64,000 nt of DNA from Selaginella tamariscina (Eukaryota; Streptophyta; Lycopodiopsida; Selaginellales; Selaginellaceae), in assembly GCA_003024785.1 (NCBI GenBank), contig PUQB01000051.1, forward strand, positions 203,194 through 267,193, read 5' to 3'. Shown piece by piece: positions 1-64,000 of this stretch (position 1 is the first letter of the stretch; each line of letters opens with the position of its first letter). Under the pieces are notes generated by a model. That model saw only the letters and a list, made by a program, of their open reading frames with translations. It did not search any database and was not told the DNA's origin. A program made the translations under genes and the position numbers.

Positions 1-61
1 GGTAATATCCGATATTTACCAAAAGATGATTAAGTAATGCTGTTGTTTTTCTGTCACGTTT

Positions 62-3000
62 GTGGTAACTGCTTGCAAAATGGCCAGGATTGTTTACGGC
101 AATTTGGATCACGATGTTCCTGTGATAGATGGTGTTGGAATCATTCTTACTAATCAGATTAGAACGTTCTTTGGCATTTTTGATTGGCAAAGTGTTCGTC
201 TTTTTAAACTTCTTCATGGGCAATCTGCTTTACAGATCGAAATAAACGAGGACCAAGATGCTGGAGGGAAGGATAATCCAGATATGTTTTGTTACCGGAT
301 GAAGGACCATTGTTTAAGCTTGTCGTTGCTTCTGACTCTGAATACTCAACGTTGAAGAACCTTTTCACTTCTAATACCTGCAAAAAGGGAAGAATTCTTA
401 TCGAGGGTTCCACGATCATTCATACAAATGAATTGCCTATTGCGTATGATGGGGATGTCATTTTTGAGCTCCCTCCTTCCGAATACAAATACAAAGGAAT
501 GAATCGGAAAGAGGATGGACATACCTGGACAGCAGGAACGACCAGCAACTGGAATTTTCAAGCGAGGGTGTCCAGGAGCAAATGTGTTGGGAGCCTTTGC
601 TGTATCAACCCGGACTGCCCTGCTTCTAAGGCAGGATTTCCGAACTGCACTAAATGGAAAGGATGTATTGTTTCCCCACCTTCAATCGACAAACTGGCAA
701 AAGGATTGACATGTTTTTTCTGTAAAGAAAATCCATTGTGCCTTGAAGTTTGTCATGCTGTGGCGTTTTGCGTTTTCCCAGACGACATAACCAAGACTAG
801 ATTGTTTATCCACCAGGGAAAACATTCACATCCAGTGGGTGATGGTGTTTCTGCATCGAACAAAGAAGAAATGCATATGGCGGTCCAGAATGCAACAGAA
901 AGAACTCCCAGAGCTAGTCCAAGAGTCATCGAAATGGCAGCATGTAAAGATGCTATCTTTGGTTTCCTATTAGATAATTCTGAGCCTGGAAGTTGGGATA
1001 AGCTCATGGATCATTTGCAACCATTATCAAACAATCGAAGGTACAATTAGAGTTTTACTTTGTGCTGAGCATTCTTTGATAATACCTTTGATGCAGAGTT
1101 CGTCAATGGGTAGCGTCCGCAAAAGAACTGCTGCTGAAATGCCAGAGAATATTGATGGATTATTGGAGCTGAAACGAAGGTTGTCTATCCCATTCATCCA
1201 CGTGATTCACTATCCTGGGATGAATTTCCGTGGTTCAGACGACCAGGCATTAGTTTTTAAGATGACGGTTTCAGGGCCAGGTTCTGGAATCGATTATGTA
1301 AGGATGTGCCAACCTCCTCTTGGCCCTTTGCAGAAGAGTTGGGTTCTACTTGATCACACACACCGTGTTGTTGATAAGTGGATCACTTGGCATTGCATGT
1401 TTACGACCCAAAGTAAGATGTTATCTTTTTGTTGTTTGCTTAACTTTTGATTATTTTATAGTGTGCGCCGATTATCCACCATTGCTTATGGTGACATGAA
1501 GAGACAAACGGCTGGAGCTGTGGAGAAGTTTTTCGTGCTATGTTGGATGTCTGTTCCGAGAAGGGAATCTACAATGTGCAGTTCGCTGGGTTTATGTCCG
1601 ATGAAGCAGGAGCGATCTGGCAAGCAATTAGGAATGTGTTCTTTAATGGCCAAGAAATTCCTGGACGTGAACGGAGCTGTATCTTTCACTATGAACAAGC
1701 CATACAACGTGTGACAAGGAAGTGGGTCCCTCTTGAACATCAACAACAACATCTTCAACTTTTGAGATCATGGCCAACAGCCACATCAACAACTGATCGT
1801 GAAGAAATTGAAAATAATCTTTTCCGCTTTTGGAATGAAAATGTGAAGGATGTTGGAGTTATGCAGACGTGGTTTTCATGGTGGGAAAGACAGAATCATA
1901 TTTCAAATGTTGTTCTTGAAAGCATGCCGGAGAATGCTGCAAGGGTTGTGCCCATGACAAACCAGTCGGAGTCTGTTCACGGAAGATGGAGGAGGGCTAG
2001 AGATTCAAAATACATTTCATTGTACCAAGCTACAATCCACGACCTGACTGAATCAGTGCGACAATGTGCTCTTGTGAAGGCTTTTAGAGATGGAAGGTAT
2101 AGTGGTTCCGGGCCGACTTCAGAGGAGCTCTCAGCAAGGTTCGAGAGAAGAATGTCAAATGCTAACTCAACAACACCTACAGCAAAGGTTATCATCGACT
2201 TAGTTGAAGATGTTGCTCCATCAAGCATGCAGGATACTGCTTTTGTGGCTGCCACGAATGTTGAACATCGCACTGTGCAAAGAAATATGGGGTCAGAGGC
2301 TGAACGATCCCACCGACCGGACATCTTCTATAGTGAACAGGTTATTCCAACACAGTGTAGACGGAAGCGACGATTGGATTTTCAACTTGCAGAAGAACAT
2401 GAAGAATATGTTCTGGTTGAAGAACAAGATGTTACACCTGGACAATGGGCGATTAGAAGATGTGGTGAAAGAAGTTCTGTGAAATGTCTGGCAGGCTTTC
2501 CCTCTTCAGGAGGTCAGTGGAGTGCTTGTGACAAAAAGATCAGTCCTAGTGGTAATCGAGTGGCTGCTCCTTGTTTTTTGGAAGGATCAGATACAATGAC
2601 AAAGAAACTGGTGAAGAATGCTTTCGCTCAAATGATGTATTTTTGTCCAACAAACATGCTTTGCAACAGACATCCAAGACCAACTATTGTTTCTCCGCCA
2701 GCTTCTACCTCGGTTTGGAAAGTTCAAGTGGGCACGAAGCTGATAGCAATGGAGATCAATGATCTGGCAAGATCAGGTTTTATGCTAGCTGGGCTTCCTT
2801 CAGCTCATGCAGGAGTGCCAGGTTTTTCAACACCTCATGTTCCTTCAGTTCCTGTTGGAGTCACTGGATTTTCAACACCCCCTGCAAATTTCGTGGACCT
2901 CCTGTTCCTGCAAGTGGTCGGCAACAAGAACACCTTTAGGGATGTCTAAGAAACAACAGGTAAGTTTTGAAGCATGTTTGACGTTGGGAGCATATGGCAG

Positions 3001-3339
3001 AAGTTGACGTGGTTGATCTCCAACATGCATTGCTTCAGAGTATGTGACAACGACCATACATCTGCTTGGGTTGTCATTTGTAGTGCACCATCTTGTTCAT
3101 GCTCGGAGTTCTGCAATGGTCGTCAGTGGGTGCCTTACAAACATATGTATTTTGTTTACAAGCGTGTACTGGGAGCTGATCCTCGAGTTGTCAAGCATTT
3201 GCAACGTCGTACACTTGCACCCCGTGAACTAAGTTCTTTATTGATGCTACAAGGAACCTCCATCCTCCACCATCTATTTAGTGTGTTTGGTTTGTTTTCA
3301 AACAGCTTCGGTTTTATATTTGTTATTTCAAACTTATAA
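62..3339 (+). mobile_element. MULE (Mutator-like) transposase gene, broken
   Basis: This looks like a MuDR/MULE-superfamily transposase, the nuclear DDE enzyme that excises and inserts its element. Coding blocks are 289-1040, 1099-1412, 1462-2959 and about 3039-3339. The first two introns (1041-1098 and 1413-1461) join in frame; the third (about 2960-3038) is plausible. A zinc finger of WRKY/GCM1 or FLYWCH type spans 583-831, with repeated Cys and a final HSH. The catalytic core shows WVLLDHTHRV (Asp at about 1352) and FMSDEAGAIW (Asp at about 1600), then an ERSCIFHYEQA block. A SWIM-like finger lies at 3094-3144, but the expected PCKH reads PYKH. A frame change at about 1532, in a run of five T, separates two otherwise continuous blocks. 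An open stretch at 62-300 may be an upstream exon in another frame. Terminal inverted repeats were not found; the left end may lie outside the window. The superfamily call is firm; activity is unlikely. Confidence 0.75.
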
Positions 3340-3458
3340 TTTTCAATATAAATTTTAATGGTAATTTTATGCTTAGCATATTTTTAAGTAATTTAACATA
3401 TATTTTCTTTAAATACAACAAAAATATACTACTATATTTTGTATGCGGCCGCCGCACT

Positions 3459-3493
3459 AGAATATTCTAGAATATTCTTGAAAATTTTGGAAG
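3459..3493. promoter_or_regulatory. Heat-shock-element-like array
   Basis: Seven contiguous 5-bp units alternate as nGAAn and nTTCn. Six match exactly and one (aTTTt, 3484-3488) has a single change. This is the consensus geometry for binding of heat-shock-factor trimers. Shorter runs follow at 3537-3546 (two units) and 3578-3592 (three units). The array lies between the MULE coding end and a PPR fragment, so no intact downstream target is visible. The sequence match is direct; function is inferred. Confidence 0.45.
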
Positions 3494-3639
3494 GTCCAAT
3501 TGTGTGTACACTTGGCAGTACGAAAAATTTCCGTACAGAATATTCGAGATATTTAGACAGAAATCGTACGGAACAACGGAATATTCAAGAATTCGGAAAT
3601 CTAGGTCAATCTCGTTGACCTGCGCTCGAATTTCGCCGT

Positions 3640-4196
3640 GCCCCCATTCTAGGATATGTGAAATGTGGTTACTGGAACTGTCTCATTCTAGGATATGTGA
3701 AATGTGGTTAGTACCAGGTAGATATGAACTTAGTCGTGAATATGAACTGTGAACTTACGGATTTCACATATGTTGCTGCACTCAAAGCGTGTGCAGGACT
3801 CATTGATGTAGTCACTGGGCGAAGGATTCATGCAAGAGTTTGTGAGCTTGGACTTGAAGAAGATCAAGTATTAGCAACTGCTTTGGTAGACTTTTATGGC
3901 AAGTGTGGATGCATGAACACCGCTGTCCAGATAGAGAGGTGTGGAGTTCCTTGTTGGCAGGGTATAGCTCACTGGTGGACTCGTCCCAGGTGTTTAGTCT
4001 TGCTAGAAAGATTCAGGAATCTGGCTTGCGGATGGACGGCGTGATGTTCATCTGTATTCTGAGGACATGCAGTATTGCCGGCCGGGTAGAAGAGGGGATT
4101 ATGTACTTTGAATCTATGTTAAGGTATGGTGTTATTGAACACTATACTTGCATGGTTGATATGTTGGGGACTTATATAATTATTTCTGTAAAGTAA
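3640..4196 (+). pseudogene. PPR (PLS-type) protein gene fragment
   Basis: This is part of a pentatricopeptide-repeat protein gene of the plant organelle RNA-editing or processing class. The frame from 3724 reads FTYVAALKACAGL, GRRIHARV, ATALVDFYGKCGCM. After a shift near 3950 the next frame reads SLLAGYSSL, GVMFICILRTCS, HYTCMVDMLG. These are typical L/S/P repeat consensus pieces. The piece breaks off after MVDMLG into unrelated AT-rich sequence, and no start codon or N-terminal targeting region is present. Upstream, a 39-bp tandem duplication encodes two copies of a PPR-like LILGYVKCG phrase. This is a truncated relic, with at least one frameshift. Confidence 0.75.
3645..3710 (+). repeat. 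39-bp tandem duplication with 27-bp identical core
   Basis: A 27-bp stretch at 3645-3671 recurs exactly at 3684-3710. In one frame each copy reads ILGYVKCG, a PPR phrase, so a repeat-unit edge of the PPR gene may have been duplicated. Confidence 0.8.
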
Positions 4197-4199
4197 ACC

Positions 4200-6490
4200 A
4201 AAAGGCTTTACAACCAATTTCTTAGTCATGTTTCATATAATATTACAAATAAATTATTATTAATGTATTTTCTCATATTTAAAATACACATGTATATTTA
4301 TATTCAAATCTTATACCATAGTCCATAACTTGACACATATATTATATAAAAAATATTATGCATGCATGTAATAAAACACCCATGTATATTCATATTAAAT
4401 TTTTTAATGGGAAGATAACATATAATTAAATAACCACACTCCTAAGGCATAACTATAAGCTCATTTGTATATTTTAAATTTATTTGATAAATATATTATT
4501 GTGTTTAATAAAATATATGTCCATTAATTTGTAGACCTACATAATCTGCATACTTTTTAAAAAATAAAATTTAACATTAATTAAAGTGCAGGTTCGCATA
4601 TACAAAGCAATCCTTTAAATACGGTGCAAGGTTTTGTGGTACGTAATGCCTGCATAATCAAGTTGTAAGTACGTCGAATATACTTTGATGGTGTATGTAC
4701 GGCGATCGCAGGCGTGAACGTTGCTAATCATTATTAACATTAGAATGTAGATATTTACATGTTAATTAAATAATTAACACCAAAAAAATATAAATAAAGT
4801 TTGAAGAAATTTTGTTAATACTAAAACAGATTTTTTTTATAACATTTAATAAGGTTGATTAATATTTTTTTATTATTAAAATAATAAGTGTGTGTATAAA
4901 ATTTAGAACAAGTAAAAATATAAATCAGCATTCATATATATAAATAATAATCATAAGTCTTTTTTATGGATAATAAAAATCATTATTAATACATTAAAAT
5001 ATACTTTTTACATGTTAACAAAATTGATCTTCTTAAAAAACATTTTTAATGCAAATTAAATTTAACATAACATATGCATTTATTATGCACGTAAAACATA
5101 ATTTTCATGTACTTTATAATTTTTTACACCTAAAATTTTGATAAAATAAATGAAATTTTAAAGCTAAAACATTTCACCATACACATGCTAAATCATTATA
5201 ATGTATACGTTTAGAAAACTATAAGTTATAAATTGTTATAATAAATTTAATTATGTCATAAGGTTTTAAATTCATGATTAGCATATTGTTGGCATATCAT
5301 TTTATATTAAATTATCGTTATATCATCCATTAGAGATTATTGGAAAATATATGTTTCACATGTATTAAATTTATTGAATTAATATGATTATACATATCTT
5401 ATTTTCACATTAAAAACGTAGAATCTTTGAGTAAAACATATTTTTAGAATATACTTAAAATATCAGAAATTATTTAAAATCAATGGTTTAGATTTGATTT
5501 TAAAATAAAAATAATAATTTATACTTATTAGATTATTTACAAAGCAGATATGCCAAACTTTTTTAAGATAACAAAAAGAATTCATAATAATAAACCAAAC
5601 ATATTAAAGAAATAACACACGCACAAAAACAAATTAATTTACTAAATTTTTTTAATAATTTATTTTGTACATTAGCATGTTATCGTTCCATTTGCAAAGG
5701 CACCTATTAAAAAACATATATTTGTTAATTTTAAATAAATTACCAAGAATATAATAAGTAGATAAACATTACTATTTAATAAAAAAGAACTTTTATATTG
5801 TAAGTAAACACATAAAAGTATAAATCATATAAAATTAAAATGTTAATTCTAAATTTAAATAAATATATTCCAAAATATACATGTAGACACATTTTAAATA
5901 ATGCAATAATTTTATATAATACCTTAATCTTTTAATATATAAGTTACTAATTTTTTCAACAATTTTTATATATATATTTATAAGGGTGTTCTCTATGTTA
6001 TATGTTAGGATAAGAATGATATAATATATATGTATTTTTGACATTGAAATAAGAAGAAATTATTTTTTTAACATACTGAGAACCTTAATTGAATTCAAAC
6101 ACCACCACAGGTGTTAATTTCTATCTTAACAGCACAGTTATAAGGTCAACTATGTTAAATTTAGATGGTTAAATTTTAAAAATTTATGTTATAAAATTTA
6201 ATTTTATAATATTATATTTGTATATATAGTGTGTGTTTGCTATTAAAAGTTGCTTAATATTGCATGAAATTAAAAATCTTCTCTATCATTGAAATATTCT
6301 TTGTCACACACACATATATAATGTCTTTAAAACAGAATGTGTGTCTATTGTGTCTAATTAGAGTTGTTTTGCACCAGCCCTTAACTTAATTTACTATGCA
6401 TAAGTTAAATAAGAATTAAGAGTGCATTTGATTTAATTTAAGGTTTTAAATTTAATTTAAATTAAAAAAATTATGTTAAGGGAAATGTAT
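4200..6490. other. AT-rich intergenic DNA, no gene seen
   Basis: Long A/T-dominated sequence with frequent stops in all frames. The longest open stretches are low-complexity Ile/Tyr/Lys-rich and show no family signature. No RNA gene or clear element ends were recognised. Confidence 0.7.
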
Positions 6491-6514
6491 TTTCTTATCA
6501 AAATCGGGGTTTGG

Positions 6515-7990
6515 TTAGAGGTCGTGCATGTAGCGGCAGCAGCAGTGGCAGCAGGAGCTGTATTCGGATATGAAAATAATGTCAAAGACCTGGGAAGGGA
6601 CAACCCTAAGAGACCCAGAGGAAAACTTACAATTATCACCCATAATTAACGTAGTCAATGTGATGTATTGTGATACTGCACAAGACTGCCCATTATCATA
6701 TAAAATGTGCAAAACCTTATCTACACGTCTTAAGCATTGATGCGCTAGAAAAGTAGTTATGGAAGACATATTAGATCCCATATCCACTAGCACTGTGATT
6801 AAAAATCATTCACCAATGCAGTAAATGTGAAAATTGGATGACTGGTGAAACTTGCAATCCTTGATATGCATAGCAGAAAAAATATAGAGGTGAAGTTTCC
6901 ATCGCACGGGATCCCTTTGTCACCTGTACGATTACTAGTTTTTTTACAACAAATCCATCTGCAAGAGAGGCTTCATCATATGGAAGCTCATCATCAGACA
7001 TAATGGTTGCCATAGGCACACCATTTAGAACATATGGTTGCAAGCTTGGATGTAGTGGACGCCAATCAAGATACACATCACATGCCTGCCAAGTATGTCC
7101 AAGTGCCCAACATGCCCAACAATGAACTTGATTGGGTCGACCCAAATTGTTCCGATTTCTCATGTCAACCACCATGGGCAGGAATTGGAGCAAGTGCAAA
7201 AGGATTTTGTGGAGGTGTCCACAGGGTTTGCCCCGAGGTGGCCCATGTGCAAGAGGTCGACCACGAAGGGCTTGTCGTGCTGGTACATATGCAGTAGCAT
7301 CAACCTCCATTGGATAAGCACAATGAATAGGAGGAGTAGGTAACCCAAGGAACCACGGCCCTCACCAAACACCAATTCAAATCATTGAGCTAGTGCAAAA
7401 GCCTCCTCCAATGTGATAGGACAAAAAGCTTGAATGAATTGAACAAGTTTGGGTTTCAAGTTGCCATAACATATCGAGCTTAATGGGCTCAGGCATGTTA
7501 GAATATGCACACTAAGTTAAATCCTCAAACCTAATATTGAACTACATAAACAGACTCACCATGATGTTATCGTATTGCATGTAATTGTTGAAAAACATTA
7601 TTTGAGTCCTCAACTTTACCAATGTATGTTTGAGGCATTTTCATCAATCGATTACTATTGGCTTGAATCTCCAAGCCAATCCATTATACCATTTGACTAT
7701 CAAACCCTTCAAACATGTAGGGAATTCTCGAGCCCCACCCAATTATGATAATGAATAATAACTTGGAAATGATCAAACTAGCAGTATACATCATCTCCCG
7801 GATCATCACAAAAAAGATCGGGGTTGAACCCTTAGATTTGTGGCTTGTGAAGAAGATAGAAGCAGATCCCCTAGCAAGAGGCTCAGGCGGGGAAGAAGAG
7901 AATGACCTTAACAAAGAGCTCCATAACTTAGTTTGTGCATCAATAGCAGTTGCAATAATACTAAAAGTTGTCTTCACAAACAAGAAAAAA
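6515..7990 (-). mobile_element. Ty3/gypsy gag-protease relic (reverse strand)
   Basis: Decayed gag and protease start of a retrotransposon related to the element at 17.7-22.4 kb. In reverse-strand order: a degenerate gag core around 7680-7830; a VFQQLHAIR block interrupted by a stop near 7570; an IKLDMLW block near 7470; a CCHC zinc knuckle (CWACWALGHTWQAC) near 7100; and a protease start reading LVDMGSNMSS where DTGS or DSG is expected, near 6780. It ends near 6515, and no reverse transcriptase follows. Several frameshifts and stops are present. The same block order and the WRP phrase after the knuckle support a shared family. Confidence 0.7.
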
Positions 7991-8029
7991 AAGAAACGAA
8001 AGAGAAGAAATACCCAACTTCTCCACTAA

Positions 8030-8265
8030 TATAAGAATAAATAATAATGCATAAAACATGATACTTTATTTAGCTTCAAAACCTTGCTTATATACAGGGG
8101 CCTTCTGCCATGTGGCATACATGCGATGTGTGGCACTTACACATGGGGCTAGATCACCACCCATGTGTCACTATGCATGTGTATATACATATGTGTATGT
8201 ACAATACCTTATATAGATTCAGCAACAATAATAGTTAGGCAAGGTTTTTCAATTTGTCATTCCTT
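8030..8265. other. Flank of gag relic, possible leader or LTR remnant
   Basis: Contains short repeated phrases (CATGTGGCATACATGCGATG, then CACATGG and CCCATGTGTC) immediately 5' of the reverse-strand gag relic. It could be a decayed leader or LTR, but no matching second copy was found. Confidence 0.2.
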
Positions 8266-8267
8266 AA

Positions 8268-8640
8268 GAGTAAAAGAAAGCACTCCATATAAGTCATATT
8301 TTTATAATTTTCCTTCTTAAAAATATGCGTAGAAGAAAACACTCCATATAAGCTACATCTTTTTTAATTTATTTCTGAAATTTGATGGTGGTAGTGAATG
8401 TGGTAAAAATCACTCTTTTAATATAAGACTTCTTTTTAATTTGTTTATCCTTAAGAATATGCATAAAAGAAAGCACTTAATATAAGTCACCCCTCTTCAA
8501 TTTGTACATGAGACTTGGTAGTGGTATAAAGAATCACTTCTCTTTAATACAAGTCTCCTCTCTTCAATTTGTCCCTCCTTAAAAATGTGTAAAAGAAAGT
8601 ATTCTATATAATTCACATTTCTTTAATTTGTCCACAAGAC
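8268..8640. repeat. Imperfect tandem repeats
   Basis: Four degenerate copies of a phrase like AAAGAAAGCACTCCATATAA followed by TCTTCAATTTGTCC begin near 8271, 8331, 8465 and 8590. Spacing is irregular (about 60, 134 and 125 bp). Non-coding. Confidence 0.55.
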
Positions 8641-11590
8641 TTAGGCCCATTTTCCATTAGTGGTGGTTATTTGGCCGCTAGTAATTAAAACAATGCCACA
8701 AATTAATTATTATTATCACTGTTACAGTGGTTAATTAAACTAATTTTTTTTTACTAATGCACAACTTTTATTTAACCGGTTACTAAACAAGGTTTTACAA
8801 ATGTATGTTACACATAATGTAAATAATAAAGTGTAGTTACTCAATATGTTTAATTAAAAAGATATATTAAATCCTTAACTCTTTAGTTACTTCATTTTAT
8901 TTTTCTTATATGGAATCATTAGTTATAATTTACTAGTTCTCTCTCTCTCTATAATATATGTATATATATATGACATTATATACACATACATATATATATT
9001 ACACACAAACATGTGAATGTGTAGAGAGAGAAAGATCTTTTAGTTATTACATACTCTACATGTGATATTATATATACACACACACACACACACATATATA
9101 TATATGTGTGTGTGTATTTATACATAAGAATTATTTATTTTAATTGTTTATTAATTATATTTATAAGGAGATCTTTCTCTCTAACTCTTTCTTTTTTTTC
9201 TTTCTCTAATATATAAATATAGATTTCTATATACATACATATGTAAAGTAATGTTATACATGTATATGTATATAAATATAACATTGTGCATGTTTTTATT
9301 AAGAGAGACACATGTTTATGTGTCTGTGTTATATAAAGAAACTACCTCGTTTTTAACTTTGCATCATGACATAATGCAATATGTTTAGGGCATATGTGTT
9401 TAATGACATCATTTATCAGTGATAACGTGGCATGCCACCTACGCATCAGTTTAATTATTATTAATTTTATATAATTTTAAATAAGATTAGCCAAAAAAAT
9501 ATATTAAAAGATAAATTAAGTTTCCCAAGTGAAAAATGTGTGTGTGTTAACATTTTAATAATTTTTTCTTAAATTAATTTCAGTAAGCTAATTATGTTAC
9601 AATCATAATCTATACTTTAAATTTAATTTTTTATATTTTATACTAATGAAAAAAGCTCAAACTAAAAAAAACTAATTTAGTTTTATGCAATAAATTTTTT
9701 TTTATTATTCATAAATAATGTGAAAAAATGTAAAAAGTTTAAAATGAATTTAGCAACTGAAAAAATATAATTATAAATAAAGCAAGGAGCTTAACTTGTT
9801 ACAAGACAACCTTTTTATTCTATACTGTATAATGTTAAATTTGAATAAAATGAATCTAATTTGAATAATATACTAAGTTTAAAATTTAAATTAATTCTTA
9901 ATATGCTGTATATTTGGTTATTATTTTTAATGAACTGAAAATTTTCTATTATTAAAAAAATTTGAATATATATACATATATACATGAATATAAATTGAGT
10001 GCTTCATATATATAGTGCTCTATATATATGTAATGGAGCACTATATATATGTGTATACATATTGAATTTAAATTTTCTATATAAATTTGTATATATAAAT
10101 TGCTTATATGTGTTTAATATAAAAGTAATTAGGAACTAGTAATTATAAATTATAACAAATTAAAATGTTAAATTTATAAGTTAATAATTAGAAAGAATCA
10201 ATTTTTTTAATAATTCTTCAGAACCTACATATACCATACAAATACATGTATGTATATATACATAAGCAAGTGCAAAACATATACACATTCTAGTTATAAT
10301 TTAAACTTAATGTTATTGCTTGTATTAAATCTGATAAATATTATTAAGTTTGAAGGCAAGTGCACAACAACAGCATTTTAAGTGACTATTTCTTGAGGAA
10401 AATGTAAAACTAGACTATTACCTTAATCTATACTATTTAGCTTATTTATTTTTTATAATTATCATTTCTATAGAAAATGTAATTAGAGTATATATCAGTT
10501 TTTCTAGATTCTAATTTTCTTATAATTATTATATTTGAAATAAATTTTTGATTAAACTAAAATCTAACCATATCTTAAATATTATTAATTTAATTTTCTA
10601 ATTATATTTTAAGAAGGGTAGTTTTCAAATTCAGTGCCCTTCCCTTAATCATAGTTAATTAAATTAATATTTTAATGATTTGATATGCATTTAAAGAATG
10701 TAAATTAAAAATATCTTCCGGGTTAATATATTTCATCTATATACATAATTTGGTATGTATAAGTTTTTTTAAATACATGTTTTCTTTTTGTTTTTAATAT
10801 TGCCAATTGATTAAATTAATTAATTATTTTAAATAAATATATTTGTTCTTAAATTTATTAGGAAATGCTACATATAAACTAAATTATAATATATTAATAA
10901 TTTATTTCAATGTATAATAGATATACATATACACATTTAAAATATATATATATACAATAGTGTGAAACATGGAACTTTCAACCAGTTGTTTGGTTTTGAC
11001 ATATTAAATTGCAGAATATTCGTATATATTTAATTATGTTTATGTTATCATTTATTTTATACCGTGTCATAGTAAGCATGTGAGCACACATATATGTTAA
11101 TAGTTTAATTATATAGACTATGATAAGAATGCTAATTTAATTAACATTAAATTCAAGTTAATATATTTATATTGATGCTCAGTGCTCGCCACACGTATGT
11201 GCACACACGTTGACACATTGCATCATCTAGGTTTGCTGCTTTATATAATATACAATAATGGTAGTTAGTGTCTTAACTGTTAATTAACTTAACTTAAACT
11301 ACAACGTGGCAAATCTTTTACGTGGTGTATATTGATGGGTCCACGTGGCAACCATGCAACTTAGAAATGTTAGAAAAAATGTAAAAACAAAGATAGGCTA
11401 TTTTTTTAACTACAGAGAGGGTCAGACGCTCCAAATAAAGGTGTGTACTTGATTTTGAGAGAGAAATAGAGATTTTATGTTATATAAAAATAAATAAATT
11501 TGATTTAAGGTGGAAATTATATGCGATTTTTGTCAAATATTCGTGGGGTGATGTCCACAACGAAGGTTATGTTTTTTAATACAGGAGCCC
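8640..11590. other. AT-rich intergenic DNA with microsatellites
   Basis: No gene recognised. It holds (CT)n at 8939-8950, a (CA)n/(TA)n/(TG)n self-complementary block at 9071-9116, and a small hairpin at 10005-10051. The last 300 bases form the 5' flank of the first PP2C copy. Confidence 0.6.
10005..10051. repeat. 16-bp perfect inverted repeat
   Basis: Arms at 10005-10020 and 10036-10051 are exact reverse complements with a 15-nt loop. No T-tract follows and no gene is adjacent. Function unknown. Confidence 0.6.
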
Positions 11591-11592
11591 AA

Positions 11593-11863
11593 ATGATGAT
11601 GCCTCTAGAGGAGCAGCAGCAAGCACAGCTCCACAATAGATTGCTCAAATCCCAATCTGGTTCTGGAGGTAAATAAACATCTCTCTCTCTCTCTCTCTCT
11701 CTCTATATAATATATATATATATATATAATATATAATATAATATAGATCCGTGTATGTGTGTGTATTTCACTAGTTGTGTATGTACATTCAAAGAAGTTT
11801 TGCATTTGATCTAATGCCGATGATTACATATTTACATCTTGAATATTTGTCCCCAAACTCTCT

Positions 11864-11900
<37 letters not shown>

Positions 11901-12159
11901 AATATATATATATATATAATATATATATATATATATAGTTACAGTCATCTTGTATATATACAAAATATCTAATGCTGATGATTACATATTTATATCTTCG
12001 AAACTCCCTCTCTTGTATGTATGTATGTGCGTACATACACTCTCTCTATGTATGATGTACATATATATAGTTTGTATGTACAAATATGCAAAAGAAGTTT
12101 AATGCTGATGATTACATATTTACATCCTGACCCAAAAACTCTCTCTCTCTTTCTCTCTT

Positions 12160-12197
<38 letters not shown>

Positions 12198-13696
12198 TTC
12201 ACTAGTTGTGTATGTACAGTCCTGTATATAATAAAAGATGACTGTACATACATCTTTATATATATACAAAAGAAGATTTGATCTAATGCTGATGATTACT
12301 TATTTTCATCCTCAGTATTTTCCCCAAAAACTCTCTCTCTCTCCTCTCTCTTATAATATATATATATATATATATATATACAGTCATCTTTTACATATAT
12401 ACAAAAGAAGTTTTGCATTTGTTCTAATGACGATGATTAGATATTTACATCCTGAATATCTTTTTACCAAAAACTCTCTCTCTTACACACACACATATGT
12501 ATGTATACATATATGATGTATAACTTCACCCAGTTGATAAGCTCATTTATATGTATACTAACACACACACACACACACGCACAGGGAGTGTGTGTGTGTG
12601 TGTCTATATATATATATATATAGATATCCATTCCACAGAGGGAGCCAAAGCAAAGTATGGATACTGTCTAGCCAAGAACATGATTGGACACGAATACGAG
12701 GACCGGCACATATCGAAGATTATACATCAGAATGGGAAGGAGATTGGTATGTTTGGCGTTTTCGACGGCCACAAAGGCTCGGAAGTGGCCGAGTTTCTTC
12801 AGCAGTTCCTGTTCGATTCCATTCTAGAGAATCCACATTTTGAGAAAGACCCCAAAACTGCTATCAGAGAGTCGTATCTAGCCCTCGACAAAGGTGCGTG
12901 TGTGTGTGCGCGTGCGTGTGGACGTATGTGTACATACGTATATGCAGGATATTGGATATGGGGAGTGTGAGCAAGAGTTGGCGGTCAGGCTCTACAGCTA
13001 CTACTTGCTTACTGTTTAATGGGGAGCACCTCATTGTTGCAAATGTGGGTGACTCGCGAGCAGTTCTGTGCCGTGGCTTTAAAGCTGTTGAAGTTTCTGT
13101 TGATCATGATCCTCGAAAGCCTGTAGAACGTGAAATGGTACGTCATGTGTGTGTGGTGTACAGTAGCTACTATGAATATGAAGTTCTTACTTCTTGCATG
13201 TCTACATATACGAATGTGTAAGATAACATGACAGAATGAATTGTAAGGTAACATGACAGAATGCACGGTATATAAGGTGTGCACGTGTGTGTGTGGTTAT
13301 GTGTATTATGCTCTTAGGTGGAGTCTAAGGGCGGTGAAGTCAGCATGACATTTGGTGGGGTATATCGTGTAGATAGAAGGCTAGCTATGTCTAGAGCCTT
13401 TGAGATGATCTTAAGGAGCATATCTCTGTGGAGCCAGATATATGGGAAGGGGAGTTGAAACCTGAGGATGATTTTTCATAGTTGCAAGTGACGGTTTATG
13501 GCATAAGGTACGTGTGTGTATGAGTGTGTGGGGGTGTGTGATAATGTGTGTATGTATACATAGATGACAAGCCAGGAAGCCGTGGACCTCGTTCAAGATG
13601 CTGAGGATACACAGCGGGCAGCTGAGGCTCTTGTTGAAGCTGCTGTTATGAAGAAGGAGACTGATGATATACTGTTGTCGTTATTGGGCTCAAGTA
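11593..13696 (+). pseudogene. PP2C protein phosphatase gene, copy 1 (frame broken)
   Basis: Mn/Mg-dependent Ser/Thr phosphatase of the plant PP2C family, nearest by motif memory to clade F. Exon 1 (11593-11668) encodes an N-terminus rich in Gln. Exon 2 (12639-12893) carries YEDRHI and FGVFDGHKGSEVA (usual DGHGG). Exon 3 (12948-13137) carries GSTATTCLLFNG and IVANVGDSRAVL. Exon 4 (13318 to about 13507) carries ESKGGEVSMTFGG and ASDGLW. Exon 5 (13564-13696) ends TDDI..VVVIGLK. The metal-binding Asp residues in EDR, DGH, SDG and DD are all present. Breaks compared with copies 2 and 3: one base missing at the exon 2 donor (GACAAAG against GACAAGAG), scrambled bases after SRAF, five T instead of six in the DDFF codons, and one A missing in exon 5. 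It is the only copy with exon 1. It lies tail-to-tail with UGT-A. It may be a live gene with sequencing errors. Confidence 0.8.
11785..12520 (+). repeat. Intron minisatellite, about five units, in PP2C copy 1
   Basis: Intron 1 of PP2C copy 1 is built from imperfect units of about 130-170 bp. Each holds a phrase like TAATGCTGATGATTACATAT then TTACATCCTGAATA, CCAAAAACTCTCTC and a (CT)n-(TA)n tail. Units begin near 11793, 11965, 12090, 12266 and 12402, many preceded by ACAAAAGAAG. Confidence 0.75.
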
Positions 13697-13766
13697 AAAT
13701 TTGAATTCGAGCCTCTGTGTTTGTGTGTGCGTGTGTGTGGAAGATATATATATATATAAAAATGTT

Positions 13767-14332
13767 TTACTTTGTATATTCCTTGTAAAACGTTTTAAGA
13801 TTTTGCATAAGAAGATCCACCTTCAGCAGCAGCTTCTTGCAAGCTTTCCGAGCTCCTCTGCATTTCGTCTCATCTTTCCCGGCTTCACTCCCCATTAATC
13901 CCTTATTGCCTCTGCGATCCCCTCCTTGGTCCTTGTAATCCCCATTCCAATACCTTACAAACCTTTTATATATATATGTTGTGTCTGTGTATATATATAT
14001 AATATATATATCTTATACACGTACTCACACACTTAATACCTTTGCCTTCGAGGATCAGTTTACAGTTGGTATTCTGCTCGCTGTGGCGTGGCCAACCCAG
14101 CATTGGAACACCCCCACTCAAGCTTTCGGTATGGATTCCATCCACAATGTGTCACAAATCCACCCACCGAATTGTGTTGTAAAACTGCAAGCTGTGCTGC
14201 CCAAGTCACTACCAGTCCCTTCTCACGGTTCCTCTCCATAAATTCCTTGATCACAACATAATAAAAACTTAGTACTATTTCAACAACATTAAACTGACTC
14301 TGTAGAACAATCACATGTAAATACACAAGCAG

Positions 14333-14366
<34 letters not shown>

Positions 14367-15207
14367 TATTCAAGTGTATTTAGCTACCTGACATGCATAT
14401 ACAGATTTATATAGATGTGCTAGGCATGTTTATGTACTTAAGTAATTCAAGAGAGTGTGGGATGTATAGCTCTCTCTCTCTCTCTCTCTCTATACACACA
14501 CACACATATACATACCCATACATGATGTATAGGTGTTTGTGTACATACAACGCATGTGCACATACAGCTATAAACGTAATAAAACGAGCGAACCTTAAGA
14601 TAGTCCTGAGGCAAGTCTGTAACCAAGTTTTGAGGAACTACGAGCAAGAATAGACAATCACTGGCTTCTAAACCATCTGTGAGCTGTTTGAACTCCTCGA
14701 ATGTTAATATGGAAGCGCTCCCAAATGCGACATAGAGTACTGAGTTGGGTGCGTGTTTGTCAAGAAAACGTAGTGCATCTGCATCCTCTGGCCGTAAACT
14801 CACCTAAATTAACAAAGTTTAAACGTATATGTGGAATGCTACACACACACACATATTATAGAGAGAGAGAGAGAGAGAGTTTGTAGACTCGTAAGTACCT
14901 GGATCTCATTTTTGTCATGGTTCTTATGTGGAAACAGAGGTCCTATTGAAACGAACTTGCCAGCAATAGATTGATCTACTGCATCAAAAACTTCTGCCTC
15001 CATTTCATAAAATGAATTTACAAGGACCAAGGGCTCGAACTCGAGTCTTTAGCGTATTGGTCATCCCTATAATCCTTGTATAAAACTCATACCACAGGTA
15101 TATAGGTAATTTCCGCCTTTATCTGCTCCAATCCCGGCAGGTATGTTATAATTTGATCAGCATTTGTTTCTGCAGCAAAGTATCATTACATACATACATA
15201 TCACGTA

Positions 15208-15265
<58 letters not shown>

Positions 15266-15975
15266 AACTGTTTACCTTGAACAGGACAATGACCATGATC
15301 TATCAGTTTACCGACGTTAAACTCGATAGAAGCCCAAGTAGCAGCCCCAGACCAGAAGCAAACTGAAGTAAACCCAGCCTTACGTGCCGAGAAAGGCGCA
15401 GAAAGATGAACATAATCCGAAACCACGCACTGAATATCTCCAACCTCGGTGTTAAGTCGAGTTAACAGCTCTACAAGACGGTCTTCAAGTGCTTCTATAC
15501 AATCCATGAAAACACGTAGTTCACTCAATGTGCTTGCATCAATCCTGCTGCTGGAAGCTTTGCCTCTAATGGTATCGATTCTAGTCGTATTTCTTGCTCA
15601 GGAATAGCTTCCTAAAAGCAATTATATTAGTCGCGCGCGCGCTCGTGTGTGTGTGTGTGAGAGAGAGAGAGAGAAACTAAACAAGAACACTATCACGTAT
15701 TATAAATCATCATAACACCAAGTAAAATTCTAGCTCTCACATTTGTAAACATAACGACAACTCTGATCTATTGTATATACGTATGAATGAGTGCACACAC
15801 ATGTTTTTAATTTATGTGCTATGTATGTTGTACACCACACAGAATATATACATCTGTATATATTATCTCGAGTATGTATATTTAATTTTTCTCCAGCAGA
15901 TAAGATCTAAACTGTACAACCAATACATTAACTGTGTGTGTTGCTATGTTTAAACATACACAACAGCGTACACAG

Positions 15976-16009
<34 letters not shown>

Positions 16010-16191
16010 GAGGGAGGGAGGAGCTTACCAGTGCTTTTCACAACCTCGTGAATGCTGTCAATATTGATAATGGTGATAACGAAGCCTTGAAGAGCGAGTT
16101 TTGTTGCTAAGTAGAGCATTGGTGGTATGTGGCCTTGAGCAGGAAAAGGAACTAGAACGATATGTTTAGATGTCTTCTTTGAAGATGCCAT
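13767..16191 (-). pseudogene. UDP-glycosyltransferase copy A (GT1 family)
   Basis: Plant family-1 glycosyltransferase that moves a sugar from a UDP-sugar to a small acceptor in the cytosol. Six exons on the reverse strand: 16029-16191 (MASSKKTSKHIVLVPFPAQG, then H of the catalytic GHIPP), 15276-15611 (acceptor-side domain, APFSARKAGF), 14899-15169 (FEPLVLVNSFYEME), 14594-14803 (SVLYVAFGSASILTFEEF), about 14031-14245 (44-residue PSPG box, [10 protein letters not shown] to GGVPMLGWP, ending SEQ) and 13767 to about 13960 (C-terminal helix, EGIAEAIRGLMG). The expected total of about 460 residues is normal for the family. Small indels break exons 1, 3, 5 and 6 compared with other copies. The acceptor cannot be inferred. 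Introns carry compound microsatellites. Confidence 0.85.
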
Positions 16192-16432
16192 AGCAAATAA
16201 ATGAAGAATACTTAGTAGATTTTATGAAATTTCAATGAATGAGACGATCCTATTGATTCCCTCAAGTAGAGATAAAATGTCTATGACAGAATACTTATCT
16301 AATCCATTAGCTATATAAAATTCTGAAATACCCAAAGCTAGAGTTACACGAATTTAGAATCTGGATATAAAGACGTGTCTACACACACCATATATGTATG
16401 CGTGCATACGTGTTATGATGTATGTGTATGTG

Positions 16433-16500
16433 GGGACCTTATTCAAAATACGGAGAATACACAGAGGGCAGCTGGGGCTGTTGCTGTCATGTCAAAATAA
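16433..16500 (+). pseudogene. PP2C last-exon relic
   Basis: GACCTTATTCAAAATACGGA and GGGCAGCTGGGGCTGTTGC correspond to degenerate PP2C exon 5 (EAVDLVQDAE, AAEALVEAAV). It is an isolated fragment upstream of UGT-A; the same relic lies upstream of copies B, D and E. Confidence 0.6.
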
Positions 16501-16518
16501 AATAGTATACAAGTACAC

Positions 16519-16523
<5 letters not shown>

Positions 16524-16569
<46 letters not shown>
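16524..16569. repeat. (GA)n microsatellite
   Basis: Uninterrupted GA dinucleotides just after a short TG run. The equivalent tract after the next relic is at 25381-25433. Confidence 0.9.
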
Positions 16570-16571
<2 letters not shown>

Positions 16572-17284
16572 TAAAATTTAGTTGTGTATGCGTTCAAACA
16601 CATACACATACTAACATTGTTCTTTTTATAGCATACCAAGTGGGTGATATGAACACACACTAAGAAAAAACTTAAGTAAGGTATTAATAAATGATTTTAT
16701 TTAATTAATTTATATGTATTTAGTAATAAGTTAGTGCTTTATCAAGCGCATGTGTTATACAGCCCTGTGAACACATACTACCTGTGCATGATAAACTAAG
16801 CACCGATTGATTTTCATTGATTAAAGAGATAAGTACACAAGTAAAACATTATTAAATATATTATTTAATATTAATTAATTAATTTCCTAACCCAGTTAAG
16901 AATTTAATCAATGCAGTTAACTGTAGTGTGTATAAAATAGAAAAAAACTTAGAATATATACTACTACATATGCATATAACCATATGATACCTGAGTTTAA
17001 TTAATTCTAAACTGCATAATTGCATGTAGAAGTCCAGCTGTATTTAAATTCTTATATACATTATAAATATTTATTAATTCAGTTTTATTATAAATTAAGA
17101 AAAAAAATTAAATTAAATCTTTTATAATAAGATTCTAAACATGTCTTCGTACCATTTTAACTTGTATGTCTACAATATGAAGTATTCAGATACAAAATTC
17201 AACTTCTGCATTTATGCACAAAGATGTGTATGTGTGCATGTATACTGATATATTATATATACCATTTACCATTATATACCTGTG

Positions 17285-17315
<31 letters not shown>

Positions 17316-17573
17316 AAAATGGTAAATGATATATAATGTGTATTATTAAGCTGATTAATGGTATATTTATTTGTCCACAAAGATGTGTATCAGCATATTT
17401 CACCTTAGGCTTTGTAGAGGACGGACTCACAATGTACCCACACGCCCCCTCAGAGTGACACCACGCACAGGTTGTGTGTGTGTGTGTTTAAATATCTCTC
17501 CCTCTCATACACAAGAAATTAACCATGTAGAACTTTAAACATGGGTTTCTCATTTATTTATTTTTTTTGCAAA
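16570..17573. other. AT-rich flank of unit A, duplicated near 26 kb and 60.5 kb
   Basis: No gene. 17160-17480 matches 25980-26280 closely, and 17390-17680 matches the reverse complement of about 60300-60670, including a TTTAAACATGG phrase and the tRNA relic. It therefore marks the boundary of the duplicated unit. Confidence 0.65.
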
Positions 17574-17626
17574 GCGCCTGTACTTTTCCTAAGCAGAAAG
17601 TCGTAGGTTCGATTCTGTTTGGCGCG
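17574..17626 (+). pseudogene. tRNA-Arg(CCU) relic lacking the D arm
   Basis: Keeps the acceptor 5' strand (GCGCCTGTA), the anticodon arm with TTCCTAA, AAAGTCGTAGGTTCGATTC and the 3' GGCGC. The D arm and half of the anticodon stem are missing. It is about 53 nt against 73 for the good gene at 61168-61240. Confidence 0.75.
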
Positions 17627-17902
17627 TTTAGCTTTGTTTATATTATATACATGTAATATATAAACGTGTAGTATATGTTTATAAATTGTCCATACGGAGT
17701 GTTCAGATTTGTGTCTTTTTATCGATTTTCTTTATCTTCTTAGATTTAGCTTTTCCATTATATAGATCTATTCCTTTTTTTTTTAAATTTTGTCTTTTTT
17801 TCGTTCATGAATCCACAACAGGTAAATCCTTTGTATATGAAGCAATTACTTATGCAGTTATTAGATGTCATGTGTATGCAATTGAATAATCACTCTTAAT
17901 TG

Positions 17903-18722
17903 ATGGCAACATTCACAGCCCAAGGTACTCCTCTTGCTCATGTTGCAAATCCCCATGTCCGACCAGATTTCTTTCACGGAAATCCTGGAGATGATGTGTA
18001 CCATTGGTTTGACCACTTCATTGTGGTTGCCACATATCATTCGTGGGACGGTGCTCAGTGTTTGCGTGAGTTTCCTACTTGTCTTCAAGGGACGTTGCAG
18101 TGGTACAATGGTCTGGACGTTGCAACTCGTGGAGATTGGAATATTCTTCCAGAGATCTTCAAACGTGCATTTGGGCATGCGGACGACTGATGATGCTTTT
18201 CAGCAGTTGCATCGTATTCGTCAGGAGCCATCTGAGTCGGTGATGCAGTTTGGTGTTCGCTTTCGAAGCCTTTTGCTGCGTGCAGAACCTAACATGTCGG
18301 AACGCATCAAGTTAGGTATGTTGTGGCCAGCACTTCGTCAAGACCTTGTGGGGCTTGTGCATGCACTAGCTCCAGTGACTCTTGACGATGCTTTGAGGCT
18401 GGCACAACGATATGAGTCGTCACCTCTCCCACTTGCCCTTCACGTGCTCGTTCCACTTCATGTTGGGGATGGACCTGCTCCGATGGAGGTTGAGGCTGTT
18501 GCCGCTCGTGTACCAGCACAAGGTGGGGCCCGTGGACGTGCAGTTCGTTGTTGGGCGTGTGATGAGGTTGGACACACGTATCGGCGCTGTCAACGGTTTC
18601 CCGATTGGCGTCCCCCATTTCCAGGATGGAGGCCATGGCGTCAACAACGTCCGGTTGGTGCTGCTGCAGTGGAAGGTTGTGATGCGGTGGATCTTCCGGG
18701 AAACGACGAATCGCACGAGTAG
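17903..18722 (+). pseudogene. Ty3/gypsy gag
   Basis: Capsid-like gag starting MATFTAQGTPLAHV, then PDFFHGNPGDDVYHWFDHF and, after a frame change near 18180, DAFQQLHRIRQEPSESV. A CCHC zinc knuckle (CWACDEVGHTYRRC) lies at about 18553-18594. The start is the first ATG of the first frame. The frame change means the gag is not continuous as read. Confidence 0.8.
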
Positions 18723-18839
18723 AGGAGGGTCCTCGTGCGAATAAATTAGTGACCCTCCATCTTTCTTTCGGGAGTATCATCAAGGGGTTCACTCGGCACC
18801 AAATCATCCGGTTTTCACTTTTCAAGCTCGTTTAATCAC

Positions 18840-21800
18840 AGCCACGTCCTGTTTTCCTTTCAGTGTTGGTGGATACAGGTTCAAGTTTGTCCTCTTTTCT
18901 CAATCTGTTGCTACACGTTGCAGCCTTCATTTGCGTCGTGCGGTAGAACCAGTCTTCATTCTGTACGGCAACGGACATACTCATGCTTGTTCGCGGGATG
19001 AAGTGGACATTGTTGTTCGTGTGGATGATTGTGAGCTCGAGCTTCAATCTTTTGCGGGTGGTGCCGAGTCAAGCTTTTCACCTTATTCTTGGTATGGATT
19101 GGTTAACTCGCAATCATGCCAAGTGTGACTTTGAAAAGTCTCCCCCTTGTTTGACTCTCCCTCGTCTTTCTTCCATTCCTCTTACTTCTATTCCACTTCG
19201 TCCATCTGCTTCCACCTCTGCTTCCATCACTTTTGTCTCACCCTTATTTCCAACCATTTTCCCTTCATGCTCTTCCTTTCTTCTTGGATCCATCAGATGA
19301 TCGTCGTGCTGTAGTTGTTGATCAACTCAAGAAGGAGTATGCTGATCTTTTCAACTTCGACTTGTCATCTGGGGCCAAGATTGCGACACGCCACCCTATT
19401 CCAACTGGAGAGCTAGGCCAATCAAGGTACCTGTTCGGCGTCGTCACCAAAGGAGCTCAAGATCTTACGAGCGAATGTCAAAGAGATGTTGGAGAAGGGT
19501 GTTATCCGGAATCTCGAAGTCCTTGGGCGTGCGAACCTCACCTTGTGACGAAGCCTGATGGGAGCGTTCGATTCTGCATTGACTATCGCCCATTAAATGA
19601 GGTAACCGTCTCAGATGTGTACCCACTTCCTCATACTGCAGACCTTTTGGATCGACTGGGGCGGAGCCGTTGGTTCACCAAGTTAGATCTCGCATCTGGA
19701 TATTGGCAAGTTCCGATGGCTGACATGGACATTCCCAAGACTGCTTTTCGGACACCATTTGGCCTGTACGAGTTCTGGTGATGCCTTTCGGTTTGAGCAA
19801 TGCTCCAGCAACTTTCCAGCGTATGATGGATGAGGTTCTTTGCGACATGCCGGAGGTGACTGCCGATTTCATCGATGATGTTTTGATCCATTCGGATGGA
19901 ACGTGGGAGGAGCATGTCGGTGATGTACGTAAGGTTTTGGATCGCTGCGGGAAGTTGGTTTGAAGTTGAAGCCATCTAAGTGTGTGTTTGGATCAAAGGA
20001 CACCACTTATCTGGGTTATCGCATTTCACGTGAAGGTTTGCAAGTCGATCCTGACAAACTAGTTGCAGTTTTGAAGTTCCCTACGCCAAAGTGTGTGAAT
20101 GATGTGCAACGCTTTCTTGGCAAGGTACAATATCTGGGTCGTTTTGTGGATCATCTTTCAGATCGTACTGCACCGTTGCGCGCGTTGTTGAAATCGTCAA
20201 TGACTTCTTTGTTTGGTCTAAGGATTGCAAGCAGGCATTTGCAGATCTCAAAGAGTTGTTGACGACTCCTCCAGTTTTGGCGTACCCGGATTACACCGTC
20301 CTTTCATCTTGCGTGTAGATGCTTCTGACATCGGCCTCGGGGGTGTATTGATGCAGGAGAGTACGAGTGTTCCTGGCCAACGACATCCCATTGCGTACAT
20401 CAGCCGTACATTGCAGCCAGCAGAGGTGAATTACTCCACGACAGAAAAGGAGTGTCTAGCAGCAGTTTGGGGTTTTGAGAAGCTCCATGCCTACTTGCAT
20501 GGTTCGCGGACGTTGTTGGAAGGCGATCATGCAGCAGTCACTTCGTTGTTGAAGGAAGAATTTGATTCGTACTGCTCGGTGGGCCTTGAAACTTCAAATT
20601 TACGACTTTGAAGTTGTTTCATCCCAGGAGTTCCATGGCTGATGCTGATGATGCTCTTTCTCGGGCTCCTCTTCCACCTTCTCTCTCTTCTGTTGCCCCA
20701 GAGGAACCAGTTGTTCCAGCTTCAGTGGACTTTTTGGATGAAGATTCCGTACCATCAGCAGTTGCTGTGCTTGACGTTCAGTGTCCGCAGAATGCAGAGT
20801 TAGATTTGCCGTCTTTGGATGAGGTTCGGGAAGCTCAAAAGGTTGAGCCGTGGATTCGAAGGCTTCGTGATGGGTTTGAGAATCCTGCATCACTTGCTGA
20901 TGACTTGCCTTTCAGGCATTTACATTCACAGTATCGCCTTCAGGATGACCTTCTTTATTTTGTGGGGACTGATCCAGATGATCCTTTGCGGTTGGTGGTG
21001 CCTTCAATCTTCATTCCACGCTTCCTCCATGCTTACCATGACTCTCCTATTCTTGGCGGGCACATGGGACATCGTCGGTGATGGAGAAGCTGCGCAGATC
21101 TTTCTATTGGCCGGAGTTGCGAGGAGATGTGATTCGGTATGTGCGTAGCTGTGTGTGGTGCCAAGCTCGCAATACTCCCCCATGTGCTTCGGAAGGACGG
21201 TTGGAGTCAATTGCAGTTTCTCGTCCGTTTGAATTGGTGGCATTTGATTTGATGGGACCTTTTCCGCGGTCAACTGCTGGTAACGAGTACGTTATTATTG
21301 CTTCTGATTACCTAACTCGTTGGGTAGAAGTTGGTGCTCTTGCTAGTGCGACTGCTTCTGCTGTTGGTCAGTTTCTCCTAATCGGGTCGTGTTTCAGCAT
21401 TCTTGTCCGGAGCGAATTCTCTCGGATAATGGTCCGCATTTATGGCTGAGGCATTTCATGTTTTGACATCTCGATTAGGGATACGCCACACTTTCACAAG
21501 TGCTTATCATCCTCAGACAGATGGTTTAGTGGAACGGCTTCAGAACCTTCAAGGGGATGATCGCGAAGTATGTGAACTTTCAACATTCAGATTGGGATGG
21601 TTATCTGCCGTCTCTCCGATATGCTTATGTCACTGGAGTTCAAAGTTCCATTGGTACTTCCCATATAAGCTTGTATGGTCATGACCCGGTGTTGCCAACG
21701 GAGTTGGGTTTGCCTTCTCGGTTACCGCGAGCTGCTGATGCTAGGTCGTGGGATCGGTATCTGACGAGCATTCTTCCATTGGTTCGTGCGGAGTCAGCAG

Positions 21801-22177
21801 AACACTTGGGCCGCGTACAAGTAGGACAACAACAACGCTACAACTCGCATCATCGTCCTCCTGGGAGTACAAGGTTGATGAACTGGTGTTGGTTCGTTTT
21901 CCCAAGCTTACGGTACGTGGTTTAGCTAAGAGTCTCCTTCCTCAGTGGAAAGGACCGTATCGAGTGCTACGGCAAGTAGGGCCACAGGTTTATGAGGTTC
22001 GGCACGACATTCAACCGATCCTCGGAGATTGTACATGTGCAACGGTTGAAGCATTTTGTGCAACGGGAACAAGTTGTGCCGCCTACAGATCCACCAGTGC
22101 CTCCTCCTGATATTCCTCCTAGATCCGGGCCCTTACAAGAGAACCCTAACCAACTTACACCTTCCGAGAGGAGGGGA
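18840..22177 (+). pseudogene. Ty3/gypsy pol: protease, RT, RNase H, integrase
   Basis: Protease: LVDTGSSLS near 18866. Reverse transcriptase: YRPLNEVTV, FTKLDLASGYWQVPM, MPFGLSNAPATFQRM and the active site FIDDVLIHS near 19867. RNase H: ILRVDASDIGLGGVL, AEVNYSTTEKEC. Then ADDALSRAP. Integrase: a zinc-binding H..H..C..C block near 21050-21170 (FYWPELRGDV, SCVWCQARN), Asp in FDLMGPFPR, Asp in LSDNGPHF, and Glu in GLVERL. The tail has VDELVLVRFP, LPQWKGPYRVL; no chromodomain was seen. At least eight frame changes occur (near 19775, 19945, 20200, 20295, 20580, 21080, 21400, 21900), several explained by one missing base in a 2-3 base homopolymer. Confidence 0.85.
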
Positions 22178-22410
22178 TGATGTAAGATCCACCTATATGG
22201 CTGCAACATATTATTATTAGCGTAATAGATTTTACATTTGGTCTTATATATAAGTTAGGGTTTTTGAAATAATGGATAATAATAAAAGAATCATTAATTA
22301 TATAAGTTAGGGTTTTTGAAATAATGGATAATAATAAAAGAATCATTAATTAAAAACCATACATAAAAGCTTAAATATAAACTTACCGAGTTAAAAATAT
22401 GAAGTCCCAT
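22178..22410 (+). repeat. Probable 3' LTR or 3' end of the gypsy element
   Basis: Begins TGATGTAAGATCC directly after the polypurine tract. AT-rich, with an internal 52-bp tandem duplication. The right limit is set by the match of the following sequence to the UGT unit flank near 26780. No second LTR was found for confirmation. Confidence 0.45.
22249..22352. repeat. Perfect 52-bp tandem duplication
   Basis: 22249-22300 and 22301-22352 are identical as read. The pair lies in the presumed LTR. It could be a real recent slippage or duplication event or an assembly artefact. Confidence 0.9.
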
Positions 22411-22586
22411 CGAGTTAAAAAATAATAATTAAGTTAAGGATTGTTCAAAGTATTAAGAACCTAAGAGAAATTTAAGATAATTTCATTTAAAAAATAAACT
22501 TGGATAGCATCTATCATTAATTAATAGATTATAAAATTAAATAATTAAGCCCATGTGGTGTGTATATATATATATATTAAAAATGT

Positions 22587-24108
22587 TTACTTTGCATATT
22601 CCTTTGTAAACGTTTTAAGATTTGCATAAGAAGATCCACCTTCAGCAACAGCTATTCTTGCAAGCTTTCCGAGCTCCTCTGCATTTCGTCTCATCTTTAT
22701 CCCGTCTTCACTCTCCCATTAATCCCTTATTGCCTCTGCGATCCCCTCCTTTGGTCCTTTGTAATCCCCATTCCAATACCTTACAAACCTTTTCATATAT
22801 ATTATGTATGTTGTGTGTTGTGTGTGTATATGTGTAACGTCTCTGTATATATATATATATCTTATAACACGGTACTCACACACTTAATACCTTTGCCTTC
22901 GAATCAGTTTACAGTTGGTATCTGCTCGCTGTGGATTGGCCAACCCAGCATTGGAACACCCCCACTCAAGCTTTCAAGTATAGAGTTCCATCCACAATGT
23001 GTCACAAATCCACCCACCGAATTGTGTTGTAAAACTGCAAGCTGTGCTGCCCAAGTCACTACCAGTCCCTTCTCACGGTTCCTCTCCATAAATTCCTTGA
23101 TCACAACATAATAAAAAACTTAGTACTATTTCAACAACAATTAAACTAGACTCTGTAGGACAATCACATGTAAATGCACAAGCAGCTCTCTCTCTCTCTC
23201 ACACACACACACACATATTCAAGTGTATTTGGCTACCTGACATGCATATACAGATTTATATAAATGTACTAGGCATGTATGTTGCCTTATGTACTTAAGT
23301 AATTCAAGAGAGTGGGATGTATAGCTCTCTCTCTCTCTATACACACACACACACACATATACATACCATACATGATGTAGGTGTCTGTGTACATACAACG
23401 CATGTGTACGTGCACGCACGTACAGCTAAAACCGTAATAAAACGAGCGAACCTTAAGATAGTCCTGAGGCAAGTCTGTAACCAAGTTTTGAGGAACTACG
23501 AGCAAGAATAGGCAATCACTGGCTTCCAAACCATCTGTGAGCTGTTTGAACTCCTCGAATGTTAATATGGAAGCGCTCCCAAATGCAAATAGAGTACTGA
23601 GTTGGGTGCGTGTTTGTCAAGAAAACGTAGTGCATCTGCATCCTCTGGCCGTAAACTCACCTAAATTAACAAAGTTTACACACACACACACACACATATA
23701 AATATATATATATAGAGAGAGAGTTTTGTAGACTCGTAAGTACCTGGATCTCATTTTTGTCATGGTTCTTCTGTGGAAACAGAGGTCCTATTGAAACGAA
23801 CTTGCCAGCATAGATTGATCTACTGCATCAAAAACTTCTGCCTCCATTTCATAAAATGAATTTACAAGGACCAAGGGCTCGAACTCGAGTCTTCTAGCGG
23901 ATTTGCCATCCCTATAATGCTTTGTATAAAACTCATACCACATGTATATAGGTAGTTCTTCCGCCTTTAATCTGCTCCAATCCCGGAAGGTATGTTATAA
24001 TTTGATCAGCATTTGTTTCTGCAGCAAAGTATCATCATTACCTACATACATACATACATATCACGTACATATTCCTCTCTCTCTCTCCTCTCTCTCTCTC
24101 CTCTCTCC

Positions 24109-24163
<55 letters not shown>

Positions 24164-25044
24164 TGTTTACCTTGAACAGGATAATGACCATGATCTATCA
24201 GTTTACCGACGTTAAACTCGATAGAAGCCCAAGTAGCAGCCCCAAGCCAGAAGCAAACGGAAGTAAACCCAGCCTTACGTGCCGAGAAAGGCGCAGAACG
24301 ATGAATATAATCCGAAACCACGCACTTAATATCGCCAACCTCGGTGTTAAGTCGAGTTAACAGCTCTACAAGACGGTCTTCAAGTGCTTCTATACAATCC
24401 ATGAAAACACGTGCTTCACTCAATGTGTTTGCATCAATCCCTGCTGGAAGCTTTACCTCTAATGGTATCGATTCTAGTCGTATTTCTTGCTCAGGTATAG
24501 GCTTCCTAAAAGCATTACATAAGTAGCGCGCGCGCGTGTGTGTGAGAGAGAGAGAGAGACAGAGAGAAACTACTATCACGTATTATAAATCATCAATACC
24601 CATTTATAAACATAACGAAATATAAACACCGCAACTCTGATCTAGTGTATATACGTATGGATGAGTGCACACACATGTTTTTTATAAGCTATGTATGTTG
24701 TACACCACACAAAATATATACATCTGAGTATGTATATCTAGTTTTTCTCCAGCTAAACTGTACAACCATAATACATTAACTGTGTGTTGCTATGTTTAAA
24801 CATACACAATAGCCTACACAGGTGTGTGTGTGTGTGTGTGTGAGGGAGAGAGAGAGAGAGGGGGAGGGAGGGAGCTTACCAGGTGCTTTTCACAACCTCG
24901 TGAATGCTGTCAATATTGATAAATGGTGATAACGAAGCCTTGAAGAGCGAGTTTTGTTGCTAAGTAGAGCATTGGTGGTATGTGGCCTTGAGCAGGAAAA
25001 GGAACTAGAACGATATGTTTAGATGTCATCTTTAAAGATGCCAT
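22587..25044 (-). pseudogene. UDP-glycosyltransferase copy B
   Basis: Same six-exon gene as copy A, starting MASLKMTSKHIVLVPFPAQG at 25044 (the first residues differ from copy A by a local change). Exon 2 (about 24171-24510) is open across most of its length and reads IPEQEIRLESIPLEVKLPAG and FTSVCFWLGAATWASIEF. The PSPG exon (about 22895-23095) reads [20 protein letters not shown] and ends SEQ. Exon 4 (about 23450-23660) and the last exon carry small indels. This may be the least damaged acceptor domain in the array. The unit lacks a complete PP2C partner because the gypsy element occupies the junction. Confidence 0.85.
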
Positions 25045-25306
25045 AGCAAATAATTGAAGAATACTTAGTAGATTTATGAAATTTCAATGAATAAGACGAT
25101 TTTATTAATTCCCTCAAGAAGAAATAAAATGTTTCTATGTAGGAAGAAGTTTCTATGACAGAATACTTATCTAATCCCATCAGATATATAAAATTCTGAA
25201 CTACCCAAAGCTAAAGTTACACGAATTTAGAATGTGGATATAAAGACGTGTCTACACACACCATATATGTATGCGTGTATACGTGTTATGATGTATGTGT
25301 ATGTGG

Positions 25307-25370
25307 GGACCTTATTCAAAATGCGGGCAGCTGGGGCTGTTGCTGTCATGTCAAAATAAAATAGTATAAG
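25307..25370 (+). pseudogene. PP2C last-exon relic
   Basis: GGGGACCTTATTCAAAATGC then GGCAGCTGGGGCTGTTGCTG: the same fragment as at 16433-16500, with a further short deletion. Upstream of UGT-B. Confidence 0.55.
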
Positions 25371-25376
25371 TACAAC

Positions 25377-25380
<4 letters not shown>

Positions 25381-25433
<53 letters not shown>
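25381..25433. repeat. (GA)n microsatellite
   Basis: About 26 GA units, at the position equivalent to 16524-16569 in unit A. Confidence 0.9.
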
Positions 25434-25435
<2 letters not shown>

Positions 25436-25439
25436 ATAA

Positions 25440-26930
25440 AATTTAGTTGTATATGCGTTCAAACACATACACATACTAACATTGTTCTTTCTATAGCATA
25501 CCAAGTGGGTAATATGAACACACTAAGAAAAAACTTAAGGTACTAAAAATGATTTTATTTAATTAATTTATATGTATTTAGTAATAAGTGCTTTATCAAG
25601 CGCATGTGTTATACAGCCCTATGAACACTGTGCATGGTAAACTGTAAAACATTATTAAATAAATTAATTAATAAATATTTAAATTAATTAATTTCCTAAC
25701 CCGGCTACGAATTTTCATCCACACATGACTAGTTAACTGTAGTGTGTGTGTGTCTTTGTGTGTATAAAATAAAATATATACTACTACATATGCATATACC
25801 TGAGTTTAATTAATTATAAACTGCATAATTGCATGTGGAAGTCCAGCTCTATTTAAATTCTTATATACATTATAAATATCTATTAATTCAGTTTTTATTA
25901 TAAATTAAGAAAAAAAAATTAAAATACTAAAAGACGTAATTTAATAAAAAAAAATTTAAATTAATACATTTTTAACTTGTATGTCTACAATATGAAGTAT
26001 TCAAATACAAAATTCAACTTCTGCATTTATGCACAAAGATGTGTATGTGTGCATGTATACTACAAAAAGAAGATATATTTTATACATATCATTTACAATT
26101 ATATACCTGTGTGTGTGTGTATATATATAATGTATGTATGTATAAAATGGTAAATGATATATAATGTGTATTATTAAGCTGATTAATGGTATATTTGTTT
26201 GTCCACAAAGATGTGTATATGCTCACTTAGCATATTCACCTTAGGCTTTGTAGACAATGTACCACACACACGCACAGGTTTAATATATATATGTGTGTGT
26301 ATATGCATTACACATGTATACGACCTATTTGTTTTATATATTTCCTATAAACAATATCTTAATAGTTTAATATATGTGAAATATAAACTGCAGCAAAGTT
26401 TATTCTTAATTCAAATAAATTAATAAGGATATATACTTAATTGATTCATTTAAACAAATTAACAAGTTAATAATAAATAGTAAGAAATAAAAACTTGTGA
26501 TAATACACATTTATGTATATATATATTGCTATATATATGCACACAACACACACACACACACACGTAAGTGTAATAATATCTATGATTTATTTGTGTCTGT
26601 ATTTCATTTTATTATAAATAACTCTTCAATATTTTACTACATGCTTTGTTAATTTACATATGTTAAGTTTATAAATATTTATAACGTGAATGTGAAATAT
26701 GAAATTCAATATACTTATTTCAATTTACATTTCACCAGGTTTAATTTTATATTCGGTTAAATGAATTTAACAAACACTTAAGTTAATAAAAAATAATAAT
26801 TAAGTTAAGGATCGTTCAAAAGTTAATCTTAAGAACCTAAGAAATTCGTTTAAAATATCATTAATTAATAAATTATAATTAAATAATTAAGCCCATGTTT
26901 GTATATATATATATATATATATATTAAAAA
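25440..26930. other. AT-rich inter-unit DNA
   Basis: No gene. 25440-26280 repeats the flank of unit A (about 16570-17480). The tRNA relic is absent here, the homology stopping soon after the CACGCACAGG phrase. 26780-26900 repeats the 3' flank seen at 22420-22560. Confidence 0.6.
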
Positions 26931-26933
26931 TGT

Positions 26934-28800
<1,867 letters not shown>

Positions 28801-29130
28801 GTCTAAAACCACTTACATTAGTCGCGCGCGCGCGTGTAAGAGAGAGAGACATACTAAACACCACGTATTATACATAAAGAAATATAGCTTCTTACATCTG
28901 TAATAGAAAACACACAGCAACTTTGGTCTAAGTATGCATGTAGTGTACAACATAGCACATAAAAACATGGGTGTACATATAGGTAAACCTCAGATCCTGC
29001 ATCTATACATATACTCTTAAAAGATCGTACACCGTGTTTAACACGTGTATACTAAAGATTTACTATTACACTAAATGTACTAAAGATTAACAATGAGTAA
29101 ATGATTAAAGAACACTAACCATAGTTTAGG

Positions 29131-29517
29131 GCAATCTGTTTCCGGGACCCTGCTTGTTCGGAGGTGCCTGTAGTAGAACGATCATCTTAATTAAAATTAT
29201 ATAACCAAGGGTTTTGTACACAAAGACATATATATAGACAACTTGCAAGGGTACGTGTACACATGCTTCCAGCTATGTATGCATGCATGCACGTACAGCA
29301 CCTGAAAGCTCGGACCATATTACAGTGTGGTCATATCGAGGTGGATTCTCTCTAGGAGGATCGACAGCGGCAGCTTGTGGAGTTCTGTTCTGCGTAGGAG
29401 GTCTAGAAGCATTAATAGGCTTCATCAGTAGCACCAAGTTGTGAATTTAGCACCAATGTTGCATCAAAATCTGCATTTCCTGCATCGTCTATGCTGAATC
29501 TTGGTGTCAAAAGAATT
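29131..29517 (-). pseudogene. RAD9 fragment (parts of exons 8 and 7)
   Basis: Reverse strand reads the end of RAD9 exon 8 (DDRSTTGTSEQAG region) and most of exon 7 (PPTQNRTPQAAAV, HTVIWSELS region), with an 18-bp loss where codons for MLNSQL should be. Compare 43560-43962. It begins inside exon 8 right after UGT-C flank and is fused downstream to PP2C copy 2. A dispersed relic from block rearrangement. Confidence 0.8.
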
Positions 29518-29604
29518 GGACCGCAAACACAGTGTTAGAATGGATGCATACACAGCCCAATATATACCAGTACATATACAAATTGTATGTGCTAGAACAT
29601 ACAA

Positions 29605-30557
29605 TTTATACTGTCTAGCCAAGAACATGATTGGACACAAATACAGGACCGGCACATATCCAAGATTATACTCAGAATGGGAAGGAGATTGATATGTTTG
29701 GCGTTTTCGACGGCCACAAAGGCTCGGAAGTGGCCGAGTTTCTTCAGCAGTTACTGTTATCCACATTTTGAGAAAGACCCCAAAACTGCTCTCAGAGAGT
29801 CATATCTAGCCCTCGACAAGAGGTGCGTGTGCGTGTGCGTGTGGACGTATGTGTACATATGTATATGCAGGATATTGGATGGGGAGTGTGAGCAAGAGTT
29901 GGCGGTCAGGCTCTACAGCTACTACTTGCTTACTGTTTAATGGGGACACCATTGTTGCAAATGTGGGTGACTCGCGAGCAGTTCTGGGCCGTGGCTTTAA
30001 AGCTGTTGAAGTTTCTGTGATCATGATCCTCGAAAGCCTGTAGAAACGCGAAATGGTTCGTCATATGTGTGTGTGTGTACAGTAGCTACTATGAATATGA
30101 AGTTCTTACTTCTTGCATGTCTACATATAGATAACATGACAAAATGCATGTGTGTGTGTGTGTGTGTTATGTGTATTATGCTCTTAGGTGGAGTCTAAGG
30201 GCGGTGAAGTCAGCATGACATTTGGTGGGTAAGAAGGCTAGCTATGTCTAGAGCCTTCGGAGATTACGATCTTAAGGGCATATCTGTGGAGCCAGACATA
30301 TGGGAAGGTGTGTTGAAACCTGGGGATGATTTTTTCATAGTTGCAAGTGACGGTTTATGGCATAAGGTACGTGTGTGTATGTGTGTGTGAGTGTGTGTGT
30401 ATAATGTGTGTATGGATACATAGATGACAAGCCAGGAAGCCGTAGACCTCGTTCAAGATGCTGAGGATACACAGCGGGCAGCTGAGGCTCTTGTTGAAGC
30501 TGCTGTTATGAAGAAGGAGACTGATGATATAACTGTTGTCGTTATTGGGCTCAAGTA
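29605..30557 (+). pseudogene. PP2C protein phosphatase, copy 2 (5' truncated)
   Basis: Starts inside exon 2 at the YGYCLAKNMIGH codons, fused to RAD9 exon 7 flank; exon 1 and the promoter are missing. Exon 2 (about 29605-29821) lost about 14 bases after FLQQ. Exon 3 (about 29871-30053) has 2-base losses in the NGEHLIV codons. Exon 4 (about 30188-30366) lost about 16 bases near FGGVYRVD but keeps six T for the DDFF codons. Exon 5 (30424-30557) is intact to GLK and stop. The exon 2 donor here (GACAAGAG then GT) gives the correct phase, unlike copy 1. Followed tail-to-tail by UGT-D. Confidence 0.8.
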
Positions 30558-30592
30558 AAATTTGAATTCGAGCCTCTGTGTTTGTGTGTGGA

Positions 30593-30595
<3 letters not shown>

Positions 30596-30637
<42 letters not shown>

Positions 30638-30640
30638 TAT
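30596..30640. repeat. (AT)n microsatellite
   Basis: Pure AT run between the PP2C copy 2 stop and the UGT-D stop. Confidence 0.9.
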
Positions 30641-30651
30641 ATTAAAAATGT

Positions 30652-30914
30652 TTACCTCGCATATTCCTTGCAAAACGTTTTAAGATTTGCATAAGAAGAT
30701 CCACCTTCAGCAGCACTATTCTTGCAAGCTTTCCGAGCTCCTCTGCATTTCGTCTCATCTTTATCCCGGCTTCACTCCCCATTAATCCCTTATTGCCTCT
30801 GCGATCCCCTCCTTGGTCCTTGTAATCCCCATTCCAATACCTTACAAACCTTTCATATATATATATATATATACGTCTGTATGTGTGTGTGTGCCTGTAT
30901 ATGTGTAACGTCTC

Positions 30915-30987
<73 letters not shown>

Positions 30988-31308
30988 TATGCACATACTC
31001 ACACACTCAATACCTTTGCCTTCGAGGATCAGTTTACAGTTGGTATTCTGCTCGCTGTGGCGTGGCCAACCCAGCATTGGAACCCCCCCACTCAAGCTTT
31101 CGAGTATGGAGTTCCATCCACAATGTGTCACAAATCCACCCACTGCATTGTGTTGTAAAACTGCAAGCTGTGCTGCCCAAGTCACTACCAGTCCCTTCTC
31201 ACGGTTCCTCTCCATAAATTCCTTGACGACAAATAATAAAAACTTAGTACTATTTCAACAACATTAAACTAGACTCTGTAGAACAATCACATGTAAATGC
31301 ACAAGCAG

Positions 31309-31342
<34 letters not shown>

Positions 31343-31813
31343 TATTTTCAAGTGTATTTGCCTACCTGACATGTATGTTTGCCTTATGTACTTAAGTAAA
31401 TCAAGAGAGTGTGGGATGTATATATCTCTCTCTCCCCCCCCCTCTCTCTCTCTCAACACACACACACACACACACATACCCATACATGATGTATAGGTGT
31501 CTGTGTACATACAACGCATGTGTACGTGAACGCACGTACAGCTATAAACCGTAATAAAACGAGCGAACCTTAAGATTGTCCTGGGGCAAGTCTGTAACCA
31601 AGTTTTGAGGAACTACGAGCAAGAATAGACAATCACTGGCCTCCAAACCATCTGTGAGCTGTTTGAACTCCTCGAATGTTAATACGGAACTGCTACCAAA
31701 TGCGACATAGAGTACTGAATTGGGTGCGTGTTTATCAAGAAAACGTAGTGCATCTGCATCCTCCGGCCGTAAACTCGCCTAAATTAACAAAGTTTAAACG
31801 TATATGTGGAATG

Positions 31814-31854
<41 letters not shown>

Positions 31855-31857
31855 TAT

Positions 31858-31904
<47 letters not shown>

Positions 31905-32234
31905 ATAGACTCGTAAGTACCTGGATCTCATTTTTGTCATGGTTCTTATGTGGAAACAGAGGTCCTATTGAAACGAACTTGCCAGCAATAGATTGATCTA
32001 CTGCATCAAAAACTTCTGCCTCCATTTCATAAAATGAATTTACAAGGACCAAGGGCTCGAACTCGAGTCTTCTAGCGTATTTGCCATCCTTTGTATAAAA
32101 CTCATACCACAGGTATAGAGGTAATTCTTCCGCCTTTATCTGCTCCAATCCGGAAGGTATGTTATAATTTGATCAGCATTTGTTCTGCAGCAAATATCAT
32201 CATTACCTATACATATCACGTACATCTCTCTCTC

Positions 32235-32277
<43 letters not shown>

Positions 32278-33154
32278 AATCTGTTTACCTTGAACTGGAC
32301 AATGACCATGATCTATCAGTTTAACCGACGTTAAACTCGATAGAAGCCCAAGTAGCAGCCCCAGGCCAGAAGCAAACTGAAGTAAACCCAGCCTTACGTG
32401 CCGAAAGAGGCGCAGAAAGATGAACATAATCCGAAACCACGCACTGAATATCTCCAACCTCGGTGTTAAGTCGAGTTAACAGCTCTACAAGACAGTCTTC
32501 AAGTGCTTCTATACAATCCATGAAAGCACGTGCTTCATTCAATGTGCTTGCATCAAACCCTGCTGGAAGCTTTGCTTCTAATGGTATCGATTCTAGTCGT
32601 ATTTCTTGCTCAGGTATAGGCTTCCTAAAAGCAATACATTAGTCGCGTGGTGTGTGGTGAGAGAGAGAAACTGAATAAATCATCATAACACCAAGTAAAA
32701 TTCTAGCTCTCACATTTGTAAACATAACGAGATATAAACACGCAACTCTGATCTAGTGTATATACGTTTGGATGAGTGCACACATATGTTTTTATGTGCT
32801 ATGTATGTTGTACACACAAAATATACATCTGTATATATTATCTCGAGTATGTATATTTAGTTTTCTCCAGCAGATAAGATCTAAACTGTACAACCATAAC
32901 ACATTAACTGGTGTGTTGCTATGTTAAACATACACAATAGCGTATACAGGTGTGTGTGTGTGAGAGAGAGAGAGAGAGGGAGGAGGGACTTACCAGGTGC
33001 TTTTCACAACCTCGTGAATGCTGTCAATATTGATAATGGTGATAACGAAGCTTCAAGAGCGAGTTTTCTTGCTAAGTAGAGCATTGGTGGTGTGTGGCCT
33101 TGAGCAGGAAAGGAACTAGAACAATATGTTCGGTGTCTTCTTTAAAGATGCCAT
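30652..33154 (-). pseudogene. UDP-glycosyltransferase copy D
   Basis: All six exons are present: about 32995-33154, 32288-32628, 31921-32195, 31570-31780, about 31012-31226 and 30652 to about 30850. The PSPG exon is open ([13 protein letters not shown] to HSEQNTN). Exon 3 is open over its whole length (EELPLYLWYEF, KNHDKNEIQ). Exon 2 contains an extra A in TTTAACCGACG, which shifts the frame just before its donor; exon 1 has lost bases around CTTGAAG. Only a few indels separate it from a working gene. PP2C copy 2 lies tail-to-tail with it. Confidence 0.85.
31813..31901. repeat. (CA)n-(GA)n compound microsatellite
   Basis: About 40 bp of CA, a short AT spacer and about 40 bp of GA, in intron 3 of UGT-D. 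Copies A, B and E carry shorter versions at the same place. Confidence 0.9.
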
Positions 33155-33436
33155 AGCAAACAATTGAAGAATAATTAGTAGATTTGTGAAAGTTCAATGA
33201 ATGAGACGATCTTATTGAAACCAAGGAGAGATAAAATGTTTCTATGTAGGAGCATTATCTAGAATTATGAGATGTTTCTATGGCACACGTATCTAATCCC
33301 ATTTTGACAGCTATATAAAATTCTGACATATCCGTTTGACCCAAAGCTAGAGTTAACGAATTTAGAATCTGGATATAAGGACGTGTCTACACACACCATA
33401 TATGTATGCTGTATACGTGTTATGATGTATGTGTAG

Positions 33437-33545
33437 GTGACAAGTCAGGAAGCTGTGGACCTTATTCAAAGATACGGAGAATACACAGAGGGCGAGGCTC
33501 TGTGATGAATAATTTTTGTCATTGTTAGGGTCAAGTAAATTTGAT
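33437..33545 (+). pseudogene. PP2C last-exon relic
   Basis: GTGACAAGTCAGGAAGCTGT begins a degenerate exon 5 (TSQEAVDLIQ), followed by GAGGCTCTGTGATGA, TTTTTGTCATTGTTAGGGTC and AAGTAA. It is the longest of the four isolated relics. It stands between UGT-D and the type II relic a. Confidence 0.7.
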
Positions 33546-33680
33546 TCAGGAAAATTTGAATTGAAGCCTTGTGTGTGTGGAAAAAAGTATATATTGTGAG
33601 AAACTGGACAAGGCTTCTGTGTAATATATATATATATATATATATAAGTAATATATATGTGTGTGTGAGTGTGTGTTCAC

Positions 33681-34802
33681 CTTGTATATTCCTTGAAAAA
33701 CGTTTTAAGATTTGCATAAGAAGATCACCTGAACAGCAGCTATTTTTGCAAGCTTTCCGAGTTCATCTGCCTTTCGTCTCATCTTTATCCCGTCTTCACT
33801 CCCCATTAATCCCGCCCTCCTTGGTCCCATTCCGTCTCCAATACACTGCCAGTCCCTTCACGTTCCTACGTAATGATGGCAATATACGTATGCATGTAAT
33901 GATGATATAATAATGATGCATATTGTCTCTCTCTCTCACACACAGACACACGCACACACGCACACTATGCTTACCTTGAACAGGACAATGACCATGATCT
34001 ATCACCAGTAGCCCAAGTAGCAGCCCCTGACCAGACCAGCCTTACGGCGCAGAGAGATGACATAATCCGAACCCACGCACTTAATATCTTCAACCTCAGT
34101 GTTAAGTCGAGTTAACAGCTCTACAAGACGGTCTTTAAGTGCTTCACTAGCCAGAAAAAGACGTAGTTCGCTCAATACGTTTGCATCAAAACCTGCTGGA
34201 AGCTTTCGCTCGAATGATATATTCTTAAAACCACTTACATTAGTCGCGCGCGCGCGTGTGAGAGAGAGACATACTAAACAAGACACACTACCACGTATTA
34301 TACATAAAAAATGTACATCATTCTAGCTTTCACATTTGTAATAAAAAAACACACAGCAACTTTGGTCTAGTGCATATACGTATGCATGTGGTGTACAACA
34401 TAGCACATAAAAACATGGGTGTACAAATATATAGGTAAACCTCAGATCCTGCATCTATACATATACTCTTATGTATATATGGATATATATACTTTTCTCC
34501 GGCAGAGATGATACACTAAAGATCTAATCAATACAACCATAATTACATTAACTGTGTGTCTTGCTATGTTTAAACATACATAATATATATACAGAATTAC
34601 AGATAAACGTACACGTATGTATGAGAGAGAGATATCTTACCAGGAGCTTTTCACACCTCGTGAATGCTGTCAATATTGACAATGGTGACAAAAAAGCATT
34701 CAAGAGCGAGTTTCTTGCTAAGTAGAGCATTGCCTTGAGTAGGAAAAAAAATAGAACAATATGTTTAGCACAAGGTGTCTCCTTTAAGGATCCCAAAGCA
34801 AA
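33681..34802 (-). pseudogene. UGT type II relic a (PSPG exon deleted)
   Basis: A divergent UGT relative. Exon 1 (about 34638-34802) is degenerate: the start ATG reads TTG, VLVPFPAQG reads VLFFFLL, and GHIPP is deleted. Exon 2 (about 33975-34225) reads SELRLFLASEALKDRLVELL. The 3' block (33681-33880) fuses the C-terminal helix codons to the first codons of the PSPG exon (NREKGL region), with the whole PSPG box missing. Exons 3 and 4 are missing too. It cannot bind UDP-sugar. Confidence 0.75.
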
Positions 34803-35331
34803 TAAATACATAATTAGTAAAAATTAAGAAAGTTTATGCTTCTTATATACATTTTATATAAAAGAAGAATAGAAGAAGACGTATCTTATTGAAATTTTCA
34901 AGGAGAAAGAAAATACTTTGTCAAGAACAATTGCCGTTTTAGCAAGATTCCGGTAAACAGAAGTCTATTCTAAAATCTGGACATTACGACGTGTAGACGC
35001 TTGCGCACACACCACACAGAGTCAGATATAATACAAGCGAAGTACCTTTGACTAAGGAGCTCAGTGATCCCATACCATGATGAGGCATACCTGTATTATT
35101 AAAAGTGTAAGGGCTGTGGAAACAAGAAAATAACGGAAATACAAATAGAACAGAACAGAATACTAGGACGTATCCGGTCCTTCTATTTATGCTAATTTGC
35201 AGAGTTCGAGGGAACGCCTGTTGTGCGCGTTCTATAGATCGTACACCGTGTTTAACATAGATTTACTATTACACTGAATGTACTAAAGATTAACAATGAG
35301 TAAATGATTAAAGAACGCTAACCTTGTTATG
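34803..35331. other. Spacer between type II relic a and RAD9 copy 1
   Basis: Mostly non-coding. It includes a block at about 35039-35093 also present at 42692-42750, flanked by splice-like AG and GT on the reverse strand and reading MPHHGMGSLSSLVK there. Possibly an exon of an unrecognised transcript. Confidence 0.35.
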
Positions 35332-36806
35332 TCACATCCTCCGGTGTGGAGGTGTAGCTTGAACACAGAACCATCTCATCACTCTCCTCTTCGGAATCCG
35401 CTGCAATCCAGTTGCTCATGTCCTTCCCAAACAGCTGTCTTGCACTACATTCTGAAACATGATTAAAGATTATTTATACATATGCGCTATACATGAAATT
35501 CGTAATAGAATACTTATTCATCTGGTATATTCATCTATATTCATGAAATGTGTGTATGTGCGTGCATATGTACATAGGTATAATATAACACGCACGTACC
35601 CCTGTGAAGCATGTCTATATCATTGTCATCCTCGGAGTATAGCTACATTCTCCGGTTGCACTGGTTGCTTCTCCTGTGCAGCATTCCGTTGTCTGAAAGA
35701 ACAATGTCAAAGAAAAATAGCAGCAGACACAGAGAGAGAGAGGGGGAATGATAATACACTTATTGGTTATATGTATGTGTAACATTGTAAAACGTAAAGG
35801 ATACTGTTCATGTCGTGCAATGGAAGCTCCTCAGTGGCATCACCACTATCTGGGAAATTAGTTTCACGCTGCCGTGAGGGCACTCTGTTTCCGGGACCTG
35901 CTTGTTCGGAGGTGCCTGTAGTAGAACGATCATCTTAATAAAAATGATATAACCAAAGGGTTTTGTACACAAAGACATAGATAGAGACAACTTGCAAGGG
36001 TACGTGTACACATGCTTGCAGCTATGTATGCATGCATGCACGTACAGCACCTGAAAGCTCGGACCATATTACAGTGTGGTCAGATCGAGGAGGATTCTCT
36101 CTAGAGGATTGCCAGCGGCAGCTTGTGGAGTTCTGTTCTGCGTAAGAGTCTAGAAGCATTAATAGGCTGTTGAGCTTCATCAGTAGCACCAAGTTGTGAA
36201 TTTAGCATTGTCGCAAGCACCAATGTTGCATCACAATCTGCATTTCCTGCATCGTCTATGCTGAATCTTGGTGCCAAAAGAATTGGACTGCAAACACAGT
36301 GTTAGAATGGATGCATACACAGTTCAATATATACCAGTACATATACAAATTGTATGTGCTAGAAAAGCACTAACGCACGCACGCGTGCACACACCTGCCG
36401 GCTTTCTCAAAGAAAAGCTGTACATCGGCCTCTGCTCCCTCACAAAATTCATGAAAGCCTGAAAACAGGAAAGTAACGAATGTTCTTTGATATACATACA
36501 CAGGCATCGTTACCTTTAGCTCTTACATGCTAAATGTAACGTCTACAGGATCACCAACATGATTATAATCACGCAGTTCTTCAGCAGGATCAATCCATAG
36601 CTGTGTATGAAGTGGTGTGTTTAATATGAATACATAGGTATGCGTTAAATATATGTTAAATTATGCATTTTCTGTAGCTCGTTGACATACTAACATATGT
36701 TCTCATGTATGAAAACACTAAAGATGATGTGATATAAACAAGGCTGTGTGCACCGTATTGCGAACTCAACCGAGCAACATGGACCGGCTGTCAATCAAGT
36801 GATGGT

Positions 36807-36849
<43 letters not shown>

Positions 36850-37144
36850 CACACAACACATATATATATATATATATATATAATATACATATGGGTGCAT
36901 ATAAGTTATCTATATGTATCTAAAACCATCAAAACACACACACATGCTACCTTGAGAAGTACGCTGCATTGTGCAGACTGTGAAGATAATAGATATCTGT
37001 CAAAGAAGTGGCGCCTGAATGTGATGGCTAGGAAAGCAGAACGTGCCGAATTGAGCAATCTCAGTGTCATCTGCAAATAAACAAATATGTCTGTATGTCT
37101 TTTATATGCACCTACACACATTATATCTACACACACACACACAC

Positions 37145-37190
<46 letters not shown>

Positions 37191-37373
37191 TTATATATAT
37201 GATATATGATATGATATGATATATATGTGTAAATAGTGATAAAAATGCGATTTTTAATACAAAGTCACATGATATGTTGATATTATATACATTAAACATC
37301 ATACCTTGTCAGGAAGAGCCTCAATTAGAAGGTCCGCTCCAATGCGCGAGAGGCGTGTAGCGCCTTGATGCAT
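35332..37373 (-). pseudogene. RAD9 copy 1, rearranged
   Basis: Paralogue of the gene at 43011-45440. Exon 1 (about 37301-37373) starts MHQGATRLSRIGADLL, in frame but with altered first residues. Exon 2 (about 36951-37070) is present. Exon 3 is inverted and cut (see the 36615-36805 finding) and exon 4 is missing. Exon 5 is truncated (about 36514-36611, QLWIDPAEELRDYNHVGDP). Exons 6-10 are present: about 36395-36462, 36049-36289, 35803-35932, 35599-35693 and 35332-35454. It retains CCC in exon 8 and an extra base at the exon 9 donor, which the other copy lacks, but lost a C near the end of exon 8. Not functional because the N-terminal PCNA-like domain is destroyed. Confidence 0.85.
36808..36877. 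repeat. (CA)n-(AT)n microsatellite at an inversion edge
   Basis: The long CA run directly follows the inverted RAD9 exon 3 piece. The counterpart in the other copy is the (GT)n run at 44962-45001. Confidence 0.85.
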
Positions 37374-37493
37374 TGCTGCTTAGCATTGGTTATACCCTAA
37401 CCCTCAAAAACCCTAAAATAGGGGATAACAAGGGATAATATGAGCCGTAAACCAGGGGACATTTTTTAATTTGAAAATTTGAAATTTAAGATC

Positions 37494-38415
37494 TTACATC
37501 AGAATGGGAAAGAGATCGGTGGCGTTTTCGACGGCCACAAAGGCTCGGAAGTGGCCGAGTTTCTTCAGCAGTTCCTGTTCGATTCCATTCTAGAGTATCC
37601 ACATTTGAGAAAGACCCCAAAACTGCTATCAGAGAGTCGTATCTAGCCCTCGACAAGAGGTGCGTGTGTGTGTGTGTGTGTGTGTGGACGTATATGTACA
37701 TATGTATATGCAGGATATTGGATATGGGGAGTGTGAGCAAGAGTTGGCGGTCAGGCTCTACAGCTACTACTTGCTTACTGTTTAATGGGGAGCACCTCAT
37801 TGTTGCAAATGTGGTGACTCGCGAGCAGTTCTGTGCCGTGGCTTTAAAGCTGTTGAAATTTCTGTCGATCATGATCCTCGAAAGCCTGTAGAACGTGAAA
37901 TGGTACGCGATATGTGTGTGTGTACAGTAGCTACTATGAATATGAAGTTCTTACTTCTTGCATGTCTACATATACGAATGTGTAAGATAACACACGTATA
38001 GAAGGTGTGTGCGGTGCGTGTGCGTGTGTTATGTCTATTATGCTCTTAGGTGGAGTCTAAGGGCGGTGAAGTCAGCATGACATTTGGTTAGATAGAAGCT
38101 AGCTATGTCTAGAGCCTTTGAAGATTATGATCTTAAAGCATATCTCTGTGGAGCCAGACATATGGGAAGGTGTATTGAAACCTGGGGAGGATTTTTCATA
38201 GTTGCAAGTGACGGTTTATGGCAAAGGTACGTGTGTGTATGTGTGTGTGGGTGTGTGTATATAATGTGTCTATGTATACATAGATGACAAGCCAGGAAGC
38301 CGTGGGCCTTGTTCAAGATGCTGAGGATACACAGCGGGCAGCTGAGGCTCTTGTTGAAGCTCTGTTATGAAGAAGGAGACTGATGATATAACTGTTGTCG
38401 TTATTGGCTCAAGTA
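37494..38415 (+). pseudogene. PP2C protein phosphatase, copy 3 (5' truncated)
   Basis: Starts inside exon 2 at the IHQNGKEIG codons, fused directly to the RAD9 copy 1 5' flank. Exon 2 (to about 37660) reads GVFDGHKGSEVAEFLQQFLF. Exon 3 (about 37714-37901) carries GSTATTCLLFNGEHLIVAN, with one G missing in the NVGDSR codons. Exon 4 (about 38051-38226) keeps SRAFEDYDLK but lost about 20 bases in FGGVYRVD and part of DLKGH. Exon 5 (38284-38415) has small losses. Tail-to-tail with UGT-E. Confidence 0.8.
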
Positions 38416-38473
38416 AAATTTGAATTCGAGCCTCTGTGTTTGTGTGTGGAAGATATATATATATTAAAAATGT

Positions 38474-38715
38474 TTACCTTGCATATTCCTTGTAAAACGT
38501 TTTAAGATTTGCATAAGAAGATCCACCTTCAGCAACAGCTATTCTTGCAAGCTTTCCGAGCTCCTTGCATTTCGTCTCATCTTTATCCCGGCTTCACTCC
38601 CCATTAATCCCCTTATTGCTCTGCGATCCCCTCCTTGTCCTTGTAATCCCCATTCCAATACCTTACAAACCTTTCATATATATATATGTGTGTGTGTGTC
38701 TGTATATGTGTAACG

Positions 38716-38754
<39 letters not shown>

Positions 38755-39070
38755 TATACACTCACACACTTAATCCTTTGCCTTCGAGGATCAGTTTACA
38801 GTTGGTATTCTGCTCGCTGTAGCGTGGCCAACCCAGCATTGGAACACCCCCACTCAAGCTTTCGAGTATGGAGTTCCATCCACAATGTGTCACAAATCCA
38901 CCCCTGAATTGTGTTGTAAACTGCAAGCTGTGCTGCCAAGTCACTACCAGTCCCTTCTCACGGTTCCTCTCCATAAATTCCTTGACGACAACATAATAAA
39001 AACTTAGTACTATTTCAGCAACATTAAACTAGACTCTGTAGAACAATCACATGTAGATGCAACAAGCAGC

Positions 39071-39106
<36 letters not shown>

Positions 39107-39952
39107 GCACGCACGCACGCACGCACCACATATACATATTTTCAAGTTATTTTCCCTACCTGACATGTACTAGGCATGTATGTTTGCCTTAAGTACTTAG
39201 TAATTCAAGAGAGTGTAGGATGTATAGCTCTCTCTCCCTATACACACACACACACACACACATACATACCCATACATGATGTATAGGTGTCTGTGTACAT
39301 ACAACGCATGTGTACGTGCACGCACGTACAGCTATAAACCGTAATAAAACGAGCGAACCTTAAGAATAGTCCTGAGGCAAGTCTGTAACCAAGTTTTGAG
39401 GAACTACGAGCAAGAATAGACAATCACTGGCTTCCAAACCATCTGTGAGCTGTTTGAACTCCTCGAATGTTAATATGGAAGCGCTCCCAAATGCGACATA
39501 GAGTACTGAATTGGTGCGTGTTTGTCAAGAAAACGTAATGCATCTGCATCCTCTGGCCGTAAACTCACCTAATTAACAAAGTTTACACACACACACATAT
39601 AAATATATATATAGAGAGAGAGAGTTTGTAGACTCGTAAGTACCTCATGGTTCTTATGTGGAAACAGAGGTCCTATTGAAACGAACTTGCCAGCAATAGA
39701 TTGATCTACTTGCATCAAAAACTTCTGCCTCCATTTCATAAAATGAATTTACAAGGACCAAGGGCTCGAACTCGAGTCTTTTAGCGTATTCGGCATCCCT
39801 GTAATCCTTTGTATAAAACTCATACCACAGGTATATAGGTAATTCTTCCGCCTTTATCTGCTCCAATCCCGGCAGGTATGTTATAATTTGATCAGCATTT
39901 GTTTCTGCAGCAAAGTATCATCATTACCTACTACCTACATACATATCACGTA

Positions 39953-40017
<65 letters not shown>

Positions 40018-40705
40018 ATCTGTTTACCTTGAACAGGACAATGACCATGATCTTAGTTTACCGACGTTAAACTCGATAGAAGCCCAAGTAGCAGCCCCAG
40101 ACCAGAAGCAAACTGAAGTAAACCCAGCCTTACGTGCCGAGAAAGGCGCAGAAAGATGAACATAATCCGAAACCACACTTAATATCTCCAACCTCGGTGT
40201 TAAGTCGAGTTAACAGCTCTACAAGACGGTCTTCAAGTGCTTCTATACAATCCATGAAAACACGTAGTTCACTCAATGTGCTTGTAGCAATCACTGCTGG
40301 AAGCTTTGCCTCTAATGGTATCGATTCTAGTCGTATTTCTTGCTCAGGTATAGGCTTCCTAAAAGCAATTACATTAGTCGCACGTGCGCTCGTGTGTGTG
40401 TGTGTGTGTGCGTGTGAGAGAGAGAGAGAGAGAAACTGAATAAATCATCATAACACCAAGTAAAAATTCTAGCTCTCACGTTTGTAAACATAACGAGATA
40501 TAAACACCGCAACTCTGATCTAGTGTATATACGTATGGATGAGTGCACACACATGTTTTTATATAGAATATATACATCTGTATATATTATCTCGAGTATG
40601 TATATTTAGTTTTTCTTCAGCAGATAAGATTTAAACTGTACAACCATAATCATTAACTGTGTGTGTTGCTATGTTTAAACATACACAATAGCCTACACAG
40701 TGTGT

Positions 40706-40743
<38 letters not shown>

Positions 40744-40924
40744 GGAGGGAGGGAGCTTACCAGGTTCTTTTCACAACCTCGTGAATGCTGTCAATATTGA
40801 TAATGGTGATAACGAACCCTTGAAGAGCGAGTTTTGTTGCTAAGTAGAGCATTGGTGGTATGTGGCCTTGAGCAGGAAAAGGAACTAGAACAATATGTTT
40901 AGATGTCTTCTTTAAAGATGCCAT
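38474..40924 (-). pseudogene. UDP-glycosyltransferase copy E
   Basis: Six exons: about 40761-40924 (MASLKKTSKHIVLVPFPAQG), 40028-40367, about 39645-39909, 39362-39570, about 38775-38985 and 38474 to about 38672. The PSPG exon lost a base in the first third (TWQHSLQF instead of [10 protein letters not shown]), a few bases before GGF, and otherwise reads [11 protein letters not shown] to SEQ. Exon 3 has one extra T (CTACTTGCATC against CTACTGCATC), turning DAVDQS into another frame. Exon 3 also lacks its last codons (DKNEIQ). It lies tail-to-tail with PP2C copy 3. Confidence 0.85.
39957..40016. repeat. (CT)n-(CA)n compound microsatellite
   Basis: In intron 2 of UGT-E, immediately after the donor in transcription sense. 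Equivalent to 15211-15266, 24075-24160 and 28423-28459. Confidence 0.9.
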
Positions 40925-41208
40925 AGCAAATAATTGAAGAATAATTAGTTAATGGAAGTTCAATGAATCAGACGATCTTATTGAAACCCTTAAGGAGAGA
41001 TAAATGTTTCTATGTAGGAGCATTATCTAGAATTATGAGATGTTTCTATGCACACGTATCTAATCCCATTTGACAGCTATATAAAATTCTGACGTATCCG
41101 TTTGACCCAAAGCTAGAGTTACACGAATTTAGAATCTGGATATAAAGACGTGTCTACACACACCATATATGTATGCGTGTATACGTGTTATGATGTATGT
41201 GTATGTGG

Positions 41209-41300
41209 GGACCTTATTCAAAGATACGGAGAATACACATGGGGCAGCTGGTCATGTGATGATATAATTTTTGTCATTGTTAGGCTCTAGTAAATTTGAA
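41209..41300 (+). pseudogene. PP2C last-exon relic
   Basis: GGGGACCTTATTCAAAGATA, then GGGGCAGCTGGTCATGTGAT, then TTTTTGTCATTGTTAGGCTC and AGTAA: a degenerate exon 5 between UGT-E and type II relic b. Confidence 0.6.
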
Positions 41301-41324
41301 TTGAAGCCTGTGTGTGTGTTGTTC

Positions 41325-42475
41325 ACCTTGTATATTCCTTGAAAAACGTTTTCATACGAAGATCCACCTTCAACAGCAGCTATTTCCGAGTTCCTCTGCA
41401 TTTCGTCTCATCTTTATACCGTGTTCACTCCCCATTAATCCCTTATTGTCTCTTCGATCCCCTCCTTGGTCCCATTCCGTCTCCAAGACACTGCCAGTCC
41501 CTTCTCACGCTTCCTACGTAATGATGGCAATATATGTATGCATGTAATGATGATATATATCATGATGCATATTCTCTCTCTCTCTCTCACACACACACAC
41601 GCGCGCGCGCACATACGCACACTATCTGCTTACCTTGAACAGGACAATGACCATGATCTATCACCAGAAGTCCAAGTAGCAGCCCCTGACCAGACCAGCC
41701 TTACGGCACGCACTTAATATCTTCAGCCTCAGTGTTAAGTCGAGTTAACAGCTCTACAAGACGGTCTTTAAGTGCTTCATAGCCAGGAAAAGACGTAGTT
41801 CACTCAATATGTTTGCATCAAAACCTGCTGGAAGCTTTCACTCGAATGGTATATTGATTCTAAGCGTATATCTTGCTCATGTATAGGCTTCCTAAAACCA
41901 CTTACATTAGTCGTGTGTGTGTGTGTGAGAGAGAGAGAGAGACAAAACAGGACACACTACCACGTATTATACATAAAAAATGTACATCATTCTAGCTTCT
42001 CACATTTGTAATAAAAAAACATACAGCAACTTTGGTCTAGCGCATAAACGTATGCATGTGGTGTACAACATAGCACATAAAAACATGGGTGTACAAATAT
42101 ATAGGTAAACCTCAGATCCTGCATGTATACATATACTCTTTATCTATATATGGATATATATTACATCCATTTGTATTTTTCTACAGCAGAGATGATACAT
42201 CTAAACATCTAATCTTTACAACCATAATTACATTAACTGTGTGTGTCTCTCTCTCATACATACGTGTACGTTTATCTGTGATTCTGTATATATATTATGT
42301 ATGTTTAAACATAGCAAGATCTTACCAGGAGCTTTTCACACTGTCAATATTGATAATGGTGATAAGAAAGCCGAGCTTTCTTGCTAAGTAGAGCATTGGT
42401 GGTATGTGGCCTTGAGTAGGAAAAAAACTAGAACAATATGTTTAGCACAAGGTGTCTCCTTTAAGGATCCCATAA
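41325..42475 (-). pseudogene. UGT type II relic b (PSPG exon deleted)
   Basis: Same internally deleted structure as relic a, so the deletion predates their duplication. Exon 1 (about 42325-42473) keeps an ATG and the LPPMLYLA-like codons with small losses (ACACTGTCAATATTGATAAT region). Exon 2 (about 41633-41900) lost the block coding APFSARKAGF. The 3' block (41325-41520) again joins C-terminal codons to the NREKGL codons. No sugar-donor box. Confidence 0.75.
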
Positions 42476-43010
42476 CAAAAAAATACATAATTAGTAAATT
42501 TTAAGAAAGTTTATGCTTCTTATATACATTTTTATATGAAAGAATAGAAGAAGACGTATCTTATTAAATTTTCAAGGAGAAAGAAAATACTTTGTCAAGG
42601 ACAATTGCCGTTTTAGCAAGATTCTGTATTCTAAAATCTGGACATTACGACGTGTAGACGCCCGCGCGCACACACACAGTCAGATATAATACAAGCGAAG
42701 TACCTTTGACTAAGGAGCTCAGTGATCCCATACCATGATGAGGCATACCTGTATAATTATTAATAAGGACTGTGGAAACAAGGATAACGGAAATACAAAT
42801 AGAACATAATCCATTGCCTACTAGGAACATAATAAGGTATCCGGTCTTTCTATTATATGCTAATTTGCAGAGTTCGAAGGAACGCCTGCTGTGTGTGTTA
42901 TATAGATTGTACACCGTGTTTAACACGTGTATACTATAGATTTACTATTACACTGAATGTACTAAAGATTAACAATGAGTAAATGATTAAAGAACGCTAA
43001 CCTTGTTATG
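42476..43010. other. RAD9 3' spacer
   Basis: Matches 34803-35331. Contains the exon-like block at about 42692-42750 described under findings. Otherwise non-coding. Confidence 0.5.
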
Positions 43011-44957
43011 TCACATCCTCCGGTGTGGAGGTGTAGCTTGAACACAGAAACCATCTTCATCACTCTCCTCTTCGGAATCCGCTGCAATCCAGTTGCTCAT
43101 GTCCTTCCCAAACAGCTGTCTTGCACTACATTCTGAAACATGATTAAAGATTATTTATACATATGCGCTATACATGAAATTCATAATAGAATACTTATTC
43201 ATCTGGTATATTCATCTTATATTCATGAAATGTGTGTATGTGCGTGCATTGTACATAGGTATATATAACACGCACGTACCCTGTGAAGCATGTCTATATC
43301 ATTGTCATCCTCGGGAGGTATAGCTACATTCTCCGGTTGCACTGGTTGCTTCTCCTGTGCAGCATTCCGTTGTCTGAAGAACAATGTCAAAGAAAAATAG
43401 CAGCAGACACAGAGAGAGAGAGGGGAATGATAATACACTTATTGGTTATATGTATGTGTAACATTGTAAAACGTAAAGGATACTGTTCATGTCGGTGCAA
43501 TGGAAGCTCCTCAGTGGCATCACCACTATCTGGGAAATTAGTTTCACGCTGCCGTGAGGCACTCTGTTTCCGGGACCTGCTTGTTCGGAGGTGCCTGTAG
43601 TAGAACGATCATCTTAATAGAAATGATATAACCAAGGGGTTTTGACACAAAGACATAGATATAGACAACTTGCAAGGGTACGTGTACACATGCTTGCAGC
43701 TATGTATGCACGTACAGCACCTGAAAGCTCGGACCATATTACAGTGTGGTCAGATCGAGGAGGATTCTCTCTAGGAGGATTGACAGCGGCAGCTTGTGGA
43801 GTTCTGTTCTGCGTAGGAGGTCTAGAAGCATTAATAGGCTGTTGTTGAGCTTCATCAGTAGCACCAAGTTGTGAATTTAGCATTGTCGCAAGCACCAATG
43901 TTGCATCACAATCTGCATTTCCTGCATCGTCTATGCTGAATCTTGGTGCCAAAAGAATTGGACTGCAAACACAGTGTTAGAATGGATGCATACACAGTTC
44001 AATATATACCAGTACATATACTAGAAAAGCACGCACGCACGCGTGCACACACCCACACACACCTGCCGGCTTTCTCAAAGTAAAGCTGTACATCGGCCTC
44101 TGCTCCCTCACAAAAATTCATGAAAGCCTGAAAATAGGAAAGTAACGGAATGTTCTTTCAGTAGTACATGATATACATACACAGGCATCGTTACCTTTAG
44201 CTCTTTCATGCTAAATGTAACGTCTACAGGATCACCAACATGATTATAATCACGCAGTTCTTCAGCAGGATCGATCCATAGCTGTGTATGAAGTGCACCA
44301 TCACTAGTTTCTGCACGATACATTAAGCACTTGAAACTATAAAAGCATAAAGATATTAATATCTATCTCTTAATACTATATATAAGTGTATATATATCAC
44401 GAATTGTGTACATATAAATATGTATAGCAACATGCATATAGTGCAACATACACCTTTAGCAGGATCAATGTAACTTCGAAGTTCAACTGCTTTCCCTTCC
44501 GAATCATTTCGTACAGGCTCGGTTGCAATCAGTGTGATCTCCAAGAGGTTAGACTGGAAATTTGATAAAAGCCTGCTGAGATCACGAGGCCTTGATATCA
44601 AGTAGCTTGAAAAACTGCTCCTTTCAATTGCCACATGTTGCATCTCTATGTCGTTGTTACAAGTTATCCAATACGTCTTCCTTAGACCTGGAAAACGTTC
44701 CATTGATGCGTGTATGTGCATAGATACAACATATGTACTCACCATTGAGGCATCCGATCGTCCATTTGAGTTTCGTAGCATTGCTATCTGGAAGCGTGAT
44801 CGACAGCCGGTCCATGTTGCTAGGTTGAGTTCGCAATACGGTGCACACAGCCTTGTTTTATATCACATCATTAGTATGTCAACGAGCTACAGAAAATGCA
44901 TATGTACTCATGTATGTGCAAACAAAAGAATAACATATTTAAAGCATACCTATGTAT

Positions 44958-45002
<45 letters not shown>

Positions 45003-45440
45003 GTTATCTATATGTATCTAAAACCATCAAACACACACCACACATGCTACCTTGAGAAGTACACTGCATTGTGCAGACTGTGAAGATAATAGATATCTGT
45101 CAAAGAAGTGGCGCCTGAATGTGATGGCTAGGAAAGCAGAACGTGCCGAATTGAGCGATCTCAGTGTCATCTGCAAATAAACAAATATGTCTGTATGTTT
45201 TTATATGCACCTGCATACATATATATATACACACACACACACAATATATATATATATATATATATATATTTGATATGTATGTGTAAACAGTGATAAAATG
45301 AGATTTTTAATACAAATTCCACATATATATGTCGATATTATGTACATTAAACATCATACCTTGTCAGGAAGCGCCTCAATTAGAAGATCCGCTCCAATGC
45401 GCGAGAGGCAGGTGACAGCCCTATGCAGCCTTGATGCCAT
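43011..45440 (-). CDS. RAD9: RAD9 checkpoint clamp protein
   Basis: Subunit of the nuclear 9-1-1 clamp (RAD9-HUS1-RAD1), which is loaded at damaged DNA and activates ATR signalling. Ten exons on the reverse strand: 45360-45440 (MASRLHRAVTCLSRIGADLL), 45051-45170, 44743-44851, 44454-44687, 44195-44310 (HTQLWIDPAEELRDYNHVGD), 44063-44127 (FMNFCEGAEADVQLYF), 43721-43962 (ILLAPRFSIDDAG, DATLVLATML), 43484-43612, 43280-43373 and 43011-43132. Phases join in frame through exon 7. Exon 8 (CCC read as CC) and the exon 9 donor each appear to lack one base compared with copy 1. The C-terminal tail is acidic (SEEESDEDG) and ends VQATPPHRRM, like the VQSTPP tail of plant RAD9. About 440 residues, normal length. 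It shares a 152-bp 5' spacer with the PGM-like gene. Probably the live copy. Confidence 0.88.
44962..45001. repeat. (GT)n microsatellite
   Basis: In RAD9 intron 2; the matching tract in copy 1 lies inverted at 36808. Confidence 0.9.
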
Positions 45441-45592
45441 TGCTGCTTAGCGTGCACTCCATCTGGTTATACCCTAAACCCTCAGAAACCCTAAAACAGG
45501 AGGTTAAATAAGAGCCCTAAAACAGGGGAAGCCCTAAATCAGGGGATATTTTTTAATTTGGAAATTTGAAAATTTAAAAATTATCTGTGCAA
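45441..45592. promoter_or_regulatory. Bidirectional promoter of RAD9 and PGM-like gene, with telo-boxes
   Basis: 152 bp separate the two start codons. Telo-box-like motifs cluster here: ACCCTAAACCCT (45471-45482), AAACCCTAAAAC (45486-45497), GCCCTAAAACAG and GCCCTAAATCAG. Such AAACCCTA motifs are common in plant promoters of replication, cell-cycle and ribosome genes. Motifs are seen; shared regulation is inferred. Confidence 0.6.
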
Positions 45593-46257
45593 ATGCAAGG
45601 GCTTGTACAGGCACAGAGATCTTGGTGGAGCTTCAATTTCAATGTATGCAACAGCCAAGTTAGAAATAAATCGAAATCCCGCTGTGTTATTCAAGCTTCT
45701 TCATCTTCGGATCCATCTGTGTCCACTTCTTCCTCAAGTAAGAAATTAATGAAAATTTGAGTTAAAATTCCTATGTTGGTACTTCAATTTTACCATATTT
45801 TAAACTTATCATGTTGGTTTCAAATTTAACATTTATATAAATGAATGTGTTAAGTTTGTGTAAACTTATGATTTATATTTTAGTTAATGCAGGTAATAAT
45901 TATGGTTTGCGGAGTTTAAATTCATATGAAACAAAGACACTGGAATGGGCAACAGGCGGAGCTCTGGATTTTAGAGGTGCAGCAGAGCCACTTGTCACCG
46001 TCCCCTTGGCTGTTGGTAAGAGAATATACATGGTTAGACATGGATTAAGCTCGTGGAATGAAGAAAACAGAATTCAGGTAATTATATATTTATTAACATA
46101 TTTTAATTATTTTAAAATAAATTATTATATTTTCCAGGGCAGCTCGGATTTGTCAGTGCTTACTGAACAAGGAGTTATCCAAGCTGAAATGTGTAGACAT
46201 GCTCTCTCAAAGATTAAATTTGAACGGTGTTATGCAAGTCCTATATCTCGTGCGAAG

Positions 46258-46301
<44 letters not shown>

Positions 46302-46646
46302 GACGAGTAATATATGAAGTTGGTGTACACAGTCAAGTGCAGAAGTTATATGGTCTGGTAGAGAGGAGCCTCTTATTTACCTTGATAATCTAAGAGAGGC
46401 TAACCTCTTGTTTCTAGAGGGAATGAAAAATGGTAAACTCTATGGTTTAGTAATTTATTATATTATATTAATTATAGGTTATTTAATTATATTTTACTTA
46501 GAGGATGCAAGGAAGCAGTTTCCAGAGCTGTTTAAGGCATGGAGGGAAGACCCGGCCAACTTCAATGTGAATGGAGTTTACCCCGTTGTTAATATTTGGA
46601 GCAGAGCAAAGAAAACTTGGAATGATATCCTCAGTGGACCAGTATA

Positions 46647-46684
<38 letters not shown>

Positions 46685-46970
46685 GTATGTATGTATTACT
46701 GCAGGGAGAGACTGTACTGGTTGTAACACATAAGACCATTCTTCGAGCGTTGATATGCACAGCATTGGGACTACCACCTCAAAGGTAAATAAAATTTATT
46801 TAATTAATTAATTAATTAATCTATATTTATTTAATTTCAGATTACGGTGTATTGACATTAACAACAGCAGCATTACGAGATTTACCGTGAACGAGGAAGG
46901 GGAGCCAATGCTAGACTCGTTGAACTTGACTGCTCACCTGCATGCTAAAGATGTATTTTATTTAAATTAA
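45593..46970 (+). CDS. Phosphoglycerate-mutase-like (RHG) phosphatase, probably plastid-targeted
   Basis: Histidine phosphatase superfamily protein resembling the plant chloroplast PGM-like protein group (Arabidopsis At1g58280 type, recognised from memory). Seven exons: 45593-45737, 45893-46077 (acceptor could also be 9 bases upstream), 46138-46257, 46333-46432, 46502-46641, 46705-46784 and 46841-46970. All phases join without a frameshift. The first 50 residues are rich in Ser, Arg and Asn with few acids (VRNKSKSRCVIQASSSS), like a transit peptide. Catalytic motifs: YMVRHGLSSWNEENRIQGSS, SPISRAK, EDPANFNVNGVYP and VLVVTHKTILRALI. About 300 residues. Substrate unknown; the RHG and second His are intact. 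Intron 3 starts with (GT)n-(GA)n directly at the donor. The only clearly uninterrupted multi-exon gene in the window. Confidence 0.9.
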
Positions 46971-47149
46971 AACAAATATTAATTTTTTAATTATTTTGTA
47001 TTAATGTAATCTCTTAAAATTTTAAAACTAAATACATTTTAAATTATTATCAAATATTTATAAATATATACAGAACAGATAGCAAGATAGATATATTAAG
47101 TTTTTGAAACTCATTTAAATTTCATAAAAAAGACCGTTAATTTAGGTCT

Positions 47150-48130
47150 AGCTCTTGGCTTTCCCGTTGTGCGCACATTCAATCTTCTGAGCGAGGAGTC
47201 TGTCAATCTTCTGTGAGGCGATTAGATTCTCGGAGATATGGTAAGTTTCAAGCTGGATTTGTATAGATTTTTATTTCTAAGCAACGAATTTCTGCCCCAA
47301 ATCCGTGCATGCTTCTTCAGAGTGCTAATCGCCGGGAAGATCGATCTACCCAAGAACAAGGAAATTTACAAGAACATGGTTCATGATACCCATACACTTG
47401 TATATTGTCATACATACACAGGTATGTGAGTGTGTGTGTGTGTTACAGAAACGAATGAGGAATTATATCATATGGTTATCTTAAAGTGCTATATATATAT
47501 TATGTATTCCTCCAGCATATAGTGTGTGTGTGTGTGTGTATACATACATATAACAGATAAGTACTATACAGAAAAGCTTTATGTTTGATATGTATGCACT
47601 CGTCTCAGAGAACAGTTGTGTGTGTGTGTGTGTGCCTTGTAAGAGATACTGTTAGTCCGCTGTATACTGTTATGTAATTTTTGTACTCTTTGTATTGTAG
47701 AAACCAAGTCAAGTAGTGTTGTACTGGAACATGTGTATCCTATATAGAATATATACACGCTCATACAACTACATTTGAAATGCAAGCTTGACAAATTCTT
47801 ATATAAATTATGCATGTACCCATTATACATGTATACATGTAGAATCTGTAATAATCTGTAATGAGAGGAGCATATGTAGTTCTATGTGCATAATAATTAA
47901 TACATATGCTCTCGTTATTACATAATTATGACTCTGTAATACACATAGAACTACATATGCTCCTCTCATTCTCTCTCTCTCTCTCGCACACACACACACA
48001 CACTATTGATGAGATTATATACAGACAGAAAAAAGAAAGCAGGAAGAAGCTCTTTCAGACTTGAGCAACGTGCTTGACCAGCTCAAAGCAATGTCAGTAG
48101 ACATGGGCCAAGAACTTCATAAGTAAACAT
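47150..48130 (+). pseudogene. SNAP33-like relic 1 (plus strand)
   Basis: Mirror copy of the gene at 54241-56034. 47150-47235 matches its 5' region (GCGCACATTCAATCTTCTGA, GAGGCGATTAGATTC); 47310-47390 holds degenerate exon A codons (SAN, PKNKEIYKNMVHD region); 47640-47780 matches intron sequence; 48030-48123 holds exon E codons (RKKLFQT / SNVLDQLKAMSVDMGQELH). The Qb helix exon, linker exons and last exon are missing. Confidence 0.75.
47860..47970. repeat. 29-bp perfect inverted repeat (foldback)
   Basis: Arms 47860-47888 and 47942-47970 are exact reverse complements with a 53-nt loop. It lies in the SNAP relic 1 intron. The equivalent place in the SNAP gene (about 54540-54600) has only a degenerate related sequence. 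Could be a small MITE or a hairpin RNA source; no clear target-site duplication was seen. Confidence 0.75.
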
Positions 48131-48513
48131 TTCAGTTCTAACACGTGTACACACGCACGGGCATGTACTGACTAATAATATAATCTGGGTTAATATAATC
48201 TGGGTTGATTAACCATCTTTACACAAATATATAAAAAGAAAATAACAAAAGAAAAAAGACAGCTTATTAAAGTGTATATTTAATGTGTGAGCACAGAGAC
48301 AGTTATACATGTAGGGATCAATATATACCATAATACATGACTTACTAGTGTAATATTTTGCTTTATATATAAAAGGATATTCACACAATAATATTCAAAA
48401 TGTTTACCCATATTTGTAGGGTTTCTCCGCTACCATCTATGCCAAAAGGAAAGGAATACGCAACCTGCAGAAACAACATTACATGTCTAAAATAGCAAAA
48501 CTCAAAAACTTAC

Positions 48514-49277
48514 TTAATATGTCTTAGTTGTCACCGTGATGTCCTCCGGTTTGGTCTCAGGAACAAACGGGTAATGGGTTCTCCATTACCCTGCCGGAGC
48601 TGGAAGAACCCTGACCCGGTTCCCATGTCGAGACCACCGTGAGCGATATCGAGAGTTTTCTTCTCCCACCTCTCTAGAACCTAAATATAACAAATCTAAT
48701 TATTAAATAAACATATATCTAATGTATATATACATTTACCTGCACAAGACGTTCAAACTTGTCAGTTACCACTTTAACATCGTCGTGTGCCCTTCCAAAT
48801 GCCCTATTCATGCAGTAGCATGCAGTTGCCCCGACTGCGACTGCGGCGGCCGCTACATGAACGCCTTCGATCTAGAAGAAACAGTTAATCATTGTGTGGT
48901 TATGTGTGTATGTGTTCTTTTATGCAGAATTGATAGTGAACAAACCTACTCTTCTATGCCACTTACGATGGCCAGAAACGTCTTGTGTGTACTGTGATGA
49001 CTTGCAATCGGAAGTTACATGTATATATTGGGGAACAAAAAAAAGTGTCTGTTTTACTGTAAAATCAAGAAGAAAAATGAAAAAAATAGTGCATCCTATT
49101 TTTACAAACACAAAATAGATTAATAAATGCTGAAAATCAAGAAAAAAAAAGCTTTTTTTACTGAAAAATATGTAATTATGAAGAAAATCAGAAAATTACC
49201 TTCAAGAACCCGCCGCCGTTGCGGCCGCCTCCGCCTGATGGCGGCACGCTTCCATGCGGTAGTCCGCCGCTCGCCAT
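48514..49277 (-). CDS. Unrecognised small membrane-segment protein, copy S1
   Basis: Three exons: 49200-49277 (26 codons, MASGGLPHGSVPPSGGGG..., Gly-rich), 48740-48871 (44 codons) and 48514-48680. The second exon encodes a hydrophobic Ala/Val segment (VHVAAAAVAVGATACYCMN) followed by a charged stretch ending DKFERLVQ; the third reads VLERWEKKTLDIAHGG, FQLRQGNGEPITR. About 126 residues. The third exon appears to lack one G in a GG pair (CGTTTGTTCCT against CGAATGGTTCC in S2), which shifts the last 20 codons. I do not recognise the family. The layout (Gly-rich N-terminus, one membrane helix, short soluble tail) would suit a small organelle or ER anchored protein. The 5' leader carries two telo-boxes (49293-49323). 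It is the only copy with an ATG in exon 1. Confidence 0.65.
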
Positions 49278-49559
49278 TGCTGCTGCTCAAAAAAACCCTA
49301 GCCCTATCGCTGAAAACCCTAGCCTAAGCACCCTAATATTTCTGATATATTGCCGCCAAATGTAGTTTGAATACGTTGAGACAGAGTTACTGTGCAAACA
49401 TTGAAGATTTAAACTTTGTTAAAGAGGGGCTTAACTCAGATGTTGTGGTGTGTAACGCACTCATATGTGACTGTGTTTGATGAGGTCAGTTAACAGAGCG
49501 TACGCACGATATAGACATCGGCTATAAAATGTATATATACAACGTGTTTCTATATCTGC

Positions 49560-50020
49560 TCTTTGCAAGATAAACTTTGATGGAAGCTCCTTTACAATGT
49601 GAACATAGCCCTTCATTGTCTCAATGAAATATACAATAATATACTGATGCGTATACATGTATAATATACTCAAACCTTGACTCGTTCCAATATGCTGTTC
49701 CTTCAAACCGAGGAAGTAACAATGTGGCATTTAGAAGCACAAAGCTATATCCAGAGACGAACATGAGAGAGAACTTACATTTATTTGCATTTGGTTGAGG
49801 CTGCCCCACGATTATGTATCCATTGGTTTCTTATGGGGAGCTACATATATCTTATAGAAAATGTAGGTACTAAGTCTGTGCGTACATAAACAACATATGC
49901 ATATACATACATATGTATATGTATGTCTTACCATGCTGGTTGTTCCACCACACACATTGTTGATAGTGGTGCTTTAGTTTGGATCCAAGATGTGTCAGTC
50001 GTACATAGTACATTCTCAGA
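49560..50020 (-). pseudogene. Plant O-fucosyltransferase gene fragment 1
   Basis: Pieces of a plant GDP-fucose O-fucosyltransferase-like gene (Golgi enzymes with the NGYLIV..GGLNQ motif). In reverse order: about 49928-50020 (SGSKLKHHYQQ-like, degenerate), 49785-49850 (ETNGYIIVG, PQPNANK in place of GGLNQMQ), 49685-49765 (LLNATLLLPRFEG, AYWNES) and 49562-49640 (FIETMKGYVHIVKELPS). The catalytic downstream half is absent. It lies between S1 and S2. Confidence 0.65.
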
Positions 50021-50029
50021 ATATTCCAG

Positions 50030-50520
50030 ATGCACGCACCCAAGAACAAGTGTGTGTTTAATTGTATTGTAATTGAAGAATTATATCATATATTTTCTGC
50101 TATATACAACACGTCAATAAATATTGAAGGATTATCATGTATTCCTACAACATATATAGTGTGTGTATGCAACAGATAAGTACTATACAGAAAGCTTAGA
50201 TTCATCCTTTTGTCTCAGAGATGTGTGTGTGTGTGTGTGTTGTAAGAGGTACTATTATTATAAACAGTCGACAGGATTTGCGACACTGTAACAATGCCCT
50301 ACGCGCGTGCTACCTCATGGTAAGCTATACACATATGTGTGTGCGTGTATTTTAGCCAATTGAATACGTTATGTTCCTCACCATTTAAGGGACTTAACAA
50401 TGACAATAGACGTTCAAGCATTTCCTCCGAGCCTGAGTAGCAAACTTCACAGTTCCAGTCTCATCACACATATAGAGGTGTGGGTGTGAAAGCGTGCGTG
50501 TGTATGTGTGTGATGATGTC
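50030..50520 (+). pseudogene. SNAP33-like relic 2 (plus strand)
   Basis: 50035-50060 holds an exon A scrap (CACCCAAGAACAAG); 50100-50300 matches SNAP intron sequence (ATAGTACTTATCTG and GTCGACAGGATTTGCG regions, reverse complement of about 55560-55670); 50385-50470 matches exon D codons (SPLKGLNNDN region, QTSQFQSH), with a stop. No SNARE helix. Confidence 0.6.
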
Positions 50521-50632
50521 CCAGTGGATGGACAAATGAAGAAGTACACATGCTCGTAAGTCATATACATAAAGACGTACACATAAACAACATTACATGT
50601 GATCTATTTCTAAAATAATAAAATTTGAAAAC

Positions 50633-51305
50633 TTATTTAAAACGTTTTAGTGATGTTGCTTCCGTTACCGTGACGTCTCCAAGTTTGATTTCAGGAACCA
50701 TTCGTGTTATTGGCTCTCCGTTTCCCTGACGGAGTTGGAAAACTTCTGACCCCATCCTGATGTCCACTCCACGGGTGAAATCTGGGATTTTCTTCTCCCA
50801 CCGCTCGAACACCTAAATATAACAAATCCAGTTAATTATAACATAAATGTTTAATATAAATAAACATTGAATATAATATATATACATATAATGTGTATGA
50901 TACCTGCACAAGTCGTTCGAACTTGTCGTTTGCTTTCCCAAACTCCTTGTTCATGCAATAGACAACGGTTGCTCCAACTACCACTGCTGCAGCAGCAACT
51001 ACATGAATACCTTCCATCTAAAATAAACAGTTCAATTTTTGTGTGGTCCTGTGTGCATATGCAAACTCCAACAGGCTGCCTTAAGCTTAAACTAAGAAAT
51101 TTTTTTACTCTTATATGCAACTTATTGATGGTCAGAAATGTCTTGTGTGTACTGTGATGACTTGCAAGTGGAAGTTACATCACATATGAAAGTTCAATTC
51201 TCTCTATATATATACGAACGTGTTCCTAGATGGAAACATGAATGGAAAAATCACACCTTGAGAGACCCTCCGCCGCCGCCGCCGCCGCCGCCCCAATTGT
51301 TCGAA
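50633..51305 (-). CDS. Unrecognised small membrane-segment protein, copy S2
   Basis: Exon 2 (50904-51017) starts MEGIHVVAAAAVVVGATVVY and ends DKFERLVQ; exon 3 (50633-50812, 60 codons with stop) reads VFERWEKKIPDFTRGVDIRM, FQLRQGNGEPITRMVPEIK and DVTVTEATSL. Both are fully open and in frame, giving 97 residues if translation begins at the exon 2 Met. Exon 1 (from 51257) still encodes a poly-Gly run (NNWGGGGG..SLK) but has no in-frame ATG, so the start has moved or an unusual start is used. Telo-boxes at about 51304-51337 are kept. This copy best preserves the C-terminal exon. Confidence 0.65.
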
Positions 51306-51789
51306 AAACCCTAGCCTTACGTTGTAAACCCTAGCCTTAAACACCTTATATAGTATTATATGTCGAGCTGTCACAGCGAAGAAAAATATATCAGCACTTC
51401 GCAAAGTGGTAAAGATCCAAATAAACGATATTGTGTTATGTAATTGTCTTATGAATGCATACATACAAATATATACCTCTCATTCATATAATAAATGCCC
51501 GTTTATATATGTCTTATAATCAATTTAGATATCTATAAACATGTAAAGATACGTATGTAAACATTAGGCTGTTGCTTGTGTTTGCATATGTTATTATGAC
51601 GACGATGTGTGTGTTGCATCCATCAGACAACAGTTATTGAATATATACAGCTAATTATATCGACATTATAAAGAATGTATATTATAATATAGACATACAT
51701 ATTAATTGGTTGAATTGCAAGTGAATACTTTGCTCGCAGAGTGTTGTTTCTAGAAAGAAAGAACGGTTTTTCTTTCTGTGTTTCAATAA

Positions 51790-52290
51790 TGATAAACTTG
51801 ATGGAAGCTCCTTTACAATGTGAACATACCCCTTCATTGTCTCAATGAAATATACATTAATATACTGATGCGCATACATGTATAATATACTCAAACCTTG
51901 ACTTGTTCCAATATGCTGTTCCTTCAAACCGAGGAAGTAACGAAGCCGGGCAACTCCAACACCATCACAAAGCTGTATCCAGAGACGAACATGAGAGAGA
52001 GCTTACATCTATTTGCATTTGGTTGAGGCCGCCAGTGCAATCCATGATTATGTATCCATTGGTTTCTTCGGGGGAGCTACATATATCTTATAGAAAATGT
52101 AGGTTACTGAACTTTATATAAGTCTGTGCGTACATAGACAACATATGCATATACATATATATGTATGTCTTACCATGCTGGTTGTTCCACCACACACATT
52201 GTTGATAGTGGTGCTTTAGTTTGGATCCACTGTTGCTATAAGATGTGCATAGTACATTCTCAGAATATTCCAGATGCACGCACAAGAACA
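51790..52290 (-). pseudogene. Plant O-fucosyltransferase gene fragment 2
   Basis: Same fragment as 49560-50020, in the next tandem unit. The donor-side motif is better kept here: SSPEETNGYIIMDCTGGLNQ near 52013-52080, preceded by an exon with SGSKLKHHYQQCVWWNNQHG near 52172-52235. The LLNATL block is damaged (about 51930-51975). 51790-51850 again reads FIETMKGYVHIVKELPS. The GGLNQ motif is what makes the family call secure. Confidence 0.7.
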
Positions 52291-52830
52291 TGGTTCATGA
52301 TACAGGTCCATATTTTGTATTGTGTGTGTGTGTGTGTGTGTTACAGAATGAATTATTGTATTGTAATTGAAGCTTGAAGAATTATATCATATATTTTCTG
52401 CTATATACAACACGTATGTATATAAGCAATATATATTGAAGGATTATCACAACATATATGTGTGCAACAGATAAGTACTATACAGAAAGCTTAGATTCAT
52501 CCTTTGTCTCAGATGTGTGTGTGTGTGTGTGTGTGTGTTGTAAGAGGTACTATTATTATAAACAGTCGACAGGATTTGCGACACTTAACAATGCTCTACG
52601 CACGCGCTACCTCGTGGTAAGCTATACACTATGTGTGTGTGCGCGTGTTTTAGCCAATTGAACACGTTATGTTAATAGGTGTTCCAGATAATTCCTCACC
52701 ATTGAAGGGACTTAACAATGACAATAGACGTTCAAGCATTTCTTCCGATCCTGAGCAAACTTCACAGTTCCAGTCTCATCATATAGAGGTGTGCGTGTGA
52801 GTGCGTGCGTGTGTATGTGTGTGATAATGT
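52291..52830 (+). pseudogene. SNAP33-like relic 3 (plus strand)
   Basis: 52275-52305 carries ACAAGAACATGGTTCATGAT (exon A end, KNMVHD); 52370-52590 is intron-derived; 52675-52790 holds exon D in good condition (GVPDNSSPLKGLNNDN, QTSQFQSH). Mirror orientation to the SNAP gene. The SNARE helices are missing. Confidence 0.65.
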
Positions 52831-53014
52831 CCCAGTGGATAGACACATGAAGAAGTACATATGCTCTTAAGTCATATACATAAAGACGTATGAACCAAAC
52901 AACCGAACACATAAACAACATTACATGTGATCTATTTCTTAATAAAATTTAAAAACTTATTTAAAATGTTTTAGTGATGTTGATTCCGTTACCGTGACGT
53001 CTTCAAGTTTGGTT

Positions 53015-53745
53015 TCAGGAACTATTACGGAGTTGGAAAACTTCTGACCCCATCCTGATGTCCACTCCACGGGTGAAATCTGGGGTTTTCTTCTCCCACC
53101 GCTCGAACACCTAAATATAACAAATCCAGTTAATTACAACATAAATGTTTAATATAAATAAACATATATCTCTGAATATAATATATACATATAATGTGTA
53201 TGATACCTGAACAAGTCGTTCGAACTTCTCCTCGTTTCCTTTTCGAAACTCCTTGTTCATGCAATAGACAACGGTTGCTCCAACTACCACTGCTGCAGCA
53301 GCAACTACATGGATACCTTCCATCTAGAATAAACAGTTAAATCTTTGTTTGTGTGGTCCTGTGTGGTATATGCAAAATCCAACAGGCTGCCTTAAGCTTA
53401 ACTATGGAAAAGATTAGTGAACAAATCTACTCTTAGTGTGTACTGTGATGACTATCAATACATCACATATCAATTCTCTCTCTATATATACGAACGTTTC
53501 CCAGATGGGAAACGAAAAAAAAACACTAGTGCACTCAATTATTACAAACACAATAGATTAAGAATGTTAGCTTCAGTGCCTATTTTCGGGTGCATAATTT
53601 TTAGGGTTTTACATTTAAAATGCAGATTTTGCACCCAAAAATAAGCACTGGTTAGAATTATTAAAGAAAAAAAAGAAAATGGAAAAATCACACCTTCATA
53701 GACCCGCCGCCGCTGCCGCCGCCGCCGCAATTGTTCGAAAAACCC
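53015..53745 (-). CDS. Unrecognised small membrane-segment protein, copy S3
   Basis: Exon 2 (53207-53323) reads MEGIHVVAAAAVVVGATVVY to KFERLVQ, with two extra charged residues compared with S2 (KGNEEKF against KANDKF). Exon 3 (53015-53110) is cut short: about 32 bases coding QGNGEPITRM are deleted, so the frame ends FQLRNSS then stop, removing the conserved tail. Exon 1 (from 53694) encodes NNCGGGGSGGGSMK without an upstream ATG, but with its own Met just before the donor. Telo-boxes at 53738-53768. Probably decaying or a truncated variant. Confidence 0.55.
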
Positions 53746-54240
53746 TAGGCTTACATTGTAAACCCTAGCCAATATAGTATATATGTCGAGCTGTCACAGC
53801 GAAAAAAAATATATCAGCACTTCGCAAAGTGGTAGAGATCCAAATAAACGATATTGTGTTATGTAATTGTCTTATGAATGCATACATACAAATATATACC
53901 TCTCATTCATATAAATAAATGCTCGTTTATATATGTCTTATAATCCTATTTATATATCTATAAACATGTAAAGATACGTATGTAAACATTAGGCTGTTGC
54001 TTGTGTTTGCATATGTTTGTATGATGACCATGTGTGTGTTGCTTCCATCAGACAATAGATATTGAATATATACAGCTAATTATATCGACATTAATTGGTT
54101 AAGTTGCAAGTGAACACTTTGCTCATAGAAAGCTGTCATTTTCTTTTTCTTTTTAATTTATATATGTATATGTGTGTACAGATGGTTTATCAACCCAGAT
54201 TATATTTATTAACACGCTTCATATCAATATACAAAATGTT

Positions 54241-56034
54241 TCATCTGTGGAGAAGTTGTCTTCCGCGTTCATTTGCATTCCTCACTCGAAATTCTAACTC
54301 TGAAACATCTTCATGGAGTCGATCAAGACTCTGATTTTGGCTGTAAAATACATCAGTCAGTACACGCCCATGCGCCTGCATGTGTGTGTGTGTGTGTGTG
54401 TTAGAACTGAAATGCTTACTTATGAAGTTCTTGACCCATGTCTACTGACATTGCCTTGAGCTGGTCAAGCACGTTGCTCAAGTCTGAAAGAGCTTCTTCC
54501 TGTTTCCTTTTTTTTTTCTGTACACAATAATGTGTGTGGGAGTGAAAGGAGTATATGTAGTTCTTTATATGTATGACTTAAAGAGCATATGTACTTCATT
54601 TGTCCAGTCCACTGGGACAGTAATCTACAGAGTCATCACACACATACACACGCACGCATGCATACACACACTCACACATGCGAGCACACACCTCTATATG
54701 TGAATACCTGAACATGAGACTGGAATTGTGAAGTTTGCTCAGGCTCAGAAGAAATTGAACATCTGGTGTCATTGTTAAATCCCTTGAGTGGTGAGGAATT
54801 ATCTGGAACACCTATTAACATAACATAAACAAATAATAGCTAAAGCACACACACATATATACGCGCACGCGCGCGCGTGTGAGTTATAGCTTACCATGAG
54901 GTAAATCCATAGGACCAGTTAGTTCATGTCCCCTCTTGGGTCTCCATGGCTTTGAAAATATACCTCCTAGACTCGCAAGTAATTTCCCCCTGTAAGAAAC
55001 GTATCACACACACACACGCACGCACGCACACAGAGGTGGTATAAATGTTATAGTGTGAATGAAGTGAATAATACCTTGCTAAGCTCTTGCTCAAGGATTA
55101 GAGCACTATCGTGTGTACGACGGATCTGCTGGCCCTGTTCATGGAGCTGTACAATGGTTTTGTTAGCCTCCTGGCGCATATCTTCAGCTACTCGTATGCA
55201 GTTATGTATTGTAGATGTTGTTTCTTCAGACTTATCAACAGCGTGTTGTTGCAACTCTTGCATATCTTCTGGAGTACCTGTAATATATACACATAAGTTG
55301 CGTTAAGATGTCTGTGTGTGTGTGTGAAATTAAAGCATCCACATATTGCAATATTCTACATGTATACATGTATAACTGTGTAATTTATATAAGAACGTTC
55401 CTACATATGCATTTCAAATGTGGTTGTATGAGCATCTATGTAGGATACACATGTTCTAGTACAACACTACTTGACTTGGTTTCCACAATACAAAAAGTAT
55501 AAAAGTTACATAACAGTATACAGCTGACTTGTGTGTGTGTGTAGAGCATGTTGTTACAGTGTCAAAAATCCTGTCGAATGTTTATAATAATAGTATCTCT
55601 TTCAATGGACACACACACAGTCTCAGAAAGGATGGAATTAAGCTTTCTGTATAGTACTTATCTGTTGCACACACACACACTCTGTTGCTTACATATGCAT
55701 GTATATATATGTGTGTGTATATATGTGTGTCTACGTGTACACACACACACACACACCACACATATATATATATATATAGAGAGGAGAGAGAGAGAGAGAG
55801 AGAGTATGTATGTATGTATGTGTGTGTTTGTGTACATGTATACAAATGTGTATGGGTATGGACCTGGATCATGAACCATGTTCTTGTAAATTTCCTTGTT
55901 CTCGGGTACATCTTCACCAAGAAGTGCGTGGCGATTAGCACTCTGAAGAAGCATCTGTGCAGAGGGCGGCAATGCGCTGGATTTGGGGCGGCTCCCATGC
56001 GAGAAGAATCCACTTGATGCGATTCAGCAGACAT
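54241..56034 (-). CDS. SNAP33-like Qbc-SNARE
   Basis: Plant SNAP25 homologue: a soluble Qbc-SNARE that pairs with syntaxin and VAMP in membrane fusion, including cell-plate formation and defence secretion. Six exons: 55864-56034, 55075-55277, 54895-54989, 54708-54811, 54420-54517 and 54241-54340. The Qb helix reads EETTSTIHNCIRVAEDMRQE and LHEQGQQIRRTHDSAL, with the zero-layer Gln. Then LASLGGIFSKPWRPKRG, the linker conserved in plant SNAPs. The Qc helix reads EEALSDLSNVLDQLKAMSVD, MGQELH, then NQNQSLDRLHEDVSELEFRV and a C-terminal LLHR. About 260 residues, slightly short of the usual 300. Exon A changes frame once near 55998 (VDSS to HGSRPKSS), consistent with one missing base. It lacks the palmitoylated Cys cluster of animal SNAP25, as expected in plants. 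Confidence 0.85.
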
Positions 56035-56515
56035 TCCTGTACAAGAATTCGCTGCTAAAAATAAAATTTGTACAAATCCACCTTGAAACTTACTAGATCT
56101 CCTGGAATTTAATCGCCTCACAGAAGATTGACAGACTCCTCCTCGCTCAGAAGTTGAATGTGCGCACAGAGGGAAAGCCAAGAGCTAGACCTAAATTAAC
56201 GGTCTTTTTTAATGAAATTTAAATGAATATCTTCAATATTCAAAAATCAATATATCTACTCCGTTTATATTTTTATTCTATTGCTATCGTAAAGTTTCGT
56301 ATATATATTTTATTAATATTTGAACCCGAAGAAAAATAATTTAAATTGGAACGGATGTGCAAATACTGTTTGTAAATAAGACAAAATCTTTTAAATTTTT
56401 TTTTTTGTTTTTTATTAAAAGTTTACTACTCACATGTAATTTTAGATTAATGTCTAGATTACATTAATACAAATAAATAAAAAATTTAATGTTTTTTAAT
56501 TTAATAAAAGACATC

Positions 56516-56750
56516 TTAGCATGCAAGTGAGCAGTTAACTTCAACGAGTCTAACATTGGCTCCCCTTCTTCATTCACGGTATACACCGTAGTCTGAAAAA
56601 AATAAATATAAATATATTTAAAATAAAACACCTTATATTAATTAATTAATTAATTAATTTAGTTATTTTATTTACCTTTGAAGTGCTGTGCATATCAATG
56701 CTCGAAGAATGGTCTTATGTTTACAACCAGCACAGTCTCTCACTGCAAAT
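56516..56750 (-). pseudogene. PGM-like gene relic (last two exons)
   Basis: Reverse strand carries exon 6 (about 56672-56745, THKTILRALICTALG region with small changes) and exon 7 (56516-56593, VNEEGEPMLDSLKLTAHLHA region), matching 46705-46970. Upstream exons are missing. Its position next to the SNAP gene mirrors PGM next to SNAP relic 1. Confidence 0.8.
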
Positions 56751-56813
56751 ATATATAGAGAGAGAGAGACATACACACGTGTGTGTTTTTATACTTTACA
56801 TATGTTACACACA

Positions 56814-56946
56814 CAGTGATTAAATCCGTAGTCGAAAAATGCTACGGAAATGTTTAATTATTAATTATAATTACTAGTTTACTAATTATTAATCTAGTTT
56901 AATTACTAATTCGTAGCCTTTTTTTTACTACGGCATATATCACTGG
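56814..56946. mobile_element. 133-bp MITE with 9-bp target-site duplication
   Basis: Both ends begin CAGTGAT (right end read in reverse: CCAGTGAT) followed by CCGTAGT, an A-rich spacer and GCTACG, forming imperfect inverted repeats of about 35 bp. Flanked by identical TTACACACA at 56805-56813 and 56947-56955. A 9-bp duplication is typical of Mutator-type elements, and a MULE transposase lies at the other end of the window, but its ends were not compared. Confidence 0.75.
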
Positions 56947-56971
56947 TTACACACATAACATACACACATTA

Positions 56972-57066
56972 ATGGAACGTTTTCCAGGTCTAAGGAAGAA
57001 CAACGACAATTGAAAGGAGCAGTTTTTCAAGGTACTTGATATTAAGACCTCGTGATCTCAGTAGAC
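56972..57066 (+). pseudogene. RAD9 exon 4 relic (plus strand)
   Basis: Starts AACGTTTTCCAGGTCTAAGG as in RAD9 exon 4, skips the WITCNNDIE codons, then reads IERSSFSRYLILRPRDLSR-like codons and fades. It lies just beyond the PGM relic, as RAD9 lies beyond PGM in the left arm, in mirror orientation. Confidence 0.75.
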
Positions 57067-57236
57067 CAGTGTTGTTCATTACAAATGTGAGAAGCTACAA
57101 CGATGTACATTTTTTTATGTATAATTCGTGGTAGTTTGTCTGTTTAGTATGTCTGACTACGTGCTCTCTCTCTCTCTCTCTCTCTCTCACTCACACACCA
57201 ACACACACACACACACACACGCACATGCGACTAATG

Positions 57237-57533
57237 TAAGTTTTAGGAAGCCTATGAGCTCCATTGCAGCTACAGAAGAGGAAGACGAGCAGGATGCAGA
57301 GAGAGACGTACCCAGAAGTCAACTTACATTGAGTGAACTACGTCTTTTCCTGGCTAGTGAAGCACTTAAGACCGTCTTCTAGAGCTGTTAACTCGACTGA
57401 ACACTGAGGTTGAAGATATTAAGTGCGTGGGTTCCGATTATCATCTTTCTGCACCGTAAGGTTCTAGTCAGGGGCTACTACTTGGACTTCTGGTGATAGA
57501 TCATGGTCATTGTCCTGTTCAAGGAAAGCAGAT

Positions 57534-57564
<31 letters not shown>

Positions 57565-57840
57565 AGAGGAGAGAGAGAGAGAAGAATATGCATCATGATA
57601 TATATATCATCATTACATGCATACATATATTGCAATTATTAAGTAGGAACCGTGAGAAGGGACTGACAGTTCTTGGACACGGAATGGGACTGACAGTGTC
57701 TTGTGTTTTTCAAGGAATATACAAGGTGAACTATATATATATATATATATTACACAGAAGCCTTTCACAATACAACACACAGGCTTCAATAATTTTCTTG
57801 AATTCAAACCTAACAACGACAACAATTATATCAGCACATG
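57237..57840 (+). pseudogene. UGT type II relic c (plus strand)
   Basis: Exon 2 (about 57247-57522) begins with an insertion of acidic codons (ATEEEDEQDAERDVP), then LSELRLFLASEALK and a base loss before LELLTRL. Then (GT)n-(GA)n and a 3' block (57640-57730) joining NREKGL codons to the gene end without PSPG. Exon 1 is missing. Mirror counterpart of relics a and b. Confidence 0.7.
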
Positions 57841-58097
57841 ACAGCAGCATATTGCCTCATCTGGACTTATCTTTGACTTCTCACCAATGTACACATCACG
57901 TATACACACGCATACATATATTGTGTGTGTAGACACGTCCTTATACCCAATTCTAAATTATTAGATACGTATCGTGCCACAGAAACATCTCATAATTCTA
58001 GATAATGCTCCTACATAGAAACATTTTATCTCTCCTTGAGGGTTTCAATAAGATCGTCTGATTCATTGAACTTTCATAAATTCTTCAATTATTTGCT

Positions 58098-58689
58098 ATG
58101 GCATCTTTAAAGAAGACATCTAAACATATCGTTCTAGTTCCTTGTCCTGCTCAAGGCCACATACCATCAATGCTCTACTTAGCAAGAAAACTCGCTCTTG
58201 AAGGCTTCGTTATCACCATTATCAATATTGACAGCATTCACGAGGTTGTGAAAAGCACCTGGTAAGCTCCCTCCTCCCTCTCTCCCTCCCTCTCTCTCTC
58301 TCTCTATCTCTCTCACACGCGCGCGCGCGACTAATGTAATTGCTTTTAGGAAGCCTATACCTGAGCAAGAAATACGACTAGAATCGATACCATTAGAGGT
58401 AAAGCTTCCAGCAGGGTTGATGCAAGCACATTGAGTGAAGCACGTGTTTTCATGGATTGTATAGAAGCACTTGAAGACCGTCTTGTAGAGCTGTTAACTC
58501 GACTTAACACCGAGGTTGGAGATATTAAGTGCGTGGTTTCGGATTATCTTCATCTTTCTGCGCCTTTCTCGGCACGTAAGGCTGGGTTTACTTCAGTTTG
58601 CTTCTGGCTGGGGCTGCTACTTGGGCTTCTATCGAGTTTAACGTCGGTAAACTGATAGATCATGGTCATTGTCCTGTTCAAGGTAAACA

Positions 58690-58759
<70 letters not shown>

Positions 58760-60173
58760 GTACGTGATATGTATATATGTATGTAGGTAATGATGGTACT
58801 TTGCTGCAGAAACAAATGCTGATCAAATTATAACATACCTGCCGGGATTGGAGCAGATAAAGGCGAAGAACTACCTATATACCTGTGGTATGAGTTTCAT
58901 ACAAAGCATTACAGGATGGCAAATGCGCTCTCCGTGCTAAAAGACTCGAGTTCGAGCCCTTGGTCCTTGTAAATTCATTTTATGAAATGGAGGCAGAAGT
59001 TTTTGATGCAGTAGATCAATCTATTGCTGGCAAGTTCGTTTCAATAGGACCTCTGTTTCCACAGAAGAACCATGACAAAAATGAGATCCAGGTACTTACG
59101 AGTCTATAAACTCTCTCTCTCTCTCTATATTGTGTGTGTGTGTAGCATTCCACATATACGTTTAAACTTTGTTAATTTAGGTGAGTTTACGGCCTGAGGA
59201 TGCAGATGCACTACGTTTTCTTGACAAACACGCACCCAACTCAGTACTCTATGTTGCATTTGGGAGCGTTCCATATTAACATTCGAGGAGTTCAAACTGC
59301 TCACAGATGGTTTGGAAGCCAGTGATTGTCTATTCTTGCTCGTAGTTCCTCAAAACTTGGTTACAGACTTGCCTCAGGACTATCTTAAGGTTCTGTACGT
59401 GCGAAGTCGTCGCACACATGCGTTGTTTATATGTATGCATATGCACATATATATCATGTATGGGTATGTATGTTTTCAAAACTTGAATTACCTACACTCT
59501 CTTGAATTACCTACTACATAGTATATTACTTAAGTCTGTGCATGCATGTCAGGTAGGCAAATACACGTGATGTGTATGTGTGCGTGTGTGTTTGAGAGAG
59601 AGAGAGAGCTGCTTATGATCTTACTTGTTGATTGTACTACGTGTTTTGTTGATCAAGGAATTTATGGAGAGGAACCGTGAGAAGGGACTGGTAGTGACTT
59701 GGGCAGCACAGCTTGCAGTTTTACAACACACAATTCGTGGGTGGATTTGTGACACATTGTGGATGGAACTCCATACTCGAAAGCTTGAGTGGGGGTGTTC
59801 CAATGCTGGGTTGGCCACGCGACAGCGATCAGAATACCAACTGTACGCTGATCCTCGAACGCAAAGGTGTAGAATTTGTGAGTATGTGTGTAAATATATA
59901 TACATTTATATAGGTGACTTATGTTGTATAGCTATATGAAATGCTCTCTCTCATCTATGTATATCATATTTTGTTTTGTAAGGTATTGGAATGGGGATTA
60001 CAAGGACCAAGGAGGGGATCGCAGAGGCAATAAGGGGATTAATGGGGAGTGAAGACGGGATAAAGATGAGACGAAATACAGAGGAGCTTGGAAAGCTTGC
60101 AAGAATAGCTGCTGCTGAAGGTGGATCTTCTTATGAAAATCTTAGAACGTTTTATAAGGAATATGCAAGGTAA
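58098..60173 (+). pseudogene. UDP-glycosyltransferase copy F (plus strand)
   Basis: The only forward copy. Exons: 58098-58261 (MASLKKTSKHIVLVPCPAQG; Cys where others have Phe, and Ser for Pro after GHIP), about 58351-58682, 58810-59091, 59181-59389, 59658-59877 and about 59983-60173. The last exon is fully open: EGIAEAIRGLMGSEDGIKMR, SSYENLRTFYKEYAR then TAA, which fixes the gene end for all copies. Single-base losses occur in exon 2 (twice) and exon 4; exon 5 has a 2-base gain and 1-base loss just after AVLQH. The PSPG box otherwise reads [20 protein letters not shown] and ends with DQ, whereas copies A-E end in EQ. It is in mirror orientation to copy E. Confidence 0.85.
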
Positions 60174-60364
60174 ACAAGGTATAAGGTAAATATCGACGTA
60201 TCTTCATCTAATCTCATGTTTATATTCAGTTAGGTTTATAACTTGTAAAATTAATATAATTTGTATTTATTAATTATTTTTAATATTTATGAACATATAC
60301 TACACGTTTATATATTACATGTATATATGTGTGTGATGTGGCAAAGATATACAGAAGCTAAAAC
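60174..60364. other. 3' flank of UGT-F
   Basis: AT-rich. Its distal part matches the reverse complement of 17630-17690, the left flank of the gypsy insertion. Confidence 0.5.
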
Positions 60365-60422
60365 GCGCCCGACAGAAATCGAACCGCGACTTTCTACTTA
60401 GGAAAAGACGCTCTACAGGCGC
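60365..60422 (-). pseudogene. tRNA-Arg(CCU) relic with a shortened D arm
   Basis: Reverse strand reads GCGCCTGTAGAGCGTC, TTTTCCTAAGTAGAAAGTCG, CGGTTCGATTTCTG and GGGCGC. Most of the D loop is missing. It pairs with the relic at 17574 as part of one duplicated module (60300-60670). Confidence 0.75.
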
Positions 60423-60900
60423 TTTGCAAAATAATAATAAATAAAATAAAAATAAAAATGAGAAACAGGCTTTAACCATGTTTAAAGTTCCTTTTTTAAA
60501 TTTCTTGTGTGTGTGAGGGAGAGACATACAAAATATAAAACATAAACGCTGTTGTGGCTGATGGACTGAAAAGTCAATATTTAAACACACACACGCTGCT
60601 GTGCGTGGTGTCACTCTGAGGGGGCGTGTGTGGTACATTGTGAGTCCGTCCTCTACAAAGCCTAAGGTAGCAGAGTTCGTACCAATGTGTGCGTAGACAT
60701 CACACGCGCGCGTGGAAAGATACATAGAACCTTCATATATTATATATATATATATATAGCGAATAGCACATTTCTAAAGTGTCTGATAGGTAGATAACAA
60801 GGAGACAACTATGCATTTTATGCACAGGCACGCACACCATTATATAAGTGCACGCACACAAAACCTACCATGTTCATCGCTTAACGGGCAAGTCCTCCAT
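60423..60900. other. Duplicated non-coding module
   Basis: 60423-60670 matches the reverse complement of about 17390-17573 (TGTGGTACATTGTGAGTCCG, CCTCTACAAAGCCTAAGG). No gene. Confidence 0.6.
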
Positions 60901-60901
60901 G

Positions 60902-61126
60902 TATATACACATCATATATCCAAATTACCATAACTCACACATGCACATATAAAATACATATTTATGAATATATGATACAGCGTGTCTTACTTTCCATAAG
61001 GAGGAAACAAGCTATATTATATACACATCAATATATCCAATTACCATAACTCACACATGCACATATAAAATACATATTTATGACATATATGATACAGCGT
61101 TTCCATAAGGAGGAAACAAGCTATAT
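60902..61126. repeat. Two tandem copies of a ~112-bp unit
   Basis: 60902-61017 and 61018-61126 share ATTACCATAACTCACACATG, CACATATAAAATACATATTT and CCATAAGGAGGAAACAAGCT, with small indels between copies. Confidence 0.85.
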
Positions 61127-61167
61127 GTGTATATATGTGTACAAACAAACATATTGTATGTAATCAG

Positions 61168-61240
61168 TGCGCCAGACAGGGGTCGAACCTGCGACTTTCT
61201 GCTTAGGAAGCAGACGCTCTATCCACTGAGCTACAGGCGC
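61168..61240 (-). tRNA. tRNA-Arg (anticodon CCU)
   Basis: 73 nt on the reverse strand: GCGCCTGTAGCTCAGTGGAT (5' end and D arm), anticodon arm with loop TTCCTAA and stem TCTGC/GCAGA, and T arm GCAGGTTCGACCCCTGT; no CCA encoded. The acceptor stem has a single T-T opposition at pair 6, as I recall for plant tRNA-Arg(CCU). Decodes AGG. All arms fold, and A and B box positions are intact. Confidence 0.92.
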
Positions 61241-61304
61241 TTATACATAAACATTTTCCGGTGAAACCAATAAAATGAGTTGCTACGTGGTTGTTAAGTA
61301 TTAT

Positions 61305-61320
61305 TAGGGTTTAGGGTTTA
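61305..61320 (+). promoter_or_regulatory. Telo-box pair upstream of PPR fragment
   Basis: AGGGTTTAGGGTTTA is the reverse complement of two overlapping AAACCCTA boxes. It lies about 80-100 bp before the PPR coding start. Confidence 0.5.
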
Positions 61321-61387
61321 TGGAGGATGCACATACACGCTGACAGACACGCACACACGTGAAATTAGGCTCTCATACACATACACT

Positions 61388-61760
61388 ATGAAGAATGCGC
61401 GGCGCTTCTGCAGAGAGCAATAGTGAACAGGAAATCTTTCACAACATATTTCAATGTGGAGCTTAACAAGTTAGATTCAAATGGGACACCAACAACATAC
61501 ATTTCTCTCATTCGCAAATGTAAACAGCTCCAGCGACTGCACAGGCATATTGTGTATGTTCCTCACTGTGAAGACCGCCTTCTTCTCATATGCTTATTGG
61601 TTCCTACTCCAAGTGTGATAGTCTACAGGATGCAGAAGATTGTTTAAGAAGATATCCCAGAGGAATGTTTTCTCATGGACTATGGTGATCTCTGCATATG
61701 CCCAAGAAGGGCATATGCTCGATGCAATGTATGCTTTCCATAAGATGCTGGTAAATCATT
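61388..61760 (+). pseudogene. PPR protein gene, 5' fragment
   Basis: An ATG at 61388 opens a short frame that stops at 61423; the PPR frame (VNRKSFTTYFN, TYISLIRKCKQLQ, LHRHIV, HCEDRLLLICLL) runs 61423-61647 in a shifted frame, and a third frame from about 61640 continues FKKISQRNVFSWTMVISAYA, QEGHMLDAMYAFHKML. This is the N-terminal part of a PLS-class PPR protein cut off after about two repeats, followed by CA-rich and unrelated sequence. Two or more frame changes. Confidence 0.65.
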
Positions 61761-61919
61761 ATACAGCACACAAAACACACACACAACATATAGTAGTGGA
61801 GTATTATTATGATTACCGCATATGTCCGAGAGCGCATATGTGTATATGTACAACACGCACACCCACACATATAGATAATCCAGCTTATTAACTTAGTAAC
61901 AAAGTATGTTTATATCTAA

Positions 61920-61992
61920 GCGCCTGTAGCTCAGTGAACAGAGCGTCTGTTTCCTAAGTAGTAAGTCGCAGGTTCGACGCCTGTCAGGCGCG
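61920..61992 (+). tRNA. tRNA-Arg (CCU), probably decayed
   Basis: 73 nt, starting GCGCCTGTAGCTCAGTGAAC and ending CAGGCGCG, with a fully paired acceptor stem. The anticodon loop TTCCTAA is kept, but the anticodon stem (TCTGT/GTAGT) has one mismatch and two wobbles, the T loop reads TTCGACG where TTCGACC is expected, and the D loop is altered. Opposite strand to the good copy, 680 bp away. Confidence 0.65.
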
Positions 61993-62028
61993 TACTTGTA
62001 CTAACGTTCTTATTTGTGTTGCACACAA

Positions 62029-62322
62029 ATGTGGGTGTGTTTTGAGCCCATATGTGGCATGTGTGTATGTGTTTTTATGCCTGCGAGTTCGTCTGGGCTA
62101 TATGTGTAGTACGTAATGTGGGTGTGTTTTGAGCCCATATGTGGCATGTGTGTATGTTTTTTGCCTGCGAGTTCGTCTGGGCTATATGTGTAGAAGTACG
62201 GTTTATATATAATAAACTACTCAGTAAGCTATGGCATGTGTGTATGTGTTTTTTGCCTGCGAGTTCGTCGGGCTATATGTGTAGAAGTACGGTTTATATA
62301 TAATAAACTACTCAGTAAGCTA
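62029..62322. repeat. Three tandem copies, 85-115 bp
   Basis: Copies at 62029-62113, 62115-62230 and 62231-62322 share GGCATGTGTGTATGT, TGCCTGCGAGTTCGTC and GGGCTATATGTGTAG. The last two add GTACGGTTTATATATAATAA and ACTACTCAGTAAGCTA. Confidence 0.85.
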
Positions 62323-62329
62323 CTTTATA

Positions 62330-64000
62330 GGGCAATGAACAAAACTAGGTGAGTTAAAATACAGGTAATATAATATACAATATACATATATTTATGTTTA
62401 AGTATATGTGGTTCTGTATTCCTATTATCATTTCAATGATTATGTGGTTCTGTATCCTATTATCTTATCTACTGAACATGTTTTAAATTCTCTTATCTAC
62501 TGAACATGTTTTAAATAGAAGAATAGTGCGGGTTACATGACACCTGACCTTTTACCCTTATGATACTAATTTAAAATAATAAATTTTATTTTTAAAAATA
62601 AAATAAATACAAATGAAAATTATAAGTTTCTCAATTATATAAAATTCTTTTATATAAATATAATAAAGTTAAAAATTTAATTATTTATATTAATGATGGA
62701 CTTAATTATTTAATAATAATTATTAATTAATGAATCCTTAACTTAAGTGAGTTTATTCTTGAATTAAACCTTTAATTTAATTGTTATTCTTAGCTTGTTG
62801 AGTTTATCCTTAAGTCTTAATTGACCATTAACCTAGTTCATTTAGTTATTATATTTAATTTAATGAGTTTTTTTTAAGTTATACCTTTAATTTAATTGTC
62901 ATTCTTAACTTGGTGAATTTATTTTAAGTTTTTATGTTTAAACTTAAATTTTATCTTTAACTTAATGAGTTTATTATTAAGTTGGACCACTAAGCCAATT
63001 GTTATTCTTAGTTTGGTAACTTAGTTCTCAAGTTATTTAGTGTATGTTCTTTCTTTAAGTATATAATAACTTAACTCTCATTTAAATTAATGTGTGTATG
63101 TGAATAACACTTGGAATCTCTTTATCTAAGTTATTGTGTGTATGTGATAAATTAATTTTTTGATTTCTTTCTTAAATTATTGTGTGCATGTGTGACACTT
63201 GAAATCTCTCTATCTCTCTCGTATATCAAGTTTTGTGTGTATATGATAATTTTGTCTTATTTCTCTCAAATTATTATATGTATATAACCTTAATTTTCCT
63301 CACTTTTAAGTTTTACTATGTCAAACTTTTTTTTAAACTTAAGAGAATGACTATTGAATATAAATTAAAATGGTTATTAATAAAGCAATTTAGAATGGCT
63401 GTTGAATTGTTAAATATATAGTTGATCAAGTTAGTATAAATGACTTAATTAAGTCAAAAACTTTATTATTGCATATCATACTATGCTTTATATTATTAAT
63501 TTTTATTACATGAGGATATCATAAGGAAAGATTAAGTGGAGGAAGTAAATACTTGGGAGACAGACATGTAAACACACAAAATGGTTCATTTGAAGTTGCA
63601 AATTCATTGTTTCAATTTTTTAATTTATTTTGTTAATTAATTAGATAACATTGAAGGACCTTCAAATTATCTAATTTACGACCATCAAATTACTACCATG
63701 TAAGGTTTTGTTGTGTGTGTGAGTATGCGTGTGTGGTGCATACACATTTTCACCACATGCTTTAATTTTTTTTATGTATACACATGTTACATTTGTCCAC
63801 AATTTCATAAAGCAAGAAAAAAGTACAACATTCTTAACCAATTTAGAAATCATGTTATGAATTTTTGAAACCCTCAGAAAGAAACCTATGTGTGTATGTG
63901 TGCATGCATGCATAGTGCAAGGTGCAAGGTGTTATACTTAATAAATGACAAGATACAATCATCATGTTAAACACTACTAGTAAAAATGTACACATATATA
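62330..64000. other. AT-rich intergenic DNA with degenerate repeats
   Basis: No gene. 62430-62520 contains two short tandem duplications (TATGTGGTTCTGTAT and CTTATCTACTGAACATGTTT). 62720-63060 has loose repeats of TTAACTTAGTGAGTTTATT-like phrases, and 63080-63290 repeats of AAATTATTGTGTGTATGTG. Confidence 0.6.

Follow-up and report, generated by a model that had tools for sequence, protein, structure and literature searches.

In Selaginella tamariscina, a run of genes (UGT type I, UGT type II, RAD9, PGM and SNAP) occurs twice within a short part of contig PUQB01000051.1, the second time in mirror image, with some genes complete on one side only. How did this arrangement arise, and how were the copies lost? 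We analysed the 64,000-nucleotide stretch that contains the locus (the window; all positions are counted from its first letter). The preliminary description had presented the locus as one compact palindrome with duplicate losses sorted between its arms. The explanation that we consider probable is a local segmental duplication of the nuclear genome in several steps, with inverted as well as direct tandem copies and decay by deletion.

Inverted arms and their genes

Self-comparison of the window yielded an ordered inverted chain that joins a left arm (38453-48265, plus strand) with a right arm (60193-54130, minus strand). A more sensitive arm-versus-arm comparison recovered the same mirror: 6 of its 15 rows form the ordered inverted chain, and the nine rows off the chain are mostly matches between different UGTs, the others being short and resembling simple repeats. 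The inverted blocks comprise UGT type I (38455-40432 with 60193-58278, E=0), the UGT 5' end with the truncated UGT type II (40725-42018 with 58296-57072, E=0), a RAD9 exon (44573-44717 with 57064-56958, 2e-16), PGM exons 6-7 to the 5' part of SNAP (46661-47853 with 56786-55344, 4e-107), a SNAP exon (47991-48158 with 54544-54384, 2e-44), and the SNAP 3' flank (48192-48265 with 54206-54130, 6e-13). Collinear blocks on opposite strands thus span several unrelated genes, as in an inverted segmental duplication. Both comparisons bear out the mirror-image gene order described earlier. Of the extent originally proposed, 38474 to 60670, the mirror stands and the right limit does not, as the chain ends at 60193. 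The outer flank of the right arm (60285-60668) resembles 17402-17686, the DNA adjoining UGT-A, and is unlike the PP2C flank of the tandem units D and E described below. The arms are 5.9 kb apart (48266-54129).

The alignment of UGT copies A-F places UGT-E, a type I gene with six inferred exons, at 38453-41260 on the minus strand and its mirror copy UGT-F at 57890-60193 on the plus strand. Next to them lie truncated type II copies, E2 in the left arm (41309-42530, minus) and, from the UGT II alignment, F2 in the right arm (57060-57850, plus). In Pfam, the UGT-B exon and the UGT majority protein matched PF00201 (8.2e-15 and 7.8e-15, respectively), and the UDPGT domain with a C-terminal PSPG-type stretch is that of plant family 1 UGTs. 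The majority protein also matches plant UGT structures, best 2pq6 (1.2e-47), which we take to be a UGT85 enzyme; the UGTs of this locus are presumably UGT85-like.

Both RAD9 pieces tested matched PF04139 (5.7e-07 and 3.8e-09, Pfam). RAD9-E (43011-45462, minus) has ten inferred exons, the edges of exons 8 and 9 being approximate. Its frame is clearly broken once, in exon 8. With the first ATG as start there would be another break, in exon 1, which a downstream in-frame ATG avoids. The adjacent PGM-L (45593-46970, plus), a PGM-like gene of the histidine phosphatase branch 1, comprises seven exons whose joined reading frame stays open for 299 codons (900 nt). Two of its pieces gave PF00300 matches of 4.7e-10 and, below the Pfam cut-off, 0.0018, and the spliced model scores 4.9e-44; the protein presumably resembles plant CA1Pase. 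RAD9 and PGM are arranged head to head with their first ATGs about 130 bp apart, and the 130-bp intergenic region (45463-45592) is a putative shared promoter.

For SNAP, the V-SNARE_C match (PF12352) in one exon, 2.3e-04, is below the Pfam cut-off, and the spliced model resembles SNAP-25 in both of its SNARE motifs. SNAP-R (54241-56037, minus) has six coding exons; its frame is clearly broken once, in coding exon 3, and perhaps again in coding exon 1, depending on the choice of start. Its left-arm counterpart, the relic S0 (47018-48265, plus), consists of the 5' exon, a part of coding exon 1, an intron, and coding exon 5.

Tandem copies around and between the arms

The left arm is itself part of a repeated structure. 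Region 37488-45577 (unit E) is a direct copy of 29608-37489 (unit D, plus strand), each unit carrying a PP2C piece, UGT I, UGT II and RAD9, and the UGT/RAD9 block of the left arm is the final unit of this tandem array. In unit D, the RAD9 copy at 34.9-37.5 kb is a relic in which most of exons 3-4 are missing and an inverted piece of exon 3 is present. Self-comparison identified one more RAD9 relic after UGT-C (29020-29597, minus); UGT-C retains exons 2-6 and lacks exon 1.

The spacer between the arms contains a gene-Y relic and two direct units, each composed of a SNAP fragment, gene Y and a flank, as seen from the direct repeats, the SNAP pieces and the gene Y alignment. The units lie at 49.54-51.67 and 51.76-54.09 kb, with the SNAP fragment on the plus and gene Y on the minus strand; alignment of the SNAP pieces places the fragments S1 and S2 at 50133-50611 and 52282-52886. 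The relic Y0 (48.47-49.02 kb) is older; its K2P distances to Y1 and Y2 are 0.40 and 0.44, and Y1 and Y2 differ by 0.10. Gene Y (MEGIHVV...) had no Pfam match, whether taken piece by piece or as a model of two exons. A PPR match is also present in the window and, together with the UGTs, points to a land plant.

In total, the window holds four copies or fragments of RAD9 and four of SNAP, where a simple palindrome would have two of each, one per arm. The first inventory was correct for the mirror genes and had overlooked the tandem array that ends in the left arm, two RAD9 relics and the two central SNAP fragments. Its compact palindrome gives way to a mirror nested in a tandem array, with a 5.9-kb spacer full of further duplicates.

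Reciprocal exon loss and frame breaks

By exon content, the survival pattern noted in the preliminary description holds: full sets of RAD9 and PGM exons are found only in the left arm, and a full SNAP set only in the right arm. Each arm thus lacks exons kept by the other. The right arm retains PGM exons 6-7 (56456-56786, minus) and a part of one RAD9 exon (56958-57064, plus), and the left-arm SNAP lacks coding exons 2-4 and 6. The PGM frame is open; those of RAD9-E and SNAP-R are each broken at least once, possibly through assembly error. The surviving copies may work.

Two deletion junctions account for the right-arm losses of RAD9 and PGM. At 57065-57071, UGT II runs directly into the RAD9 exon, and left-arm positions 42022-44570, about 2.55 kb, have no right-arm equivalent. 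The other junction (56787-56957) lacks about 1.9 kb corresponding to left-arm 44742-46642 and contains a MITE-like insert of 132 bp (56814-56945) that has inverted ends and is flanked by a 10-bp direct repeat; across this insert the right-arm RAD9 exon joins PGM intron 5. Since this one deletion spans the head-to-head pair, both genes lost their 5' parts, and the DNA between them, in the same event. This leaves approximately one independent loss per arm, the one in the left arm being that of SNAP, and hence no statistical case for sorting. Of the proposed sorting of duplicate losses, the reciprocal exon content stands; the sorting itself is weakened by the deletion that RAD9 and PGM share. We suggest, tentatively and with considerable doubt, that head-to-head pairs sharing a promoter may be lost together once duplicated in inverted orientation, and that this, over the fate of single genes, may govern reciprocal loss at this locus.

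Small frame breaks have to be read with caution. The coding parts of all five full-length UGT I copies (A, B, D, E and F) contain private frame-breaking gaps, 41 altogether and 6 to 10 per copy, 40 of which are 1-2 nt long; this count is independent of the hand-written UGT sequence. UGT-C was excluded from the gap and stop counts because of its missing exon 1, and its sole apparent stop falls in the misaligned exon 1. Given 110 distinct changes, 4.9 substitution stops would be expected in the five copies, and none occurs (Poisson P ~0.007). Between RAD9 copies D and E, the 1311 aligned bases contain 27 substitutions, along with 17 gaps of 1-2 nt and five longer ones. The high share of indels together with the zero substitution stops suggests residual indel errors in the assembly, perhaps owing to the difficulty of polishing repeats, and many of the single-base frameshifts are probably of this origin. 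Real decay of UGT pseudogenes is possible as well, given dN/dS values of 0.46-0.97, which are high for active genes. Frameshifts alone are therefore an unsafe basis for calling relics at this locus, and whole-exon losses are sounder.

Divergence, order of events and competing explanations

A further question raised by the preliminary description was whether one age fits all paired segments. Simple repeats and aligned stretches with less than 60% identity (in windows of 24) were dropped before K2P distances were counted. Noncoding left-right divergence is 0.190 for PGM-SNAP (0.156-0.225, n=607), its parts giving 0.311 (n=71), 0.173 (n=466) and 0.201 (n=70). The UGT I value depends on the alignment, with 0.112 from the pairwise (0.082-0.147, n=475) and 0.145 from the six-copy version (0.107-0.182, n=511); UGT II gives 0.083 (n=192). 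The gap between UGT and PGM-SNAP was reached by 1 of 2000 permutations with the lower UGT I value or by 219 of 5000 with the higher one. Hence, noncoding divergence of the arms is only roughly uniform, and the significance of the departure from a single age depends on the alignment. The comparison of RAD9 between E and F is small (76 coding and 31 noncoding sites).

The position of the inversion relative to the tandem duplication can be constrained in part. An internal UGT II deletion is common to D2, E2 and F2, which group against C2 at 91%, so the inversion postdates this truncation. In the tree of UGT noncoding sequences, bootstrap support for a group of D, E and F, to the exclusion of A and B, is 94%. 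Intron K2P distances (F-D 0.134, F-E 0.145, D-E 0.058) fit better with an inversion that preceded the D/E tandem duplication, an order that we propose only tentatively: the D-E pair reaches only 56%, and the informative noncoding UGT sites (six AB, four DE, four DF, two AF and no EF) are tied between DE and DF, both of which count against it. The pairing of E2 with F2 at 65% in the UGT II tree weakly favours an inversion after the D/E split. F as a sister of E was not recovered in whole-UGT trees and has no support from UGT introns; trees of coding sequence unite F with B (90-91%). Divergence between D and E is itself uneven, being 0.035 in RAD9 noncoding sequence, 0.082 at the RAD9 5' end, and 0.051-0.058 in UGT I.

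The SNAP pieces add a complication. SNAP-R is at a distance of 0.095-0.173 from S1 and S2 (0.033 over 31 bases) and of 0.109-0.233 from S0, so that by distance the central fragments look nearer to SNAP-R than its presumed mirror partner does, which counts against multi-step duplication as we reconstruct it. Informative sites, nine and twelve of them, place S0 with SNAP-R apart from S1 and S2, in an unrooted comparison and partly in simple repeats; this grouping may only reflect the close S1/S2 pair.

Under the multi-step explanation, the block of UGT type I, truncated UGT type II, RAD9, PGM and SNAP would have been duplicated in inverted orientation, and direct tandem duplication would have enlarged the left side (units D and E) and the centre (the SNAP-Y units). 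Deletion would then have eroded redundant copies. In the right arm, RAD9 would have lost its 3' part to the ~2.55-kb deletion, and the other deletion, of ~1.9 kb, would have removed the RAD9/PGM intergenic region with both 5' parts; in the left arm, SNAP would have lost coding exons 2-4 and 6. The losses were presumably neutral. The divergence gap between UGT and PGM-SNAP, the coding-sequence grouping of F with B, the outer flank of the right arm and the SNAP distances all count against this scheme.

Three of these observations would be expected if the PGM-SNAP and UGT blocks had come together in the right arm through at least two separate inverted insertions of different age: the blocks differ in noncoding divergence, the right-arm outer flank matches DNA beside UGT-A, and UGT-F coding sequence groups with B. 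We consider such a history unlikely, as the blocks are collinear, the UGT II truncation of F is common to D and E, and the divergence gap weakens under the other alignment. Even less credible is the original reading, in which one clean palindrome lost its duplicates reciprocally, gene by gene. It agrees with the mirror order and with the single full exon set each for RAD9, PGM and SNAP, but leaves aside the extra RAD9 relics in units C and D, the two additional central SNAP fragments, and the one right-arm deletion shared by RAD9 and PGM. An assembly artefact, either a hairpin or misjoined haplotypes, is extremely improbable: the assembly does appear to contain many single-base indels, but the arm K2P of 0.11-0.19 in noncoding DNA is beyond that of hairpin or haplotype copies, and the arms carry an insert and deletions of their own. 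On E-values and divergence we reject chance as well as a hairpin artefact or haplotype duplication.

The preferred multi-step duplication has known parallels. Local segmental duplications with differential (reciprocal) paralogue loss likewise show a duplicated block, retention of different copies and deletion relics; the arms described here are, by contrast, inverted, a few kilobases apart and nested in tandem copies, so that the losses are not assignable to two loci only. With tandem clusters of plant family 1 UGTs the locus shares an array of tandem paralogues, relics and possible conversion, but its unit also carries RAD9, and the arms add PGM and SNAP as passengers. DUP-TRP/INV-DUP rearrangements also mix direct and inverted copies of one segment, whereas the copies here are old and decayed, and no junction proves a replication-based origin. 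Among the matches listed there was no paper on this locus, which says little about the published record.

The type of event is thus already known, and the locus represents ordinary genome evolution in unusual detail. It provides a readable example of decay in nested inverted and direct duplications, and of two traps in interpreting it, namely, treating losses from a head-to-head gene pair as independent and mistaking probable assembly indels for gene death.

Small elements in and around the arms

The right-arm deletion scar, where the 5' parts of RAD9 and PGM are missing relative to the left arm, contains a MITE-like insert (56814-56945). Its ends are inverted (CAGTGAT...CCGTAG), the 10-bp direct repeat TGTGTGTAAC is found on both sides of it, and its end pattern occurs once across the window. 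The left arm carries an inverted repeat upstream of the SNAP exon (47860-47970; 77% over 112 bp in the window self-comparison), the outer 29 bases of which read as perfect. By eye, the right arm has a similar-looking sequence in the corresponding position (~54540-54620). Just outside the right arm, there are two tRNA-Arg(CCT) genes (61167-61240 and 61920-61992) in opposite orientation to each other.

Gene Y in the spacer

Gene Y, which is repeated together with SNAP fragments between the arms, is represented in the window by two copies on the minus strand (50560-51260 and 52880-53700) and one older relic. A Pfam search with its two-exon model (97 aa) yielded no match.

Neighbors of the UGT copies and a possible UGT-C hybrid

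Self-comparison identified repeated PP2C pieces beside UGT units A (12661-13700), D (29608-30600), and E (37488-38450); the sole piece run against Pfam (12524-12970) had a match at 9.4e-05. Between UGT-A and UGT-B, long reading frames at 17900-22200 look, by eye, like a candidate Gypsy-type retrotransposon.

At 26911-29597, UGT-C runs into a RAD9 relic. Its exon 2 has the look of type II, while exons 5-6 are type I-like. UGT-C with the adjoining relic is possibly a product of conversion or fusion.
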